Assembly (NCBI GenBank): GCA_022770365.1
Contig: JALEHU010000092.1
Coordinates: 44,861-108,860 of the forward strand
Reading direction: 5' to 3'
Source of the DNA: Blautia sp.
GTDB taxonomy: Bacteria > Bacillota > Clostridia > Lachnospirales > Lachnospiraceae
Length of the DNA stretch: 64,000 nt
Shown here: in pieces, positions 1-64,000 of the stretch
Layout of the letters: each line of letters begins with the position of its first letter
Numbering within the stretch: position 1 is the stretch's first letter
The notes under the pieces: model-generated
Told to the model about the DNA's origin: nothing
Databases searched by the model: none
Seen by the model: only the letters and a program-made list of their open reading frames with translations
Program-made: the position numbers and the translations under genes

Positions 1-631
1 GTGTGATTTTTTCCTGGTAGTGTCCATGGATGTAAGTGAGAATCTGTTTCAGGCGGTCAATGTTTTTGGCATCTGCCGGATTGTCCTGTGTTTTATGCAC
101 ATGCCTGCATACTATTCGCCAGACATCCATCAGAAGAAGATAGATCTGGAAGTCATAATCTGTTTCCTGTTTCTGATGATTGTATAAATATTCTATTTTC
201 TGCAGACTTTTGAGGATGGTTTCCTGCCATTGCCCGGATGAGGCAAGTACAAGGCAGGGAATGGAAGGATTCTCAACAATACGGTCTGCATATTTTTCTT
301 TTAGAAAACTGTTTTTATATCCTTCCAGAAGCCTGGGATGAAAGGTGATGGATACATAATGACAGTCCTGGTCATTGACAGGATGCCCGGAGTGGAGCAT
401 GTTGGAATTGCACAGAAGCCCCTGTCCGGGCTTCAGTTCATAGACCTGCTCGTTTACCTGATAGCGGATCTGGCCTTCGAGAACATAAGTCCATTCCAGC
501 TCCGTGTGCCAGTGCCACATGAAAGAACGGCGCTCATAATCGGAAAGACGTTCATGGCTGACTCTCACAGGAAATCCATATGTTCCGTGAATCTTGATTT
601 CTTTCTGATTGCGGTCGGTCTGAATCTGCAT
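1..631 (-). CDS. AraC-type transcriptional regulator, N-terminal part (cut by window edge)
   Basis: This minus-strand frame opens at ATG 631 behind a good ribosome site (AAGGAG) and runs off the left edge, giving about 210 codons. The visible part starts MQIQTDRNQKEIKIHGTYGF and has a cupin-like sensor region with an HWH motif followed by a glycine-turn segment (YELKPGQGLL), as in AraC-family regulators of sugar genes. The C-terminal helix-turn-helix lies outside the window, so the family call rests on the sensor half alone. The gene is divergent from galK, so it may control the galactose genes, but that is inference. Confidence 0.7.
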   Translation of the reverse strand, partial: MQIQTDRNQKEIKIHGTYGFPVRVSHERLSDYERRSFMWHWHTELEWTYVLEGQIRYQVNEQVYELKPGQGLLCNSNMLHSGHPVNDQDCHYVSITFHPRLLEGYKNSFLKEKYADRIVENPSIPCLVLASSGQWQETILKSLQKIEYLYNHQKQETDYDFQIYLLLMDVWRIVCRHVHKTQDNPADAKNIDRLKQILTYIHGHYQEKIT

Positions 632-742
632 ATTTTCTCCTTATTTCTGTAAACATGGTAAAAAATCAGCATATCAAACTGTGAAAGCTCCGAACAGCTG
701 AACAATACCTCAATATAGTGCAAAAACAGTCTAAAATAATTG

Positions 743-771
743 TAGAAATATCTTCTGATTCTCATTATAAT
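743..771 (+). promoter_or_regulatory. Putative sigma-A promoter of galK
   Basis: A perfect -10 hexamer TATAAT lies at 766-771. A weak -35 (TAGAAA, 743-748) sits 17 bp upstream. It lies between the divergent AraC-type gene and galK. The weak -35 would fit a promoter that needs an activator. Confidence 0.5.
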
Positions 772-831
772 AGCATTAACAACAAAGTCAAGACAGAAAG
801 ACCAAACTGGCAGAGAGCCATAGAAGCAAAA

Positions 832-858
832 GTTACTGTACTCTCCGTTCACAGTAAC
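832..858 (+). promoter_or_regulatory. Inverted repeat in galK leader, candidate operator or leader stem
   Basis: GTTACTGT (832-839) and ACAGTAAC (851-858) form a perfect 8-bp inverted repeat separated by 11 bp. It is downstream of the putative -10 and 38 bp before the galK start. It could bind a regulator or fold in the mRNA leader. Confidence 0.4.
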
Positions 859-896
859 ATACAAAAACTATATCATGTAAAAGGAGTAAATCCGCG

Positions 897-2180
897 ATGA
901 AAGCAGAACAGGTTAAAGAGTTATTAAAAAAAGATTCTTCCGTACAGCTTCTGGAGCAGATGTACGGCAAAGGAAAAGCGGAAGTAAACGCTGAGCGTTA
1001 TGAACTGGCAGCCAATGGCTTTTCCAGATCATTCGGAGACAGAGAATTTGAATTTTTTACTTCCCCGGGAAGAACAGAGATCGGTGGTAATCATACTGAC
1101 CACAACCAGGGTAAGATTCTTGCAGGAAGTGTCCAGATGGACTGTGTAGCGGCAGCTGCTGCAAACGGTACCGAAACCATTCACATGATCAGTGAAACAT
1201 ACAGGCAGGATCTGGTTATTGATCTGAATGACCTTGAACCGGGCAGTCAGACAACAGGAACCCTTCCTCTTGTGAAAGGCGTACTGGCAGGTCTTGAAAA
1301 AAGAGGTTTTGAGATTCACGGATTCGACGCTTATGTAACCAGCAACGTGATCGGAGGATCCGGCGTAAGTTCTTCCGCATCTTTTGAAATGCTGGTATGT
1401 TCTATTGTGGATTATCTTTTCAATAATTATACAAGAGACGTGGTATCCTACGCAAAAGCAGGACAGTATGCAGAGAACAAATACTGGCTGAAAGGCTCCG
1501 GGCTGCTGGATCAGATGGCATGTGCGGTAGGCGGAATCATTACCATTGATTTCGCAGATACAGAAGAACCGGAAATGCGCAGGGTAGACTGTAATTTTGA
1601 TGATCTGAATCTGGATCTTGTTATTGTAAATACCGGAAAAGGACATGCGGATCTGAGCGCTGAATATTCTTCTATTCCAAATGAAATGAAGAGCGTTGCA
1701 AAGTATTTCGGAAAAGAAGTCCTGGCTCAGGTGGCGGAAGAGGATGTCATTGAAAATGTAAAAGACATCCGCAGGAAATGCGGTGACCGTGCACTTCTGC
1801 GTGCCTTCCACTTCTTTGAGGAGAGCAGACGTGTGGATGATCAGGTAGCTGCACTGGAGAGCGGTGACAAGGAACGTTTCCTTCAGGAAATCACAGCTTC
1901 CGGAAATTCTTCCTGGAAATGGCTTCAGAACTGTTATCTCAATGAGACTCCGCAGGAGCAGTCCATCAGCTGCACTCTCGCACTCACGGAACTTTTCCTG
2001 AAAAAGATCTATGGTGGTGCATGCCGTGTTCATGGCGGCGGATTTGCAGGTGTGATCGCTGCATTTATTCCAAAGGAACATACCGCAGAATACTGCAGGT
2101 ATATTGACAAAGCACTTGGTGACGGATCTGCTTTTGTCATGCATATCCGTAAACAGGGTGCAATACATCTGGAGTTTTAA
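897..2180 (+). CDS. galK: Galactokinase
   Basis: A 427-residue GHMP-family kinase that phosphorylates galactose at C1 with ATP, the entry step of the Leloir pathway in the cytoplasm. The galactokinase signature GRTEIGGNHTDHN is at residues 58-70, the ATP-binding GGSGVSSSASFE motif is in the middle, and the C-terminal GHMP motif VHGGGFAG is near the end. The length is slightly above that of classical bacterial GalK (about 385-390). ATG 897 follows AAAGGAG at good spacing. galE follows 105 bp later; galT is not in the window. Confidence 0.95.
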   Translation: MKAEQVKELLKKDSSVQLLEQMYGKGKAEVNAERYELAANGFSRSFGDREFEFFTSPGRTEIGGNHTDHNQGKILAGSVQMDCVAAAAANGTETIHMISETYRQDLVIDLNDLEPGSQTTGTLPLVKGVLAGLEKRGFEIHGFDAYVTSNVIGGSGVSSSASFEMLVCSIVDYLFNNYTRDVVSYAKAGQYAENKYWLKGSGLLDQMACAVGGIITIDFADTEEPEMRRVDCNFDDLNLDLVIVNTGKGHADLSAEYSSIPNEMKSVAKYFGKEVLAQVAEEDVIENVKDIRRKCGDRALLRAFHFFEESRRVDDQVAALESGDKERFLQEITASGNSSWKWLQNCYLNETPQEQSISCTLALTELFLKKIYGGACRVHGGGFAGVIAAFIPKEHTAEYCRYIDKALGDGSAFVMHIRKQGAIHLEF

Positions 2181-2238
2181 TAGTATGATACCAGGGTCAA
2201 AAGGTCGTCAAAATACCTTTTGACCCCATCATAGTATA
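2181..2238. repeat. Palindromic repeat, family A, short form (copy A1)
   Basis: An imperfect palindrome of 58 bp built around GGGTCAAAAGGT (2194-2205) and ACCTTTTGACCC (2215-2226), with extra pairing of flanking TATGAT/ATCATA. It lies between galK and galE. Related copies are at 15164-15350, 15964-15987 and 46524-46560. It may also act as a hairpin between the two gal genes. Confidence 0.75.
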
Positions 2239-2285
2239 AGGCTTATAATAAATATTAATCAAATCTATCAAAGGAGGATATTATA

Positions 2286-3302
2286 ATGGCAATTTTAGTA
2301 ACAGGCGGTGCAGGATATATTGGAAGCCACACAGTTGTTGAACTTCAGAATGCCGGATATGAAGTAGTGGTACTTGATAATCTGAGCAACTCAAGCGAAA
2401 AATCTCTGGAACGTGTTGAAAAGATCACAGGAAAACCGGTGAAATTTTACAAGGCTGATATTCTTGACAGAGATGCGCTGAATAATATTTTCGAAACTGA
2501 AAAAATTGATTCCTGTATTCATTTCGCAGGCCTGAAGGCAGTAGGAGAATCTGTTGCAAAACCCTGGGAATATTATGAAAATAATATCGCAGGAACTCTT
2601 ACTCTTGTTGATGTGATGAGAAAACACGGTGTCAAAAATATTATTTTCTCTTCCTCAGCAACTGTTTATGGTGATCCGGCAATCATTCCGATCACAGAGG
2701 AATGCCCGAAGGGACAGTGTACCAATCCTTACGGATGGACCAAGTCCATGCTTGAGCAGATCCTTTCTGATATTCAGAAAGCGGATCCGCAGTGGAATGT
2801 TGTTCTTCTCCGTTACTTTAATCCGATCGGTGCTCATAAGAGCGGTACCATCGGAGAAAATCCCAATGGTATACCGAACAATCTGATGCCTTACATTACA
2901 CAGGTTGCAGTAGGAAAGCTGAAAGAACTTGGTGTATTCGGCAATGATTATGATACGCCGGATGGTACAGGCGTCAGAGATTATATCCATGTTGTAGACC
3001 TTGCAAGGGGACATGTAAAAGCCCTTAAGAAAATTGAGGATAATTCCGGGCTGAACATTTACAATCTGGGAACCGGCAAAGGCTACAGTGTACTTGACAT
3101 TGTGAAAAACTTCGAAGCAGCCACCGGTGTGAAGATCCCGTATGTGATCAAAGACCGCCGCCCCGGTGATATTGCCACCTGCTATTCTGACGCATCCAAG
3201 GCAAAGAGAGAGCTTGGCTGGGAGGCTGAATATGATATCAAAGATATGTGTGCGGATTCCTGGAACTGGCAGTCTCATAATCCCAATGGATACGAGGAAT
3301 AA
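2286..3302 (+). CDS. galE: UDP-glucose 4-epimerase
   Basis: A 338-residue extended short-chain dehydrogenase that interconverts UDP-galactose and UDP-glucose with bound NAD. The Rossmann motif TGGAGYIG is at residues 6-13, the serine motif SSSATVYG at 122-129 and the catalytic pair Tyr149/Lys153 (NPYGWTK). The length matches bacterial GalE. ATG 2286 follows AAAGGAGG. It probably works with galK, either from the same transcript or from its own promoter after repeat A1. Confidence 0.95.
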
Positions 3303-3347
3303 CAGGAATAATAGGAATAAAAAAATACAGGCAGATAATCTATGATC

Positions 3348-3390
3348 AACAGTCCTGCAGGAACATAAGTCTCCTGCAGGACTGTTTCAT
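3348..3390 (+). terminator. Hairpin terminator after galE
   Basis: AACAGTCCTGCAGGA (3348-3362) pairs perfectly over 15 bp with its complement at 3372-3386 across a 9-base loop. The following T run is short (GTTTCAT), so it may terminate weakly, but the stem is very stable. Confidence 0.65.
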
Positions 3391-3397
3391 GTTGCTA

Positions 3398-3426
3398 TTG
3401 TATCTTTTGTCGGATTATGTTATAAT
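3398..3426 (+). promoter_or_regulatory. Putative sigma-A promoter of the NhaC-type antiporter gene
   Basis: TTGTAT (3398-3403) and TATAAT (3421-3426) are separated by 17 bp, about 90 bp upstream of the antiporter start. Confidence 0.55.
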
Positions 3427-3517
3427 TGTACAACGTTTTATCGTGAAATCTCCTATACCTGCAGATGGATTCTGTCTGTATACAGGAAGAAAAAAGATTA
3501 TTGGGAGGAAAGTGTTT

Positions 3518-5035
3518 ATGAGTAACTCTTTGTTTATCGGAACCTGGTGGGCTCTGGTTCCGCCTGTGCTGGCAATTGTACTTGCCTTCATCACGAAGGA
3601 AGTGTACAGTTCGCTGCTCATTGGTATTATCGTTGGTGTCCTGTTTTATACAGGATTTGTACCGTGGGATGCGTTTAATGCATTATTCGATATCATGAAA
3701 GAGAATATGAATCTTAATATTCTGATTTTCGATATCATGCTCGGTATGATTATTGTGCTTATGCAGAAATCGGGCGGCTCAGCTGCTTACGGCAGCTGGG
3801 CAGGCAAAAAGATCAAGAGTAAAAAATCAGCTCTTCTTGCTACCAGCGGTCTTGGAATGCTGATCTTTGTGGATGATTATTTTAACTGTCTGACAGTCGG
3901 TTCTGTTATGCGTCCTGTTACGGACCGCTATAAAGTATCCAGAGCAAAACTTGCATATATTATTGATGCGACAGCAGCGCCGATCTGTATTATTGCACCT
4001 ATTTCATCATGGGCAGCCGCAGTGAATTCCTATGTTCCGGAAGACGCGGGCATTACAGGATTCCAGTTATTCCTGAGAACGATTCCTTATAATCTGTATG
4101 CACTTCTGACGATTGTAATGGTTCTTTATATTACCTGCCGCGGATTTGACTTCGGACAGATGAAGGTACATGAAATGAACGCGGCAAAGGGTGATCTGTT
4201 TACCAGCGGAGCAGAGGAATTTGACAATGTATCAGATGAAAAAATTTCGTCAAATGGTAAGGTATATGACCTTGTACTTCCCATTGCCGTTCTGATTGTT
4301 TCTGCAGTTGGCGCAATGATCTACACGGGTATGCTGGACGGCGCAACGAATCTGATCGATGCATTTGCCGGCTGTGATGCAGAAACAAGCCTTATTTTTG
4401 CAACGTTTGTTACCGTGCTTTTTATGATGGTTCTGTATCTTCCCCGCAAGGTTGTAAGTTTTAAGGAATTTATGAACAGTCTTGTAGAAGGGTTTAAACT
4501 GATGATTCCTGCTGTCATGGTACTGATTCTTGCATGGACACTGAAGGGCGTGGGCGATTCCCTCTGTCTTGGGGATTTTGTACGTGGTGTTGTCGGCAAT
4601 AATGCATCCGCCAGTGTTCTTGTTCCGGTGATTATGTTTGGAGTCGGACTGTTTCTGGGATTTTCCACAGGTACTTCCTGGGGAACATTTGCGATTCTGA
4701 TCCCGATCGTGGCTTCTCTGTTTGGCGGACAGAATCTGGAGATGATGATCATTTCCGTTTCTGCAGTTCTTGCCGGTGCAGTCTGCGGTGACCATGTTTC
4801 TCCGATTTCGGATACTACGATCATGTCATCAGCCGGTGCACAGAGTAATCATATTAATCACGTATCTACGCAGATGCAGTATGCAATGGTGGTTGCTGCT
4901 GTATGTGCAGTTGGCTACATTATTGCCGGCATATGCAAAAACTGGATCATTACGCTGGCATTAAGCCTGCTCATTCTGATCGCTGTTCTGGAATTTATTC
5001 GTGCATACAGCGAGAAGCAGGAGCTGAAAAGATGA
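3518..5035 (+). CDS. NhaC-family Na+/H+ antiporter
   Basis: A 505-residue polytopic membrane protein with about a dozen hydrophobic segments. The family hallmarks are GFSTGTSWGTFAILIPI in the second half and CGDHVSPISDTTIMSSAG near the end, as in NhaC-type Na+/H+ exchangers. Some relatives exchange organic acids or amino acids, so the substrate is not fixed by sequence. ATG 3518 is preferred over longer in-frame starts because GGGAGGAA lies 8 bp upstream and the protein then begins just before the first membrane segment. The stop overlaps the next start (ATGA), so the next gene is translationally coupled. Confidence 0.85.
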   Translation: MSNSLFIGTWWALVPPVLAIVLAFITKEVYSSLLIGIIVGVLFYTGFVPWDAFNALFDIMKENMNLNILIFDIMLGMIIVLMQKSGGSAAYGSWAGKKIKSKKSALLATSGLGMLIFVDDYFNCLTVGSVMRPVTDRYKVSRAKLAYIIDATAAPICIIAPISSWAAAVNSYVPEDAGITGFQLFLRTIPYNLYALLTIVMVLYITCRGFDFGQMKVHEMNAAKGDLFTSGAEEFDNVSDEKISSNGKVYDLVLPIAVLIVSAVGAMIYTGMLDGATNLIDAFAGCDAETSLIFATFVTVLFMMVLYLPRKVVSFKEFMNSLVEGFKLMIPAVMVLILAWTLKGVGDSLCLGDFVRGVVGNNASASVLVPVIMFGVGLFLGFSTGTSWGTFAILIPIVASLFGGQNLEMMIISVSAVLAGAVCGDHVSPISDTTIMSSAGAQSNHINHVSTQMQYAMVVAAVCAVGYIIAGICKNWIITLALSLLILIAVLEFIRAYSEKQELKR

Positions 5036-5634
5036 AAATTGATGTGCCATACATCAATCAAAGTGAAAAATATCCTACAGGGTGTGAAAGCGTGACTTCG
5101 GTCATGCTTTTGCATTATCTGGGATATGATATTTCGGTTGATGAGTTTATTGAGAAATACCTGGTTAAGAAAGAATTTGAAATAAGAGACGGAGTGCTGT
5201 ATGGTCCGAATCCCTGGGAATGCTTTGCGGGAAGCCCCTATGATCCGGATTCCTTCGGATGCTATGCTCCGGTGATCTGCCGGGCACTTGAACAGATCGC
5301 GGGAGACCGGTATGAGGTTCTTGATGAAACAGGAAAAGATTTGGATGATCTGGCAGATGCTTATTTGAAACAGGATATGCCTGTCATTCTCTGGAATTCC
5401 ATCAATATGCGGGAACCGGTGATCGGACCGGAATGGAAGCTTCCGGATACGGGTGAGACGTTTACCTGGATTTCTAATGAACACTGTATGCTTCTTGTAG
5501 GGGAAGACAGCGAACACTATATTTTTAATGACCCGTATGAAAATCGCGGAGTCATTGCGTGCCCGAAGGAAATTATCAGGGACAGGTATGAAACATACCA
5601 TCGTCAGGCAGTAGGACTGAAAAAACGACCATAA
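5032..5634 (+). CDS. C39-like cysteine peptidase family protein
   Basis: A 200-residue protein of the peptidase C39-like family. The likely nucleophile is Cys18 in PTGCESVTSVM, the likely histidine is in SNEHCMLLVG, and an acidic residue follows in IFNDPY, in the order of papain-like C39 domains. There is no signal peptide or membrane segment, so it is either cytoplasmic or exported by an unseen route. It overlaps the antiporter gene by 4 bp. Its substrate is unknown. Confidence 0.7.
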   Translation: MKIDVPYINQSEKYPTGCESVTSVMLLHYLGYDISVDEFIEKYLVKKEFEIRDGVLYGPNPWECFAGSPYDPDSFGCYAPVICRALEQIAGDRYEVLDETGKDLDDLADAYLKQDMPVILWNSINMREPVIGPEWKLPDTGETFTWISNEHCMLLVGEDSEHYIFNDPYENRGVIACPKEIIRDRYETYHRQAVGLKKRP

Positions 5635-5655
5635 ATCAATATGGTCGTTTTTTCA
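5619..5655. terminator. Bidirectional terminator between the C39-like gene and hydE
   Basis: AAAAAACGACCAT and ATGGTCGTTTTTT pair across an 8-base loop. A-tract and T-tract flank both sides, so it can terminate both convergent transcripts. Confidence 0.9.
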
Positions 5656-5669
5656 TGTAAGTGATGGAT

Positions 5670-6728
5670 TTATCTGCGCACATCGCCTCTGTTTGTGGCA
5701 AGTTCGTATCCTACAGACTGCATGCGTCTGCTGAGACAGTTCCTGCATTCAGCGGCTTCATCGCCGGTGCAGATCTTATTATCATAGAGCTCGTATTTTT
5801 TTCTTACTGAGACCGGAGAAAGATTGGGCATAACTACATTCGCTCCGGCCAGTATTCCCATCTCTCTGCCTCTGGGATGAATGGTTCCCAGAGCTGTAGT
5901 AGCGGGAAGCAGCACATAGGGGAGAATCAGGCGGATAATGGACAGCAGCCACAGAGTCTCCTCCAGAGTGCCGGCCGGCTGACTGGCAAATGGCGTATCC
6001 TTGTGAGGGATAAATGGTCCTATCCCGCACATGTCCGGAGAAAATTCTTCCAGAAATTTCAGATCTTCTGCCAGAGTTTCCGGTGTCTGATATGGAGAGC
6101 CTACCATAAAACCGCATCCGACCTGGTATCCGATCTCTTTCAGATCCCGGAGGCATTTCATGCGATGTTCAAAAGACATTTCCTGCGGATGCAGTTTTTC
6201 ATAATGGGATTTGTCTGCAGTTTCGTGACGAAGCAGATATCTGTCCGCACCGGCATCGAATAATCTCTGGTAACTTTCTCTGGAGCGTTCACCAAGAGAA
6301 AGGGTGACTGCACAGTCCGGATACTGCTCTTTAATTCCGGCGATGAGGCCGCACATGACATCATCATTCCAGAACCGGTCCTCGCCGCCCTGCAGAACAA
6401 AAGTGCGGAATCCCAGTTCATATCCCATAGAACAGCATTCCATAATCTGATCTGCGGTAAGTCTGTAGCGTTCGCACTGATGGTTGGAACGGCGGATTCC
6501 GCAGTAAAGGCAGTCATTTCTGCAGATGTTGGTAAATTCGATCAGGCCCCGGACATAAACGGAAGTCCCGTAAATCTCTTCGCGGATGCGCCGGGCTTTC
6601 GGGGCAATGTAATCCATGGATTCTTTTGTCCGGTTCCGGATAAGAAAGGCATATTCATCAAGGGTGAGAGAATGCTGATCTTCCAGCTTGTCAATCAGGG
6701 AAGTTACCTGTCTGTATGTCTCTGTCAT
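5670..6728 (-). CDS. hydE: [FeFe]-hydrogenase H-cluster radical SAM maturase HydE
   Basis: A 352-residue radical SAM enzyme that takes part in building the diiron subcluster of [FeFe] hydrogenase. The CxxxCxxC cluster motif is Cys69/Cys73/Cys76 (TNICRNDCLYC), preceded by the HydE-typical RGLIEFTN. A second cysteine group near the C-terminus (CTGDEAAECRNC) is present as in many HydE proteins. I chose ATG 6728 because AAAGAGGTG precedes it; the upstream in-frame ATG at 6752 has no ribosome site. hydF, hydG and hydrogenase genes are not in the window, but a TM1266-type hydrogenase regulator is at 16276. Confidence 0.9.
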   Translation of the reverse strand: MTETYRQVTSLIDKLEDQHSLTLDEYAFLIRNRTKESMDYIAPKARRIREEIYGTSVYVRGLIEFTNICRNDCLYCGIRRSNHQCERYRLTADQIMECCSMGYELGFRTFVLQGGEDRFWNDDVMCGLIAGIKEQYPDCAVTLSLGERSRESYQRLFDAGADRYLLRHETADKSHYEKLHPQEMSFEHRMKCLRDLKEIGYQVGCGFMVGSPYQTPETLAEDLKFLEEFSPDMCGIGPFIPHKDTPFASQPAGTLEETLWLLSIIRLILPYVLLPATTALGTIHPRGREMGILAGANVVMPNLSPVSVRKKYELYDNKICTGDEAAECRNCLSRRMQSVGYELATNRGDVRR

Positions 6729-6787
6729 AACGACACCTCTTTTCGTTTTCATATCTGATCACGCGGCAGTGATATTCTTATTTTTAT

Positions 6788-6815
6788 TCTATATCCTGGC
6801 TGTCTGACATGTCAA
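6788..6815 (-). promoter_or_regulatory. Putative sigma-A promoter of hydE
   Basis: On the minus strand TTGACA (6815-6810) and TATAGA (6793-6788) are 16 bp apart, about 60 bp upstream of the hydE start. Confidence 0.6.
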
Positions 6816-7057
6816 GAATTACTTTTCCTATTATTTTTGTATGCAAATATATTCCTTTTTGTAAATATATTTCTTTTGTGTATCTAATAGGGATGGGGCG
6901 TTTTGGGAAATTATCATTCATAAGATGGAGAATCTGAATTATACTACAGGTGTTTTCATGCTTGCCGGAAAATTTATTGAGAGGAACAGTGTGAGACGGA
7001 TTGCTCCTCCAGTACCTTTTGTCTGAAAGCAGTTTGAACAGAAATGAAGTACAAAAA
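6816..7057. other. Gene-free AT-rich stretch between hydE promoter and mgtE terminator
   Basis: I see no convincing gene here. Open frames are short, lack ribosome sites and do not resemble known proteins. Confidence 0.5.
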
Positions 7058-7119
7058 GAACAACCCTGCGGGAAGCAATGCTGATGATGCATTGGAATAT
7101 CCCGGCAGGGTTGTTTTTT
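7058..7119 (-). terminator. Terminator after mgtE
   Basis: AACAACCCTGC and GCAGGGTTGTT pair, with an interrupted inner stem. Read on the minus strand the hairpin is followed by TTCTTTTTGT. It lies 77 bp past the mgtE stop. Confidence 0.75.
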
Positions 7120-7195
7120 GATTTATTTTTTTGAGATATCCAGGAATCTTTCATACATGTGTATATCAGCCGCCAAACTCTGATATGTTTGTATG

Positions 7196-8635
7196 TTACC
7201 CTGCAAGCCCCATGACCTGAATCAGGAAAAACCAGCTGAGACCATAATAGGAAACGACTGCAACAAGGTCGTTGACGGTGGTGATCAGCGGACCGGAGGC
7301 AACTGCAGGGTCAATATTGATCTTCTTGAAAAAGATCGGAATACAGGTTCCCACAATGCTGGATATGATCATTGCCAGCAGAAGCGAACATCCGATACAT
7401 GCGGAAACCGCAAATGCAAATGCAGGTCCTTTTCCCTTGAACAGGCAGATGTAGACGCCGATAAAACAAAAAGAAAGAAGGCCCAGAATGATGCCGTTGC
7501 TCGCACCGACCTTCATTTCTTTTCCCACGAGGGAAAGCTTCTGGCGGGCGGTCAGGGACTCATCCATCAGGACCCGGATCGTTACTGCCAGGGACTGGGT
7601 TCCAACGTTTCCGGCCATGTCAAGGATCAATGACTGGAAACACATGATCAGTGTCAGCTGGGAAACGACTTTTTCAAAAACACCCACTACTGAGGAAACC
7701 AGCATGCCCAGTCCGAGAAGCACCAGAAGCCAGGGAAGCCGCTTTTTCATACTCTCTTTCAGAGGTTCCTTAAGATCCTCCTCTGCGGTCAGACCGGCAA
7801 GTCTTGCATAGTCTTCCCCCATTTCGTCATCAACTACCTGGATGATGTTCTGAGAGGTAATAACACCCAGAAGGTGATTATTGTTATCCAGAACCGGGAT
7901 GGAATTCTCTGAATAATCCTTCAGCTTTTCGATACAGTCATCAATGGATTCCTGGCCGTAAACGTAAGGGTAGGATGTCATGATCAGGTCATTAAGATCA
8001 TCCGTCTGTCTGGCGATGATCAGTTCCTTCAGACCAATGGCGCCATAGAAAGTTTCATTTTCTTCCACCACGAAAAGAGTGGAGATGTTGTCGTTGCGTG
8101 ATGCCTGCCGGATGAGCTCACTCATGGCCTGCTTCACAGAAAGATCCTTCTGTATAATGATGCAGTTGGTGGTCATTTTGCTTCCAATCTCGTCATCATC
8201 GAAGGAGGCGATCAGCGCAATATCCTTGCGGACTTTCACATCCAGAAGTTCGATGAGCAGTGCACGCTTGTTTTTTTCAAGCTCCCGGAGAATCTCCACA
8301 GCAGCATCTGCTTCCATACGGGAGAGAACGGCAGCGGCTTTTTTCAGATCCATCTCATCCAGATAGCGTCCGGCATCCTGTTCGTCCGTGTATTCAAAAA
8401 TTCCGGAGAGCATATCCAGATCCAGGATTCTGTACAGCTTTTTTCTTTCTGCAGATGACAGGGCAGGAAGTACGTCTGCAATGTCATTTTCGTGATAATC
8501 ATCCAACTGGTCACACATGACTTTCGGTGAGGCATTGCTGCGGATGATTTTCAGTATTTCACTTTTGTAGTCCGGTTTTAATACGATTTTTTCTTCTTCC
8601 TGAGAAGTGCTTGTTTCAAGTACTTTGTTTTCCAT
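7196..8635 (-). CDS. mgtE: Magnesium transporter MgtE
   Basis: A 479-residue Mg2+ channel. An N-terminal acidic helical MgtE-N domain (about residues 40-145) is followed by two CBS domains (about 150-275, with ENSIPVLDNNNHLLGVIT) that sense cytoplasmic Mg2+. Five hydrophobic segments (about 305-475) form the pore and contain the family motif DMAGNVGTQSLA. ATG 8635 follows AAGGAGG. The gene is monocistronic with its own terminator. No M-box riboswitch was recognised upstream. Confidence 0.93.
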   Translation of the reverse strand: MENKVLETSTSQEEEKIVLKPDYKSEILKIIRSNASPKVMCDQLDDYHENDIADVLPALSSAERKKLYRILDLDMLSGIFEYTDEQDAGRYLDEMDLKKAAAVLSRMEADAAVEILRELEKNKRALLIELLDVKVRKDIALIASFDDDEIGSKMTTNCIIIQKDLSVKQAMSELIRQASRNDNISTLFVVEENETFYGAIGLKELIIARQTDDLNDLIMTSYPYVYGQESIDDCIEKLKDYSENSIPVLDNNNHLLGVITSQNIIQVVDDEMGEDYARLAGLTAEEDLKEPLKESMKKRLPWLLVLLGLGMLVSSVVGVFEKVVSQLTLIMCFQSLILDMAGNVGTQSLAVTIRVLMDESLTARQKLSLVGKEMKVGASNGIILGLLSFCFIGVYICLFKGKGPAFAFAVSACIGCSLLLAMIISSIVGTCIPIFFKKINIDPAVASGPLITTVNDLVAVVSYYGLSWFFLIQVMGLAG

Positions 8636-9196
8636 TTTTCAGACCTCCTTATCTTTTTTGTGTTGCTCTGTGACTGTAACAGCAGTAAATTGCACATCAA
8701 AAAAAGATGCAGGACTTTGTCCTCCACTGAAACCGATACTGACTGGTTATGGGAAAAGAACAGAAACACCGGAAAAAGAAATGAATACGAATTCAGATAA
8801 ATCTGATAAAATGAAACAACAGGAAATCAGATCAATGAATTGTGGATTTCACCAGATAAAAAACAGAAGGGAACGAGTATGTGATACAGCGGGTTCCCGA
8901 ATCTGTCCAGGGTGATTCTGTTCTTATGCATCTACTTCGACCATGACTATCACAACTGTCCATTCTGTTCACCATCCTTTATGATTGTATTATACGGATT
9001 TCAGATGTCCGTACCATTCTATTATAATGCAGGGAAAGAAAGATTTCAATGACTGATTTCCTTGACTTTCCTGTGGGAAAACATATAATTGACATTAATG
9101 ATATGACGGGTAATAGAGAATAGTATAACATACGGAAGTGATTTACGGGTATCTATAAAATAATTATACAGGATATAGGGAGAAACGGGGGATACT
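8636..9196. other. 561-bp intergenic region between divergent mgtE and the PLD-like gene
   Basis: It should hold both divergent promoters. Imperfect direct repeats occur (CTGTCCAGGGTGATTCTGTTC-like near 8905 and CTGTCCATTCTGTTC near 8959). I see no protein-coding gene with a ribosome site and no riboswitch consensus that I recognise. Confidence 0.4.
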
Positions 9197-10627
9197 TTGA
9201 GGAAGATACGTAAAATTCTGGTAAAGCTGATCTTGTTATGGGTGGTTTTTATCGTTCTGTCACTGGCGATACCGCCCCTTTTTCATAAATCATATGATGG
9301 TAAAAATCAGAAAACAGAAGCATTATTCGAAAGCAATCAGGAAAATAATCAGGAAAACAAACATGGCAGCAGTCTGAAAAGTAATCTGCAAAATCAGGAA
9401 AGAGTTTTGAGTATTGATAATAATATGGATGCTCTTTTGTGGAGGCTCCGTCTGATTGAAGCTGCCAGGGAGAAAATCATTTTTACTACATTTGATCTGA
9501 GAGATGACCAGAGCGGATGTGAGGTGATGGCTGCGCTTTGGAATGCGGCGCAGAGAGGGGTAAAAATCCAGATTCTGATAGATGGCATCAATGGTCAGCT
9601 GCGGTTGAATAACAGTGAATACTTTCGTGAACTGGCTGCTCATGAAAACGTAGAAGCAAAGTTTTACAACCCGATCACACTGATAAAACCATGGATGAAC
9701 AATTATCGTATGCATGATAAATACCTGATTGCGGATGATTTTGCCTATATTCTGGGAGGCAGGAATACCAATGATCTGTTTCTTGGAAATTATTCCGATT
9801 CCTGTAATGAAGACAGGGATATTCTGGTGTACGAGTCAGTTCCCGGAGAGGGTAATTCTTACAAAAAACTGCAGGAATACTTTGTTCAGATCTGGGACTT
9901 ACCCTGCTGTGTGGGATTTGATAAACAATGGAATGGTGAAAAGAAATTAAAGGATCGTTATCAGGAGGTGCAGTGGAACAGTCCTGAGGTATTCAAAAAA
10001 ACAGACTGGGAAAAAGTCACTATAGAAACCAGTGGAATAGATTTATGGACGAATCCTGTGGAACCGGAAAATAAAGAACCGCTGCTCTGGAAGAAAATGG
10101 TAAATGTGATGAAAAAGGAGAAAGATCTTGTGATCCAGACTCCGTATATCATCAGCGACAAAATGATTTATCAGGATCTGACAGAAATCTGTGCGTCGGC
10201 GGAAAAAGTGGATTTAATGATCAACGCGGTTGAGAGCGGAACGAATCCTTTCGGCTGCACAGACTATCTGAATCAGAAGGAAAATATCCGGAAAACAGGT
10301 GTGACCGTTTATGAATATCTGGGTGAATATGCACAGCATACGAAAACGATTCTTGCAGGTGAGAATATCAGCATGGTCGGATCCTGTAATCTGGATATGC
10401 GAAGTATTTATCTGGATACAGAGATGATGCTGGTCATCGACAGCCCGAAACTGAATGCATCAATCCGAGATCAGATAAGTGTGCTGAAAGAAAAAAGCCG
10501 TCAGATTTCTCCGGACGGAACAGTCACAGACGGAGAACAATACGAACCAGAAGAACAGAGTACCCAAAAGAAACTGTTCTATGGAGTCCTGAGAATACTG
10601 ACGGTGCCATTCCGGCAGTTGCTGTAA
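9197..10627 (+). CDS. Phospholipase D-like / cardiolipin synthase-like protein
   Basis: A 476-residue membrane-anchored protein with an N-terminal hydrophobic segment (about residues 9-27) and two phospholipase-D-type domains. The first HKD motif is canonical: His173, Lys175, Asp180 in MHDKYLIADD, followed by GGRN. The second, HTKTILAGENISMVGSCNLD, keeps His and Lys but has Gly where Asp is expected. It may synthesise or remodel cardiolipin, or it may be a nuclease-type PLD. The start is TTG 9197, with GGGGG just upstream. It is monocistronic. Confidence 0.8.
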   Translation: MRKIRKILVKLILLWVVFIVLSLAIPPLFHKSYDGKNQKTEALFESNQENNQENKHGSSLKSNLQNQERVLSIDNNMDALLWRLRLIEAAREKIIFTTFDLRDDQSGCEVMAALWNAAQRGVKIQILIDGINGQLRLNNSEYFRELAAHENVEAKFYNPITLIKPWMNNYRMHDKYLIADDFAYILGGRNTNDLFLGNYSDSCNEDRDILVYESVPGEGNSYKKLQEYFVQIWDLPCCVGFDKQWNGEKKLKDRYQEVQWNSPEVFKKTDWEKVTIETSGIDLWTNPVEPENKEPLLWKKMVNVMKKEKDLVIQTPYIISDKMIYQDLTEICASAEKVDLMINAVESGTNPFGCTDYLNQKENIRKTGVTVYEYLGEYAQHTKTILAGENISMVGSCNLDMRSIYLDTEMMLVIDSPKLNASIRDQISVLKEKSRQISPDGTVTDGEQYEPEEQSTQKKLFYGVLRILTVPFRQLL

Positions 10628-10661
10628 ATCCATCACATGCGTGTGCATCTTACAGAGAATT

Positions 10662-11468
10662 TTATTCAAAAGAAATGATTTCTCCGTCATCAGGAACAAG
10701 AAGGTTTCCGTGATAGTATTCCTGTCCCTCGGCAGTGTATTTCTGTTTTCTGTGGGCAATATCCTTATCTTCGGTATGCCAGAGGACAAGATTGGGGATG
10801 TTCAGACTTTCTGCCAGTTTGCATGCATCCATGACAGTGCTGTGATGCTTTTCATAAGGCTTGAAAATATCACGCTGATCATACAGGCAGAACGCTTCGT
10901 GAAGCAGCCAGTCAGATCCCTGAACATAGGGAAGCAGAGCTTCATGGTAAGGTTCATCCCCCGGGAATGCCAGCTTCACGCCGTTTTTCATCTGTATCTG
11001 GTAACCGAACTGTTTTTCCTTGGTAGAGCCGATATCAAAAAATGTAAAACGATCACCGAGGATTTCATCCTGTCCGCCGTCTTCCACAACATGAAACAGA
11101 ATCCGGGAGCCAAAATGACTGGTGAATTTCTTGCCGATGGTCAGACGGGAAAGGGTCTGGATCGTCTCTACAAGTTCATAATGACAGTAAATATGCAAAT
11201 TGCCTTCATACCTGGATTTGTTCATGCTTGTGGCGATCATACGGATCATCCAGACCATGCCGAGGATATGGTCATTATGGGCATGGGTCACAAAGATGTG
11301 ATGAATCTTTTCCAGAGGAATATTCTGTTTTTCCAGGGCGAGAAGAATGCCATTGCCGCCGCCGGCATCGGTAAGAAAGTATTCATCGCCGTTTTTCATG
11401 GCAAAGCAGGTATTATAGCAGTGGATGGCCTGGGCATTTCCAGTGCCGAGAACAATTAAGTTTTCCAT
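10662..11468 (-). CDS. Metallo-beta-lactamase-fold hydrolase, RNase Z-like
   Basis: A 268-residue MBL-fold protein. The metal-binding motif HAHNDH is at residues 62-67, preceded by the TDAGGGNG strand, and further motifs FPGDEP and LWHTED follow in family order. It resembles RNase Z/arylsulfatase-type hydrolases but is shorter than true tRNase Z, so tRNA processing cannot be assumed. ATG 11468 is chosen because CAGGAG precedes it and the protein then begins directly with the first fold strand; a longer frame to 11534 lacks such support. It is convergent with the PLD-like gene. Confidence 0.8.
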   Translation of the reverse strand: MENLIVLGTGNAQAIHCYNTCFAMKNGDEYFLTDAGGGNGILLALEKQNIPLEKIHHIFVTHAHNDHILGMVWMIRMIATSMNKSRYEGNLHIYCHYELVETIQTLSRLTIGKKFTSHFGSRILFHVVEDGGQDEILGDRFTFFDIGSTKEKQFGYQIQMKNGVKLAFPGDEPYHEALLPYVQGSDWLLHEAFCLYDQRDIFKPYEKHHSTVMDACKLAESLNIPNLVLWHTEDKDIAHRKQKYTAEGQEYYHGNLLVPDDGEIISFE

Positions 11469-11663
11469 AGTTGTTAATCTCCTGAGTAATATAACAGCCG
11501 TAAGACGGGCTGTTCTGATATCTATTATAGACAAATCACATTGGTATGCAAGTATTTTGTATACGACAATGGTGTGATATTGATATGAATAATGACTTGT
11601 GAATGATTATGGAGAGGTGTATGATAAATGAAAATAATGGAAGTATTCTGAAAGGCAGCAAAT

Positions 11664-12905
11664 ATGGGAAATAAGAGGAAGGAATTGAGACAGAAAGCAG
11701 ATCAGATTATCAGAGAGTCACTGGAGGCAGTGATGCCGGACCATGCCGTAGAAAAGGCTCTGGAAAATTACCGTGGCCTGGGCGGCCGTACCATTCTTGT
11801 GGCAGCCGGTAAAGCGGCATGGCAGATGGCAGCGGCTGCTGTACGGGTACTTGGACAGGTGGACGATGGAATTGTCATTACTAAATATGATCATGTAAAG
11901 GGACCGATTCCGGGAGTGGAGTGCCGGGAAGCGGGACATCCCGTACCGGATGAAAACAGCTTTGAAGCAACAGAGAAAGCTCTGGAAAAAGTCAGCGGAC
12001 TGAACGAGAACGACACGGTTCTTTTTCTTCTTTCCGGTGGCGGAAGTGCACTGTTTGAAAAGCCGCTGATCCCCGGAGAGGAGCTGCAGGATATTACGAA
12101 ACAGCTTCTGGCATGCGGGGCAGATGTTGTGGAGATGAACACGATCCGCAAGCGTCTGTCCGGCGTAAAAGGAGGACGTTTTGCGCTTGCATGTATGCCT
12201 GCAAAGGTGTATGCTATTGTGCTCAGCGACATCCTGGGAGATCCCCTGGATATGATCGCGTCAGGACCTGCATATCCGGATTCTTCTACCTGCGGGCAGG
12301 CGAATGCTATTGCAGAAAAATATCAGCTGAATCTGTCCGAACGGGTACAGTCACTTTTAAAAGAGGAAACTCCGAAGGAACTTGTTAATGTAACGACACA
12401 GATTACGGGCAGCGTCCGTGAACTGTGTGAGGCGGCAGCGAAAGCGGCGACGGAGCTTGGATTTGAACCGGTTGTTTTGACTGATGAGCTCTGTTGCGAG
12501 GCAAGAGAAGCGGGAAGCATGCTGGCGAGTATTCTTCGTACTCACCGAAAAGATGGAAAACGGCTCTGTTATATAGCAGGAGGCGAGACCGTGGTTCATC
12601 TCAACGGAAAAGGCAAAGGCGGAAGAAATCAGGAACTGGCTCTTGCAGCGGCGCCTGGAATCGCCGGAATGCCTGGTGCCTGTGTATTTTCTGTGGGAAG
12701 CGACGGTACAGACGGCCCCACAGATGCAGCAGGCGGTTATGTGGATGGGGAGACTCTGGATTGCCTGAAGCAGAAGAATCTGGATGTCTTTACTGTTTTG
12801 AGTAACAACGACGCATATACAGCACTTGCAGCTGTCGGCGGTCTGGTCATCACAGGGCCGACAGGGACAAATGTCAATGATGTTGCAGTTGCATTGTTAG
12901 ACTGA
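11664..12905 (+). CDS. Glycerate 2-kinase, MOFRL (DUF4147) family
   Basis: A 413-residue protein of the TtuD/GckA family, which phosphorylates D-glycerate at C2 using ATP. Family marks are LFLLSGGGSALFEKPL (about 116-131), the ELVNVTTQITGS/GGETVVHLNGKGKGGRNQE segment that starts the MOFRL domain, and the C-terminal SDGTDGPTDAAGG. Older annotations call the family hydroxypyruvate reductase. The ribosome site at ATG 11664 is weak. It is monocistronic here and ends at a bidirectional terminator. Confidence 0.88.
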   Translation: MGNKRKELRQKADQIIRESLEAVMPDHAVEKALENYRGLGGRTILVAAGKAAWQMAAAAVRVLGQVDDGIVITKYDHVKGPIPGVECREAGHPVPDENSFEATEKALEKVSGLNENDTVLFLLSGGGSALFEKPLIPGEELQDITKQLLACGADVVEMNTIRKRLSGVKGGRFALACMPAKVYAIVLSDILGDPLDMIASGPAYPDSSTCGQANAIAEKYQLNLSERVQSLLKEETPKELVNVTTQITGSVRELCEAAAKAATELGFEPVVLTDELCCEAREAGSMLASILRTHRKDGKRLCYIAGGETVVHLNGKGKGGRNQELALAAAPGIAGMPGACVFSVGSDGTDGPTDAAGGYVDGETLDCLKQKNLDVFTVLSNNDAYTALAAVGGLVITGPTGTNVNDVAVALLD

Positions 12906-12942
12906 TTATCTGATCATATTGTTGAAATAACAGAAAGCAGTA

Positions 12943-12992
12943 AAAGATGCTGCCGGACTTGTGAATGTTCATATGTCCGGCAGCATTTGCGT
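12943..12992. terminator. Bidirectional terminator between glycerate kinase and the cotJC 3' part
   Basis: GATGCTGCCGGAC and GTCCGGCAGCAT pair across a loop of about 15 bases. It ends one base from the cotJC stop, so it would end the cotJ transcript once the gene is rebuilt, and the glycerate kinase transcript from the other side. Confidence 0.85.
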
Positions 12993-13223
12993 TTATTTAC
13001 AGTCTTTGCAGGTTTCCATACATGGTGCATCGAAGCTCGGGTTAAAAGCATAGAAGTTTTTGGAATCCAGCTGTTCCTGTATGCTTCGAAGAGCTTCACC
13101 GAAGCGCTGGAAGTGGACGACTTCCCGGGCCCGGAGGAACCTGATGGGGTCTGCGATTTCCGGAATATCGCGGACTACCCGGAGAATGTTGTCGTAAGTG
13201 GAACGTGCTTTCTGCTCTGGTGC
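12993..13223 (-). CDS. cotJC: Spore coat manganese catalase-like CotJC, 3' part of split gene
   Basis: This is the C-terminal third of CotJC: after the junction it reads APEQKARSTYDN, then DPIRFLRAREVVHFQRFGEA, then LDSKNFYAFNPSF and a Cys-rich tail (CMETCKDCK). It has no promoter or start of its own; the apparent ATG at 13301 lies in foreign sequence and gives 27 unrelated residues. It carries only the last two manganese ligands, equivalent to Glu140 and His174 of the rebuilt protein. The missing 138 residues are at 30667-31079 on the same strand. Joined at the GC of 13222-13223 the frame is intact (213 residues). It could be called a pseudogene if excision never happens. Confidence 0.9.
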   Translation of the reverse strand, partial: APEQKARSTYDNILRVVRDIPEIADPIRFLRAREVVHFQRFGEALRSIQEQLDSKNFYAFNPSFDAPCMETCKDCK

Positions 13224-13244
13224 GATAAGAAAAGAACAATAAAT
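13218..13244 (-). other. Recombination junction at the cotJC 3' part (att site)
   Basis: The crossover dinucleotide is GC at 13223-13222 (minus strand). On the cotJC side the sequence continues ACCA; on the element side it is preceded by TTATC. The inner arm 13224-13244 is an inverted partial repeat of 30646-30666, with 15 of 21 positions equal. The recombinase stop codon is 84 bp away. Confidence 0.8.
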
Positions 13245-13307
13245 GGAGTACATAGTTACATTTGCATAAGAAGTTTTGAATATTTCCTGTTTCGTTTGCA
13301 TATTCCA

Positions 13308-14897
13308 TCAGAAATTCCAGTGGATTTCGATCGGAACCTTATTTGTGCCGGGAAGCCTTTTTTCTATCCGGATATAGTCGATCATTGTTTCAACAGCTTC
13401 GCGATTCAGATGTTCCAGGTTTGTGTATTGCTCAGAAAGCTTTTCAGGATTATCCTTTGATTCCTTGCTCCTTTGTAACTCTGATAATGACCGTCTGCTG
13501 TCCGAAATCATACCCTCCAGGCGGTTTTCTTCTTCAGCAAAATTCTTTGAAAATGACAGGAATTCGCTTTCGGTAAGGATTCCTTTTGTTTTATCCAGGT
13601 AAAGATTCTGAAGTGCTTTCCGATATTCAGAGATTTTTTTTTCGTACAGAGCGATATGGTTTCTCAATTGTTCTTCCTGTTTTGCAAAAATGTCTTCAGA
13701 CAATCGCCTTATAATTTTCATCTGAGCTGCTATATTGTTTTTGTCAAGATATTGTGCGGATAATTGGTTCAATTCAGTGATAACTGCGTTTTCTAATGCA
13801 TTCAGTGAAATAAAAGCACCGGCACAGGCGTCTTTAGACACTTGGCGGTTGGGGCATTTCAGGTAATACCTGCCGTGACTCTGAGAAGAACGCATCACGT
13901 AACCGCACCCTGCACACCGGACTTTTCCTGCGAATATTCCGGTTTTTCCGCTGGAAAAGGGCCTGGTGCGCTGCTGGATGAGAGCCTGTACTCTGTCCCA
14001 GAGCGCGCGGTCTATGATCGGCTCATGAGTTCCTTCGACGCGGTACCATTCATTTTTGGGACGCGGTCGGTTCTGCTTTGTTTTGTAGGAGATGCTTCCG
14101 TATTTTCCCTGTACCATATTGCCGATATAGATTTCATTCTGAAGCATATGGGCAATGGCAGAGTATTTCCATAAGGTACTGTTTGGGGATTTTGGCTGCT
14201 GATAACGATAACCATGCAGACGTTTGTATTCTGTGGGATTTGGAATGCCGCGTTCATTCAGCATTCGTGCAATGGCTGTTTTTCCATATCCCTGTGAAAA
14301 CAGAGTAAACACCGCGCGGACGACAGCGGCAGCTTCTTCATCAATGATCAGATGCCCTTTCTGCCGGGGATCCTTTTGGTAGCCGTAAAGGGGAAAGGCA
14401 CCGATATGGAGCCCCTTTTTACGCTTGTCTGTGAGAACACTTCTGATGTTGTCCGACATGTCTTCCAGGTACCATTCATTGACCAGACCATTGATCTGCC
14501 GGGATTTTTTATTGCCCTTACTGGCGGTGTCGGCATTGTCCACGATACTGACAAAGCGGATTCCCCATAGTGGAAATAAGCCATGGATATACTTTTCCAC
14601 AAGCTCCAGTTCACGGGTGAATCGTGACTGCGTTTTGCAGAGTATCACATCGAATTTTCTTCTCTCAGCATCCTTAAGCAGACGGTTGAATTCCGGCCGC
14701 TTCCGGTCAGAACCGGTGTAATCATCATCACTGTAGATATCATAGACTTCCCATCCCTGTTCATGTGAATAATCCATCAGCATGGATTTCTGATTCCGGA
14801 TGCTTTCGCTGTCATCTGTTTCATGTTGTTTATTCCGGTCTTCTTCCGACAGGCGGCAGTAGATTGCAGCTTTCACAGTCATACAGAGATCACACAT
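13308..14897 (-). CDS. Large serine recombinase, likely excisionase/integrase of the cotJC element
   Basis: A 529-residue large serine recombinase. The resolvase catalytic domain carries Ser17 in AIYCRLSEED and arginines in SRFTREL (92, 95). The recombinase domain follows (GLHIGAFPLYGYQKDP, about 162-177). A zinc ribbon has Cys328, Cys331, Cys348 and Cys358, and a coiled-coil region lies at about 390-480. All parts of a functional SpoIVCA/TnpX-like enzyme are present and the frame is intact. ATG 14897 overlaps the stop of a small upstream frame (ATGTGTGA), suggesting an operon. Its position 84 bp from the att junction and its orientation parallel to cotJC make it the likely enzyme for excision. 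Confidence 0.92.
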   Translation of the reverse strand: MCDLCMTVKAAIYCRLSEEDRNKQHETDDSESIRNQKSMLMDYSHEQGWEVYDIYSDDDYTGSDRKRPEFNRLLKDAERRKFDVILCKTQSRFTRELELVEKYIHGLFPLWGIRFVSIVDNADTASKGNKKSRQINGLVNEWYLEDMSDNIRSVLTDKRKKGLHIGAFPLYGYQKDPRQKGHLIIDEEAAAVVRAVFTLFSQGYGKTAIARMLNERGIPNPTEYKRLHGYRYQQPKSPNSTLWKYSAIAHMLQNEIYIGNMVQGKYGSISYKTKQNRPRPKNEWYRVEGTHEPIIDRALWDRVQALIQQRTRPFSSGKTGIFAGKVRCAGCGYVMRSSQSHGRYYLKCPNRQVSKDACAGAFISLNALENAVITELNQLSAQYLDKNNIAAQMKIIRRLSEDIFAKQEEQLRNHIALYEKKISEYRKALQNLYLDKTKGILTESEFLSFSKNFAEEENRLEGMISDSRRSLSELQRSKESKDNPEKLSEQYTNLEHLNREAVETMIDYIRIEKRLPGTNKVPIEIHWNF

Positions 14898-15048
14898 CCT
14901 GTCCGGTTTTGCCGGTATGTTTTCTTTTATCTTCTTCCATTCGAATAATCATGTCAGTCCATTGCTTTGTAAACTGATCTTTGACAGGAGTATTTTTGCC
15001 GCCTTTAAAAACATTTTTACAGATAACCTGTGTCTGTTTCCGTCCCAA
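14890..15048 (-). CDS. Small basic protein upstream of the recombinase, possible accessory factor
   Basis: An open frame of 52 codons from TTG 15048, or up to 65 codons from CTG 15087, ends at TGA 14892-14890, overlapping the recombinase start. GGCGGTGG lies 4 bases before the TTG. The peptide is basic and hydrophilic, with KQTQVICKNVFKGG and KQWTDMIIRMEEDKRK. It could be a recombination directionality factor or the remnant of an upstream recombinase gene; I do not recognise the family. Its overlap with the recombinase favours a real, co-translated gene. Confidence 0.4.
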   Translation of the reverse strand: MGRKQTQVICKNVFKGGKNTPVKDQFTKQWTDMIIRMEEDKRKHTGKTGQDV

Positions 15049-15096
15049 CAGACCACCGCCTTTATTTTGTTGTGAAAACTTATGCAGCTATGCCTG

Positions 15097-15122
15097 TACC
15101 GTATGACAATTAGATGTGATGT
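15097..15122 (-). promoter_or_regulatory. Candidate mother-cell (sigma-K/E-like) promoter of the recombinase operon
   Basis: On the minus strand CATACGGTA (15105-15097) fits the sigma-K -10 consensus CATANNNTA. An AC (15122-15121) lies 15 bp upstream, close to the sigma-K -35. It is 49 bp before the TTG of the small gene. The cotJ operon has a similar CATAAAATA. The motif is short and could occur by chance. Confidence 0.3.
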
Positions 15123-15163
15123 TTTCCCTGTTGACGATGGAAGTTGGTTATTGTAATATTAAA

Positions 15164-15350
15164 GATGATGGGGTCAAAAGGTATTTTGACCCCTCTGATA
15201 CACGGATTTCTCCGCGCTTTGTGCTCCCGAAATCCTAAAAACATTCGAAATCCGCCTTATTCGGGCTACTTTCTCATGTTTTTGCGGGTCCCAAAGTCAT
15301 GTTTTTTCATGCAAGCATGAAACACATGACCTTTTGACCCTTGTATCATA
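15164..15350. repeat. Repeat family A, long form (copy A2)
   Basis: A 187-bp unit begins GATGATGGGGTCAAAAGGT and ends ACCTTTTGACCCTTGTATCAT, the same two ends seen head to head in the short copies. The interior contains small hairpins (for example CATGTTT near 15298 with AACACATG near 15321) but no gene. It forms the left end of a cassette carrying the DUF4160/DUF2442 pair. Confidence 0.7.
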
Positions 15351-15428
15351 TTAAAATAATAGCAAAAGAAATCTTTATAATACACGTAAGATAAAAACTT
15401 AAACTGGAATTAGAAAGGAGCAATATAG

Positions 15429-15680
15429 TTGCCAGAAATTAGCAGATTTTACGGTATTATAATTAAAATGTTTATTAAACCAAGAGAACATGAGCCAAGT
15501 CATTTACATGCATTATATGGAGAATATGTTGGTATTTTTGATCTTCAGACAATGAATATGACTGAGGGGGATTTACCGGGAAAAGCACAGGAGCTTGTTA
15601 AAGAATGGATGGAGAATAATCAAAGTGAATTGCTTGAAATGTGGGATAGCCAAAATTTCCATAAATTACCGCCATTGTAA
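15429..15680 (+). CDS. DUF4160 domain protein
   Basis: An 83-residue protein with the DUF4160 pattern: IIIKMFIKPREHEPSHLHALYGEY, then DLPGKAQELVKEWMENNQSELLEMWD. The start is TTG 15429 behind AAAGGAG. DUF4160 genes are usually paired with a DUF2442 gene, as here (26 bp downstream), and such pairs have been suspected to be toxin-antitoxin-like; this is not proven. The pair is more AT-rich than its neighbours and is enclosed by family A repeat ends, pointing to transfer as a unit. Confidence 0.75.
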   Translation: MPEISRFYGIIIKMFIKPREHEPSHLHALYGEYVGIFDLQTMNMTEGDLPGKAQELVKEWMENNQSELLEMWDSQNFHKLPPL

Positions 15681-15706
15681 TCTGACCAATAATGGAGGCG
15701 TGCTGA

Positions 15707-15955
15707 ATGATACCAAGAATTAAAAGCATAAAGCCATTGGAGAATTATATGCTATATGTGATGTTTGACGATAAAAAAGAAGTAATTTACGATGTGAAGA
15801 CAGATATTGAAAATATCAAAAGCTATGAAGCACTAAGAAAAGTTCAGGGATTGTTTGAATGCGTGAAGTTGGACCAAAGCAGAACAGTTGTTTTCTGGAA
15901 TGATGAAATTGATTTACCAAGTGATATTATCTATGAATATGGAACGGTTGTGTAA
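15707..15955 (+). CDS. DUF2442 domain protein
   Basis: An 82-residue protein starting MIPRIKSIKPLENYMLYVMF, with the DUF2442 features of a small beta-rich fold followed by VVFWNDEIDLPSDIIYEYG. ATG 15707 follows AATGGAGG. It is the partner of the DUF4160 gene just upstream and is probably co-transcribed with it. The function is unknown; DNA binding or antitoxin activity has been proposed for the family but nothing here proves it. Confidence 0.75.
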   Translation: MIPRIKSIKPLENYMLYVMFDDKKEVIYDVKTDIENIKSYEALRKVQGLFECVKLDQSRTVVFWNDEIDLPSDIIYEYGTVV

Positions 15956-15963
15956 GAGGAGAT

Positions 15964-15987
15964 AAAATACCTTTTGAGCCCATCATC
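15964..15987 (-). repeat. Repeat family A end, inverted (copy A3)
   Basis: This 24-bp sequence is the reverse complement of 15164-15187 with one mismatch (23 of 24). Together they bound an 824-bp cassette with the DUF4160/DUF2442 genes. Confidence 0.75.
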
Positions 15988-16058
15988 ATGTAATAAAATT
16001 TATTTCAAAATACGTCATAATTTCAGAAAATATGCTGGCTATCCTGGGAGTTTTCTGG

Positions 16059-16181
16059 TACAATCAATGAAAAGACAAACTTTATGAAATTCATATTTGA
16101 ATCGTTCTGAATGACAAGGGATTCCTCATCACAAAGCCGATTGCACGATTCAGGCAGCCGCCTGAGTTTTGTTTGCGTACG
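16059..16181 (+). promoter_or_regulatory. Putative promoter and structured leader (attenuator/riboswitch-like)
   Basis: An extended -10 (TGGTACAAT, -10 hexamer TACAAT at 16059-16064) would start a transcript near 16071. The leader has a long-range 7-bp helix, TGAATCG (16098-16104) with CGATTCA (16146-16152), then a small hairpin CAGGC/GCCTG (16151-16164), then a terminator ahead of the TM1266-type gene. A GGGATTCC segment (16118-16125) could pair with the AATCC of the terminator's 5' arm. I do not recognise a known riboswitch class. Confidence 0.4.
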
Positions 16182-16214
16182 AATCCTTCCGCATTTGGAG
16201 CGGGAGGATTTTTT
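16182..16214 (+). terminator. Terminator hairpin in the leader of the TM1266-type gene
   Basis: AATCCTTCCGC pairs with GCGGGAGGATT over 11 positions (one G-U), with a 7-base loop and then TTTT. It lies 62 bp before the next start codon, so it looks like an attenuator; it could instead end the DUF2442 transcript. Confidence 0.75.
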
Positions 16215-16275
16215 GTATCCGGGGAAGTACTGTGTTTTTCCTGCGATATAAAGAACTGTTATGGAGGAAAGAGGA

Positions 16276-16533
16276 ATGGAAACAAGAGTTGCAGTCATCG
16301 GGATCATTTTGGAAAAGCCGGATTCTGTGGAAAAAATGAATGCGGTGATCCACGAATATTCGGAATATATTGTAGGCCGTATGGGGATTCCCTACCGTCA
16401 GAAGGGAATTAATATTATCAGTATCGCAGTGGATGCTCCCCAGGATATTATCAGTGCATTTTCGGGAAAAATCGGCCGTATTGACGGTGTAACTGCCAGG
16501 GCAGCGTATTCGAATTATGTATTTAAAGAATGA
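16276..16533 (+). CDS. TM1266-family putative regulator of [FeFe]-hydrogenase genes
   Basis: An 85-residue protein with an ACT/NikR-like ferredoxin fold pattern: METRVAVIGIILEKPDSVEKMN, then YSEYIVGRMGIPY and NIISIAVDAPQDIISAFSGKIG. This is the family called iron-only hydrogenase system regulator. It has no DNA-binding domain in view, so regulation may be indirect. ATG 16276 follows AGAGGA. It lies upstream of a NitT/TauT-type importer, not hydrogenase genes; hydE is 9.5 kb away on the other strand. Confidence 0.75.
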   Translation: METRVAVIGIILEKPDSVEKMNAVIHEYSEYIVGRMGIPYRQKGINIISIAVDAPQDIISAFSGKIGRIDGVTARAAYSNYVFKE

Positions 16534-16535
16534 GA

Positions 16536-16585
16536 GTAACTGTTCAGAAGCCATTATCCTGTGAAGGTACTGAACAGATACGAAT
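16536..16585. repeat. Palindromic repeat, family B (copy B1)
   Basis: A 50-bp unit with ends GTAACTGTTCAG and CTGAACAGATAC, complementary at 11 of 12 positions. It matches copy B2 (24005-24054) at 47 of 50 positions. It sits two bases after a stop codon. Confidence 0.8.
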
Positions 16586-16662
16586 GAGATTCTGCAAGTA
16601 CATCTATTCTAAGGATATGCAATAGCAATACTCTGTCTCAGACAGAAATCGTGAGGTGTTTT

Positions 16663-17430
16663 GTGATAAAGAAAATCCATCAGTTCCTGAAGCCATGGTA
16701 TGTGATCATCCTTATTTTTATTTTATGGTGGGTGGTTTCCGTGTTGGAAATATGGAATACTTACCTGCTTCCTACACCGTGGAAGGTTGGAGCGACATTT
16801 GTGAAAATGCTCCAGAAGGGTGAAATTTTTGAGGCGATTCTGGTGAGCTTTAAGCGCGTGCTCATTGGCTTTTTTATATCGTTTGCTCTGGCTTTTGCTA
16901 TGGGAATGTTGTCTGCGTACCTGCCCGGACATGCGGCATATCTGAAGCATGTCAGCAATTTTCTGCGGAATGTTCCGCCGCTTTCCATGATCTCCCTGCT
17001 GATTTTATGGTTTGGCCTGGGGGAAACCTCCAAGCTGATCATCATTGTCCTTGCCTCCTTTTTTCCAATGACAATGAATATCAGCAAGGGATTTGTGGAA
17101 TGTGACAAAAGGCTGATAGAGGTAGGAAAATCCATGGGATTTTCCAGACTCAAGCTCTTTTTTCGTATCAGCCTGCCTTATGCCAGAGAGGATATTCTGG
17201 TAGGCATGCGTATCGGGCTGGGCTACAGCTGGCGTGCGCTGATTGGAGCAGAGATGTTTGCCGCGGCGTCGGGACTTGGTCATATGATCGTATTTGCACA
17301 GCAGATGTCGCGTTCGGATAAAGTCCTGATCGGTATTTTTCTTATTGGAATTATCGGCTGTATCTGCGATAAGCTTTTTTCAGTATTTATCCGTAAAGTA
17401 TGTGTAGGCGGTGAAAAAAATGGGTCATGA
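16663..17430 (+). CDS. ABC transporter permease, NitT/TauT type
   Basis: A 255-residue inner-membrane permease with about six hydrophobic segments. The cytoplasmic EAA-type loop is visible (SMGFSRLKLFFRISLPYAR followed by a GLGYSWRALIGAEM segment), typical of importers for nitrate, sulfonates or thiamine precursors. GTG 16663 follows GAGGTG. Its end overlaps the ATPase gene by 11 bp. The substrate cannot be read from the permease. Confidence 0.85.
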   Translation: MIKKIHQFLKPWYVIILIFILWWVVSVLEIWNTYLLPTPWKVGATFVKMLQKGEIFEAILVSFKRVLIGFFISFALAFAMGMLSAYLPGHAAYLKHVSNFLRNVPPLSMISLLILWFGLGETSKLIIIVLASFFPMTMNISKGFVECDKRLIEVGKSMGFSRLKLFFRISLPYAREDILVGMRIGLGYSWRALIGAEMFAAASGLGHMIVFAQQMSRSDKVLIGIFLIGIIGCICDKLFSVFIRKVCVGGEKNGS

Positions 17431-18133
17431 TATTCAGCTTAAAAATATAGAAAAATCATTTCTGGTTGAAGGACAGCCTCTGGAAGTGCTGAAGGAATTT
17501 GACCTTACAGTTCCTCACCATGCTATTACTGTAATTCTTGGAAAAAGCGGATGCGGAAAGACGACACTTCTTCGGATTATAGGCGGTCTGGATAAAGATT
17601 TTCAGGGTACAGTTATTTATCCGGAGAAGTCGAAAACAGCCATTGTCTTTCAGGAACCGCGTCTGATGCCGTGGCTTACTGTGTGGAAAAATATCGTTTT
17701 CGGATTGAAAAAAAAGGAAATCAGAGAAGAAAAAATCAGGGAGCTGATTGCACTGACGGGACTTTCCGGGTTTGAAAATGCACTTCCCTGCCAGCTTTCC
17801 GGCGGTATGGGACAGCGCACTGCGATTGCACGGGCACTGGCTGTTTCACCGGAATTTCTTCTGATGGATGAACCGTTTGCAGCTCTTGATTATTTTACCA
17901 GAAGCAGTATGCAGCAGGCTCTTCTGGAGATACATGAAAAAAATGACTGCGGTGTACTTTTTATTACCCACAGTATTGAGGAAGCACTGACGATCGGTGA
18001 CCATATTGTGATCATTGATCAGAAAAAAGTGAAGAAGGTTTATCATCTGAAAGAAAAGCCGGCAAAGAGAAATCTTTTATCAAAAGAAATGGCTGATCTC
18101 AAAGAGGATATTCTTCAAAATATTAATTCATAA
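17420..18133 (+). CDS. ABC transporter ATP-binding protein, NitT/TauT type
   Basis: A 237-residue ATPase with Walker A GKSGCGKTT, signature LSGGMGQRTAIARAL, Walker B LLMDEPFAALD and the switch histidine in LFITHSIEEAL. ATG 17420 is preferred over GTG 17411 because GGCGGTG is at proper distance. It energises the permease encoded just before it and is followed by the binding protein gene after 17 bp, giving a three-gene importer operon. Confidence 0.9.
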   Translation: MGHDIQLKNIEKSFLVEGQPLEVLKEFDLTVPHHAITVILGKSGCGKTTLLRIIGGLDKDFQGTVIYPEKSKTAIVFQEPRLMPWLTVWKNIVFGLKKKEIREEKIRELIALTGLSGFENALPCQLSGGMGQRTAIARALAVSPEFLLMDEPFAALDYFTRSSMQQALLEIHEKNDCGVLFITHSIEEALTIGDHIVIIDQKKVKKVYHLKEKPAKRNLLSKEMADLKEDILQNINS

Positions 18134-18150
18134 AAAAGGAGATATGCAAA

Positions 18151-19110
18151 ATGAAAGTGAAAAAAACAATGTCACTCTTACTTACGGCAGCAATTACACT
18201 GTCTTCCCTGACAATGAGCTCTCCGGTATCGGTTATGGCAGAAGATCTGGATTCTGTAGCGGTAACCTATGTTACTGCACCGCTGAATGTCCCGTCTATT
18301 GTGGAGAAAAACCACAGTATTTTTGCGGAAAATATGAAGGATCTGGGCATTGAATTTGTGGAATATTCGGATCTTACGTCCGGTGCTGATCAGACGCAGG
18401 CGCTGGCATCCGGGGATATCCAGTTCCTGTATGCGGTTGGTGCAACTTCCGTAATCTTATCTGCAGCAAACGGGGCGGATATTAAGATCATTTCTATGTA
18501 CAGCCGGTCCCCAAAAGCATTCTGCCTGTTTTCAAATGATGAGAGTATTACATCACCGGCAGACCTGAAAGGAAAAACAATTGCAGGTCCTCAGGGCACC
18601 ATTCTCCATGAACTTCTTGTGGCGTATCTTGCATCCGGGGATATGACGATCGATGATGTTAATTTTGTAAATACGAGCATACCGGACGCTATGGCTGCTC
18701 TTAGCGGCGGAAGTGCCGACTGTGCACTTCTGGCAGGTGCTGCAGCCTATAATACTTCTTCCGGCGGCGCGCATCTTGTAACAAATGGAGAAGGATTTGT
18801 AGAAGCAACGATCGCATGTGCGACGACCAATAAGTTTTATACAGAGCATCAGGATGTAGTGGACAAATTCCTGGAAGCACAGAAAGAAGTGCTGGATTAT
18901 ATGGATGAAAATCCGGATGAAGCAATGGAAGAGACAGCAGAATTTCTTGATCTTGACGTAAATGCGGTCAAAGAAATGTACGAATACTATGATTTTGACA
19001 TGACGATTAAAGATTCTGATATTGATGCTATGAAATCCACAATGGAATTTATGCTGGATACAGAAATGATCGAAGAAGAAGTGGATATTGAGGAACTGGT
19101 AATCCGCTGA
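18151..19110 (+). CDS. ABC transporter substrate-binding protein (NMT1/THI5-like)
   Basis: A 319-residue exported protein. The signal peptide is residues 1-30, ending in SVMA before EDLDSV; no lipobox cysteine is seen. The mature part has the periplasmic-binding fold of nitrate/sulfonate/pyrimidine binders (SGDIQFLYAVGATSVILSAA; DLKGKTIAGPQGT). It carries an acidic C-terminal tail. The ligand is unknown. Unlike the second importer in the element (27.8-30.6 kb), no TPP riboswitch precedes it, so thiamine precursors are not indicated. Confidence 0.85.
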   Translation: MKVKKTMSLLLTAAITLSSLTMSSPVSVMAEDLDSVAVTYVTAPLNVPSIVEKNHSIFAENMKDLGIEFVEYSDLTSGADQTQALASGDIQFLYAVGATSVILSAANGADIKIISMYSRSPKAFCLFSNDESITSPADLKGKTIAGPQGTILHELLVAYLASGDMTIDDVNFVNTSIPDAMAALSGGSADCALLAGAAAYNTSSGGAHLVTNGEGFVEATIACATTNKFYTEHQDVVDKFLEAQKEVLDYMDENPDEAMEETAEFLDLDVNAVKEMYEYYDFDMTIKDSDIDAMKSTMEFMLDTEMIEEEVDIEELVIR

Positions 19111-19163
19111 TTTAATGATGGCTGGTCTGATATTATTAAAGATAAAATGATGTTTTGCAGTAC

Positions 19164-19213
19164 AGAAAGATGCAGAAAGACTTCGCGAAGATGTTTTTCG
19201 GCATCTTTCTTTC
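19164..19213 (+). terminator. Terminator after the NitT/TauT-type operon
   Basis: AGAAAGATGC and GCATCTTTCT pair, with an inner hairpin CTTCGCGAAG, followed by TTCT. It is about 50 bp past the binding-protein stop. Confidence 0.65.
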
Positions 19214-19372
19214 TATAAACCGGAAAAAGATTCCGGACAACAGTCAGGCAGACAGTTTGTAAAGACAATACCTGCCTTCAAAGTTAAAAAGGTTTTATTG
19301 ACGATTCAAAATGAAATGTGTATGATAATAACAGTTCAGATTACCTGAACTGTATGTACAAGAGGTGTGAAA

Positions 19373-20344
19373 ATGATTTTTCTATATGAAAATACAAAGT
19401 ATGGATACAGGATCACCCGTGTTTTCGGACGGAGTGAAATTGTGGAAATACCGGAATACATTGGCGAAATACCGGTGACGGAGCTGGGAGATTATGCATT
19501 TTCGGACAGAATGGACCGGGAAGATTTTGAAGAATTAATGTCCAGTGGGAAGCTGTGCAATGAGGATGGAACAGAGGCTTTTTCGCTGGAAAACCAGCCG
19601 GAGATAGCGGGAAACGCGCTTCGGGAACTGCAGCTTTCTTCCAGGATTGCGAAAATCGGAAGATATGTTTTTTATAACTGCGGTAATCTGCGCAGAATTA
19701 GTTTCAGCGGTAAACTGACAGATATCGGAGCAGGTGCGTTGACCGGATGCCATAAAATTAATAAGCTTGAGGTGGAAACCGGGGAAGGCGGCAGCTCTTC
19801 ATTACGTGAGATTCTGACAGAACTGCCGGAGGAACTGTGTGTGGATATCATGAAAAACGGAGAAAAAGGAAGATTCTGGTTTCCGGAGTTTTTTGAGGAA
19901 GGTGTGGAAAATACGCCCGCCAGAATACTTGAAAATCATGTACACGGAAGCGGAATCCGTTACCGCAATTGTTTTATCCATAAGAGCCTGAACGTACGGG
20001 AGTACGATCGTCTTTTTGAATATGCAAAGGCCTGGGAGAATGAAAAACTGGTTATTTCCCTTGCTCTGGACAGAGTCAGATATCCGGTGGAATTGTGTGA
20101 AGAAGCCGCAGGCCGCTATCTGGATTATCTGAAAGAAAAGGTTCGGCCGGCGATATGGCTGCTCTCTGCGAAAAAAGAATATGGCTTTATTGGGGAAATT
20201 TTGAAAGAAATTGCTCCATCCAGAGAAACCGCAGAGGAGCTTCTTGTGAGAGCCGGACAGAAAGGAGATACAGAGCTGGTAAGTATCCTTATGGACTATC
20301 TTCATCGTCATACGAAGAAGCAGAGGAAGGTATTTGAACTGTGA
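19373..20344 (+). CDS. Leucine-rich-repeat (BspA-type) protein
   Basis: A 323-residue protein whose first half has LRR_5/BspA-like repeats: EYIGEIPVTELGDYAF, then ALRELQLSSRIAKIGRYVFYNC and NLRRISFSGKLTDIGAGAL. The second half is alpha-helical and resembles repeat-type helical domains. There is no signal peptide, so it is probably cytoplasmic. ATG 19373 follows AGAGGTG. Its stop overlaps the next start (GTGA), and with the next two genes it forms a tight operon, which suggests it is a binding or scaffold partner of the ATPase system. Confidence 0.75.
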   Translation: MIFLYENTKYGYRITRVFGRSEIVEIPEYIGEIPVTELGDYAFSDRMDREDFEELMSSGKLCNEDGTEAFSLENQPEIAGNALRELQLSSRIAKIGRYVFYNCGNLRRISFSGKLTDIGAGALTGCHKINKLEVETGEGGSSSLREILTELPEELCVDIMKNGEKGRFWFPEFFEEGVENTPARILENHVHGSGIRYRNCFIHKSLNVREYDRLFEYAKAWENEKLVISLALDRVRYPVELCEEAAGRYLDYLKEKVRPAIWLLSAKKEYGFIGEILKEIAPSRETAEELLVRAGQKGDTELVSILMDYLHRHTKKQRKVFEL

Positions 20345-21696
20345 AAGAAATCAGAAGCCCCATACAGGAGCTGCAGAAAAAGGAAGAAGAAAGACTGGAT
20401 ATCTGTCGGGATATCATGAGAAATTCAAGAAACGAACTATATGCATCCATGCGTTTTATGGATGTTGCCCTGGCTTCTCTTGTACCGGAACCGTCATTTC
20501 AGACAGGCACTCTTGGTACAGATGGTGCTTGTTTGTATTTTGATCCGGACTGGCTGATCCGGACTTTTATGAATCGAAAAGTTCTGATCAACAGGCTGTA
20601 TCTTCATGAGCTGCTTCACTGCCTTTTCTGCCATGTGTGGAATGGAAGAAAACGGAATTCCAGGCTGTGGAATCTGGCATCAGATATCGCAGTGGAAGCC
20701 ATTATTGATGATCTTTATCAAAAAGCAGTGTATATGCGTCCCGGCAGCTTTCGCCTGGAAACGTATCATAACCTGAAGGCATATAAAAAGATACTGACGG
20801 CAGAAGGAATCTACCGGATTCTGGAAAATACGCCTCAGGAACCGGGGAAAATTGCCCGGATGGAACAGGAATTCCGTCTGGATGACCACAGCCGCTGGGA
20901 GGACGGGAAGGCAAAAAGCGGAATGCCGAACCGTCAGAAACAATGGGAAAACATGCGTCAGAAGATGCAGACAGAAATGGAAACCATTTCCAAAGAAGCG
21001 GCTGCTGATTCGGGAAGTCTTCTGGAACAGATACATGCGGAAAACCGGGAACGTTATGATTATAAAGCATTTCTGCGGAAGTTTTCTGTGCTGAAAGAGG
21101 AAATGAAAACAGACCTGGATGCCTTTGATTATATCTTTTATCATTATGGTCTTGAGACCTATGGAAATATGCCTCTGATCGAACCTCTGGAAACAAAAGA
21201 GATGAAAAAAATCGAGGATTTCGTGATTGTTGTGGATACTTCCATGTCCTGCAAAGGGGATCTGATCAGGCATTTTCTTGAAGAGACGTACAGTGTTCTT
21301 TCGGAATCCGAGAGCTTTTTCCGGAAGATCAATGTCCACATTATCCAGTGCGATGACCGGATCCGGGAGGATATCGTCATTCATAACAGCAGAGAAATGG
21401 AAGCATATCTTGGCGGTTTTACAGTAAAAGGTTTTGGAGGTACGGATTTCCGCCCGCCTTTTGAATATGTGGAGCGGCTTCTGCAGGAAGGGGCTTTTAA
21501 GAAGCTTCGGGGACTTTTGTATTTTACGGATGGATACGGCCTTTTTCCTGTGAAAATGCCGCCTTATGATACAGCATTTATCTTTATGAAAAACGATTAC
21601 CGGGATGTGGATGTGCCGCCCTGGGCAATCAAACTGATTATCGATCCGGAAGAATTCACAGAGGAAGAGAGGATTACAGAAGAATATGAATATTAA
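20341..21696 (+). CDS. VWA-like/DUF2201 putative metallopeptidase
   Basis: A 451-residue protein. The N-terminal half has a zinc-peptidase-like helix, LYLHELLHCLFCHVW, with the HExxH-type pattern HELLH. The C-terminal part is a VWA-like domain starting DFVIVVDTSMSCKGD, with the later strand FGGTDFRPPFEY. This is the DUF2201 architecture that usually accompanies MoxR-type ATPases. Start GTG 20341 overlaps the previous stop, and its own end overlaps the ATPase gene by 11 bp. The role is unknown; it is likely to act with the ATPase as a chaperone-like metal-insertion or remodelling pair. Confidence 0.8.
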   Translation: MKEIRSPIQELQKKEEERLDICRDIMRNSRNELYASMRFMDVALASLVPEPSFQTGTLGTDGACLYFDPDWLIRTFMNRKVLINRLYLHELLHCLFCHVWNGRKRNSRLWNLASDIAVEAIIDDLYQKAVYMRPGSFRLETYHNLKAYKKILTAEGIYRILENTPQEPGKIARMEQEFRLDDHSRWEDGKAKSGMPNRQKQWENMRQKMQTEMETISKEAAADSGSLLEQIHAENRERYDYKAFLRKFSVLKEEMKTDLDAFDYIFYHYGLETYGNMPLIEPLETKEMKKIEDFVIVVDTSMSCKGDLIRHFLEETYSVLSESESFFRKINVHIIQCDDRIREDIVIHNSREMEAYLGGFTVKGFGGTDFRPPFEYVERLLQEGAFKKLRGLLYFTDGYGLFPVKMPPYDTAFIFMKNDYRDVDVPPWAIKLIIDPEEFTEEERITEEYEY

Positions 21697-23188
21697 ACGT
21701 GCAAAACAGGAACTGATCGATGCTGTTGAAGCATATCTTTTAAAGGATGAGTTTGGAGAATATGTGATTCCGCTGATCCGGCAGAGACCTGTTCTGCTTC
21801 TTGGAGCACCGGGAATCGGAAAAACACAGATTATGGAGCAGGTCGCCAGAGAGTGTCATGTGGGACTGGTGGCATATACGATCACGCATCATACCCGTCA
21901 GAGTGCCATTGGCCTTCCGTTTATCTCTCACAGGACTTACGATGGCAGGGATTATGCAGTCACTGAGTATACCATGAGTGAAATTGTTGCCAGCATCTAT
22001 AATAAAATCGAGGAAACCGGCCTGAAAGAGGGAATTCTGTTTATTGATGAGATCAATTGTGTTTCAGAGACTCTTGCGCCGGCGATGCTGCAGTTCCTTC
22101 AGTACAAGACCTTTGGAAATCATGAGATCCCCAAAGGCTGGATCATTGTGGCAGCGGGCAATCCGCCGGAATATAATAAATCGGTTCGTGAATTTGATGT
22201 TGTCACGATGGACCGTGTGAAAAAAATTGATGTGGAGCCGGACTTTCAGGTGTGGAAAGAATATGCATATCAGGAAAACATTCATCCCTGTATTCTGTCT
22301 TATTTAAGCCTTCGAACCGGATTCTTTTATAAGATGGAGACAACGGTAGACGGCAGACGGTTTGCTACGCCCCGAGGCTGGGAGGATCTGTCCAGGATGA
22401 TCTTTGTTTATGAGAAATTAGGAAAAGCGGTGACCGCGGATGTGGTGATCCAGTATATCCAGCATCCCAAAATTGCCGGTGATTTTGCAGGGTATTATGA
22501 GCTGTATCGGAAGTATGAGGCAGATTATCAGATTGATGAAATCCTTCAGGGAAAAAGCTTTGAGGGGATGATCAAAAAGGTTGCCCATGCTTCCTTTGAT
22601 GAAAGAATGAGTGTAGTAAATCTTCTGTTTTCGGGCGTTGGACAGTCCATTCGAAAAGCAGTGCGGACGGAAGAAATCCTGGAGAGAGTTTTTGAGACCC
22701 TGAAGATGATAAAAGAAGTGATATTTGAAAGCGGAGAACCGGAACTGATCATTGAACAGCACATGGAACTGCTGCGTGAAGAGTGGGAGCATAAACGCGG
22801 GGCGGAGCTATTAAACCGCAGGGAGGATCACTGTTACCGCAGAGCTCTGGAAATGCTGGAAAAGTATAAAAACAAAGCAACAGAAGCTGGAAAAGCAGAT
22901 GGTAATGAAGCATTTGATATTCTGAAAAAAGAGTTTTCCGAAGATCAAAGAGCGTTTGACAGCCTTTTTGATCAGGCGGGAAATGTTCTGGAAAATGCCT
23001 TTGATTTTATGGAGACAGCGTTTCTGAACAGTCAGGAAATGGTGGTGTTTATATCTGATCTGAATACGGATTTTTACAGTATCCGGTTCCTGCAGGAATA
23101 TGAATGTGAGAGATATTACCGGTATAACAGAGAGCTTCTTTTTGAGGATGTGGGTTCAGAAATCCGGAAAAGAATTGAAGCACTTTAA
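21686..23188 (+). CDS. MoxR-type AAA+ ATPase
   Basis: A 500-residue AAA+ ATPase with Walker A GAPGIGKTQ (near residue 37), Walker B ILFIDEINCVSE and sensor-like AAGNPPEYNKSVREFD. The C-terminal 200 residues are helical and charged. It pairs with the overlapping VWA-like gene, the standard MoxR/VWA combination thought to remodel or load metal sites in client proteins. Clients are unknown here. Confidence 0.85.
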   Translation: MNIKRAKQELIDAVEAYLLKDEFGEYVIPLIRQRPVLLLGAPGIGKTQIMEQVARECHVGLVAYTITHHTRQSAIGLPFISHRTYDGRDYAVTEYTMSEIVASIYNKIEETGLKEGILFIDEINCVSETLAPAMLQFLQYKTFGNHEIPKGWIIVAAGNPPEYNKSVREFDVVTMDRVKKIDVEPDFQVWKEYAYQENIHPCILSYLSLRTGFFYKMETTVDGRRFATPRGWEDLSRMIFVYEKLGKAVTADVVIQYIQHPKIAGDFAGYYELYRKYEADYQIDEILQGKSFEGMIKKVAHASFDERMSVVNLLFSGVGQSIRKAVRTEEILERVFETLKMIKEVIFESGEPELIIEQHMELLREEWEHKRGAELLNRREDHCYRRALEMLEKYKNKATEAGKADGNEAFDILKKEFSEDQRAFDSLFDQAGNVLENAFDFMETAFLNSQEMVVFISDLNTDFYSIRFLQEYECERYYRYNRELLFEDVGSEIRKRIEAL

Positions 23189-23210
23189 GAAACAGGAGGG
23201 TGAGAGAATA

Positions 23211-23993
23211 ATGACAATGGAAGTATTAAGAGGTGTGATGATCCCGTTTCTGGGGACTGCGCTGGGAGCAGCCTGTGTGCTGTTTATGAAAGAAAAACTG
23301 AATGTAACTGTACAAAGAGCATTAACAGGATTCGCAGCGGGTGTTATGGTGGCTGCATCTGTCTGGAGCCTGCTGATTCCGGCTATGGAACAGGCCGATT
23401 CTATGGGAAAATGGGCATTTGTGCCTGCTGTGACCGGTGTCTGGCTGGGAATGCTGTTTTTGCTTTTGCTGGACAGGATCATCCCCCATCTGCATCAGGG
23501 CAGTGATGAGCCGGAAGGACCAAAATCAGCTCTGAAAAAGACAACGATGCTGGTGCTGGCTGTGACCCTTCACAATATTCCTGAAGGTATGGCTGTAGGT
23601 GTTCTGTTTGCCGGATGGATGGCTGGAAATAATTCGATCACCATGGCAGGAGCACTTGCATTATCCATTGGTATCGCAATTCAGAATTTTCCGGAAGGCG
23701 CTATTATTTCCATGCCGCTGCGTGCAGAGGGAATGACAAAACAAAAAGCATTTATGTACGGGGCTCTTTCCGGAATCGTGGAGCCTATTGCATCGATTCT
23801 TACAATATGGGGGGCAAGTCTGGTGATACCGGTACTTCCATACCTGCTAAGTTTTGCAGCAGGTGCGATGCTGTATGTGGTAGTGGAAGAGCTGATCCCG
23901 GAAATGTCTGTGGGAGATCATTCGAATCTTGGAACCATCTTTTTTGCTCTTGGATTCACAGTGATGCTTGCACTGGATGTGGCGCTTGGATAA
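23211..23993 (+). CDS. ZIP-family divalent metal transporter
   Basis: A 260-residue membrane protein with about eight hydrophobic segments. The ZIP metal sites are visible: HNIPEGMAVG and NFPEGAIISMPL, the two conserved helices that hold the metals. A His-rich loop lies between (IIPHLHQG). Likely substrates are Zn2+ or Fe2+/Mn2+. ATG 23211 sits 22 bp after the ATPase stop, behind AGGAGGGTGAG, so it is probably in the same operon as the MoxR trio. Confidence 0.9.
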   Translation: MTMEVLRGVMIPFLGTALGAACVLFMKEKLNVTVQRALTGFAAGVMVAASVWSLLIPAMEQADSMGKWAFVPAVTGVWLGMLFLLLLDRIIPHLHQGSDEPEGPKSALKKTTMLVLAVTLHNIPEGMAVGVLFAGWMAGNNSITMAGALALSIGIAIQNFPEGAIISMPLRAEGMTKQKAFMYGALSGIVEPIASILTIWGASLVIPVLPYLLSFAAGAMLYVVVEELIPEMSVGDHSNLGTIFFALGFTVMLALDVALG

Positions 23994-24004
23994 TGAAAAT
24001 CTGT

Positions 24005-24054
24005 GTAACTGTTCAGAAGTCACTTTCCTGTGAAGGTACTGAACAGATACGAAT
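24005..24054. repeat. Palindromic repeat, family B (copy B2)
   Basis: A 50-bp copy of the unit at 16536-16585 with three mismatches, in the same orientation and again just after a gene. Ends GTAACTGTTCAG/CTGAACAGATAC can form a hairpin. Confidence 0.8.
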
Positions 24055-24131
24055 CTGTTTATAAGTGAGAGACTGCAGAGGTGATGCGGGCTTGCCCGCT
24101 TTGTATTTTGAGTGAGAGGAATAACGGAGAC

Positions 24132-24563
24132 ATGAAAGAAATAAAATCATATGAGCACAAAGTACAGTATTATGAGACTGATCAGATGGGGATCGTGCAT
24201 CACTCCAATTATATCCGGTGGTTTGAGGAAGCACGTACATACGTGCTGGAGGAAATTGGTTTCGGTTATAAAAAGATGGAAGAATGCGGAGTTATGAGTC
24301 CGGTACTGGCAGTAAACGCGGAGTATAAGTCGATGACACATTATTCAGATATCGTTTGTATTGATACAAAGCTTGCTTCCTATAACGGAATCAAGCTTCA
24401 GCTTGATTATGTGATACGTGATAAAGCAACAGGGGAAGTGCGCTGCAGCGGATATACGAGGCACTGTTTCCTGACACCGGAAGGCAGACCGGTTTCCCTG
24501 AAACGTTCTTATCCGGAGATTCACAGGATCTTTGAAGAATTGATGGAAATATCCGGATCGTGA
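24132..24563 (+). CDS. Acyl-CoA thioesterase, YbgC/4HBT family
   Basis: A 143-residue hotdog-fold thioesterase. The family motif YYETDQMGIVHHSNYIRWFEEAR holds the catalytic Asp and the following helix. ATG 24132 follows ACGGAG; longer frames upstream lack support. It would hydrolyse acyl-CoA thioesters; chain length is not readable. It is transcribed alone and ends before a clear terminator. Confidence 0.88.
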   Translation: MKEIKSYEHKVQYYETDQMGIVHHSNYIRWFEEARTYVLEEIGFGYKKMEECGVMSPVLAVNAEYKSMTHYSDIVCIDTKLASYNGIKLQLDYVIRDKATGEVRCSGYTRHCFLTPEGRPVSLKRSYPEIHRIFEELMEISGS

Positions 24564-24644
24564 AAATGACGGAAACAGAGATTCTGGATATAAATGCGAA
24601 AAAATAGATGCTGAAATATAGAATAGATTTGTAAACAAACAGAG

Positions 24645-24691
24645 ACAGAGGTAGAAGCGGATGCAGTCCGTTTTCATACCTCTGTTTTTTT
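24645..24691 (+). terminator. Terminator after the thioesterase gene
   Basis: ACAGAGGTA and TACCTCTGT pair, followed by seven T. The loop is about 29 bases and holds a small GCGGA..TCCG-type stem. Confidence 0.85.
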
Positions 24692-24722
24692 CGGCAAAAG
24701 AGAATGTATGCGAAAAAAAGTG

Positions 24723-24772
24723 TTGACATATAACTATGTTGGTGATATGGTTAATTACACAAGTAATGAACC
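24723..24772 (+). promoter_or_regulatory. Promoter and operator of the YtrA-type ABC operon
   Basis: TTGACA (24723-24728) and a -10-like TATGGT (24746-24751) are 17 bp apart. An inverted repeat, GGTTAATTAC (24749-24758) and GTAATGAACC (24763-24772), overlaps the -10, a position expected for repression by the regulator encoded downstream. Confidence 0.55.
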
Positions 24773-24868
24773 AAATAAGTGACTGAACAGGAAACAGCGG
24801 AGTTTCTTGGGAAATCAGAGAAACATAACGTACAACGGTGAACATTTACAGGAAGGAAGTGAGACAGA

Positions 24869-25252
24869 GTGAATGAAATCCTGACACAGGAAAAGTCTAT
24901 TTATATTCAGATTAAAGAAATGATCGAGAAGGATATTCTGAGAGATATTCTTCTGGAGGAAGAGCGTGTTCCAAGCACGAATGAACTGGCGAAGCTGTAT
25001 GCCATTAATCCGGCTACAGCAGCCAAAGGAGTCAATCTTCTGGTTGATGAAGGAATTTTATATAAAAAACGCGGAATTGGCATGTTTGTAGCAGCGGGAG
25101 CGAAGAAAAGAATTATGGAAAAGAGAAAAAAGCATTTTTATGATGATTATGTAAAAAGTCTTCTTGCAGAGGCAGTCAGCCTCGGGATATCAAAGAAAGA
25201 GCTGATTGAGATGATTGAAGAGTCAAAAGAAGGAGGAAAAGAAAATGAGTAA
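24869..25252 (+). CDS. GntR-family regulator, YtrA subfamily
   Basis: A 127-residue repressor with an N-terminal winged helix (YIQIKEMIEKDIL, RVPSTNELAKLYAINPATAAKGVNLLVDEGILYKKRGIGMFV) and only a short helical tail, which defines the YtrA subgroup. GTG 24869 follows GGAAGTGAG. It overlaps the ABC ATPase gene by 8 bp. It probably represses its own operon through the palindrome at 24749-24772; in related systems induction follows cell-wall stress or antimicrobial peptides. Confidence 0.88.
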   Translation: MNEILTQEKSIYIQIKEMIEKDILRDILLEEERVPSTNELAKLYAINPATAAKGVNLLVDEGILYKKRGIGMFVAAGAKKRIMEKRKKHFYDDYVKSLLAEAVSLGISKKELIEMIEESKEGGKENE

Positions 25253-26117
25253 ACTGACAGCAAAAGGAATTGTTAAGACGTATAGCGGAAACGATGTTCT
25301 GCACAATATAGATCTGGAACTTGAGCAGGGCAGAATCTACGGACTGATCGGGAGAAACGGAGCCGGAAAGACTACATTGCTTTCGATCCTTACCGCACAG
25401 AATCCGGTATCATCCGGCAGCGTCACCTTTGATGGAGAACCTGTGTGGGAAAATCCGGAAGTATTGAAACATCTGTGTTTCTCCAGAGAACTGAGTCAGA
25501 GCGGAAGCAACAATCCCAGTTCTCTGAAGGTGAAAGAGTATCTGAAAATTGCAGCGGCTTTTCTTCCGAACTGGGATCAGAATATGGCAGACCGGCTGAT
25601 AAAAGAATTTCATATTGATCTGAAAAAGCGCATCAGCAAGTTGTCAAAAGGAATGATTTCCATGGTGACAATCATTGTAGCCATGGCAAGCAAAGCGGAA
25701 TTCACGTTTCTGGATGAACCTGTATCAGGGCTGGATGTGGTAGCAAGAGAGCGATTTTACCAGCTTCTTCTGGAAGAATATACAGAAACGGGCAGAACCT
25801 TTGTGATATCAACACATATTATTGAAGAAGCTGCAGATGTTTTTGAAGAAGTGATCATTGTGGATAAAGGAAAAATCCTGCTGAAGGAAAACACGCAGGA
25901 GCTTCTGGAGAGGAGCTTTCACATCAGCGGGCATGCAGATGAGGTGGAGAAGGCAACAGAATCTCTGGAAAAGTATCATGAGGAACATCTGGGACGCAGC
26001 AGAGGCGTGACAGTGCTTTTGCAGCCGGGGCAGTCCATACCGGATGGATATGATATCAGTGTTCAGCCATTAAGCCTTCAGAAGGTATTTGTAGCTTTGT
26101 GCGGAGAGGAGTCCTGA
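25245..26117 (+). CDS. ABC transporter ATP-binding protein (YtrB-like)
   Basis: A 290-residue ATPase with Walker A GRNGAGKTTLL, a modified signature LSKGMISMVTIIVAM, Walker B FLDEPVSGLD and switch STHIIEEAADV. The C-terminal 80 residues are an accessory domain. ATG 25245 follows AGGAGG and overlaps the regulator gene. It forms a YtrA-type operon with the two membrane genes that follow. Confidence 0.9.
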   Translation: MSKLTAKGIVKTYSGNDVLHNIDLELEQGRIYGLIGRNGAGKTTLLSILTAQNPVSSGSVTFDGEPVWENPEVLKHLCFSRELSQSGSNNPSSLKVKEYLKIAAAFLPNWDQNMADRLIKEFHIDLKKRISKLSKGMISMVTIIVAMASKAEFTFLDEPVSGLDVVARERFYQLLLEEYTETGRTFVISTHIIEEAADVFEEVIIVDKGKILLKENTQELLERSFHISGHADEVEKATESLEKYHEEHLGRSRGVTVLLQPGQSIPDGYDISVQPLSLQKVFVALCGEES

Positions 26118-26118
26118 T

Positions 26119-26805
26119 ATGAGTACAGATCTGAAAATGCGACGTCTGAAATTCTGGTTCAAAAACAGTCTGGAGATCTTTGGTATCTCCGTCGGAATGG
26201 CTGTTTTCTGGATGCTGTTCATGGCAGCCGGTAATCGGGAATTTACCGGAAGTATTGTTTCCATGGGGTGGCAGTTATTTCCTTTGTTCCCGTATTATCT
26301 GATGCTGGCGGGATTTTTTATGACAGCGATAACGGGAGTTTCCTATTTTCAGGCTGTTTTTTCAGTCCTGATATCAATGGGAGCGACAAGAAAACAGAGC
26401 ATCTGCGGGATTTATTTCAGTACAGGCGGAGCAATTCTTGGAATTCTTGCTGCAGCCGGTCTGATATGGAAACTGATACCGGGAGATATCTCTGTTTCCG
26501 GATGGCAGCTTATGCCTGCTTTTACAGGAGTACTTTTTTCGGCAGCAGCTTTATTTCTGATCATCGGCGCAGTTCTGGCACGCTGGGGCAAAATCGGACT
26601 CATTCTGCTAGGAGTTGTATACCTGATCGTGGGTGGTTTTGCAGGAGCCACATTTGTTCTTTCCAACGGCTCTGCGGTTATGAAAATATTGAGTGTTCAT
26701 CTGGATAAAAGTATCATAATTGCAGCTTTTGTCGGAATTGTTCTGTATCTGGCAACAGGAATTTTCATTTTGAGAGTAACACGTAAACTGGAAGTTCATA
26801 CATAG
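26119..26805 (+). CDS. ABC-type membrane protein of YtrA operon (first)
   Basis: A 228-residue protein with about six hydrophobic segments and no binding motifs. It starts one base after the ATPase stop and is followed by a second membrane gene 11 bp later. I infer that it is the permease of the YtrA-controlled exporter; no family name is certain from sequence alone. Confidence 0.7.
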   Translation: MSTDLKMRRLKFWFKNSLEIFGISVGMAVFWMLFMAAGNREFTGSIVSMGWQLFPLFPYYLMLAGFFMTAITGVSYFQAVFSVLISMGATRKQSICGIYFSTGGAILGILAAAGLIWKLIPGDISVSGWQLMPAFTGVLFSAAALFLIIGAVLARWGKIGLILLGVVYLIVGGFAGATFVLSNGSAVMKILSVHLDKSIIIAAFVGIVLYLATGIFILRVTRKLEVHT

Positions 26806-26816
26806 GAGGAATCAGG

Positions 26817-27536
26817 ATGTTTGGTACAATCAGGAAACAGTTTCTGATACAATGGAGGGGCTGGTTATGGACGCTTTTGATTATTTTTGGAGGAGCTCTG
26901 TCAGGAATCGCTCTGCATTATTTTATTATTCTCACCGATCATGAAACAGTGAGCTATATCGCTCTGGGAACGGTTATGGCATGTATTGTGGCGGTATTTC
27001 TGGGCGGTGCCATGATCGTCAGTCAGTTTATTATCTATTTTGATGCGGAAGTCTCCATGGGATGCACAAGAAGCCGTTTTATGGTATCTGTCTGTGCGGT
27101 TGATTTTCTGTTTATGATCCTGTATGCGGCAGCAGCTGCGCTTATCAATTTCACAGAAAATGCACTGGACAGGATTTTGTATCCGGGAATGTCATGCGAA
27201 ATAAATTTACTTCCCTATCTTCTGAAATGGGGAATTCCTGCAGCAGCTTTCCTCTGTATCCTCTGTATTTTTATGGGGGTTTTGATACTCCGTTATGGAA
27301 AAAAAGCATTTTGGGTGCTGTGGATACTCTGGATGCTGGGATGTGTCGGAATTCCCCAGATAATGGAAGCGGCTGGAGAAGCACCGAATTCTCTGTTTGG
27401 CCGGATTGGCAGAGCCTGTGCAGGTATTATGAACAACACTTCGATTCATACGATGATTATTCTGGGTGTGCTGGTATGTGCACTGAGCCTGGGAATTACA
27501 TGGAAACTGATCCGAAAACAGCAGGTAACGATGTAA
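26817..27536 (+). CDS. ABC-type membrane protein of YtrA operon (second)
   Basis: A 239-residue protein with about six hydrophobic segments. ATG 26817 follows TAGGAGG. Its order after the ATPase and the first membrane gene suggests a heterodimeric permease. The region GCTRSRFMVSVCAVDFLFM resembles the gating loop motif ATRK of the first protein (MGATRKQSICGIYF), supporting a common origin. Confidence 0.7.
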   Translation: MFGTIRKQFLIQWRGWLWTLLIIFGGALSGIALHYFIILTDHETVSYIALGTVMACIVAVFLGGAMIVSQFIIYFDAEVSMGCTRSRFMVSVCAVDFLFMILYAAAAALINFTENALDRILYPGMSCEINLLPYLLKWGIPAAAFLCILCIFMGVLILRYGKKAFWVLWILWMLGCVGIPQIMEAAGEAPNSLFGRIGRACAGIMNNTSIHTMIILGVLVCALSLGITWKLIRKQQVTM

Positions 27537-27544
27537 AACAGTGC

Positions 27545-27572
27545 TTGACTTTTCTGGTATTCGTGATACACT
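27545..27572 (+). promoter_or_regulatory. Putative promoter of the thiamine-precursor operon
   Basis: TTGACT (27545-27550) and an extended -10 TGATACACT (hexamer 27567-27572) are 16 bp apart, about 35 bp before the TPP riboswitch. Confidence 0.55.
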
Positions 27573-27607
27573 TTTGATTGAAAAAATATTTAACAAAATA
27601 TTGTTTA

Positions 27608-27695
27608 CAGGGGTGCTGGTGAAGTCCGGCTGAGATGGATACCGTATTCGTATCGGACCCTATAACCTGATCTGGGTAATGCCAGCGGAGGGATG
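27608..27695 (+). promoter_or_regulatory. TPP (THI-box) riboswitch
   Basis: The conserved aptamer parts are all present: GGGGTGC at the start, GGCTGAGAT (27629-27637), ACCCTATAACCTGATCTGGG and TAATGCCAGCGGAGGGA at the end. It is followed by a terminator, so thiamine pyrophosphate should switch transcription off for the downstream importer genes. Confidence 0.97.
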
Positions 27696-27724
27696 AGCGC
27701 TTTTTGCTCTGTAATGTGTGAATC

Positions 27725-27758
27725 AGCTCCTGCAGGTATCATTCTGCGGGAGCTTTTT
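27725..27758 (+). terminator. Riboswitch-controlled terminator
   Basis: AGCTCCTGCAG pairs with CTGCGGGAGCT (one G-U), followed by TTTT. It lies between the TPP aptamer and the first gene, as expected for transcriptional control. Confidence 0.85.
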
Positions 27759-27815
27759 ATGATACCTTCTAAGGTTGCTCTGCCCGGTTTCAGGAAAAGA
27801 AAAGGAGGATAAAAC

Positions 27816-28118
27816 ATGAACGCAAGTGTAGCAATTCAGGTACTTCCTGAAGCAAAAGATGATGATGAACTGATCCGTGTGGTAGATGAGGTCATTGCCT
27901 ATATCAAAAGTACGGGGCTGAACTGTTATGTGGGACCTTTTGAGACAGCAATTGAAGGTGACTATGATGAACTGATGGACATTGTAAAGGAATGTCAGCA
28001 CATTGCAGTTAAAGCGGGAGCACCTTCTGTAGCTGCGTATATCAAAGTCACCTATCGTCCGGAAGGAGAGGTGCTCACCATTGAAAAAAAAGTTACGAAA
28101 CATCACCTCGAAGATTAA
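27816..28118 (+). CDS. Thiamine-binding protein, MTH1187/YkoF family
   Basis: A 100-residue protein of the thiamine-binding MTH1187 (DUF77) family: NASVAIQVLPEA, then EVIAYIKSTGLNCYVGPFETAIEGDYDELM and a helix with VKECQHIAVKAGAPSV. Members bind thiamine or its pyrimidine part, matching the TPP riboswitch just upstream. ATG 27816 follows AAAGGAGG. Its 3' end overlaps the permease start by 38 bp. Confidence 0.85.
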   Translation: MNASVAIQVLPEAKDDDELIRVVDEVIAYIKSTGLNCYVGPFETAIEGDYDELMDIVKECQHIAVKAGAPSVAAYIKVTYRPEGEVLTIEKKVTKHHLED

Positions 28119-28852
28119 TACGATAGCTGCAATTCTGGTAATTCTGGTTGTATGGCAGATGGTGTCATCTCTTGGGATCGTACCGGGATATATGCTTCCA
28201 TCGCCGGTACAGGTTGTAAAAGCGTTTGTTCAGGAGTTTCCGCTTCTGATGGAAAACGCCAGAGTGACACTTCAGGAAGCGTTCATCGGACTTGCCTGCG
28301 GTGTGGCTTTCGGCTTTATTATGGCGGTTCTGATGGACCGGTTTGAGGTGCTTTATAAGGCATTCTATCCGCTTGTCGTGCTGACTCAGACGATTCCTAC
28401 CGTAGCTGTGGCACCCCTCCTTGTATTATGGTTCGGGTATGAGATGCTGCCGAAGATCATTCTGATCGTGATCGCTACTTTTTTTCCGGTGACTGTGGGA
28501 GTTTTGGACGGATTTCGCAGCGCAGACAAGGATACGATGAATCTTCTTCGGTCAATGGGCGCTTCGGATTTTCAGATTTTCCGTTATGTGAAACTGCCGG
28601 GAGCTATGGGGCAGTTTTTTTGCAAGTCTTCGGATCTCTGCTGCATATTCGGTGGTAGGTGCGGTGATTTCTGAGTGGCTGGGAGGATTTTCCGGGCTCG
28701 GTGTTTATATGACCAGAGTGAAAAAAGCATTTTCTTTTGATAAAATGTTTGCAGTGATATTTTTGATTTCCCTGATTAGCCTGATTCTTATGAAACTGGT
28801 GGATCTTTTACAGAAAAAATGTATGCCATGGGAGGATACCGAAAATGAATAA
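28081..28852 (+). pseudogene. Thiamine-precursor ABC permease, frameshifted in a T7 run
   Basis: A NitT/TauT-type permease of about 256 codons read in two frames. Frame one starts TTG 28081 behind GAGGTG and is good to PGAMGQFF. At a run of seven T (28615-28621) the frame is lost. Deleting one T restores FFASLRISAAYS and then VVGAVISEWLGGFSGLGVYM to the stop at 28852. The rest is a normal permease. This may be an assembly or sequencing error in a homopolymer, a slippage-controlled gene or a true mutation. Binding protein and ATPase genes downstream are intact. Confidence 0.85.
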
Positions 28853-29843
28853 AAAGAAATTAATAGCAGCAGGACTGGCTGCCGCAATGACTGTAGCAAT
28901 GACAGGAGCAGTTCCGGCTTACGAGGGAGAAGCAGAGACAGAAAAAATCACATTTGTTCTGGACTGGACTCCAAATACCAACCATACCGGACTTTATGTG
29001 GCTCAGAGCCAGGGCTTTTTTGAAGAACAGGGTCTGGAAGTAGAGATTGTCCAGCCGCCGGAAGATGGTGCCGATGCACTGGTGGCTTCCGGAAAAGCGC
29101 AGTTTGGCGTTTCCTTTCAGGATACCATGGCGCCGGGTGTGGCAGGTGAAAATGCCCTTCCGACGACAGCGGTAGCAGCGCTGATCCAGCATAATACCTC
29201 CGGAATCGTATCCCGCAAAGGTGAGGGAATGGATACTCCAAAAGGAATGGAAGGCAAAAAATATGCGACATGGGATAGCCCTGTGGAAAAAGCCATGATC
29301 CAGAATGTGGTAGAAGAGGACGGCGGTGACTACGGCAAAGTAGAAATGATTCCAAGCACAGTTACTGATGAAGTTTCCGCACTTCAGTCCAATTCTGTGG
29401 ATGCCATCTGGATCTTCTACGGATGGGCAGGTGTCAAGATGGAACTGGAAGGTCTGGAAACAGATTACTTTGCTTTTAAAGATATTAATCCGGTATTTGA
29501 CTACTATACACCGGTTGTGATCGCGAATAATGATTTTCTTGCAAATGAGCCGGAAACAGCGAAAAAATTCCTTACAGCACTGAAAGACGGATATGAATAT
29601 GCCATCGAAAATCCGGAAGATGCTGCGCAGATCCTCTGTGAAGCTGCACCTGAGCTGGATAAAGAGCTTGCTGTGGCAAGTCAGAAATATCTTTCCGAGC
29701 AGTATAAAGCTGAGGTGGAACAGTGGGGCTATATGGATCCTGCAAGATGGAACAGTTTTTATCAGTGGCTGAATGATAATGGTCTGGTAGAAAATGAAAT
29801 CCCGGAAAATGCCGGATTTTCCAATGACTATCTTCCGGAATGA
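28845..29843 (+). CDS. thiY: Thiamine-pyrimidine-precursor binding protein (ThiY-like)
   Basis: A 332-residue exported NMT1/THI5-like protein. The signal peptide is about residues 1-25 with no clear lipobox. The mature start ITFVLDWTPNTNHTGLYVAQ is the ThiY/HMP-binding signature, followed by FEEQGLEVEIVQPPEDGA. It would deliver formylaminopyrimidine or hydroxymethylpyrimidine to the permease. ATG 28845 overlaps the permease stop. The TPP riboswitch at the operon head supports the substrate class. Confidence 0.9.
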   Translation: MNKKKLIAAGLAAAMTVAMTGAVPAYEGEAETEKITFVLDWTPNTNHTGLYVAQSQGFFEEQGLEVEIVQPPEDGADALVASGKAQFGVSFQDTMAPGVAGENALPTTAVAALIQHNTSGIVSRKGEGMDTPKGMEGKKYATWDSPVEKAMIQNVVEEDGGDYGKVEMIPSTVTDEVSALQSNSVDAIWIFYGWAGVKMELEGLETDYFAFKDINPVFDYYTPVVIANNDFLANEPETAKKFLTALKDGYEYAIENPEDAAQILCEAAPELDKELAVASQKYLSEQYKAEVEQWGYMDPARWNSFYQWLNDNGLVENEIPENAGFSNDYLPE

Positions 29844-29868
29844 TCCCGGATCAGGAAGGTTTTGAGAG

Positions 29869-30609
29869 ATGTCAGAACTAATCGTAAAAAATGTCAGTAA
29901 GTCCTTTGACGGCAGAACCATCATACGGAATATTAATGTGACACTTCATGAAGGAGAACTTGTCTGTCTTCTGGGGGTAAGCGGCGGCGGAAAAACAACA
30001 TTATTTAATGTTATTTCAGGTCTTACGCTGCCCGATGAAGGGCAGGTATTTCTTGACGGGGAAGAAATCACAGGAAAACCCGGGAAAATCAGTTATATGC
30101 TCCAGAAGGATCTGCTGCTTCCTTATCGAACGATCGAGGATAATGTGGCACTTCCTCTGATCATCAAAGGAATGAGCAAAAAGGAGGCAAGAAAGCAGGC
30201 GGCGCCTTATTTTGAAGAGTTTGGCCTGGAAGGTACAGAGAAAAAGTATCCCCGTCAGCTTTCCGGCGGTATGCGTCAGAGGGCTGCTCTGATGCGTACT
30301 TATATGTTTTCCCGGAATGTTGCTCTCCTAGATGAGCCTTTTTCCGCTCTGGATACGATAACGAAGGGAAATATGCATACCTGGTACCTGAATATCATGG
30401 AGCAGATTCATTTATCCACGCTGTTTATTACCCATGATATTGACGAGGCAATCCTTCTGTCGGACCGGATCTATCTGCTTACAGGCAAACCGGGAGAAAT
30501 CACACAGGAAATTGTGATCAGAGAGCCAAAACCCCGTAGAGCGGATTTTAACCTGACGGAAGAGTTTCTGCAGTATAAAAGACGAATACTGGAAAAAATC
30601 GGAGAATGA
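29869..30609 (+). CDS. thiZ: ABC transporter ATP-binding protein for thiamine precursor (ThiZ-like)
   Basis: A 246-residue ATPase with Walker A GVSGGGKTT, signature LSGGMRQRAALMR, Walker B ALLDEPFSALD and switch LFITHDIDEAIL. It is the last gene of the TPP-controlled operon and completes a ThiXYZ-type importer with the frameshifted permease and ThiY. It is also the last gene inside the cotJC element; its terminator touches the att arm. Confidence 0.9.
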   Translation: MSELIVKNVSKSFDGRTIIRNINVTLHEGELVCLLGVSGGGKTTLFNVISGLTLPDEGQVFLDGEEITGKPGKISYMLQKDLLLPYRTIEDNVALPLIIKGMSKKEARKQAAPYFEEFGLEGTEKKYPRQLSGGMRQRAALMRTYMFSRNVALLDEPFSALDTITKGNMHTWYLNIMEQIHLSTLFITHDIDEAILLSDRIYLLTGKPGEITQEIVIREPKPRRADFNLTEEFLQYKRRILEKIGE

Positions 30610-30610
30610 T

Positions 30611-30657
30611 ATCCTGACCGGAGAGAAAATTTCTTTCCGGCCAGGATTTTTTGTTTT
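30611..30657 (+). terminator. Terminator of the thiamine importer operon
   Basis: ATCCTGACCGGA and TCCGGCCAGGAT pair (one bulge), with an inner AGAAA/TTTCT stem, then TTTTTGTTTTT. The T tract overlaps the outer part of the att arm at 30646-30666. Confidence 0.85.
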
Positions 30658-30675
30658 TGAATGATCGCACCATCT
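30646..30675 (-). other. Recombination junction at the cotJC 5' part (att site)
   Basis: On the minus strand the gene reads GCAGATGGT then GC (30668-30667) then the foreign GATCATTC. The arm 30646-30666 is the partner inverted repeat of 13224-13244 (15 of 21 equal). The inner GATC and TTGTT blocks are the best conserved parts. Confidence 0.8.
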
Positions 30676-31079
30676 GCTGCAAGATTTTCAAACAAATCGG
30701 TAATGGGGTCTCCTTTGCTCTGGAATTCACAGGCGTTAAAAGGAACTCCTCCCGCTGCCTGGGGCCAGATACCAACAGTATGATCGATATAATACGGACC
30801 AAAACCGGATTTTTCAATTTCTTCCATAGAAAGATCCTTTGTGAGCTGGTGAACGATGGTAGAGACCATTTCGAGATGTGCCAGTTCTTCAGTACCTACA
30901 TCGTTGAGAACTGCGGCTGCCATGCGATTAGGCATAGTGAACCGCTGGGAAAGATATCTCATGGAGGCACCGATTTCACCATCCGGCCCACCATACTGAC
31001 TCATGATAAACTGGGCCAGTTTTGCATTAGGCGTTTTGATATTGATCGGATACTGCAGTCTTTTTTCATAATTCCACAT
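30667..31079 (-). CDS. cotJC: Spore coat manganese catalase-like CotJC, 5' part of split gene
   Basis: This is the N-terminal 138 codons of CotJC, beginning MWNYEKRLQYPINIKTPN. It carries the first three manganese ligands, Glu35 (PDGEIG), Glu65 and His68 (TEELAH), then GIWPQAAGGVPFNA and SKGDPITDLFENLAADGA, where the family continues with EQKAR. Instead the frame runs into foreign sequence and would add about 64 unrelated residues to a stop at 30471. The missing 75 residues are at 12993-13221. ATG 31079 directly follows the cotJB stop, with AGGAGG upstream. Neither part alone can hold the two-manganese site. Confidence 0.92.
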
Positions 31080-31364
31080 TTATCTGCAACCTCCTTCCTG
31101 TTCCCATGGGAATGGCTGTTCCATCCATTTCCAGGTATCACCGTCAGACTCCAGCGCATCATCGACTGTGAGCGGTCCGAATTCTCTGGCATAAAGGGTC
31201 ATCAGTTCACGGCGTCTGGAAGCGGTGTCTTTATAAAAATCCATTGCTTTTTTATCACAGGGATGGGTATCGAGAAAAAGAAGAATATCATTTACAGCCA
31301 GGCTTACTTCATTAATTTCCTGAAGAAGCTGCATTCTGTTTGGAGATTTATTCGATGACATCAT
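31080..31364 (-). CDS. cotJB: Spore coat protein CotJB
   Basis: A 94-residue CotJB-family protein: LLQEINEVSLAVNDILLFLDTHP, then A-x-x-FYKDTASRRRELMTLYAREFGPL and the C-terminal WKWMEQPFPWE typical of the family. ATG 31364 overlaps the cotJA stop (ATGA) and GAGGT precedes it. It is the middle gene of cotJABC; the products join the inner coat during sporulation. Confidence 0.92.
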   Translation of the reverse strand: MMSSNKSPNRMQLLQEINEVSLAVNDILLFLDTHPCDKKAMDFYKDTASRRRELMTLYAREFGPLTVDDALESDGDTWKWMEQPFPWEQEGGCR

Positions 31365-31744
31365 TTTCTGAAACCTCGCTTTCCGCAGAATGGTCTGCAA
31401 AGTTCCGGGAAAATGGTACCCACCTGCAAAGCACGCCGCAGTTCAAAAGTTTCTGAGAAAGTCTGGCAGGGAACGTAAGCCATGGCAGGCGGAAGATGCT
31501 TAAGGTGAGCATACATTTCTGCCTCATTTGAAATTGTTCCGGGCATGCGGCAGCTGCAATCACCATCCATATTGGAGAAAGCGGAATCACATGCCCTCTC
31601 AGACATGTGTTCCTCTCTGGGCATCCGCATATTCTGACGAGTCCGTTCACCCTGCAACATTCGTGCGTTCGAAGGCATTCTGTTCATGCCGCAGGTTGTG
31701 CGGTAAGGACGGCCGGTTGAACGGCCCATCTGATAATTTTCCAT
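31361..31744 (-). CDS. cotJA: Spore coat protein CotJA, with long N-terminal extension
   Basis: A 127-residue protein whose C-terminal 45 residues carry the CotJA core (LPPAMAYVPCQTFSETFELR followed by RALQVGTIFPELCRPF). The first 80 residues are Met/Arg/Cys-rich and not part of the usual 80-residue CotJA, so it is longer than the family norm. ATG 31744 follows AAAGGAT. It heads the cotJABC operon, whose third gene is split. Confidence 0.88.
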   Translation of the reverse strand: MENYQMGRSTGRPYRTTCGMNRMPSNARMLQGERTRQNMRMPREEHMSERACDSAFSNMDGDCSCRMPGTISNEAEMYAHLKHLPPAMAYVPCQTFSETFELRRALQVGTIFPELCRPFCGKRGFRK

Positions 31745-31782
31745 GAAAAAATCCTTTCTGCTGCAAAATTTCGATTACGTTT

Positions 31783-31812
31783 TATTTTATGTCATAGAAA
31801 CAGAAAGGTGTG
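31783..31812 (-). promoter_or_regulatory. Candidate mother-cell promoter of cotJABC
   Basis: CATAAAATA (31791-31783, minus) fits CATANNNTA of sigma-K and is one base off the sigma-E -10 CATACANT. CACACC lies upstream, giving AC about 16 bp before the -10. It is 39 bp before the cotJA start. Confidence 0.4.
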
Positions 31813-31836
31813 CATATTGTACAAATACGATGATTT

Positions 31837-32499
31837 TTACAGGGGTTCGTTATCAGATGCCTGTGGATCATTATTTTCGGCAGGAAAATCCGTCGGTGTG
31901 TCTTTGCAAAAGCTTCTGAGGATTCCGTCAACGGCTTTGTACAGATAGTCCCTGTATTCGCTTAAAGGAACCGGCTGTTCATAGAGAATACAGCTGTAGC
32001 ATGTAGCTCCGACCAGTTCAACGATCGTGAAAAGCATCAGTTCAGGATTGCGATAGGAATGGCTGCTCTGATTCAGAAGCTGCAGATAGGATTGATAAAA
32101 ATGGTAGTATCCATCAGGCATTTTTTCGTCGAAAGCGTTTTTAAAAACTCCCCAGGAGAGGTTTTTGGAAATAAAATGCAGAAGCGAATGATCTTTTTCC
32201 AACCGGTCAAGAATATGATCGAGAATAAAATATAACTGGTTTTCAAAACCGGTAAGCCCTGTTTTTATCAATGCTTCGTGTGCATCAAAAAAGAGCTGCC
32301 CTGCTTTGTGGGAAACAAGCTTGTTGCGGATATCATATTTATCTTTGAAATACAGATAGAACGTACCTTTGGCAACACCTGCTTTTTCCACAATATCAGA
32401 AATTGTGGTTTTGGCAAGGCCTTTCGTAGTAAAAAGTTCAAATGCAGTATTGTAGAGGGCTTCTTTTTTTTTCCGTTTATTTGATTCCAGTTTTCCCAA
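31837..32499 (-). CDS. TetR-family regulator
   Basis: A 220-residue protein with an N-terminal TetR helix-turn-helix (LYNTAFELFTTKGLAKTTIS followed by DIVEKAGVAKGTFYLYFKDK) and a helical ligand-binding half. The start is TTG 32499 behind GGAGGAAAG. It is monocistronic, with palindromes in its own promoter that suggest autoregulation. The ligand and targets are unknown. Confidence 0.9.
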   Translation of the reverse strand: MGKLESNKRKKKEALYNTAFELFTTKGLAKTTISDIVEKAGVAKGTFYLYFKDKYDIRNKLVSHKAGQLFFDAHEALIKTGLTGFENQLYFILDHILDRLEKDHSLLHFISKNLSWGVFKNAFDEKMPDGYYHFYQSYLQLLNQSSHSYRNPELMLFTIVELVGATCYSCILYEQPVPLSEYRDYLYKAVDGILRSFCKDTPTDFPAENNDPQASDNEPL

Positions 32500-32537
32500 A
32501 AATCTTTCCTCCTGTTAACTGTAGTTGTGCTATTTTT

Positions 32538-32588
32538 ATTATATTGAAAAATGACTACAAGTCAATAATTTTACGAAAATATTTCGTA
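32538..32588 (-). promoter_or_regulatory. Promoter and palindromic operators of the TetR gene
   Basis: On the minus strand TTGACT (32565-32560) and TATAAT (32543-32538) are 16 bp apart. TGACTACAAGTCA (32552-32564) is a perfect palindrome over the -35. TACGAAAATATTTCGTA (32572-32588) is a second perfect 7+3+7 palindrome just upstream. Confidence 0.65.
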
Positions 32589-32648
32589 GCAATCTCATAA
32601 ATATACAATTCCTGTTAATGTCCTGTACATTTTCTGATACATAAAATC

Positions 32649-32681
32649 AGCCGGAAAAGCGTTGCTGTCTTTCCCGGCTTC
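32649..32681 (-). terminator. Terminator after sdaAA
   Basis: AGCCGGGAAAG and CTTTTCCGGCT pair on the minus strand, with a 9-base loop and then GATTTTAT. It lies 49 bp past the sdaAA stop. Confidence 0.7.
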
Positions 32682-32729
32682 GTTATTATATTTATGTCCG
32701 TATTGCTTTCTTTTCTGTCACTACGATCC

Positions 32730-33599
32730 TTACATTCCAAGTTTCTGTGCGATTTCTTTGGCTGCCGGCGTATTGGCAACACCGCCTTCGCCGGTCTCCC
32801 GAAGAGAAACATGCATGGACTCTCCGATTTCTTTCATAGCATCAATCACCTGATCCGGAGGAATGCGGCTTGAGATTCCTGCAAGAGCCATATCTGCACA
32901 GGAAAGTGCATTGACTGCACCGATCACATTTCGTTTCACACAGGGTACTTCAACTAATCCGGCAACCGGGTCGCATACAAGACCCAGGAGATTCTTCAGA
33001 GCCATTGCTGCAGCCTGAATAATCTGTTCTGAATTTCCGCCGCGAAGATGCACCAGTGCGCCTGCTGCCATAGAAGAAGCGGATCCAATTTCTGCCTGAC
33101 ATCCGCCTGCCGCTCCGGCAATGAAGGCGCGGGCAGCAATCACCTGTCCGATTCCTGCTGCCACATACAGAGCTTCCAGTACCTTTTCATCCGGGATTTT
33201 TTTCTCCCTGTAAAGGGGAATCAGAACAGCCGGAAGAACACCGCAGGCTCCGGCTGTGGGGGCTGCAACGATTCGTTTCATGCATGCATTGGACTCACCC
33301 ATCTGAAGTGCCTGGGAAATGACTTTTGCCATAAAACTGCCGCAAAGAGGATCCTGAGTTTTTCTGTACTCCTCCATCTGCGTGCCCATACCGCCAACAA
33401 GCCGGCTCTGGGATAACAGAGTTCCCTCGTACTGATCACTGGCCTCCAGCATGGCATCCCACATTTTCTTCATAGTATCCATGGATTCAACTTCAGTTAC
33501 AGACCGGTCATTCATATCATCCAGAAGAACCACTTTCCAAAAAGGAATCTCCCGGTCGTTTCCTGTTTCTACAATTTCCTGCAAAGACTGATATGCCAT
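32730..33599 (-). CDS. sdaAA: L-serine dehydratase, alpha subunit
   Basis: A 289-residue subunit of the [4Fe-4S] L-serine dehydratase that makes pyruvate and ammonia from serine. The cluster cysteines lie in GACGVLPAVLIPL, LVCDPVAGLVEVPC. SAS/GGN motifs of the active site are present (GSASSMAAGALVHLRGGNSEQ is read across them). ATG 33599 directly follows the beta-subunit stop. Oxygen lability of the enzyme fits an anaerobe. Confidence 0.93.
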   Translation of the reverse strand: MAYQSLQEIVETGNDREIPFWKVVLLDDMNDRSVTEVESMDTMKKMWDAMLEASDQYEGTLLSQSRLVGGMGTQMEEYRKTQDPLCGSFMAKVISQALQMGESNACMKRIVAAPTAGACGVLPAVLIPLYREKKIPDEKVLEALYVAAGIGQVIAARAFIAGAAGGCQAEIGSASSMAAGALVHLRGGNSEQIIQAAAMALKNLLGLVCDPVAGLVEVPCVKRNVIGAVNALSCADMALAGISSRIPPDQVIDAMKEIGESMHVSLRETGEGGVANTPAAKEIAQKLGM

Positions 33600-34268
33600 T
33601 TATGCTTCCTCCCTGCTCATAAGATAGGTGACTTTCAAAATACCGTCCATTGCTTCCAGCCGTTCAATGATATCTGAGGGAACCGGCTGATCTGACTCGA
33701 TCACCATAACGGCATTGCCGCCTTTTTTGTCACGATGAAGGTTCAAAGTTGCAATGTTTACAGAGTGTTGTGTGAGAAGTGTGGTGACTTCTGCCACATA
33801 TCCCGGCTTGTCCTGATTTCGTACGATAAGAGTAGGACTCTCACATGCACAGTTTACCTCAATCCCGTCCAGTTTATTCAGCATGATCCTGCCTCCGCCA
33901 AGGGAAGATGCCTGCACATTCAGCTCCTTGCCGCTGGTTCCTCTTACCTGCAGAAAAGCTGTATTGGGATGAGCACCGGAAATCTGCATATCATGAAAGG
34001 AAAACTTCACATGTTTTTTTTCTGCTTCCTCAAAACTCCTGGGGATGCGCATATCATCCGGCTGCATTCCAAGAAGACCTGCCATCAGTGCCCGGTCTGT
34101 TCCATGTCCTCTTCCGGTAGCTGCAAAAGAGCCGTGAAGCCCGATTTTTGCTTCTTCAACCGGGCTTCCCAGCAGAATCCTTGTAATGTATCCAATCCGT
34201 ACAGCTCCGGCTGTATGAGAACTGGACGGTCCCACCATGATCGGACCCAAAATGTCAAATATACTCAT
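33600..34268 (-). CDS. sdaAB: L-serine dehydratase, beta subunit
   Basis: A 222-residue subunit. The start MSIFDILGPIMVGPSSSHTA is the family hallmark; the C-terminal 75 residues form an ACT domain (VRNQDKPGYVAEVTTLLTQH) for regulation. ATG 34268 follows GGAGGAA; a longer frame to 34370 has no such support. It is the first gene of the sdaAB-sdaAA operon. Confidence 0.93.
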   Translation of the reverse strand: MSIFDILGPIMVGPSSSHTAGAVRIGYITRILLGSPVEEAKIGLHGSFAATGRGHGTDRALMAGLLGMQPDDMRIPRSFEEAEKKHVKFSFHDMQISGAHPNTAFLQVRGTSGKELNVQASSLGGGRIMLNKLDGIEVNCACESPTLIVRNQDKPGYVAEVTTLLTQHSVNIATLNLHRDKKGGNAVMVIESDQPVPSDIIERLEAMDGILKVTYLMSREEA

Positions 34269-34453
34269 AATTTCGTTCCTCCGGCAAAATTCTTTTGTGA
34301 ATCTTACAATGATTTTCGTAATAGTAAAATCATAAAAGTAAGAAAATAAGATAGCTTTGCGCATATCCATAGTATATCAAAAATTTCAGGGAAATACTAT
34401 TGCTAATTAGCAGCTGGTTTTACATGCGGCTGCCGGGCTGCTGAATGATACTG

Positions 34454-34747
34454 TTATTCATCTTTGCTGAGCTGCTTAAATATCTGATTCACATACGTAC
34501 TTAATCCTGCCATCAGAATGCCCTGAGTAATCGATGCAAAAACAGCGTTTGCGATATCCTGACCGGTTACCAATGATGCTGTGGATATCACCCAGACTCC
34601 GCATATAAAAATACCCGTAATTCCAAGTATCAGCGGTATGTACTTATCTTTGATAAATGCAGCCTGTTTCAGCCACATGCCAAGAAAGTACAATACAACT
34701 GCTACAATTAACAGTTCCGGTTTTACGTAATTCATAATCTGATCCAT
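34454..34747 (-). CDS. Holin-like small membrane protein
   Basis: A 97-residue protein with three hydrophobic segments and a charged tail (QIFKQLSKDE), resembling the phage-holin families that occur singly on Firmicute chromosomes. ATG 34747 follows GAGGTGAT. No endolysin or phage gene is adjacent, so a prophage origin is not shown. It lies divergent to the ftsW-like gene. A role in spore or envelope lysis is possible but not shown. Confidence 0.6.
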   Translation of the reverse strand: MDQIMNYVKPELLIVAVVLYFLGMWLKQAAFIKDKYIPLILGITGIFICGVWVISTASLVTGQDIANAVFASITQGILMAGLSTYVNQIFKQLSKDE

Positions 34748-34955
34748 AATCATCACCTCACAATATGATATGGGCATCAGTTAGTCCCTGTTCCTTTTTC
34801 CTTTACTTGCACATACAAAATGTCCATGTTATAATAAAATCCATCAACAGACCGGCAGCTGATGTTTATGAAAAGCCGGGCATATATCGGAACCGACTCT
34901 CAGGTAATGAGAGAAATTCCTTCTGGTCAAATAATAAGAAAAGTTGGGTGATGCA

Positions 34956-36176
34956 ATGGATAAAACAGGGAAATCCATATCTGTATTACTGCACGGGATC
35001 AACAGCAGTAAGAAGAAGCAAAAAACCAGAAAACCAAAGACTGATTATTATGACTACAGTCTGGTGGCAGTTATTATTCTTCTGACATGTTTCGGATTGA
35101 TCATGCTTTACAGCACCAGTGCTTATATTGCAGAACTGGATTACAATGATGATATGTATTATTTTAAGAAACAGGCAGTTATCAGTCTTGTCTGTCTTAT
35201 CGCGGCAGTGCTGATATCGAAAATTGATTATCATGTTCTGACTTATTTTACCACCGTTTTGTACGGTCTGGCGATTCTTCTGATGTTACTGGTAAGGACA
35301 CCGCTGGGACATACTTCACATGGCGCCAGACGATGGCTGAAGATAGGACCGATCCAGTTTCAGCCGGCGGAAGTAGCCAAGATCGCGGTGATCGTCTGTC
35401 TGTCCTATATGATTGTAAAAATGGGCAAACAGATAAAAACTCTGAAAGCATCCATGGTACTGGCTGGTATGGGCGGGCTTTTAGGACTGATCGCATATGT
35501 GGGAACAGATAACTTAAGTACAGCAATTATTATCTGTGGTATAACCGCGGGAATGATTTTTATCGCTCATCCGGATACAAAACCTTTTCTGATCATAGCT
35601 GTCGTCGGGATTGTACTTGTTATAGGTCTGGTGTTTTTCCTGTATGCGACAGTAGATCCTGCATCCAGCGGAAGCTTTCGTATCAAGCGAATTCTGGTAT
35701 GGCTGCATCCGGAAGCCTATGCGTCAGGTGACGGATATCAGACACTTCAGGCATTGTATGCTATTGGTTCCGGAGGTCTTCTGGGAAGAGGACTTGGCAA
35801 CAGTATCCAGAAGCTGGGAAATGTGCCGGAGGCTCAGAATGATATGATATTTTCCATTGTCTGTGAGGAACTGGGAATTCTCGGCGGACTAATTGTGATT
35901 ATTTTATTTGCATATCTTCTGTACAGATTGTTCTTTATTGCACAGAATGCGCCGGATATGTTCGGTTCTCTGATGGTGAGCGGGATTTTTATCCATATCG
36001 CTCTTCAGGTGATTCTGAACATTGCAGTCGTATTGAATATTATGCCTAATACCGGTGTTACGCTTCCGTTTATCAGTTACGGAGGAACCTCGATTTTGTT
36101 CCTGATGTCAGAGATGGGACTGGCTCTCAGCGTGGCAAGACAGATTAAATTTCAGGAAGCAGAACTTTTATTATAA
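34956..36176 (+). CDS. FtsW/RodA/SpoVE-family peptidoglycan polymerase
   Basis: A 406-residue SEDS protein with about ten membrane segments. It polymerises lipid II with a partner penicillin-binding protein. Family marks are GARRWLKIGPIQFQPAEVAK, PEAQNDMIFSIVCEELG and NTGVTLPFISYGGTS. The PEAQND motif leans towards FtsW/SpoVE. It lies alone, away from a cell-wall cluster, so its exact role (division, elongation or spore cortex) is open. The ribosome site at ATG 34956 is weak; TTG 34944 is an alternative start. Confidence 0.88.
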   Translation: MDKTGKSISVLLHGINSSKKKQKTRKPKTDYYDYSLVAVIILLTCFGLIMLYSTSAYIAELDYNDDMYYFKKQAVISLVCLIAAVLISKIDYHVLTYFTTVLYGLAILLMLLVRTPLGHTSHGARRWLKIGPIQFQPAEVAKIAVIVCLSYMIVKMGKQIKTLKASMVLAGMGGLLGLIAYVGTDNLSTAIIICGITAGMIFIAHPDTKPFLIIAVVGIVLVIGLVFFLYATVDPASSGSFRIKRILVWLHPEAYASGDGYQTLQALYAIGSGGLLGRGLGNSIQKLGNVPEAQNDMIFSIVCEELGILGGLIVIILFAYLLYRLFFIAQNAPDMFGSLMVSGIFIHIALQVILNIAVVLNIMPNTGVTLPFISYGGTSILFLMSEMGLALSVARQIKFQEAELLL

Positions 36177-36203
36177 AGGTCTGTGAAATAATGGAAAATA
36201 CTA

Positions 36204-36232
36204 TTGACAAATAGCACAGCAGCATATATACT
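36204..36232 (+). promoter_or_regulatory. Strong sigma-A promoter of acpP
   Basis: TTGACA (36204-36209) and TATACT (36227-36232) are 17 bp apart, 54 bp before the acpP start. Confidence 0.8.
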
Positions 36233-36285
36233 TTGGGCATCAAAATTATCACAAAGCAGGATATTTGATAAAGGAGAGAAAAGCA

Positions 36286-36519
36286 ATGTTAGAGAAAATG
36301 AAAGAGATTATTTCAGAGCAGTTAAATTTGGATACATCGGATGTTACTCCGGAGACTTCCTTTAAGGATGATCTTGGTGCAGATTCCCTTGATCTTTTTG
36401 AACTGGTTATGGCTTTGGAAGAAGAGTATGATCTGGAGATCCCCACTGAAGAACTTACTGATTTGGAGACAGTTGGCGATGTTATGGACTATCTCAGAAA
36501 AAAAGGTATAGAAGCATAA
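36286..36519 (+). CDS. acpP: Acyl carrier protein
   Basis: A 77-residue acidic four-helix carrier protein. The phosphopantetheine serine is in [23 protein letters not shown] 36286 follows AAGGAGAG. It stands alone instead of in a fab cluster, so it may serve fatty acid synthesis or another pathway. An Sfp-type transferase that could activate it is at 40875. Confidence 0.92.
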
Positions 36520-36543
36520 TTCAATTTTATAAAGAATCCGTTT

Positions 36544-36578
36544 CCCCGTGGCAGAAATGTTGCGGGGAGATTTTTTAT
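36544..36578 (+). terminator. Terminator after acpP
   Basis: TCCCCG and CGGGGA pair with a 14-base loop, followed by GATTTTTTAT. Confidence 0.7.
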
Positions 36579-36652
36579 ATTAAAGGAAAGTGTTTCGCAT
36601 TTTCTAAAAGACATTTATTGCAGGAAAGTCCTGTCTTACCGGCCTTTCGCGG

Positions 36653-36681
36653 TTGAAAACAGCTGTCGGCTGGGGTATAAT
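36653..36681 (+). promoter_or_regulatory. Putative sigma-A promoter of the sirtuin-like gene
   Basis: TTGAAA (36653-36658) and TATAAT (36676-36681) are 17 bp apart, 90 bp before the start codon. Confidence 0.7.
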
Positions 36682-36770
36682 TAAAAAAACGGAATACTCG
36701 TTTTATCAGAAGAATTTATGCTGCCGGCACGGAGTGCACAGCAGCGGATCTGCCGGAAGGAGGAGAGGCT

Positions 36771-37511
36771 ATGGACGAATATAAGGATAAGATTGGCTGG
36801 CTGAAAAAAATTATTGACAGGAGTCAGTATATGGTTTGCCTGATGGGAGTTCGGATAAGTTCACAGTGCGGCTGCACCAATTACAGAGATGAAGAAGATT
36901 CCTATAATGTTGAATCGAAGTACGGATACTCACCGGACGAGATTTTCAGTGCTTCATTTTACAATGTCAGACCGGCTCAGTTTTATGAATTTTATAAGCG
37001 TGATATGATCAGCGAGCTTGGTCAGGTAGATGAGGGACTGGCGACACTTCAGAAACTGGAAGAACAGGGCAGGCTCAAGTGCATTATTACCAGAGATATA
37101 TTTTCACTTCCCAAGCGTGCAGGATGCAAAAATGTTTATGAACTTCACGGCAGTGTCTTTGATAACCAGTGTCCGCACTGCGGCAGAAAATATCCCATTG
37201 AATACATACAGAATTCCAAAGGAGTGCCCAAATGTGAAAAATGCGGTGTTATGCTTCGTCCGGGAGTATCCCTGGTTGGAGAGATGGTGGACAATGTACT
37301 TCTTACGAAAGCAGCTACGGAAGTACAGAAGGCAGATACCCTTCTTGTGATGGGGTGTAATCTGAAATCCTCTCTTGTAAGCACATTCATCAAAGATTTT
37401 TCGGGAGATAAGCTGATTCTTTTGAATGATGCTGAACATTTTGCCGACCGCAAAGCGGATTTGGTAATCTACGGAAAACCTATGGACATTCTGAAAGACA
37501 TGGTGCTATAA
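36771..37511 (+). CDS. Degenerate Sir2-family protein
   Basis: A 246-residue sirtuin-fold protein. The catalytic histidine is kept (His126 in YELHGSV) and a CxxC...CxxC zinc site is at Cys134/137/155/158. The NAD-binding motifs are altered: GAGIS is GVRIS (26-30), the following IPDFR is TNYRD and TQNID is TRDI (107-110), so the Asn essential for classical deacylation is missing. It may bind NAD differently or do another reaction. ATG 36771 follows AAGGAGGAG. Confidence 0.8.
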
Positions 37512-37587
37512 TAAGTCGGAAAATATTCCGTACATATCCCTGGAGTTTTACAGGGGATATGCAGAAAATGAACAGGAGAACAAAACC

Positions 37588-39039
37588 ATGAGCAAGTTAA
37601 GAACAAGATTCGCACCAAGCCCGACAGGCAGAATGCATGTCGGCAACTTGAGAACCGCGTTGTATGCATATCTGATAACGAAACATGAAGGCGGAGATTT
37701 TATCCTTCGAATTGAGGATACAGACCAGGAGCGTTATGTGGAAGGCGCAGTGGATATCATTTACCGGACGCTTCAGAAGACCGGACTTATCCATGATGAA
37801 GGACCGGATAAGGACGGCGGAGCAGGTCCATATGTACAGAGTGAGCGCCAGGCTTCCGGTCTTTATCTGAAATATGCGAAACAGCTTATTGAACAGGGTG
37901 ACGCATATTACTGCTTCTGCACTTCAGAAGAACTGGAGAGCATGAAACGTGTTGTGGCAGGCAAGGAGATTTCTATTTATGATAAGCGCTGTCTGCATCT
38001 TCCAAAGGAAGAAGTTGAGAGACGCCTGGCTGCAGGAGAACCTCATGTCATTCGTTTTAATATGCCGACAGAAGGCACGACTACATTCCATGATGTGATT
38101 TATGGAGATATTACAGTAAATAATGAGGAACTGGAGGATCTGATCCTGATCAAATCTGATGGTTATCCGACTTATAACTTTGCGAATGTGATTGACGATC
38201 ATCTGATGGGAATCACTCATGTTGTAAGAGGTAATGAATATCTTTCCTCCGCACCGAAATACAATCGTATTTACGAAGCGTTCGGTTGGGAAATCCCCAC
38301 ATATGTACACTGTCCGCTGATTACCAATGAGGAGCATCAGAAGCTTTCCAAGCGTTCCGGACATTCCTCCTATGAGGATCTGGTGGATCAGGGATTTTTG
38401 ACTGAAGCAATCGTAAACTTTGTGGCACTTCTTGGATGGAGCCCGCAGGAGAACCGTGAGATTTACAGCCTTCCGGAACTTGTAGAGGCATTTGATTATC
38501 ATCATATCAGCAAATCACCGGCTGTTTTTGACGTTACCAAGCTTCGCTGGATGAACGGTGAATATATCAAAAAAATGGATCCGGAAGCTTTCTATGAGAA
38601 AGCTCTCCCGTATATGAAAGAAGTACTGAAGAAAGACTACGATTTCAAAAAGATCGCTGCCATGGTACAGACGAGAATCGAAGTATTCCCGGATATTCCT
38701 GCACTGATCAATTTCTTTGAGGAAGTACCGGAATATGATGTGTCCATGTATCGCCACAAAAAAATGAAAACAACAGAGGAGAGTTCCCTTGCTGTCCTTC
38801 AGGAGGTTCTTCCTGTTCTGGAAGCGCAGGAGGACTATACCAACGACCCTCTGTATGCATCCTTAAGTGAATTTGTAAAAGAAAAAGGCTATAAGAACGG
38901 CTATGTGATGTGGCCTCTGCGTACCGCAGTTTCCGGTAAGCAGATGACTCCTGCCGGTGCTACGGAAATCATGGAAATCATTGGTAAGGATGAAACCATC
39001 CGCCGCGTAAAAGCAGCCATCGAAAAATTACAGCAGTAA
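37588..39039 (+). CDS. gltX: Glutamyl-tRNA synthetase
   Basis: A 483-residue class I tRNA synthetase that charges tRNA-Glu. The HIGH-type motif is [11 protein letters not shown] near the start and the KMSKS-type motif is [11 protein letters not shown] 37588 follows AACAGGAG with the expected first residues [14 protein letters not shown]. It is followed closely (12 bp) by a helicase gene. Confidence 0.95.
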
Positions 39040-39051
39040 TCGAGCATAAAA

Positions 39052-40878
39052 ATGAAGAGAAATCCATCTCAAAAAAGAGCAATCGCTCACCTGTCAGGAC
39101 CAATGATGGTTCTGGCAGGCCCCGGTTCGGGGAAAACCTCCGTGATAGTGGAACGAACTGCATATATGATCAGTGAGGGGAAGATACCTGCTTCTTCTAT
39201 TTTAGTTGTGACTTTTTCCAGAGCCGCAGCCAGAGAAATGAAAGAAAGGTTTCTGAAGTTTACAGGAGAAGTACATACTGCTGTAACTTTTGGAACGTTT
39301 CACGGGGTATTTTATGGTATTTTAAAACAGGCATACGGACTTTCAGCGGCTAATATTCTGTCTGAAGAAGAGAAGTTTGATATTCTGAAAGAAATGACTC
39401 TACAGTATGGAGGGGATCTTGCGGAAGAGGGGGATTTTCCGGAAGAAGTTGCAAAAGAGATCAGTGTTGTGAAAGGCGGCAGGATCTCTCTGGAGCATTA
39501 TTATTCTTCCTGCTGTCCGGATGAAGTATTCCGCAGGATCTATGACGGATATCGTACAACCTGCCGATCCAGGAGAAAACTGGATTTTGATGATATGCTG
39601 CTGTATTGTTATGAACTTTTTGATAAAAGACCGGATATTCTCAGCGCATGGCAGAATAAGTTCCGATATATTCTGGTAGATGAGTTTCAGGATATTAACC
39701 AGCTTCAGTATGATATTGTGAGACTGCTTGCGAAACCGCAGAATAATCTGTTTATTGTAGGAGACGACGATCAGTCTATTTATCATTTTCGCGGGGCCAG
39801 ACCGGAGATCATGCTGAATTTTACAAAAGATTATCCCGGTGCCGGGGAAGTTCTTCTGAATGTAAATTACCGGTGCAGTGCTAATATATTAAAAACTGCA
39901 CTGAAAGTTGTCGACTGCAACAAAAAGCGTTTTAAAAAGAAGCTGTCCACTCCAAATGAGGAAGGAGAGCCGGTTTTGTGCCGGGAATTTGCCAATCCGA
40001 GAGAGGAATATCTGGAGATCGTACAGGAGTTAAAAAAACGTCTGGAACAGGGAGAAAATCTGGAGGACACGGCAATTCTCCTGAGAACGAATCAGGAGGC
40101 GGAAGGGCTTGTGGGTGCCCTGATGGAATATCAGGTGCCTTTTACCATGAAAGAACAGCTGCCAAATCTTTTCCGGCACTGGATCTGCAGGAATTTGCGG
40201 GCTTACCTGCATATGGCTGCAGGAGACCGCAGCAGGAAGACATTTCTGGAGATTATGAATCGCCCTAATCGGTATATTTCCAGAGAAGCTCTGAAAGACC
40301 CGGAAGTTTCTTTTGATGCGCTGAGAGAGTTTTATAAAGATAAAGACTGGATGTGTGACAGAATCACGACACTGGAAACGCATCTGAGGATTCTGCGTAC
40401 CCTGCCTCCCTATGCCGGTATCAATTTCATCCGGAAAGGGATGAAATACGAAGAATACTTGCAGGAATATGCCATGTATCGTAAAATAAAGCCAGAAGAG
40501 CTGACGGAAGTGCTGGACCGTATTATGGAAAGTTCCAAAGGCATGAAGAATCTGGATGAGTGGGAAAAATATATTGAGGATTATACAGAAAAACTCACAG
40601 AACAGGCTAAGAAGCAGGAGACCAGGAAGGAAGGGGTTGTGATCTCCACCCTTCATGCATCCAAAGGTCTTGAATACGATAAGGTCTGTATCCTGAATGT
40701 AAATGAAGGCAGTATTCCATACAAAAAAGCAGTCCTTGCGGAAGCGCTGGAAGAGGAACGAAGACTTTTTTATGTGGGCATGACGAGAGCGAAGAAACAG
40801 CTGACTTTGTGTTATGTAAAACGGCAGTATGAAAAGGAACGGGAACCGTCCCGTTTTCTTGAGGAGGCAGGAGTATGA
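39052..40878 (+). CDS. UvrD/PcrA-like superfamily 1 DNA helicase
   Basis: A 608-residue helicase. Motif I AGPGSGKTS, motif II VDEFQDINQLQ, motif III VGDDDQSIYHFRGA, motif V STLHASKGLEYD and motif VI EERRLFYVGMTRAKK are all present. It is shorter than PcrA/UvrD (about 720-750), so it is a compact relative. It overlaps the next gene by 4 bp. A role in repair or replication fork processing is likely. Confidence 0.9.
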   Translation: MKRNPSQKRAIAHLSGPMMVLAGPGSGKTSVIVERTAYMISEGKIPASSILVVTFSRAAAREMKERFLKFTGEVHTAVTFGTFHGVFYGILKQAYGLSAANILSEEEKFDILKEMTLQYGGDLAEEGDFPEEVAKEISVVKGGRISLEHYYSSCCPDEVFRRIYDGYRTTCRSRRKLDFDDMLLYCYELFDKRPDILSAWQNKFRYILVDEFQDINQLQYDIVRLLAKPQNNLFIVGDDDQSIYHFRGARPEIMLNFTKDYPGAGEVLLNVNYRCSANILKTALKVVDCNKKRFKKKLSTPNEEGEPVLCREFANPREEYLEIVQELKKRLEQGENLEDTAILLRTNQEAEGLVGALMEYQVPFTMKEQLPNLFRHWICRNLRAYLHMAAGDRSRKTFLEIMNRPNRYISREALKDPEVSFDALREFYKDKDWMCDRITTLETHLRILRTLPPYAGINFIRKGMKYEEYLQEYAMYRKIKPEELTEVLDRIMESSKGMKNLDEWEKYIEDYTEKLTEQAKKQETRKEGVVISTLHASKGLEYDKVCILNVNEGSIPYKKAVLAEALEEERRLFYVGMTRAKKQLTLCYVKRQYEKEREPSRFLEEAGV

Positions 40879-41423
40879 ACGGGGTTATTTATTATACAGA
40901 GATTCCGGAGAAATATAAAAATAAAAACATGGAGCATATGATCGGGGAGAAGCTTCTGGAAAAAGGGCTTCTGCTGGAATATGGCAAAAAGCTTGCTTAT
41001 GAGCCGAGAGCTCTTGGTGAGCATGGGAAGCCTTTTTTTACTTTGCAGCCGGGCATTCACTATAACATTACTCATTCAGGAAAATATGTGGCATGTATTT
41101 TTGCCGGTCAGGAGGTCGGCATTGATATCCAGATCCACAGAACTGTGAAATATGAAAGAATGCTGAAGCGGATGGTCCCGGAGAAGATGATTGAGGATAT
41201 CCGGAATAGTCCTGATCCGGAGAAAGCCTTTTTTGAGCAATGGGTTTTGAGAGAAGCGTATATTAAGTGGACAGGGGAAGGTCTGTCCAGAGATCTGCGG
41301 ACAATTTCCATGGACAGCGGAGTTCATGTGATGCTGGAAATGGAGCCCGGATACAGCGGAGCTGTATGGTCGGCACTTCCGATGGAGCTCCGGTGGGAGT
41401 GCGTGGAGACAGAGCTTCCGTGA
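40875..41423 (+). CDS. 4'-phosphopantetheinyl transferase, Sfp type
   Basis: A 182-residue transferase that loads phosphopantetheine onto carrier proteins. The magnesium-binding motif is VGIDIQ and the catalytic helix FFEQWVLREAYIKWTGEGL. It is shorter than Sfp (about 224). ATG 40875 overlaps the helicase stop. The stand-alone ACP at 36286 is a possible target; no NRPS or PKS genes are in view. Confidence 0.85.
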   Translation: MNGVIYYTEIPEKYKNKNMEHMIGEKLLEKGLLLEYGKKLAYEPRALGEHGKPFFTLQPGIHYNITHSGKYVACIFAGQEVGIDIQIHRTVKYERMLKRMVPEKMIEDIRNSPDPEKAFFEQWVLREAYIKWTGEGLSRDLRTISMDSGVHVMLEMEPGYSGAVWSALPMELRWECVETELP

Positions 41424-41429
41424 AATAAA

Positions 41430-41458
41430 TCATTAAAACCGGATTGTCCACATATATT
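41430..41458 (+). promoter_or_regulatory. Candidate sigma-E promoter of the spoIIIA operon
   Basis: CATATATT (41451-41458) matches the sigma-E -10 CATACANT at six of seven positions. TCATTAA (41430-41436) lies 14 bp upstream, a partial match to the -35. The location just before spoIIIAA supports it. Confidence 0.45.
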
Positions 41459-41470
41459 AAGTGTAAAGAG

Positions 41471-42400
41471 GTGATACAGATAGAAGCAACGCAGATTCAG
41501 AACCTTTTTGCTGGAAGCATCCGGCAGCTTCTGATAGAAGCGGACCTGGATTATGATAAACTGTATGAAATACGTCTTCGTGTGGGAAGACCGCTGTTTC
41601 TGACCTATGACGGGGGTGAGTGTTTCCTTCGCGGCAAGGGGCAGGAACAGTATCTGGTCACAAGAGAAGATCTTCAGGAGACCCTGGAGTATGTGACCGG
41701 ATATTCCCTTTATGCGTATGAGGATGAAATACGGCAGGGGTTTCTGAGTGTACAGGGAGGCCACAGGGTAGGTGTTACAGGTAAGGTAATACTTGACGGC
41801 AACCGTATCCGCGGAATGAAATATATCTCCTGCATTAATGTTCGTCTGGCTCATCAGAAAATCGGATGTGCGGACGAAATTATGCCCTATATCAGAAAGG
41901 AGAACTGGATAGCAAATACATTGATCGTGTCTCCCCCAAGGTGCGGCAAAACCACATTGCTGCGGGATATTATCCGTCAGCTCAGCAACGGAAACGAAAC
42001 AGTTTCGGGAGTCACGGTGGGAGTGGTAGATGAAAGAAGTGAACTTGCGGGATGTTATCAGGGAGTCCCTCAGAATGATCTGGGAATGAGGACAGATGTA
42101 CTGGACGGATGCCCGAAATCAGAAGGAATGCAGATGCTTCTTCGTTCCATGTCTCCGCAGGTAGTTGCTGTGGATGAACTGGGAAGAGAAGAGGATTATC
42201 AGGCAGTGGAATCTGTCATTCATTGCGGATGCAAGCTGATTGCCACTGCTCATGGAAATTCTATGGAAGATGTACTGGGACAGCCGCTTTTCAGAAGACT
42301 TCTGGATGCAAAAGTATTTGAACGGTATATTGTTCTGGGAAGAGGCAATTATGCAGGTACTGTGGAAGCGATTTATGACGGGGAAGGCGCATTATGCTGA
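41471..42400 (+). CDS. spoIIIAA: Stage III sporulation protein AA (ATPase)
   Basis: A secretion-type ATPase of about 309 residues that powers the mother cell-forespore channel. Walker A is SPPRCGKTTLLRDI and Walker B ends VVAVDELGREED. The start is unclear. GTG 41471 is used here, but AGAGGTG (41467-41473) is itself the best ribosome site and is 6 bp before an ATA codon at 41480. TTG 41444 is upstream of the likely promoter start. It overlaps spoIIIAB by 7 bp and is the first of eight genes. Confidence 0.92.
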   Translation: MIQIEATQIQNLFAGSIRQLLIEADLDYDKLYEIRLRVGRPLFLTYDGGECFLRGKGQEQYLVTREDLQETLEYVTGYSLYAYEDEIRQGFLSVQGGHRVGVTGKVILDGNRIRGMKYISCINVRLAHQKIGCADEIMPYIRKENWIANTLIVSPPRCGKTTLLRDIIRQLSNGNETVSGVTVGVVDERSELAGCYQGVPQNDLGMRTDVLDGCPKSEGMQMLLRSMSPQVVAVDELGREEDYQAVESVIHCGCKLIATAHGNSMEDVLGQPLFRRLLDAKVFERYIVLGRGNYAGTVEAIYDGEGALC

Positions 42401-42912
42401 AAACAGCGGGGATTTTTATGATTCTCACAGCAGCGGCCGCTCTGGGCTTTGGCAGAAGTTATGAACTTTCCCTCAGGGAAAAAGCCCTTGAAGAGATTTT
42501 GCTGATGATACGCTGGCTGAAAGGCGAAATCTGCAGTCAGAATGCATCTCTTCATGATGCTTTTTGGGGTGTGTCTGTCAGGATGACCGGAAAATACAGG
42601 GAGTTTCTCGCAAAAACAGCTGAAACAATGGAGAATTCTCCCGGAATAAGATTTGCGGAAATTTACAGAAGCTGTGCGGCGGAAATTCTCGGGGAACTTC
42701 CGCTGTCAGATAAAGAATGGGATCTTTTTTTATCCCTTGGTGAAAAACTGGGATATCTGGATCTGGAAATGCAGAAAAAACAACTGGAATTTTTGGAAGA
42801 GGAGCTTCGATGCTCTGTGAATGACTTACGGGCAGAAATACCGGCAAAAAAGAAGGTATATCAAAGCCTGGGGGTTCTGGGGGGTATCCTTCTGGCTATC
42901 TTGGTCTGGTAG
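42394..42912 (+). CDS. spoIIIAB: Stage III sporulation protein AB
   Basis: A 172-residue protein, anchored at both ends by hydrophobic segments, that resembles type II secretion GspF. Typical marks are LEEILLMIRWLKGEI and the C-terminal KKKVYQSLGVLGGILLAILVW. It overlaps spoIIIAA and is required for engulfment-stage channel assembly. Confidence 0.9.
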   Translation: MLKTAGIFMILTAAAALGFGRSYELSLREKALEEILLMIRWLKGEICSQNASLHDAFWGVSVRMTGKYREFLAKTAETMENSPGIRFAEIYRSCAAEILGELPLSDKEWDLFLSLGEKLGYLDLEMQKKQLEFLEEELRCSVNDLRAEIPAKKKVYQSLGVLGGILLAILVW

Positions 42913-42936
42913 TCCCGGCTTGGAAAGGAGGCCTAT

Positions 42937-43131
42937 TTGGAGGTCAGTATTATTTTCAAAATAGCAGCAGTCGGGATACTCGTTTCCATTCTCACCCAGA
43001 TTCTGAAGCACAGCGGAAGGGACGAACAGGCTTTCCTTGTAAGTCTTGCGGGACTTTTGATCGTATTGTTCTGGATCGTTCCATATATCTACGATTTGTT
43101 TGAGAGTATTCAGAGACTTTTTATGCTTTAG
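42937..43131 (+). CDS. spoIIIAC: Stage III sporulation protein AC
   Basis: A 64-residue double-spanning membrane protein: IIFKIAAVGILVSILTQILK and AFLVSLAGLLIVLFWIVPYI. Start TTG 42937 follows AAAGGAGG. Length and order match the operon. Confidence 0.92.
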   Translation: MEVSIIFKIAAVGILVSILTQILKHSGRDEQAFLVSLAGLLIVLFWIVPYIYDLFESIQRLFML

Positions 43132-43202
43132 AATGCATTATTCCAAAATATTGTTTTAGTCATCGAATAGTAAGCCGGACAGACTTAAGAAGGGAGCTGC
43201 AA

Positions 43203-43589
43203 GTGGATATTGTCAGGATTTCACTTCTTGGATTAGGCGGCGTGATGCTTGGAGTCATGCTGAAAGGTACAAAGTCGGAATATGCCGGATTTGTCACTCT
43301 TGGTGTCGGGCTTTTGATACTTGCCCTGGCAGTGGGAAAACTGGAATACTTATTTGACTCTGTCAAAAAAATCCGGGAAAGCCTTGATATGGATGCGCAG
43401 TACTTTTCCACCCTTGTGAAAATGCTGGGGATTACCTATATAGGTCAGTTTTCTGCCGGAATCTGCCGGGATGCGGGATATCAGGCTACAGGCGCACAGA
43501 TCGAATTGTTCTGCAAACTGTCTGTGATGGTCCTCAGTATGCCGATTCTTCTGGCTCTGATGGATACGATCCAGGAGTTTCTTTCATGA
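43203..43589 (+). CDS. spoIIIAD: Stage III sporulation protein AD
   Basis: A 128-residue membrane protein with about four hydrophobic segments. It has KMLGITYIGQFSAGICRDAG, a SpoIIIAD hallmark. GTG 43203 follows AAGGGAG. It overlaps spoIIIAE by 4 bp. Confidence 0.92.
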   Translation: MDIVRISLLGLGGVMLGVMLKGTKSEYAGFVTLGVGLLILALAVGKLEYLFDSVKKIRESLDMDAQYFSTLVKMLGITYIGQFSAGICRDAGYQATGAQIELFCKLSVMVLSMPILLALMDTIQEFLS

Positions 43590-44752
43590 AGACCGGGGCG
43601 GCAGCAGTGGGAATACTGATTTTTCTGTCCATTCTCTTTTGGACCTGGCCTGAAAATGTGAGCGCTGCTGATGAAGAAACATCGTCATCTTCAGAAATTC
43701 AGGAAGATCTTCTGGAAGAAATGGATTTTACGGAAATACAGAATATGATGGATGAAATGCTGGGAGAAAACAGCTTTTCTCTTACTAAGGCCGTAAAAGG
43801 TCTTATGTCAGGAGAACAGGTCTTTTCAAAAGAGGCGGTGCAGGAATTTCTGCGCGGCCTTTTCTTTTCGCGTTTTGACCAGGAAAAAGGCCTTTTTGTC
43901 AAATGTCTGATATTGATTTTGATGGCGGCGGTATTCTCAAATTTTGCGGCTGTGTTTGATAACGGCCAGATCGGGGAAATAAGTTTTTATGTGGTGTATC
44001 TTCTGCTGTTTATGCTCCTGATGGATTCTTTTTCACAGATGAGCAGTTCACTCTCGCAAAAACTGTCATGGATGACACAGTTTATGAAAGGACTTGCCCC
44101 GGCTTATTTCATGGCGGTGGTGGCTTCAACAGGTGCATCCACAGCAGCATTTTTTTATGAAGGAGTCCTGCTTCTTGTCTGGCTGGTTCAGTGGATACTT
44201 CTGGCAGTGTTTCTGCCGGCAGTAAATCTGTATGTGCTGATTCTTCTGGTCAATCATCTTTCCAGGGAGGAGATGCTGGGAAAACTGGCAGAGCTTTTGA
44301 AAACAGCAGTGGAATGGGGGCTGAAAAGTCTTTTGAGCCTTACAGTTGGTCTTCAGATTGTCAGAAGCCTTGTATCGCCGGTTATTGATACACTGAAACG
44401 AAGTGCACTGGGCAAAACAGCAGGTGCTCTTCCGGGAATCGGAAATGCCGTGAATACGGTGACAGAACTGGTAGTGACGAGTGCCGTTCTTGTGAGAAAC
44501 TGCCTTGGAGTTGTTTTTCTGATTGTTCTGCTTTTTGCTGCGGCGGAACCGGTTATTCATTATGGTTTTATGTCTCTTGCCTATCGCTTTCTGTCAGCAG
44601 TTTCCCAGCCGGTTTCGGACAGGCGTATGGTGGAATGTCTGAGTACTCTTGGGGAGGGCTGTGCCCTTTTGCTGCGTATTTTGTTTACTGCGCAGGTGAT
44701 GTGTATGCTGACATTTGTAATTCTCATGGCCGGATCCGGAGGGGGAGTATGA
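43586..44752 (+). CDS. spoIIIAE: Stage III sporulation protein AE
   Basis: A 388-residue protein with an N-terminal signal-like segment, an acidic stretch (about 30-60) and about six membrane segments; GLAPAYFMAVVASTGASTAA is characteristic. It is the largest membrane part of the SpoIIIA complex. It overlaps both neighbours (ATGA). Confidence 0.93.
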   Translation: MKTGAAAVGILIFLSILFWTWPENVSAADEETSSSSEIQEDLLEEMDFTEIQNMMDEMLGENSFSLTKAVKGLMSGEQVFSKEAVQEFLRGLFFSRFDQEKGLFVKCLILILMAAVFSNFAAVFDNGQIGEISFYVVYLLLFMLLMDSFSQMSSSLSQKLSWMTQFMKGLAPAYFMAVVASTGASTAAFFYEGVLLLVWLVQWILLAVFLPAVNLYVLILLVNHLSREEMLGKLAELLKTAVEWGLKSLLSLTVGLQIVRSLVSPVIDTLKRSALGKTAGALPGIGNAVNTVTELVVTSAVLVRNCLGVVFLIVLLFAAAEPVIHYGFMSLAYRFLSAVSQPVSDRRMVECLSTLGEGCALLLRILFTAQVMCMLTFVILMAGSGGGV

Positions 44753-45315
44753 AAGCAGAATTATATCAGTGGATGAAAAATCTTGCAGTTTTTTATATTC
44801 TTTTTACAGCTTTTCTTCATCTGGTCCCGGATAAAAAATACGAAAGATATGTCCGGCTTTTTATGGGATTTCTGCTGATTCTGATGATGTGCACACCTGT
44901 GTTTGCTCTTCTTGGGAAAGGAAAGGAGCTTGTGGCGAAGTTTGATCTTCATTATGACGGGGAAACACAATTTATGGAAAAAGAAGAAATTGAGAAGATG
45001 CAGATTCTTTATCTGAAAAAAGGATACGAAGAGGAAATCCGGGAAAAAATAGTGAATAATCTGGGAAATACAGGAATAAAGCTTGAGGATGCTGCCGTAC
45101 ATATAGAAGAAGAGCGCGTATCTGTTGTTCTCACGGTACGGGAGAAACTGAATGAAGAACAGGAAAGGAGGGTGGCAGATGCTCTTTGGGAATCATGCGG
45201 GATCGGGGAAGGAGACTATACGATCCATGTTGCACTCCATGGGGAGAACGCAGTGGATCGTACTTTTACTTCTGGGACTGCTTCTGGCGGTGGCGGCCAT
45301 GCCGGTATCCCGTAA
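44749..45315 (+). CDS. spoIIIAF: Stage III sporulation protein AF
   Basis: A 188-residue protein with two N-terminal membrane helices (LAVFYILFTAFLHLV; FMGFLLILMMCTPVFALL) and a soluble ring-building domain. ATG 44749 follows GGAGGGGG and overlaps the previous stop. It overlaps spoIIIAG in another frame by 137 bp, an unusually long overlap, so its C-terminal end may be extended beyond the usual domain. Confidence 0.88.
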   Translation: MKAELYQWMKNLAVFYILFTAFLHLVPDKKYERYVRLFMGFLLILMMCTPVFALLGKGKELVAKFDLHYDGETQFMEKEEIEKMQILYLKKGYEEEIREKIVNNLGNTGIKLEDAAVHIEEERVSVVLTVREKLNEEQERRVADALWESCGIGEGDYTIHVALHGENAVDRTFTSGTASGGGGHAGIP

Positions 45316-45628
45316 TTCAAAGGAAGAAGCTTCCTCTGTTTGGACAGACAGAAACCAGTATGAAGAAGTGGGAAAGTCAGCACTGGAAGAGAAACTGGAA
45401 GCACTTCTTTCCAGTATGGAAGGTGTGGGAGAGGTCCAGGTGATGCTTATGACAGGAACAGCCGGGAATAACCGGGACCTTTACGGTTCTCAGGAGATGG
45501 AGGTGACGGGTGTGCTGATCGCGGCACAGGGAGCAGATAATCCTGTGACAGTGCAGAATATTCAGAAAGCAGTAATGGCATTATTTCAGATTGAAGCCCA
45601 TAAAATTAGTATAATGAAAATGAAATGA
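45179..45628 (+). CDS. spoIIIAG: Stage III sporulation protein AG
   Basis: A 149-residue protein with one membrane helix (WIVLLLLGLLLAVAAMPVS) and a ring-building domain with VGEVQVMLMTGTAG. It is shorter than the Bacillus protein (about 230). ATG 45179 follows AAAGGAGGG. It forms the large ring of the channel in the mother-cell membrane. Confidence 0.88.
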   Translation: MLFGNHAGSGKETIRSMLHSMGRTQWIVLLLLGLLLAVAAMPVSRNSKEEASSVWTDRNQYEEVGKSALEEKLEALLSSMEGVGEVQVMLMTGTAGNNRDLYGSQEMEVTGVLIAAQGADNPVTVQNIQKAVMALFQIEAHKISIMKMK

Positions 45629-45639
45629 GGAGAGGGAAA

Positions 45640-46455
45640 GTGAAAAAAATCGTGAAAAAGAATCAGGTGATCATCACATCGCTGGCAATTCTCATTGCAG
45701 TAGCCGGATACCTGAATTTTGCGGATGTGGATCTGGGATTCAGAGATAAGGAAGCCAGTACGGACAGCAGCAGTATTCTTGAAGAAGTGGATTACGACCT
45801 GACAGATGAAACAGCCCTTCTGGATGAGAACGGGGCGAATGGCGGGGAGACAGAATCTGAAGATACCAGTACTCCCGGTGAAGCCGTACTTACAGGAGCT
45901 TCCGCCTTTGCTGCACAGGCGAAACTGAGCAGGGAACAGATCCGTTCCCAGAACAAGGCAGATCTGCAGGAAATCATCAATAACGAGGAGATCGGAGATG
46001 AACAGAAGCAGGAGGCTGTCAGTACTATGGTGTCAATGACTGAAATGACAGAAAAAGAAGCTGCTGCAGAACTTCTTCTGGAAGCAAAAGGATTTAAGAA
46101 TGTAGTTGTAAATCTTACAGGGGAAACTGCAGATGTTGTGGTTCCGGACGCATATCTGGATGATGCCAGACGTGCCCAGATTGAAGATATCGTAAAAAGA
46201 AAAACCGGAATTGCACCGGAGTATATTGTGATTACTCCATTAAGTGAAAGTAAAGACAGTGGAGAAACAGATACTGAAGCGGAAGAGACTGCATCCGATG
46301 ATACCGGAATTTATTATGAGGATACGGAAACTTCTGCAGATACTTACAGTGATTATGAAGATACGGAAACATCCGCAGATACTTATGAGGATGCTGAAAC
46401 TGCAGCAGATATTTACGATGGATATGAAATTGAAACGGAAGGAATTTATGACTGA
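45640..46455 (+). CDS. spoIIIAH: Stage III sporulation protein AH with acidic repeat tail
   Basis: A 271-residue protein: one N-terminal membrane helix (QVIITSLAILIAVAGYLNFA), a linker, and a YscJ-like ring domain (EKEAAAELLLEAKGFKNVVV). A tail of about 60 residues follows, very rich in Glu, Asp, Thr and Tyr, with a near-repeat EDTETSADTY. GTG 45640 is preferred since GAGGAGAGG precedes it; ATG 45625 lacks a site. SpoIIIAH is the mother-cell partner of SpoIIQ. Confidence 0.9.
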   Translation: MKKIVKKNQVIITSLAILIAVAGYLNFADVDLGFRDKEASTDSSSILEEVDYDLTDETALLDENGANGGETESEDTSTPGEAVLTGASAFAAQAKLSREQIRSQNKADLQEIINNEEIGDEQKQEAVSTMVSMTEMTEKEAAAELLLEAKGFKNVVVNLTGETADVVVPDAYLDDARRAQIEDIVKRKTGIAPEYIVITPLSESKDSGETDTEAEETASDDTGIYYEDTETSADTYSDYEDTETSADTYEDAETAADIYDGYEIETEGIYD

Positions 46456-46486
46456 AATATACGGAGGGAATTTATGACTGAAATAT
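46441..46486 (+). repeat. Tandem duplication at the 3' end of spoIIIAH
   Basis: GGAATTTATGACTGAAATAT occurs at 46441-46460 and again at 46467-46486 (period 26). The first copy holds the spoIIIAH stop; the second is non-coding. Confidence 0.85.
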
Positions 46487-46523
46487 CCTTGACAGTCAAG
46501 CCTTCCTTATACTAAAATAAAAC

Positions 46524-46560
46524 GATGTTGGGTCAAAATGTATTTTGATCCAGGTATCAT
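46524..46560. repeat. Palindromic repeat, family A, short form (copy A4)
   Basis: A 37-bp hairpin with GGGTCAAAATG and TTTTGATCC, plus outer GATG and ATCAT ends as in copies A1 and A2. It lies after spoIIIAH and could also act as a weak terminator. Confidence 0.65.
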
Positions 46561-46650
46561 AAAAACGATAGTCAATACAGTGCTTTGCATTCAGTTGCAA
46601 AGTTCATTAAAAAATAAACAGTGGGGCGAGAATAGAACAGGAGGCTGACC

Positions 46651-48240
46651 GTGTCGAAGTATACGAAAGAAATAGAAAAAAGAAGAACATTTGCCATTAT
46701 ATCCCACCCGGATGCAGGCAAAACTACTTTAACAGAAAAATTCCTGCTGTATGGCGGTGCTATCAATCTGGCCGGAAGTGTCAAGGGGAAGGCTACAGCC
46801 CGCCATGCAGTTTCAGACTGGATGGAAATCGAAAAGGAAAGGGGTATTTCCGTTACATCTTCCGTACTGCAGTTCCATTATGACGGATATTGCATCAATA
46901 TTCTGGATACACCGGGGCATCAGGACTTCTCAGAGGATACCTACCGTACACTGATGGCGGCGGATTCTGCGGTTATGGTGATTGACGGTTCCAAAGGTGT
47001 GGAAGCTCAGACAAGAAAGCTGTTCAAGGTCTGCGTAATGCGCCATATCCCTATTTTTACTTTTATCAACAAAATGGACCGGGATGCCAATGATACTTTC
47101 GACCTTCTGGATGAAATTGAAAAAGAGCTTGGAATCTCAACCTGCCCTGTCAACTGGCCGATTGGTTCCGGTAAGAAGTTCCGGGGTGTTTATGACAGAA
47201 ATACTCATAAAGTTCTGATCTTCTCGGATACTCAGAAGGGAACAAAAGAAGGTAAGATTGAAGAAATCGATATCGATGATCCAAGACTTGATGATGTTGT
47301 GGATCCGGAGCAGAAAGAGCAGCTCATGGAAGAAATCGAGCTGCTGGATGGAGCAAGTGCCGATTTTGACCAGGAGCAGGTAAGCAGGGGTAATCTTACA
47401 CCTGTATTCTTTGGCTCGGCACTGACGAATTTCGGTGTGGAAACATTTCTGGAACATTTCCTGAAAATGACTACGTCACCTCTTCCGAGACTTTCCGATG
47501 AGGGAGAGATTGATCCAATGTCTGATGATTTTTCTGCATTTGTCTTTAAAATTCAGGCAAATATGAACAAAGCCCACAGGGACAGGATTGCCTTTATGAG
47601 GATCTGTTCAGGAAAATTCGATGCATCAGAAGAGGTTTATCATGTACAGGGCAATAAGAAAATGCGTCTTCTCCAGCCCCAGCAGATGATGGCGGAATCC
47701 CGCCATGTGGTGGATGAGGCTTATGCGGGAGATATTCTAGGCGTTTTTGACCCGGGTATTTTTTCTATCGGTGATACGATCTGTGCACCGGGCAAAAAAT
47801 TCGCTTTTGAAGGCATTCCTACTTTTGCTCCGGAACATTTTGCAAGAGTACGTCAGATCGACACCATGAAACGCAAGCAGTTTGTCAAGGGAATCAATCA
47901 GATCGCTCAGGAAGGTGCCATACAGATTTTCCAGGAGTTTAACACCGGTATGGAAGAAATAATCGTAGGAGTGGTAGGTGTTCTCCAGTTTGATGTGCTG
48001 AAATATCGCCTTGAGAATGAATATAACGTGGATATCCGTCTGGAAAACCTGCCTTATGAGCACATCCGCTGGATCGCAAATAAGGATGAAGTGAATGTTG
48101 CAAAGATTACCGGCACCTCCGATATGAAGAAGGTAACAGATCTGAAGGGAAATCCGCTGCTGCTCTTTATAAATCCGTGGAGTGTGGGTATGACCCAGGA
48201 TCGCAATCCTGATTTAATATTGACAGAATTCAGTAAATAA
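46651..48240 (+). CDS. prfC: Peptide chain release factor 3
   Basis: A 529-residue translational GTPase that recycles RF1/RF2. G1 is SHPDAGKTTLTEK, G3 is DTPGHQDFSEDTYRTL and G4 is NKMDRD. Its length equals that of RF3. The start is GTG 46651 behind AGGAGG. Confidence 0.94.
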   Translation: MSKYTKEIEKRRTFAIISHPDAGKTTLTEKFLLYGGAINLAGSVKGKATARHAVSDWMEIEKERGISVTSSVLQFHYDGYCINILDTPGHQDFSEDTYRTLMAADSAVMVIDGSKGVEAQTRKLFKVCVMRHIPIFTFINKMDRDANDTFDLLDEIEKELGISTCPVNWPIGSGKKFRGVYDRNTHKVLIFSDTQKGTKEGKIEEIDIDDPRLDDVVDPEQKEQLMEEIELLDGASADFDQEQVSRGNLTPVFFGSALTNFGVETFLEHFLKMTTSPLPRLSDEGEIDPMSDDFSAFVFKIQANMNKAHRDRIAFMRICSGKFDASEEVYHVQGNKKMRLLQPQQMMAESRHVVDEAYAGDILGVFDPGIFSIGDTICAPGKKFAFEGIPTFAPEHFARVRQIDTMKRKQFVKGINQIAQEGAIQIFQEFNTGMEEIIVGVVGVLQFDVLKYRLENEYNVDIRLENLPYEHIRWIANKDEVNVAKITGTSDMKKVTDLKGNPLLLFINPWSVGMTQDRNPDLILTEFSK

Positions 48241-48348
48241 CCCTTTTCATTTTTGGGCTGATTTGATATAATAAAAAAACAAAGAACGTAATGGAGCGAA
48301 TCTGCTGACGCAGCAGAGCATCGGCAGAAACCCTTAGGAGGAGTTAGA

Positions 48349-48735
48349 ATGGCTGAAAAAAGAACAACATATAAAATACAGGATATCGGCGGAATCGGAG
48401 AAGTACAGATTGCGGATGAAGTGGTTGCGATCATTGCAGGACTTGCAGCTACAGATGTAGAGGGTGTTGCCTCCATGGGCGGCAATATCACCAATGAGCT
48501 GGTCAGCAAGCTCGGCATGAAAAACCTTTCCAGAGGGGTGAAGGTGACAGTACTGGAAGGTGTGGTCACTGTTGATCTGACACTGAATATTGAGTTCGGT
48601 ATGAACATTCTTGATACGAGCAAAAAGGTTCAGGATAAAGTAAAATCTTCCATTGAGAATATGACCGGACTGGAAGTGGCAGATGTAAATATCCACATTG
48701 CCAGCGTAGATATGGAGAACGAAAAAGGAAAGTAA
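48349..48735 (+). CDS. Asp23/Gls24 family envelope stress protein
   Basis: A 128-residue Asp23-domain protein: GEVQIADEVVAIIAGLAATDVEGVA is read across the domain start, and a membrane-free C-terminus follows. ATG 48349 follows AGGAGG. Its place just before nusB is conserved in clostridia. The function is unclear; family members are tied to cell envelope stress. Confidence 0.9.
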   Translation: MAEKRTTYKIQDIGGIGEVQIADEVVAIIAGLAATDVEGVASMGGNITNELVSKLGMKNLSRGVKVTVLEGVVTVDLTLNIEFGMNILDTSKKVQDKVKSSIENMTGLEVADVNIHIASVDMENEKGK

Positions 48736-48766
48736 TTCTTTCCTTTTTTCTTTATTAGGAGGAACT

Positions 48767-49291
48767 ATGAAAAGACGGGAACAAAGAGAACATGTATTTA
48801 AGCTGCTGTTCATGACACAGTTTAATTCCGAAGAAGAGATGACAGAACAGGTGTCTCTTTATTTTGAAGGTCTTGAAGAACCGGATGAAAACAGCCGGGA
48901 GAGCATCAGGGCGAAATACAGCAATGTCCTTGCACACCTGGAGGAGATAGACGGGATTCTGAATGAATACAGCCGCGGCTGGAAGACAGGCCGTATGAAC
49001 AGAGTGGATTTAAGTGTACTACGTCTGGCTGTTTATGAAATGAAATACGAAGAGGATGTGCCGGTGGGGGTTGCTATCAATGAGGCGGTAGAGATTGCCA
49101 AGAATTTTGGCGGAGAAACATCAGGTTCTTTTGTCAACGGGGTCCTTGGCAAGATTGCCAGCGGAAAAAAAGATGACGGAGAGGAACATAAAGCTCCTGC
49201 CAGACAGGAACACAGAGCAAAAATAATCCTGCGTTCCAGATCAGACAAAGAAAAAAAGCCAGTGTCAGACACTGTTTCTGAGAAAAAATGA
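48767..49291 (+). CDS. nusB: Transcription antitermination factor NusB, with C-terminal extension
   Basis: A 174-residue protein. The first 135 residues are a normal NusB (RREQREHVFKLLFMTQFNS; VPVGVAINEAVEIAKNFGGE; FVNGVLGKIA). About 35 basic and hydrophilic residues follow and are not usual for the family. It overlaps xseA by 4 bp. Confidence 0.93.
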   Translation: MKRREQREHVFKLLFMTQFNSEEEMTEQVSLYFEGLEEPDENSRESIRAKYSNVLAHLEEIDGILNEYSRGWKTGRMNRVDLSVLRLAVYEMKYEEDVPVGVAINEAVEIAKNFGGETSGSFVNGVLGKIASGKKDDGEEHKAPARQEHRAKIILRSRSDKEKKPVSDTVSEKK

Positions 49292-50496
49292 AAAATATAT
49301 ATTCTGTCGGACAGGTGAACCGTTATGTGAAAAATATGTTTGCGCAGGATTTTTTCCTGCAGAAACTGTATGTGAAGGGTGAGGTATCCAACTGTAAGTA
49401 TCATACCAGCGGTCATGTTTATTTTTCGCTGAAGGACGAAACAGGTGTGTTAAGCTGTGTGATGTTTGCCGGTCACAGGCGCGGGCTTTCCTTCCGGATG
49501 AAGGATGGTGACCGTGTGGTTGTCGGCGGCACGGTGGATGTCTATGAGAGAGACGGACGATACCAGCTTTATGCAAAAGAAATTACACTGGATGGAGCCG
49601 GAGCTCTTTATGAAAGATTTCTTCAGCTCAAGACGGAACTGGAAGAAATGGGAATGTTTGCACAGGAATATAAACAGCCGATTCCGAAGTTTATCAGGCG
49701 GCTTGGTGTAGTGACCGCCCCTACAGGTGCTGCAGTACAGGATATCAGGAACATTTCCCTTCGCAGAAATCCATATCTGCAGATCATTCTGTATCCTGCC
49801 CTTGTACAGGGCGAAGGGGCAGCTGAGAGCATTTCAAGAGGTATCCGTATGCTGGATGCTGCAGAAGTGGATGTGATCATAGTGGGGAGAGGCGGCGGCT
49901 CTATTGAAGATTTGTGGGCCTTTAATGAAGAAGAAGTGGCAAGAGCTATATTCGAGTGCCGGACGCCCGTGATTTCTGCTGTGGGGCATGAGACGGATTT
50001 TACCATTGCTGATTTTGCGGCGGATCTGCGTGCACCGACTCCGTCGGCTGCGGCAGAGCTTGCGGTGGATGATTTCAGAAGTATCGTGGAGTCTGTGAAA
50101 ACATATGAAGAGCGGCTGAACCGGGCCATGTGGGGGAGAGTGGATCTTCTTCGCAGCCGGCTTTCGCAGTATCAGGTAAGAATTCAGTATTTAAGCCCAC
50201 AGAACAGGCTGAGAGAAAACAGACAGAGACTTGCGGATTTGGAGGAGCGTATCAGAGGAGCTTTTGACCGTCGCATGCAGGACTACAGGCACCGTTTATC
50301 CATATATCTGGAGCGTTTTGCAGGTCTGTCCCCCCTTCGGAAGCTGAATCAGGGCTATTCTTATGTGGCAGACGAACAGGGGAAGGCAGTTACGAGCATC
50401 ACTCAGGCAAAACCCGGTGACCGGCTGACGATTTCCGTAACAGACGGAAGCATGGAAGCGATTGTGGAAACCCTCAGAAAGGAAGAAAGGGTATAA
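49288..50496 (+). CDS. xseA: Exodeoxyribonuclease VII large subunit
   Basis: A 402-residue protein with an N-terminal OB fold (LYVKGEVSNCKYHTSGHVYF) and the catalytic region with VVTAPTGAAVQDI, DVIIVGRGGGSIEDLWAF and SAVGHETDFTIADFAADLRA in order. It forms the nuclease with XseB encoded next. The TAATG junction suggests coupled translation. Confidence 0.95.
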   Translation: MKNIYSVGQVNRYVKNMFAQDFFLQKLYVKGEVSNCKYHTSGHVYFSLKDETGVLSCVMFAGHRRGLSFRMKDGDRVVVGGTVDVYERDGRYQLYAKEITLDGAGALYERFLQLKTELEEMGMFAQEYKQPIPKFIRRLGVVTAPTGAAVQDIRNISLRRNPYLQIILYPALVQGEGAAESISRGIRMLDAAEVDVIIVGRGGGSIEDLWAFNEEEVARAIFECRTPVISAVGHETDFTIADFAADLRAPTPSAAAELAVDDFRSIVESVKTYEERLNRAMWGRVDLLRSRLSQYQVRIQYLSPQNRLRENRQRLADLEERIRGAFDRRMQDYRHRLSIYLERFAGLSPLRKLNQGYSYVADEQGKAVTSITQAKPGDRLTISVTDGSMEAIVETLRKEERV

Positions 50497-50729
50497 TGAC
50501 AGAAGTACAGATGGAACAGACACAGGAGAAGACTCTGGAAGAAGCCTTTTCGCAGCTTGATGAGCTTGCGCTCAGGCTGGAAGACAGAGAAACTTCTCTG
50601 GAAGAGTCTTTCTGTTTATATAAACAGGGAATGGAACTATTGAAATACTGCAGCGATAAATTGGATACTGTGGAGAAAAAAATGCTGCAGATGGATGAGG
50701 ATGGGACATTACGTGAGTTTTCAAGATGA
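50496..50729 (+). CDS. xseB: Exodeoxyribonuclease VII small subunit
   Basis: A 77-residue helical protein with the family pattern LEEAFSQLDELALRLEDRET and SLEESFCLYKQGMELLKYC. It starts at the A shared with the xseA stop (TAATG). Confidence 0.93.
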   Translation: MTEVQMEQTQEKTLEEAFSQLDELALRLEDRETSLEESFCLYKQGMELLKYCSDKLDTVEKKMLQMDEDGTLREFSR

Positions 50730-51600
50730 ATTGAAATTAAGAACGGATATGACGGAAGAAGTCATCCGTAAATTTCTTCCCAGGGAAGAAGGATTTGCAA
50801 AAAGTATGGCAGAGGCGATGAATTACAGTATGTGTGCAGGAGGCAAACGTCTGCGTCCGCTGCTCCTTATGGAGACCTGCCGGATGTTTGGCGGAGATCT
50901 TTCTGTGGCTGAACCGTTTATGGCAGCTATGGAGATGATCCATACACATTCTCTGATTCATGATGATCTTCCGGCGATTGACAATGATGATTACCGGAGA
51001 GGAAGACTGACGACTCATAAAGTATATGGCGAGGCTATGGGCGTATTAAGCGGAGTAGCCTTGCTTAATTATGCTTATGAGACGATGCTTACGGCGTTTG
51101 ACATTGCACCGGAGAACTCCGGTATTATTGAGGCTGTCCGCATTATGGCACATAAGACAGGATTATACGGAATGCTGGGCGGACAGAGCGTGGATGTGGA
51201 AAATGACGGCAAACCGGTCAGCAAGGATATGCTGGATTATATTTATCGTCATAAAACCTCGGCGCTTCTGGAGGCAGCGATGATGGCGGGAGCCGTGATT
51301 GCAGGTGCTGATAAAGAGCAGACTGCAGTGATCGAACAGGCAGCCGAGAAGATCGGGCTTGCTTTCCAGATCCAGGATGATATTCTGGATGTGACCAGCA
51401 CCAGTGAAGAACTGGGCAAGCCGGTGCACAGTGATGAAAAAAATCATAAAACTACATATGTGACGCTTTTTGGACTCCGGGAAGCATCACATCAGGTGGC
51501 TGTGCTTTCCGAAGAGGCAATAGAACTTCTGGACAGCATCGACCAAAAAAACGAATTCCTGAAAGATCTGATCCGTTATCTGGTCAGCCGCAGGAAATGA
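50713..51600 (+). CDS. ispA: Geranyl/farnesyl diphosphate synthase
   Basis: A prenyl transferase of about 295 residues that condenses IPP with allylic diphosphates. The first Asp-rich motif is HDDLPAIDNDD and the second is FQIQDDILDV. GTG 50713 gives a start (SFQDELKLRT) like that of relatives, with GAGGATGGG upstream; ATG 50695 and ATG 50701 are alternatives. It overlaps xseB. dxs follows after 13 bp, so the operon couples MEP-pathway steps. Confidence 0.92.
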   Translation: MSFQDELKLRTDMTEEVIRKFLPREEGFAKSMAEAMNYSMCAGGKRLRPLLLMETCRMFGGDLSVAEPFMAAMEMIHTHSLIHDDLPAIDNDDYRRGRLTTHKVYGEAMGVLSGVALLNYAYETMLTAFDIAPENSGIIEAVRIMAHKTGLYGMLGGQSVDVENDGKPVSKDMLDYIYRHKTSALLEAAMMAGAVIAGADKEQTAVIEQAAEKIGLAFQIQDDILDVTSTSEELGKPVHSDEKNHKTTYVTLFGLREASHQVAVLSEEAIELLDSIDQKNEFLKDLIRYLVSRRK

Positions 51601-51613
51601 AAGAAGGATACCC

Positions 51614-53473
51614 ATGATTCTGGAAAAAATCAAAAAACCCAATGATATTCATAAGATTGCACTGTCAGATTTTCCACAGCTTGCAGAGGAAATCAGGGGC
51701 TTTTTAGTAGAATCTGTGAGCAGGACAGGAGGCCATCTGGCCTCTAATCTGGGTGTTGTGGAGCTGACTCTGGCACTTCATAATGTACTGAATCTGCCTC
51801 ACGACAAAATCATCTGGGATGTTGGACATCAGGCGTATACACACAAGATACTGACCGGAAGAAAGGAAGAGTTTGAAAGACTTCGCATGGAAGGCGGCAT
51901 CAGCGGTTTTCCAAAACGCAAGGAAAGTCCCTGTGATTCTTTTGATACGGGACACAGCTCCAATTCCATATCGGCAGGACTTGGTTATGTAAGAGCAAGA
52001 GATCTGCTGGGACAGAAGCATTATGTGGTTTCTGTTATCGGTGACGGCGCACTGACAGGGGGTATGGCCTACGAAGCACTGAATAATGCGGCAGATCTTA
52101 AGACAAATTTTATCATTATTCTGAACGACAATAATATGTCAATTTCCAAAAATGTGGGCGGAATGTCCAGCTACTTGAGCGCACTGCGTACAGCCGAAGT
52201 CTATACAGGTTTCAAGATGAATGTTACCAGAAATCTGAAAAAGATACCTAAAGTCGGTACCGCTGTGGTTGATACCATGCGCAAGACCAAGAGCAGTATC
52301 AAGCAGCTGTTCATTCCGGGAATGCTTTTTGAAAATATGGGACTTACCTATTTGGGACCGGTAGACGGACATGATATGCGCCAGATGATGAAACTGTTCA
52401 ATGAGGCAAAACGTGTGGAAGGCGCTGTTGTCGTGCATGTGCTTACAGAAAAGGGCAGAGGCTATGAGCCGGCAAGGAGTCATCCTGACAGATTCCATGG
52501 GACAGGACCTTTTGATATAAAGACAGGTAAGGCTCTGAAAGTACAGAAAGCTCCGTCATATACGGATGTTTTTGCAAAAACGATGCTGAGTCTTGGAGAA
52601 AAAGAAAAACGTCTGGTTGCTATTACTGCTGCCATGCCGGAGGGAACCGGGCTTAAGAAATTCGGAAAGGCTTTTCCGGACAGATTTTATGATGTTGGAA
52701 TTGCGGAGGAACATGCGGTGACTTTTGCGGCCGGACTTGCCCTTGGCGGCATGATTCCTGTGGTGGCGGTATATTCGTCATTCCTTCAGAGATCAGTGGA
52801 CCAGATCCTTCATGATGTCTGCATGCAGAATCTCCATGTCATTTTTGCACTGGACCGTGCAGGTCTTGTTGGAGCAGACGGAGAGACCCATCATGGCTGT
52901 TTTGATCTGTCGTATCTCAGTATGATGCCGAACATGACGGTTCTGGCACCGAAGAACGCCTGGGAAATGGAGGCAATGCTTGCGTTTGCTGTGGGATATC
53001 CCGGCCCCTGTGCCATTCGTTATCCGAGAGGAGATGCGTATCAGGGACTTGAAGAATACAGAACTCCGGTAGAATATGGGAAGAGTGAGATCCTCCGGGA
53101 GGGCAGTGAGTTGGCTGTCATTTCTGTGGGCGGAATGACCGAGACATGCAAAGAAGTCTGTGAGACACTGAAGAAAGATGGCTATAATCCAACATTTGTG
53201 AATGCAAGATTTGTGAAACCGCTGGACACGGCACTTCTCGACAGGCTGGCCAGAGATCACCGACTGTTTGTGACAGTAGAAGAAAATGTGAAAAACGGTG
53301 GATTCGGAGAGCATGTGGCTTCTTATCTTGAAGCATGCCATCCGGGTGTGCGGACACTTTCCATTGCAATCTGGGACCGCTTTATTACCCATGGCACTGT
53401 GCAGGAATTAAAAGCAAAAATAGGCCTGACAGCGACTGATATCGTGAAGGCCATCGAAGAATATGAGGACTGA
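51614..53473 (+). CDS. dxs: 1-deoxy-D-xylulose-5-phosphate synthase
   Basis: A 619-residue thiamine-diphosphate enzyme, first step of the MEP isoprenoid pathway. The TPP motif starts GDGALTGGMAYEALNNA. The transketolase central domain holds EEHAVTFAAGLA, and the C-terminal domain begins near 490. Full length for the family. It depends on thiamine, which links it to the TPP-controlled importer elsewhere in the window. Confidence 0.95.
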   Translation: MILEKIKKPNDIHKIALSDFPQLAEEIRGFLVESVSRTGGHLASNLGVVELTLALHNVLNLPHDKIIWDVGHQAYTHKILTGRKEEFERLRMEGGISGFPKRKESPCDSFDTGHSSNSISAGLGYVRARDLLGQKHYVVSVIGDGALTGGMAYEALNNAADLKTNFIIILNDNNMSISKNVGGMSSYLSALRTAEVYTGFKMNVTRNLKKIPKVGTAVVDTMRKTKSSIKQLFIPGMLFENMGLTYLGPVDGHDMRQMMKLFNEAKRVEGAVVVHVLTEKGRGYEPARSHPDRFHGTGPFDIKTGKALKVQKAPSYTDVFAKTMLSLGEKEKRLVAITAAMPEGTGLKKFGKAFPDRFYDVGIAEEHAVTFAAGLALGGMIPVVAVYSSFLQRSVDQILHDVCMQNLHVIFALDRAGLVGADGETHHGCFDLSYLSMMPNMTVLAPKNAWEMEAMLAFAVGYPGPCAIRYPRGDAYQGLEEYRTPVEYGKSEILREGSELAVISVGGMTETCKEVCETLKKDGYNPTFVNARFVKPLDTALLDRLARDHRLFVTVEENVKNGGFGEHVASYLEACHPGVRTLSIAIWDRFITHGTVQELKAKIGLTATDIVKAIEEYED

Positions 53474-53474
53474 T

Positions 53475-54284
53475 ATGAAGAAACGACTGGATCTTTTGAT
53501 GATGGAACGTGCCCTTGCACCCTCCAGAGAAAAAGCAAAAGCATATATTATGGCCGGAGACGTGTATGTGGATGGACAGAAGGAAGATAAAGCGGGAACC
53601 ATGTTTCCTGATACTGTAAAAATTGAAGTGAGAGGAAATACACTTCCCTATGTAAGCAGGGGCGGATTGAAGCTTGAAAAAGCCATGAAGCATTTCGGAG
53701 TTTCGCTTGCCGGTAAAGTATGTATGGATGTGGGAGCATCTACAGGAGGTTTCACAGACTGCATGCTGCAGAATGGTGCAGCAAAAGTATATTCTATTGA
53801 TGTAGGATATGGACAGCTTGACTGGAAACTTCGGAATGATCCGAGAGTTGTCTGCATGGAAAAAACAAATATCCGATATGTGCTTCCGGAGCATCTCCAG
53901 GAGACAGCAGATTTTTCTTCTATTGATGTTTCGTTTATATCTCTGACCAAGGTATTGCTTCCTGTCCGGAATCTTCTTAATGATGAGGGGGAAATTGTAT
54001 GTCTGATCAAGCCCCAGTTTGAAGCAGGAAGAGAAAAGGTCGGGAAAAAAGGTGTTGTGAGGGATCCTGCCGTTCATCTGGAAGTGATTGACAAGGTTAT
54101 GGATTATGCAGCAGGTATTGCTCTGGAACCTCATCATCTGTCTTTTTCCCCGATCAAGGGACCGGAAGGAAATATTGAATATCTTCTCCATCTGAAAAAA
54201 CAGCCTGAAGGAACAGAGATTGTTTCCGGACTTACAGAACTTCCCGGAGAGATTGTTGCGGAGGCTCACAGACAACTGGATTGA
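53475..54284 (+). CDS. tlyA: TlyA-family rRNA 2'-O-methyltransferase
   Basis: A 269-residue protein with an N-terminal S4 RNA-binding domain (RLDLLMMERALAPSREKAKA) and an FtsJ-like methyltransferase domain with SAM motif DVGASTGGFTDCML. ATG 53475 follows GAGGAC right after dxs. It methylates rRNA in characterised members. Confidence 0.92.
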   Translation: MKKRLDLLMMERALAPSREKAKAYIMAGDVYVDGQKEDKAGTMFPDTVKIEVRGNTLPYVSRGGLKLEKAMKHFGVSLAGKVCMDVGASTGGFTDCMLQNGAAKVYSIDVGYGQLDWKLRNDPRVVCMEKTNIRYVLPEHLQETADFSSIDVSFISLTKVLLPVRNLLNDEGEIVCLIKPQFEAGREKVGKKGVVRDPAVHLEVIDKVMDYAAGIALEPHHLSFSPIKGPEGNIEYLLHLKKQPEGTEIVSGLTELPGEIVAEAHRQLD

Positions 54285-54297
54285 GGAAGTACGAAGC

Positions 54298-55158
54298 ATG
54301 GATAAGTTTTATATTATAACCAACAGCCAGAAGGATGACGGCCTGAAACTCACGGACAGTATTGTGACATATCTGGCAGAACACGGAAAGCACTGTCAGG
54401 TTCAGCAGGCCGGACAAAAGCTGGAAGGTCCTTATCATTATACAGATCCGGATCTGATTCCGGAGGGAACAGAATGTATCATTGTACTTGGCGGTGATGG
54501 AACACTTCTTCAGGCTGCCAGGGATGTGGTACATAGGAACATTCCCTTATTGGGAATGAATCTTGGAAATCTTGGATTTCTGGCAGAAGTGGACAGGCAG
54601 TCGGTATATCCGGCTCTTGACCAGCTTATGGCAGATGATTATGAAGTGGAAGAACGGATGATGCTTCAGGGAACTGTTTATCGCGGTAAGGAGATCATTG
54701 GCAGTGATCTGGCACTGAACGATATTGTGATCTGCAGAGAAGGTCCTCTTCGTGTTGTCCGTTTCAAAAATTATGTAAATAATGAATATCTGAATTCCTA
54801 TAATGCGGATGGAATTATTATTTCCACGCCCACAGGCTCTACAGGCTACAGCCTTTCCTGCGGCGGTCCGATTGTGTCTCCCAGCGCATCCATGACGATC
54901 ATGACACCCATTGCACCGCATACGCTGAATTCCAGAAGTATCATATTTCCTGAACAGGATGTGATCACGGTAGAACTGGGAGAGGGAAGACGACAAAATC
55001 AGGAGCAGGGTCTGGCATCTTTTGACGGAGATAAGGAGATTCCCATGGTGACCGGTGACAGAATTGTCATTCAGAAAGCCGGAGTGAGCACCAGAATTCT
55101 GAAACTGAATCATTTAAGCTTCGTGGAAGTGATCAGGCAGAAGATGCGCAACAGCTAG
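54298..55158 (+). CDS. nadK: NAD kinase
   Basis: A 286-residue enzyme that makes NADP from NAD. The motif VLGGDGTLLQAAR and the later TPTGSTGYSLSCGGP, NADGIIIST are diagnostic. ATG 54298 gives the expected N-terminus (MDKFYIITNSQKD). Confidence 0.95.
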   Translation: MDKFYIITNSQKDDGLKLTDSIVTYLAEHGKHCQVQQAGQKLEGPYHYTDPDLIPEGTECIIVLGGDGTLLQAARDVVHRNIPLLGMNLGNLGFLAEVDRQSVYPALDQLMADDYEVEERMMLQGTVYRGKEIIGSDLALNDIVICREGPLRVVRFKNYVNNEYLNSYNADGIIISTPTGSTGYSLSCGGPIVSPSASMTIMTPIAPHTLNSRSIIFPEQDVITVELGEGRRQNQEQGLASFDGDKEIPMVTGDRIVIQKAGVSTRILKLNHLSFVEVIRQKMRNS

Positions 55159-55169
55159 GAGGTCATAAC

Positions 55170-55622
55170 GTGAAAGTAGCAAGACACGAAAAAATAATCG
55201 AACTGATTCAGCAGTATGATATTGATACACAGGAAGAACTGGCAGCGAAGCTGAATGAAGCCGGTTTTAAAGTTACGCAGGCAACAGTATCCAGAGATAT
55301 CAGGGCGCTTAAAATGACAAAAGTTGCCGGAAGAGACGGCAAATCTCATTATGCGATTCTTGAGGATTCCCAGGGGGCGTTGGGGGATAAATACACAAGA
55401 GTGCTTCATGATGCGCTGACATCCATTGATGTGGGGCAGAATATGATCGTCATAAAAACAGTTCCGGGTATGGCTATGGGAGTGGCTGCTGCCCTGGACG
55501 CGTTGAAATGGCAGGAGATACTTGGCAGTATTGCCGGAGATGACACGGTGATGTGTGTGGCAAAGACATCAGAACAGGCACAGACTGTAAGGGAAAAATT
55601 AAAAAGTATTCTTAAACGATAG
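55170..55622 (+). CDS. argR: Arginine repressor ArgR
   Basis: A 150-residue regulator with an N-terminal winged helix (IIELIQQYDIDTQEELAAKL; ATVSRDIRAL) and a C-terminal arginine-binding trimerisation domain (GSIAGDDTVMCVAKT). GTG 55170 follows TAGGAGG. The position before recN is conserved in Firmicutes. Confidence 0.94.
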   Translation: MKVARHEKIIELIQQYDIDTQEELAAKLNEAGFKVTQATVSRDIRALKMTKVAGRDGKSHYAILEDSQGALGDKYTRVLHDALTSIDVGQNMIVIKTVPGMAMGVAAALDALKWQEILGSIAGDDTVMCVAKTSEQAQTVREKLKSILKR

Positions 55623-55649
55623 CATTTTTTGCACGGTCAGGAGGACAAA

Positions 55650-57341
55650 ATGCTGGTACATCTTCATGTAAAAAACCTTGCACTGATAGAAGAAATTGAA
55701 GTGGAATTCGGACCTGGACTGAATATCCTTACCGGAGAGACCGGTGCCGGAAAATCCATACTGCTGGGCTCCATGCAGCTGATCCTGGGCAGTAAAATTT
55801 CCAGAAGTATGATTCGGGAAAATGCGCCCTATGCACTGGTGGAGCTTCTGTTTCAGGTGGAGAATCCGAAGGCGGAGGAATCTCTGAGGGCTCTTGATAT
55901 TTTACCGGAGGATGGTCAGGTTCTGTTATCACGGAAAATAATGGACGGTAGGAGTATCAATAAAATTAACGGGGAAACCTGCACGGTAGGTCAGATGAAA
56001 GCGGCTGCTTCCTGTCTTCTGGATATTCACGGACAGCATGAACATCAGTCACTTCTGTATCCGGAAAAACAGCTGGAAATCCTGGATGCCTATGGCAAAG
56101 AGAAAATCCAGCCGGAAAAAGAGAAAGTCAAAGCTGCTTATCAGTCATACCGGAAGGCAGTCCGGGCATTGAAAGATCTTGATATGGACGAGGAACAGCG
56201 CAATCGTGAAAGGGCTTTTCTGGAGTTTGAAATCGAAGAAATTGAGAATGCTCACCTGACAGCAGGAGAAGATGAAGAACTGGAAAAGCTTTACCGCAAA
56301 CTTAGCAACGGCAAAAAAATTGTGGAGGCTTTGCAGACAGTTCATGAGCTGACCGGATATGACGGGCAGAACGGAGCCGGGGAGACTATAGGATCTGCTC
56401 TTCGGGAGCTTTCGAGAGTGACAGAGTATGATTCTGAGCTTGAGGATATGGAATCCTCACTTCAGGAAATTGATTCGCTTGTAAATGATTTTAACAGAGA
56501 ATTGTCGTCTTATCTGGATGATCTGACATTTGACGATGAGACATTTTTTGAAACAGAACGGAGACTGGATCTGGTGAACGGTCTGAAATCAAAATATGGT
56601 CAGAGTATAGAAGATATACAGGCATATCTGAAAAAACAGCAGGAAAAACTGGAAAATCTTGCAAGATATGAAGAACGTTTCCAGGAAGCAAAAGATCATC
56701 TTTCCGAAACTGAAAAGATACTTCAAAAAGCATCGTATGGTTTGTCTCAAATCAGGAAAGAATACAGTCATCAGCTCGTAAATAAAGTAATTGAAGGACT
56801 GAAAGATCTGAATTTTCTGGATGTAAATTTTGATATTGATTTTAAGCAGAAATCATCGTATTCAGACAATGGATCTGATGAAGTGGAATATGTTATTTCC
56901 ACGAATCCGGGAGAAGCACTCAGGCCGCTTGGTAAGATCGTTTCCGGTGGTGAGCTGTCCAGAATTATGCTGGCTCTGAAAGCAATTCTGGCAGACAGAG
57001 ATCAGATTGAAACGCTGATTTTTGATGAAATTGATACAGGTATCAGCGGAAGGACCGCTCAGAAAGTATCCGAAAAAATGGCAGTGATCGGAAGACATCA
57101 TCAGGTGCTCTGCATTACTCATCTGCCTCAGATTGCAGCTATGGCGGACACGCATTTTGAAATTGAAAAGCATCTGAAAGGAACTGAGACCATTACGGAG
57201 ATACACCCGCTTAACGGTGATGCCTGTCTTAAAGAACTGGCCAGATTGCTGGGCGGTGCAGAGATTACTTCTGCTGTTCTGGAAAACGCAAGAGAGATGA
57301 AAGAATTGGCACGTGTACATAAAAATACAAGATTGAAATAA
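55650..57341 (+). CDS. recN: DNA repair protein RecN
   Basis: A 563-residue SMC-like ATPase for double-strand break repair. Walker A is TGETGAGKSILL; a long coiled coil fills the middle; signature VSGGELSRIMLALK and Walker B LIFDEIDTGISG end the protein. ATG 55650 follows AGGAGG. Confidence 0.95.
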   Translation: MLVHLHVKNLALIEEIEVEFGPGLNILTGETGAGKSILLGSMQLILGSKISRSMIRENAPYALVELLFQVENPKAEESLRALDILPEDGQVLLSRKIMDGRSINKINGETCTVGQMKAAASCLLDIHGQHEHQSLLYPEKQLEILDAYGKEKIQPEKEKVKAAYQSYRKAVRALKDLDMDEEQRNRERAFLEFEIEEIENAHLTAGEDEELEKLYRKLSNGKKIVEALQTVHELTGYDGQNGAGETIGSALRELSRVTEYDSELEDMESSLQEIDSLVNDFNRELSSYLDDLTFDDETFFETERRLDLVNGLKSKYGQSIEDIQAYLKKQQEKLENLARYEERFQEAKDHLSETEKILQKASYGLSQIRKEYSHQLVNKVIEGLKDLNFLDVNFDIDFKQKSSYSDNGSDEVEYVISTNPGEALRPLGKIVSGGELSRIMLALKAILADRDQIETLIFDEIDTGISGRTAQKVSEKMAVIGRHHQVLCITHLPQIAAMADTHFEIEKHLKGTETITEIHPLNGDACLKELARLLGGAEITSAVLENAREMKELARVHKNTRLK

Positions 57342-57360
57342 ATTCTTTTCCCGCATACTA

Positions 57361-57396
57361 AGAGAGGATATCCGAGAGGATTTACCTCTCTTTTTA
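57361..57396 (+). terminator. Terminator after recN
   Basis: AGAGAGG and CCTCTCT pair, followed by TTTTTATTTT. The loop contains a second GAGAGG that could pair in its place. Confidence 0.75.
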
Positions 57397-57432
57397 TTTT
57401 GATAAATTTACGTAGGAAAAGGATGTGACAAA

Positions 57433-58647
57433 ATGGAAAGAAAAAGGAAATACCGGCACTTTCTTTTGTGGTGTCTTTGCCTTGATCTGATTGCGATGGG
57501 AGTAATGGGATATCGTTATCTGGACAGGAAGATCCCGGATGAGATCCAGGTGGAAAGAGGAATGGAAGATCATGTGGAGGCAATGCTTGCCCGGTCCTTT
57601 GTTACCTTTGAGGAGGCAGTTACAGTATCCGGAGAAGGAAGTTATCTCCTTCCATGCAGATTGCTGGGAGTTGTGCCATTTAAAAATGTGAAAGTCATTC
57701 CTGCGGACAGTACCAGTGTTTATGTCAGCGGCAGTACAGTAGGACTGTATATGGAGACAGAGGGAGTCCTGATCATTGATACCGGCGTAATCACATCAGA
57801 GAACGGAATGACTCAGGAGCCTGCAAAAAATATTGTGAAATCCGGGGATTATATTGTTGCATTTAATGAACAGAAGGTGTCGACCAAACAGGAACTGATG
57901 GAAGATCTGTCACTTCTGGACGGAGGAGAGGTGACACTGGATGTGCGCCGGGGTGACGAGACGATTCCTGTTTCTCTGACTCCTGTGAAAGATTCGGAAG
58001 GAAATTATAAGCTTGGAATCTGGGTGAGAGATGATACGCAGGGAATCGGAACACTGACTTATGTGGATTCTTCCGGAAACTTCGGAGCGCTTGGGCATGG
58101 TATCAGTGATGTAGATACAGGGGAGCTGCTTCAGATTGAGGATGGAGATCTTTACCAGGCGGAAATCCTGGGAATTCAAAAAGGAAGCAAGGGCAGTCCG
58201 GGTGAACTTGCCGGACTGATCCGGTATGAACCGGGAAGAATCATTGGAAAGATCGTAAAAAACAGCAAAAACGGGATTTACGGAAATTTTGATGGCGGTG
58301 CAGTTAATTCTGTTTCTCTGAAAAAAATGCCTGTAGCTTATAAGCAGGAGCTGGAGATCGGACCTGCAACGATTTTGTGCAGTGTAGAAGGAGCCACCAG
58401 GGAATATGAAGCAGAGATCACCAAGATCGATCTGAATCATGAGGACAGTAATAAAAGCTTCGTTATACACGTCACGGATCCGGAGCTTTTGAAAACAACA
58501 GGGGGAATTATTCAGGGAATGTCCGGAAGTCCTGTGGTACAAAATGGGAGATTCGTCGGGGCAGTGACACACGTATTTGTGCAGGATGCCACAAGCGGAT
58601 ATGGGATTTTTGCAGAGACGATGCTGGAAAGGGTCATTGATCTGTGA
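57433..58647 (+). CDS. spoIVB: SpoIVB serine peptidase
   Basis: A 404-residue forespore protein that triggers sigma-K activation by signalling through the inter-membrane space. It has one N-terminal membrane helix (FLLWCLCLDLIAMGVMGYRY), a PDZ domain (about 110-190) and an S55 peptidase domain. The likely histidine is in FGALGHGISD and the serine in GMSGSPVVQNG. Since sigma-K or its like controls late mother-cell genes, SpoIVB links to cotJ expression. spo0A follows, the classical order. Confidence 0.94.
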   Translation: MERKRKYRHFLLWCLCLDLIAMGVMGYRYLDRKIPDEIQVERGMEDHVEAMLARSFVTFEEAVTVSGEGSYLLPCRLLGVVPFKNVKVIPADSTSVYVSGSTVGLYMETEGVLIIDTGVITSENGMTQEPAKNIVKSGDYIVAFNEQKVSTKQELMEDLSLLDGGEVTLDVRRGDETIPVSLTPVKDSEGNYKLGIWVRDDTQGIGTLTYVDSSGNFGALGHGISDVDTGELLQIEDGDLYQAEILGIQKGSKGSPGELAGLIRYEPGRIIGKIVKNSKNGIYGNFDGGAVNSVSLKKMPVAYKQELEIGPATILCSVEGATREYEAEITKIDLNHEDSNKSFVIHVTDPELLKTTGGIIQGMSGSPVVQNGRFVGAVTHVFVQDATSGYGIFAETMLERVIDL

Positions 58648-58662
58648 GAATATAAATACAGT

Positions 58663-58700
58663 GAAGGGTAGTGATAAATTCAGCACTTCCCTTCTTTTTC
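58663..58700 (+). terminator. Terminator after spoIVB
   Basis: GAAGGGTAGTG and CACTTCCCTTC pair (one bulge), followed by TTTTTC. Confidence 0.8.
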
Positions 58701-58899
58701 TGAGCTGCAGCAGCGCAGATCCTGTCAGAACTGTATTGTTGAATGCTGTCTTGTAGGTTTGGGCAGATAAAAGTAAAATTATTTTATGCGTCGGTAATGT
58801 TTTCTCACATAATGTTATTTCAGGGCGTATTATTATGAAAAGAAAAGGAAAACAATATCGAAAAAGAAGTGACTCTGTAGAAAAAAACACACTGTGAAA

Positions 58900-58906
58900 T
58901 GTCGAA
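58900..58906 (+). promoter_or_regulatory. Spo0A box upstream of spo0A
   Basis: TGTCGAA is the exact 0A-box heptamer. It lies 47 bp before the -35 of the spo0A promoter, which suggests autoregulation. Confidence 0.6.
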
Positions 58907-58946
58907 ACAGGACGAACGAAAATGCCCTGTTTCAGCCACTTTCGGC

Positions 58947-58976
58947 TTGATTTCAACATCATCGTTCTACTATAAT
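58947..58976 (+). promoter_or_regulatory. Putative sigma-A promoter of spo0A
   Basis: TTGATT (58947-58952) and TATAAT (58971-58976) are 18 bp apart. The start codon follows 63 bp later. Confidence 0.65.
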
Positions 58977-59038
58977 GTCTTTGATGTGCAAGAGAAACTG
59001 AAAAACACTCAGAAGTTAGTTAGGAGGAGACGGGCCTC

Positions 59039-59848
59039 ATGGAGAAATTAAATGTGGCAATTGCAGATGATAACGAGAAAATGGTAGAAGTACTTGGTCG
59101 GATGATCGAAGAAGATAAAGACCTGGAGCTGGTCGGTAAAGCACATAATGGAGAAGAAATATGTAATATTATTAAAGAAAAGGAGCCGGATGTGGTAATA
59201 CTGGATATTATCATGCCAAAGGTTGACGGACTTTCTGTTATGGAACGTTTTCATCATGACAGCACCTGTAAAAAAACACCTGCTTTTATTGTCGTTTCTG
59301 CTGTTGGACAGGAGAGGATCACTGAGGATGCCTTTTTGCTTGGAGCAGATTATTATATGCTGAAGCCTTTTGATAATGAGATGCTTTTGAACAGAATCAA
59401 ACATATCCGCAGGATCGGTGACAGGAAAACAAGAGAAATCAGCCGTCAGAATATGGTAATGGAGAATCTTGATACATATTCTGTTAAAAACCTGGAAACA
59501 GATGTTACAAATGTCATTCATGAGATTGGTGTTCCGGCGCACATCAAGGGATATCAGTATCTCAGGGATGCAATTATTCTTTCGGTGAATGACATGGAAA
59601 TGCTGAATTCCATCACAAAGGTTCTGTATCCTACAATTGCGAAAAAACATCAGACTACGCCCAGCCGCGTGGAAAGAGCCATACGCCATGCAATTGAAGT
59701 TGCCTGGAGCAGAGGCAAAATGGATACCATAGATGAACTGTTCGGATATACGGTAAGTACAGGAAAAGGAAAACCTACAAATTCGGAATTTATTGCATTA
59801 ATCGCTGACAAGATACGTCTGGAATATAAAAATCACTCTTTCCAATAG
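59039..59848 (+). CDS. spo0A: Sporulation master regulator Spo0A
   Basis: A 269-residue response regulator. The receiver domain has the acidic pocket (ADDNEK), phospho-acceptor Asp56 (VILDIIMP) and Lys in MLKPFD. The C-terminal DNA-binding domain carries [19 protein letters not shown] and the recognition helix [18 protein letters not shown] 59039 follows AGGAGGAG. It commits the cell to sporulation. Confidence 0.97.
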
Positions 59849-59973
59849 AACAATTTTACGTTATAATGAATTATAAATCAGTTCCGTAAAACTGGAACAT
59901 GCCTGGAAACAGCGGGAACAGGTTCTCAGGAAGGACTGAATAAAATGTTGTCACCAAGGAGGGGTAATTACGG

Positions 59974-61419
59974 ATGAAAAAAATATTATTTGCAACATCG
60001 GAAGCGGTACCATTTATTAAAACAGGAGGTCTGGCGGATGTAGCGGGAGCACTGCCGAAATGCTTTGATAAGCGTTATTTTGATATTCGTGTTATTTTGC
60101 CGAAATATGCCTGCATGAAACAGGAATGGAAAGATAAGATGGAATATGTGACACATTTCTACATGGATCTTGGATATAAGAACTGCTATGTTGGTGTGCT
60201 GCAGATGGAATATGATGGGGTGAAATTCTATTTTATTGACAACGAATATTATTTCAGCGGTCCGAAACCGTATGACAGCGCACCGTGGGATCTGGAAAAA
60301 TTTGCATTTTTCTCCAAGGCTGTACTGTCCGTTCTTCCGGTAATTGATTTCCGTCCGGATATTATTCACTGCCATGACTGGCAGACAGGCCTGATTCCGG
60401 TATATCTGCATGATTCTTTCCAGCAGAACCAGTTTTTCCGGGGAATTAAGACAGTTATGACGATTCACAACCTGAAATTCCAGGGCGTATACGATGTAAA
60501 AACAGTAAAAGCCATCACAGGACTTTCGGATTATTATTTTACACCTGATAAGCTGGAAGCGTATAAAGACGCAAATTTCCTAAAAGGCGGTATTGTTTTT
60601 GCAGATGCGGTGACAACAGTCAGCAATACATATGCTGAAGAGATCAAGACACCGTTTTACGGTGAGCGCCTGGATGGTCTGATGTGCGCACGTGCCAACA
60701 GCCTGCGCGGCATTGTCAATGGTATTGATTACGATCTTTTCAATCCGGAAACAGATCCGCATATTACAAGAACCTACAATGCAACGACTTTCCGAAAAGA
60801 AAAAGTAAAGAATAAGATTCAGCTCCAGAAGGACCTTGGTCTGACGGAAGACCCGAAGGCAATGATGATCGGTATTGTTTCCCGTCTGACAGATCAGAAA
60901 GGTTTTGACCTGATCGCATATGTGATGGATGAGCTATGTCAGGATGCAGTGCAGATCGTTGTTCTCGGAACCGGTGATGAGCGTTACGAAAATATGTTCC
61001 GTCACTTTGACTGGAAATATCACGGCAAGGTATCTGCTCAGATTTATTATGATGAACCTCTGTCTCACAGAATTTATGCAGCTTCAGATGCATTCCTGAT
61101 GCCGTCTCTTTTCGAGCCGTGCGGTCTGAGCCAGCTTATGAGTCTGCGCTATGGCACACTTCCCATTGTCAGAGAAACAGGCGGCCTGAAGGATACGGTA
61201 GAGCCGTATAATGAGTACGAAGGCACAGGTACAGGTTTCAGTTTTCGTAATTATAATGCACATGAGATGCTTGCGACTGTACGCAATGCGGAACGTGTTT
61301 ATTATGATAAGAAACGTGAATGGAACAAGATGGTTGACCGTGCTATGGCAGCTGATTTCTCCTGGAATAATTCTGCACGTCAGTATGAAGAAATGTATAA
61401 CTGGCTGATCGGAGAATAA
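59974..61419 (+). CDS. glgA: Glycogen synthase
   Basis: A 481-residue GT5 glucosyl transferase that extends alpha-1,4-glucan from ADP-glucose. The ADP-glucose motif KTGGLADVAGALPK is near residue 15 and the second catalytic motif FEPCGLSQLMSLRYG near 380. ATG 59974 follows AAGGAGG. It stands alone; other glg genes are not in the window. Confidence 0.94.
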   Translation: MKKILFATSEAVPFIKTGGLADVAGALPKCFDKRYFDIRVILPKYACMKQEWKDKMEYVTHFYMDLGYKNCYVGVLQMEYDGVKFYFIDNEYYFSGPKPYDSAPWDLEKFAFFSKAVLSVLPVIDFRPDIIHCHDWQTGLIPVYLHDSFQQNQFFRGIKTVMTIHNLKFQGVYDVKTVKAITGLSDYYFTPDKLEAYKDANFLKGGIVFADAVTTVSNTYAEEIKTPFYGERLDGLMCARANSLRGIVNGIDYDLFNPETDPHITRTYNATTFRKEKVKNKIQLQKDLGLTEDPKAMMIGIVSRLTDQKGFDLIAYVMDELCQDAVQIVVLGTGDERYENMFRHFDWKYHGKVSAQIYYDEPLSHRIYAASDAFLMPSLFEPCGLSQLMSLRYGTLPIVRETGGLKDTVEPYNEYEGTGTGFSFRNYNAHEMLATVRNAERVYYDKKREWNKMVDRAMAADFSWNNSARQYEEMYNWLIGE

Positions 61420-61448
61420 AACTGCAGATTTTGACATAAATAAGTGAT

Positions 61449-61482
61449 AAACCCTGCCTGCTATTATCAGGCAGGGTTTGCT
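61449..61482 (+). terminator. Terminator after glgA
   Basis: AAACCCTGCCTG and CAGGCAGGGTTT pair perfectly over 12 bp with a 7-base loop. The T-rich GCTGCTTTTT follows. Confidence 0.85.
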
Positions 61483-61629
61483 GCTTTTTAGAAATCCGGC
61501 CCGGTTAAAATAGATGTATAGGAAATCCATTTTCTGAGATACTAAGGATTGTAAGTAATTGTTCCGCATGCCTGATGCCGAAGGAATGCAGGACAGTTAT
61601 GAGTGTAAAATATGTGAGGAGGCAAAATC

Positions 61630-61815
61630 ATGACAGATATTTCAGAACTGGATTTACAGAATCTGCGCCACCTGATCGGCGGCTATGACACCACTCACTG
61701 CAAAATGCAGGATTATGCGCAGAAAGCTGAGGATATGGAGGTAAAACAGTTTTTCCAGAAATCCGCACAGTCAGCCCAGCAGACAAAACAGCAGCTGATG
61801 CAGTTTTTACAGTAG
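61630..61815 (+). CDS. Small helical protein, likely spore coat-associated
   Basis: A 61-residue Gln-rich helical protein starting MTDISELDLQNLRHLIGGYD. ATG 61630 follows GAGGAGG. It is 10 bp before a CotF-like gene and shares its ferritin-like helix pattern, so it may be the short partner of a coat pair. The family is not certain. Confidence 0.55.
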   Translation: MTDISELDLQNLRHLIGGYDTTHCKMQDYAQKAEDMEVKQFFQKSAQSAQQTKQQLMQFLQ

Positions 61816-61825
61816 GAGGTGCATT

Positions 61826-62074
61826 ATGAACGAAAAAACAATGGTGGCAGATACACTTGTGGGCATCAATGGCGAACTTGTTCGTTATGGAGAGATGATC
61901 TCTCAGACTGAGAATCCTCAGTTGAAACAGACTCTGAAGCAAATCCGCAATCAGTGTGAGATGTCTCAGGAGGAGATTTACAAAATCGCCAGAGCAAAAG
62001 GCTACTATGTGCCTGCGGCAAAAGCAAGCAGGGAAGAAGTGGATCACGTACGTTCCATTCTGACACAGGGCTGA
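61826..62074 (+). CDS. CotF-like spore coat protein
   Basis: An 82-residue helical protein with LVRYGEMISQTENPQLKQTL and MSQEEIYKIARAKGYYVPAA, the repeat-end pattern of CotF-family coat proteins. ATG 61826 follows TAGGAGGTG. It forms an operon with the small gene upstream. Confidence 0.65.
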   Translation: MNEKTMVADTLVGINGELVRYGEMISQTENPQLKQTLKQIRNQCEMSQEEIYKIARAKGYYVPAAKASREEVDHVRSILTQG

Positions 62075-62142
62075 TATGGAATACAGAGGGGCTGCATAAA
62101 AAGCGGCTCCTTTGCTTTGTACAAAGATTTTAAATAACCTTC

Positions 62143-62199
62143 TTGACAAGACCGGTGATTTATAATAGTATGTATGTAGAAAACACGAACATAGGTTCG
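62143..62199 (+). promoter_or_regulatory. recA promoter with LexA (SOS) box
   Basis: TTGACA (62143-62148) and TAGTAT (62166-62171) are 17 bp apart. CGAACATAGGTTCG (62186-62199) matches the Gram-positive LexA box CGAACATATGTTCG at 13 of 14 positions. Confidence 0.85.
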
Positions 62200-62230
62200 C
62201 TAATAATATAGCATAAGGAGAATGCAGAGA

Positions 62231-63346
62231 ATGATCAGTGAAGAAAAACAGAAGGCGCTGGAAGCAGCCCTTGGACATATTGAGAAACAGTACGGCAAAG
62301 GCTCCGTTATGAAACTGGGGGAATCCGGAGCACAGATGCAGGTAGAAACGATTCCGACAGGTTCTCTGAGCCTTGATATTGCTCTTGGTGTTGGCGGAGT
62401 TCCCAAGGGACGTATTATTGAGATTTACGGACCTGAGTCCAGTGGTAAGACGACCGTAGCATTACATATGGTGGCTGAAGTACAGAAGAGAGGCGGTATC
62501 GCCGGATTTATTGATGCAGAGCATGCTCTTGATCCTGTATATGCCAGGAATATCGGCGTTGATATAGATAATCTCTATATTTCTCAGCCGGATAATGGAG
62601 AGCAGGCTCTTGAGATTACAGAAACCATGGTGCGTTCCGGTGCTGTGGATATAGTGATTGTGGACTCTGTAGCTGCACTGGTACCGAAGGCTGAGATCGA
62701 AGGTGATATGGGTGACAGTCATGTGGGACTTCACGCAAGACTGATGTCACAGGCCCTTCGTAAACTTACGGCTGTCATCAGTAAATCCAATTGTGTCGTG
62801 ATTTTTATCAACCAGCTCCGCGAAAAAGTCGGTGTCATGTTCGGCAACCCGGAAACTACCACCGGCGGCCGTGCTCTGAAATTCTACGCATCTATCAGAC
62901 TGGATGTAAGACGTGTGGAGACCTTGAAGCAGGGCGGTGAAATGGTTGGTAATCATACCCGTATCAAAGTTGTTAAGAATAAGGTTGCACCTCCATTCAA
63001 GCAGGCTGAGTTCGATATTATGTTCGGTACAGGCATTTCCAAGGAAGGGGATATTCTTGACCTGGCTGCCGAGTGCTCTATTATCAATAAGAGCGGTGCA
63101 TGGTACGCTTATAATGGCAGTAAGATCGGCCAGGGACGTGAGAATGCCAAGATATATCTTAAAGAACATCCGGATATTTGTGACGAGGTGGAGAGACAGG
63201 TGAGAATCCATTACAATCTTCTTCCCGGTGAATCTGCAGAAGAACAGCAGACTCAGAATAAATCATCTGATAAAAAGACTGCAAAATCTTCGGCAGCGAA
63301 AGAAGAACCGGAGACCATGGAAGCTTTTCCGGCAGATGAGGAGTAA
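62231..63346 (+). CDS. recA: Recombinase RecA
   Basis: A 371-residue strand-exchange protein. Walker A is GPESSGKTT, Walker [15 protein letters not shown], and the signature [14 protein letters not shown] is present. ATG 62231 lies 11 bases after AAGGAG; ATG 62222 is too close to it. The Lys/Glu-rich C-tail is normal. It is SOS-controlled through the box at 62186 and followed by recX after 6 bp. Confidence 0.97.
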
Positions 63347-63352
63347 TCCGGT

Positions 63353-63841
63353 ATGCCAGTTACCCGGGAAGAACAGAAGAAGGCCTGTATAAAGGCTATG
63401 AGGCTTCTTGAACATATGGACCGTACAGAAAAAGGTTTGACAGACCGTCTGAAACAGGCGGGATTTTCCGATGCGGCAGTACAGTATGCGATGGATTATG
63501 TAAAATCCTATGGATATATTAATGATGCGCGTTATGCACAGAATTATATAGCTTACAGGCTGGGAACGAAGAGTAGACAGCGGATACTGCAGGAACTGGG
63601 GCAGAAGGGCATCGACAGGGAAACGGCTCTGAATGCCTGGGAAGAGGCGGCAGAACTCGGAGAGCCGGATGAGAAGGCGCTTCTCAGAAGAACTGTTGAG
63701 AAGAAATATGATCCGGATACTGAACTTGATGACAGGGAAATGCGCAGGCTGTATGGATATCTTTCGCGCCGTGGGTTTCGTTCGGGAGATATTTTCTCGG
63801 TTCTGGAAGAGATGCATATCAGCGTGGGCGGATCCTCCTGA
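63353..63841 (+). CDS. recX: RecA regulator RecX
   Basis: A 162-residue helical-repeat protein: ACIKAMRLLEHMDRTEKGLT followed by DRLKQAGFSDAAVQYAMDYV, and YINDARYAQNYI, the RecX hallmark. It limits RecA filaments and is co-transcribed with recA. Confidence 0.93.
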   Translation: MPVTREEQKKACIKAMRLLEHMDRTEKGLTDRLKQAGFSDAAVQYAMDYVKSYGYINDARYAQNYIAYRLGTKSRQRILQELGQKGIDRETALNAWEEAAELGEPDEKALLRRTVEKKYDPDTELDDREMRRLYGYLSRRGFRSGDIFSVLEEMHISVGGSS

Positions 63842-63878
63842 GAAACGCAAAAAATATTCAACAATTCCTTAGAAAAAC

Positions 63879-63907
63879 TTGACATAATTCTCAAAAACAG
63901 ATAAACT
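63879..63907 (+). promoter_or_regulatory. Putative promoter of rny
   Basis: TTGACA (63879-63884) and TAAACT (63902-63907) are 17 bp apart, about 50 bp before the GTG start. Confidence 0.5.
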
Positions 63908-63954
63908 TGTATTGTTGTATTTGTACAATGAAAACTAAATAAGGAGGTGCTCCT

Positions 63955-64000
63955 GTGACAGGCACAACTATTATTGTTGCGATTGTCGCTGTGGTAGTCA
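63955..64000 (+). CDS. rny: Start of ribonuclease Y (cut by window edge)
   Basis: Fifteen codons from GTG 63955, behind AAGGAGGTG, give a hydrophobic start (TGTTIIVAIVAVVV) like the membrane anchor of RNase Y. The call rests mainly on the conserved order recA-recX-rny. Confidence 0.6.
   Translation, partial: MTGTTIIVAIVAVVV

Follow-up and report, generated by a model that had tools for sequence, protein, structure and literature searches.

In Blautia sp. the spore coat gene cotJC is carried as two in-frame, open pieces on the minus strand, in the correct order and 17,457 bp apart, within the 64,000-nucleotide stretch of DNA analysed here (the window). We consider it likely (probability about 0.8) that the intervening DNA would act as a skin-like sporulation switch, excised from a new target gene and carrying host DNA as its cargo. 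That a sporulation gene is split by a putatively excisable interval with a serine recombinase at one junction had been proposed in the original prediction. This is supported by the anatomy of the att sites, by the family sequence that rejoining restores and by a recombinase clade specific to the site, as well as by a promoter box of sporulation type and the purifying selection acting on each half. Known examples of split sporulation genes are isolated and scattered; among the papers searched there was none on a split cotJC. The cotJ genes and the two junctions are arranged as follows.

31361..31744, minus strand: cotJA, intact (PF11007)
31080..31400, minus strand: cotJB, intact (PF12652)
30673..31079, minus strand: cotJC 5′ part, from codon 1 through the second base of codon 136; 95% in tblastn to an intact relative over codons 1-136
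30651..30683, minus strand: attL, with gene arm CTTGCAGCA, central GA (30674-30673) and element arm TGGTGCGATCATTCAAAAACAA; compared with G009, G055, G036 and family loci
13207..13239, minus strand: attR, with element arm TTGTTCTTTTCTTATCGCACCA, central GA (13217-13216) and gene arm GCAGAAAGC; compared with the same loci
12993..13217, minus strand: cotJC 3′ part, codon 136 to stop (stop 12995-12993)

As had been predicted, the gene can be rebuilt in frame from its two open halves and both cotJA and cotJB are intact upstream. The halves share the core CAGA (30676-30673 and 13219-13216), and a crossover at the GA of this core, inside the Glu136 codon, gives a protein of 209 amino acids with LAAEQKAR, as in intact relatives. 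The join 30667/13221 proposed earlier (213 amino acids, AADGAPEQKAR) has been rejected because it adds four residues, DGAP, which are absent from the intact relatives compared; the in-register crossover lies 12 bp away. The rejoined protein fits the CotJC/manganese catalase family, its database matches carrying PF05067 and chains such as 1jku matching it. The ligands given previously as Glu140 and His174 are Glu136 and His170 in the 209-residue numbering; the surrounding motifs align with those of solved manganese catalases. The manganese-ligand roles of the CotJC residues, these two included, are presumed. A common core in attL and attR with exact restoration of the target, as in skin elements, is found at the level of sequence, and the element arms of both sites together make a palindromic attP, its 9-bp inverted arms matching perfectly on either side of GA. 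As for a free attP, the pattern CGCACCAGATGGYGCG occurred in 98 stretches of IMG/VR, but the 80 fetched contained no recombinase relative and these matches were taken as chance.

The split is not confined to the window. Among 42 cotJC-bearing Blautia genomes 23 have a split gene, three of them in three pieces, and the breaks fall at five sites in cotJC: the window site (site 3) and four more, at three of which the recombinases form clades of their own (support for the site-specific clades in the tree 100/99-100). Cultured Blautia broken elsewhere than at site 3 include Blautia massiliensis GD8 (site 1) and Blautia sp. XA-2221 (site 4). The window-type break is accompanied by a 69-73% identical recombinase in three other Blautia genomes, and the same break occurs in 17 genomes from the family sample, which belong to 16 other genera; this recurrence places the split beyond chance. 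The site-3 clade was found at this cotJC codon for 4/4 Blautia copies, 17/19 copies in other genera of the family and 6/9 relatives on viral contigs. No cotJC half was seen alongside the recombinase in L199, L200, L217, L167-L169 or beside the 41-42% relative in G056. The contig bearing the latter stops 104 bp past the gene, whose product is a candidate site-3 or site-4 enzyme.

The window genome is a draft assembly in 130 contigs with a completeness of 85%, and this is the one ground for suspecting that two contigs were misjoined. Such a misjoin is very improbable, as in G055, where the two breaks are on separate contigs, each has the same neighbours, and the same break and recombinase type recur in the three other Blautia genomes. 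The genome gave a single cotJC match, and since it is 85% complete a second copy may lie in its missing part. No uninterrupted cotJC of the same species was present among the best 120 of 7,745 listed matches, the top one there being 92% identical at 99% coverage. Least probable of all, and close to negligible, is that the halves are made as separate chains which assemble without rejoining of DNA: both do lie within ORFs that have a start codon (202 and 102 amino acids), but the 5′ ORF carries 64-66 unrelated extra residues, the 5′ piece at site 1 has only about 33 codons and the three-piece genes would need three chains.

A mobile element might merely have inactivated a dispensable cotJC, leaving the halves as remnants. 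We regard this as unlikely, even though C. difficile mutants with insertions in related catalase genes are described, in the passages cited, as having no significant coat defect (PMC11222575). A 62-65% identical cotJC paralogue is present in 8/60 genomes, and because five of the eight are split genomes the split gene may be replaceable in those five. Against inactivation, none of the 19 split genes tested has a stop in codons 140-198, and the median pN/pS of split genes versus intact ones is 0.074-0.135, compared with 0.103 for intact pairs. For G000 and G055, which are alike in the break and in most of the interval, the 3′ part gave pN 0.014 and pS 0.45. Purifying selection on split genes is the same as on intact ones. 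In-register joins restored the local family sequence in 20/20 pairs, the script having sought only in-register joins with a common dinucleotide. By the tally, each of the 42 cotJC carriers in the sample has either two sigK halves or a sigK-type match at 1e-80 or better. Most genomes that lack cotJC are without sigK as well. The content of the interval is listed below.

13308..14897, minus strand: large serine recombinase (PF00239, PF07508, PF13408), placed by the tree in the site-3 clade; start possibly the ATG at 14882
14890..15048, minus strand: 52-codon ORF that begins at a TTG and overlaps the start of the recombinase gene; putative recombination directionality factor
15077..15104, minus strand: sigma-E-type promoter box by sequence pattern, ATA-N17-CATAAGTT, upstream of the 52-codon ORF
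15196..15348, minus strand: Clostridiales-1 RNA (RF01699), 129 bits
15707..19110, plus strand: DUF2442, ABC permease, ATPase and NMT1-type binding protein, next to the recombinase (Pfam)
19367..30609, plus strand: LRR protein, VWA, MoxR-type ATPase, ZIP transporter, thioesterase, GntR, ABC transporter, two ORFs and a TPP-riboswitched importer (permease, NMT1 binding protein, ATPase) (Pfam); read as native chromosome
27598..27710, plus strand: TPP riboswitch (RF00059) before the importer genes (RNA family match)

The serine recombinase expected just inside one junction is indeed there, about 90 bp from attR, with Resolvase, Recombinase and Zn-ribbon domains all present and a match to the phrog_95 integrase. 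Relatives of the 52-codon ORF stand upstream of 28/34 site-3-type recombinase loci (E <= 1e-4); it gave no Pfam match above the cut-off and no PHROG match, and this conserved ORF of about 50 amino acids is a candidate directionality factor. Scoring of sigma-E motifs with spacers of 13-16 gave no excess over shuffles; the N17 test is post hoc because the spacing of 17 was noticed only afterwards and then tested. With a pattern picked after the sequences had been seen and applied to related loci, the sigma-E-type box occurs in 25/27 loci versus 2.2 expected. The N17 box, with the same post hoc pattern and relatedness of loci, is found in 25/33 site-3-type loci versus 1/27 control recombinases, two of the 25 matches (L167, L216) lying outside the common context. 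Neither the site-1 nor the site-2b recombinases have the box upstream, and at site 2 the matches in L036, L037, L038 and L039 have no common context. Upstream of cotJA there is a CACAC-N16-CATAAAATA box, which is found again ahead of this gene in many Blautia loci and which we take to be of sigma-K type; together with the known families it points to probable mother-cell expression of cotJ.

In the proposed switch the sigma-E-type box would drive the small ORF and the recombinase, the recombinase, with the small ORF as putative directionality factor, would excise the interval, and the sigma-K-type box would then drive the rejoined cotJABC, the order of these events being presumed from the boxes. 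Excision would be limited to the mother cell and the forespore chromosome would retain the interval; the loss would be harmless because the mother cell lyses.

Excision of the ICE type, occurring now and then in any cell under no developmental control and restoring cotJC in that minority only, is less likely still than inactivation. A relative of the recombinase in L165 adjoins conjugative-transposon genes (TcpC, AAA_10, NlpC/P60), but the Pfam scan of 17 interval ORFs revealed neither conjugation genes nor phage structural genes, and the sigma-E-type box stands upstream. Much of the interval reads as host DNA: 10 of the 12 genes of 19367..30609 have identical order and orientation just past the cotJC 3′ end in G027. 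Since most interval genes follow cotJC in this relative, the interval is more than a foreign element, and a wholly foreign origin was rejected for 19367-30609 on synteny. About 11 kb is read as native chromosome that a rearrangement would have enclosed. The permease, ATPase and binding protein of 15707..19110 are also present in G055; this is the sole other genome found with the arrangement and it has the recombinase, no case of the same arrangement without one having been seen.

We think it rather probable, though less so than the switch itself, that cotJC in gut Lachnospiraceae is a hub for programmed gene assembly, with five sites, at least four of them with their own serine recombinase clade, and two or three pieces in over half of the cotJC-bearing Blautia species sampled, while in the window lineage the att sites would enclose about 11 kb of native chromosome (the TPP-riboswitched importer, a MoxR/VWA pair and the ZIP transporter) that would be shed by the mother cell in order to make the spore coat. 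If this reading is true, it follows from att sites enclosing native chromosome that the mother cell would lose part of its own genome, which suggests a route for a chromosome segment to become eliminated in a somatic cell. The breaks (23/42 genomes, five sites, one of them in 16 other genera) form a dataset on the origin, selective upkeep and developmental coupling of such switches, and the exact att sites, small ORF and sigma-E-type box make the switch directly testable. Where annotation records split cotJC-type genes as truncated or missing, sporulation of gut commensals would be misjudged.

Among known systems, as described in the sources consulted, the arrangement resembles the skin elements in sigK of B. 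subtilis and C. difficile, in which a mother-cell gene is split in frame and a large serine recombinase lies inside near a junction. In C. difficile skin a directionality factor of 72 amino acids is under sigma-E and SpoIIID (PMC5025042). Unlike skin, the target here is a coat catalase gene, the scanned ORFs of the interval include no phage genes, much of the interval is native chromosome, and its excision is predicted from sequence. The gin element in gerE of B. cereus ATCC10987 likewise combines non-phage content with a serine recombinase, and has an RDF where the cotJC interval has an RDF candidate, but gin is described with three recombinases, foreign-looking genes and a different target gene (PMC5595907). 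SPbeta in spsM, vfbin in spoVFB, vrin in spoVR and yin in yabG are also recombinase-bearing elements that split sporulation genes, but by the accounts cited they are prophages or phage-like with one site per gene, in contrast to the five sites of cotJC. The phi027 prophage of C. difficile R20291 adjoins a CotJC-like catalase gene, which in the passages cited is described as adjacent and not as split or rejoined (PMC11222575). To Tn916-like conjugative elements with serine integrases the interval is linked by the site-3 recombinase relative in L165 adjoining such genes, and it differs from them in having no conjugation genes among the ORFs scanned.

The spore-coat gene cotJC (CotJC/manganese catalase family) is divided in the window into two pieces on the same strand and cotJA and cotJB are whole, as the original prediction held.

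ends 30673, minus strand: cotJC 5′ piece, codons 1-135 and two bases of codon 136
to stop at 12993, minus strand: cotJC 3′ piece, remainder of the gene
13308-14897, minus strand: large serine recombinase
14890-15048: small ORF, candidate directionality factor preceding the recombinase

The junctions read CTTGCAGCA-GA-TGGTGCGATCATTCAAAAACAA on the 5′ side and TTGTTCTTTTCTTATCGCACCA-GA-GCAGAAAGC on the 3′ side, and share the core CAGA (30676-30673 and 13219-13216). In-register joining at this core gives 209 codons with LAAEQKAR, the sequence of intact relatives at the break. The joint proposed originally, 30667/13221, adds four residues relative to these relatives and was rejected. The two element arms are perfectly inverted copies of each other over 9 bp around GA, the layout expected for a serine-recombinase attP; GA represents bases 1-2 of the codon for Glu136, presumably a metal ligand by the count in the original prediction. 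A search of the window genome (G000; 130 contigs, 85% complete) matched neither a second cotJC nor the cotJC-like paralogue of 62-65% identity observed in genomes G008, G013, G025, G042, G043, G050, G052 and G059.

Codons 140-198 are stop-free in 19 split genes, and over these codons comparison with 17 intact genes gave median pN/pS of 0.074-0.135. For pairs of like genes the medians were 0.103 (intact, n=136), 0.105 (site 1, 28), 0.119 (site 2, 10) and 0.054 (site 3, the break at codon 136; 6). Between G000 and G055, pN and pS were 0.014 and 0.45 for codons 138-198 and 0.021 and 0.54 for codons 33-136, values that a gene left broken ever since they diverged would not have.

The site-3 recombinase clade was present in 4 of 64 Blautia genomes (identity 100, 73, 71 and 69%; a relative in G056 reaches 42%), all four with cotJC broken at the window's codon: G000, G009 (interval of ~4.1 kb), G036 (~29 kb) and G055 (over two contigs), the joints of the last two being compared by eye only. 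Among 397 genomes of the family, 21 recombinase matches were found at E ≤ 1e-130, comprising G000, 19 at 63-72% and one at 48%. For 17 of the 19, from 16 genera, the fetched flank includes half of a cotJC gene interrupted at this codon; the fetched flanks of loci L199, L200 and the 48% match contain none. Six of nine IMG/VR recombinase relatives adjoin cotJC broken at site 3, and those of L167-L169 are not at such a break. The IMG/VR locus L165 carries conjugative-transposon genes near its recombinase. Middle pieces of cotJC that begin at codon 63 and are flanked on both sides by a serine recombinase occur in L161 (11635-11856) and L165 (11637-11858), which are double breaks beyond the Blautia sample.

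Blautia genomes have four further cotJC break points, near codons 30-31 (site 1), 62 (site 2), 65 (site 2b) and 174-177 (site 4). Both halves at this fifth site were observed in Blautia sp. XA-2221 (L098, 10001-19238 on), and the 5′ half only in L103 of G019. For 20 same-genome pairs joined in register at a shared dinucleotide, the best join agrees with the local reference in 16-23 of 24 residues; four joined frames (G055, G014 and G033 at site 1, G036 at site 2) are cut short by another break or by the end of a contig. The recombinases of sites 1 (10), 2 (5), 2b (2) and 3 (4) form one clade each, with support of 100/99 to 100/100. Three further, unlabelled tree rows fell within the site-1 clade (G004, afterwards found at site 1), within the site-2 clade (the middle recombinase of G036) and beside site 3 (G056).

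Altogether cotJC occurs in 42 of 60 genomes: 18 intact, 23 split (G008, G010 and G019 with a single half only) and one, G056, ended by a contig edge. It is in three pieces in G055 (sites 1, 3), G036 (2, 3) and G033 (1, 2b). A sigK-type match of 1e-80 or better accompanies it in 38 of the 42 carriers; sigK is two-part in four (G029, G034, G056, G059), so Blautia has skin-like splits of sigK as well as of cotJC. The sigK-type gene of the window genome is whole (C119:13417-14022). Of the 18 genomes lacking cotJC, 14 have no sigK-type match better than 1e-37; the match is strong in three (G007, G020, G021) and intermediate in G024 (5e-63).

The interval between the halves encodes two NMT1-type importers (one preceded by a TPP riboswitch), an LRR protein, a MoxR/VWA pair, a ZIP transporter, a thioesterase, GntR with an ABC transporter, and DUF2442. 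In G027 cotJC is uninterrupted at site 3, and directly past its 3′ end one contig carries 10 of the 12 genes of 19367-30609, with order and orientation kept; the ZIP and thioesterase genes had no match there. In G056 two genes of the window's left flank stand in line with LRR-VWA-MoxR and the importer, and in G042 the importer adjoins cotJC. On this gene order we read the block 19367-30609 as native chromosome. Parts of the interval were matched in 47 of 64 genomes (E ≤ 1e-100), the genes often lying elsewhere. G055 keeps the window arrangement at both breaks, with no match to ~24.6-27.6 kb. The block would thus have become part of the interval before G000 and G055 diverged, or through transfer from one to the other; tandem duplication and deletions may have brought this about. 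The L-serine dehydratase genes sdaAA/sdaAB, which precede cotJA in the window (32730-34370), fall within the interval at site 1 in G055 (L032, 10246-11808) and at site 2 in G042 (L036, 8668-10224) and G023 (L037, 5725 on), so host genes are cargo at sites 1 and 2 also.

Relatives of the ~50-aa small ORF, which has no Pfam match above cut-off and no PHROG match, precede the recombinase at 28 of 34 site-3-type loci (E ≤ 1e-4). A Clostridiales-1 RNA (15196-15348) lies directly upstream of both genes in the window. The motif ATA-N14-18-CATA occurs upstream at 25 of 27 loci (L200 excluded); over 500 rounds of Markov-resampled sequence the count averaged 2.2 and never exceeded 7. Its N17 form stands ≤320 bp before the recombinase at 25 of 33 site-3-type loci, two of these occurrences falling outside the shared context. 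As a control, other Blautia serine recombinases had it at 1 of 27 loci, the number obtained out of 29 drawn from 61 matches in 8 genomes. The box before cotJA is presumably of sigma-K type, judged by the consensus, and sigma-K control of CotCB and CotD in Clostridium difficile agrees with this. These two proteins are catalases of CotJC type (PMC11222575) and sigma-K targets (PMC3789822), and a mapped sigma-E promoter of that species reads ATA-N16-CATATATA (PMC3789822). A likely order is that sigma-E would act first, the small ORF and recombinase would then be expressed, the predicted excision of the interval would follow, and sigma-K and then cotJABC would come last.

No report of a split cotJC was found in the literature searched. 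The closest hint, in PMC11222575, is phi027 beside a CotJC homologue. Judged from its sequence, the window locus is a putative skin-like switch, with excision of the interval a predicted event. Sporulation genes known as split include sigK (PMC5025042), spsM, spoVFB, spoVR, gerE (PMC5595907) and yabG; new here would be the target gene, the several sites and, in the window lineage, the cargo of host DNA.
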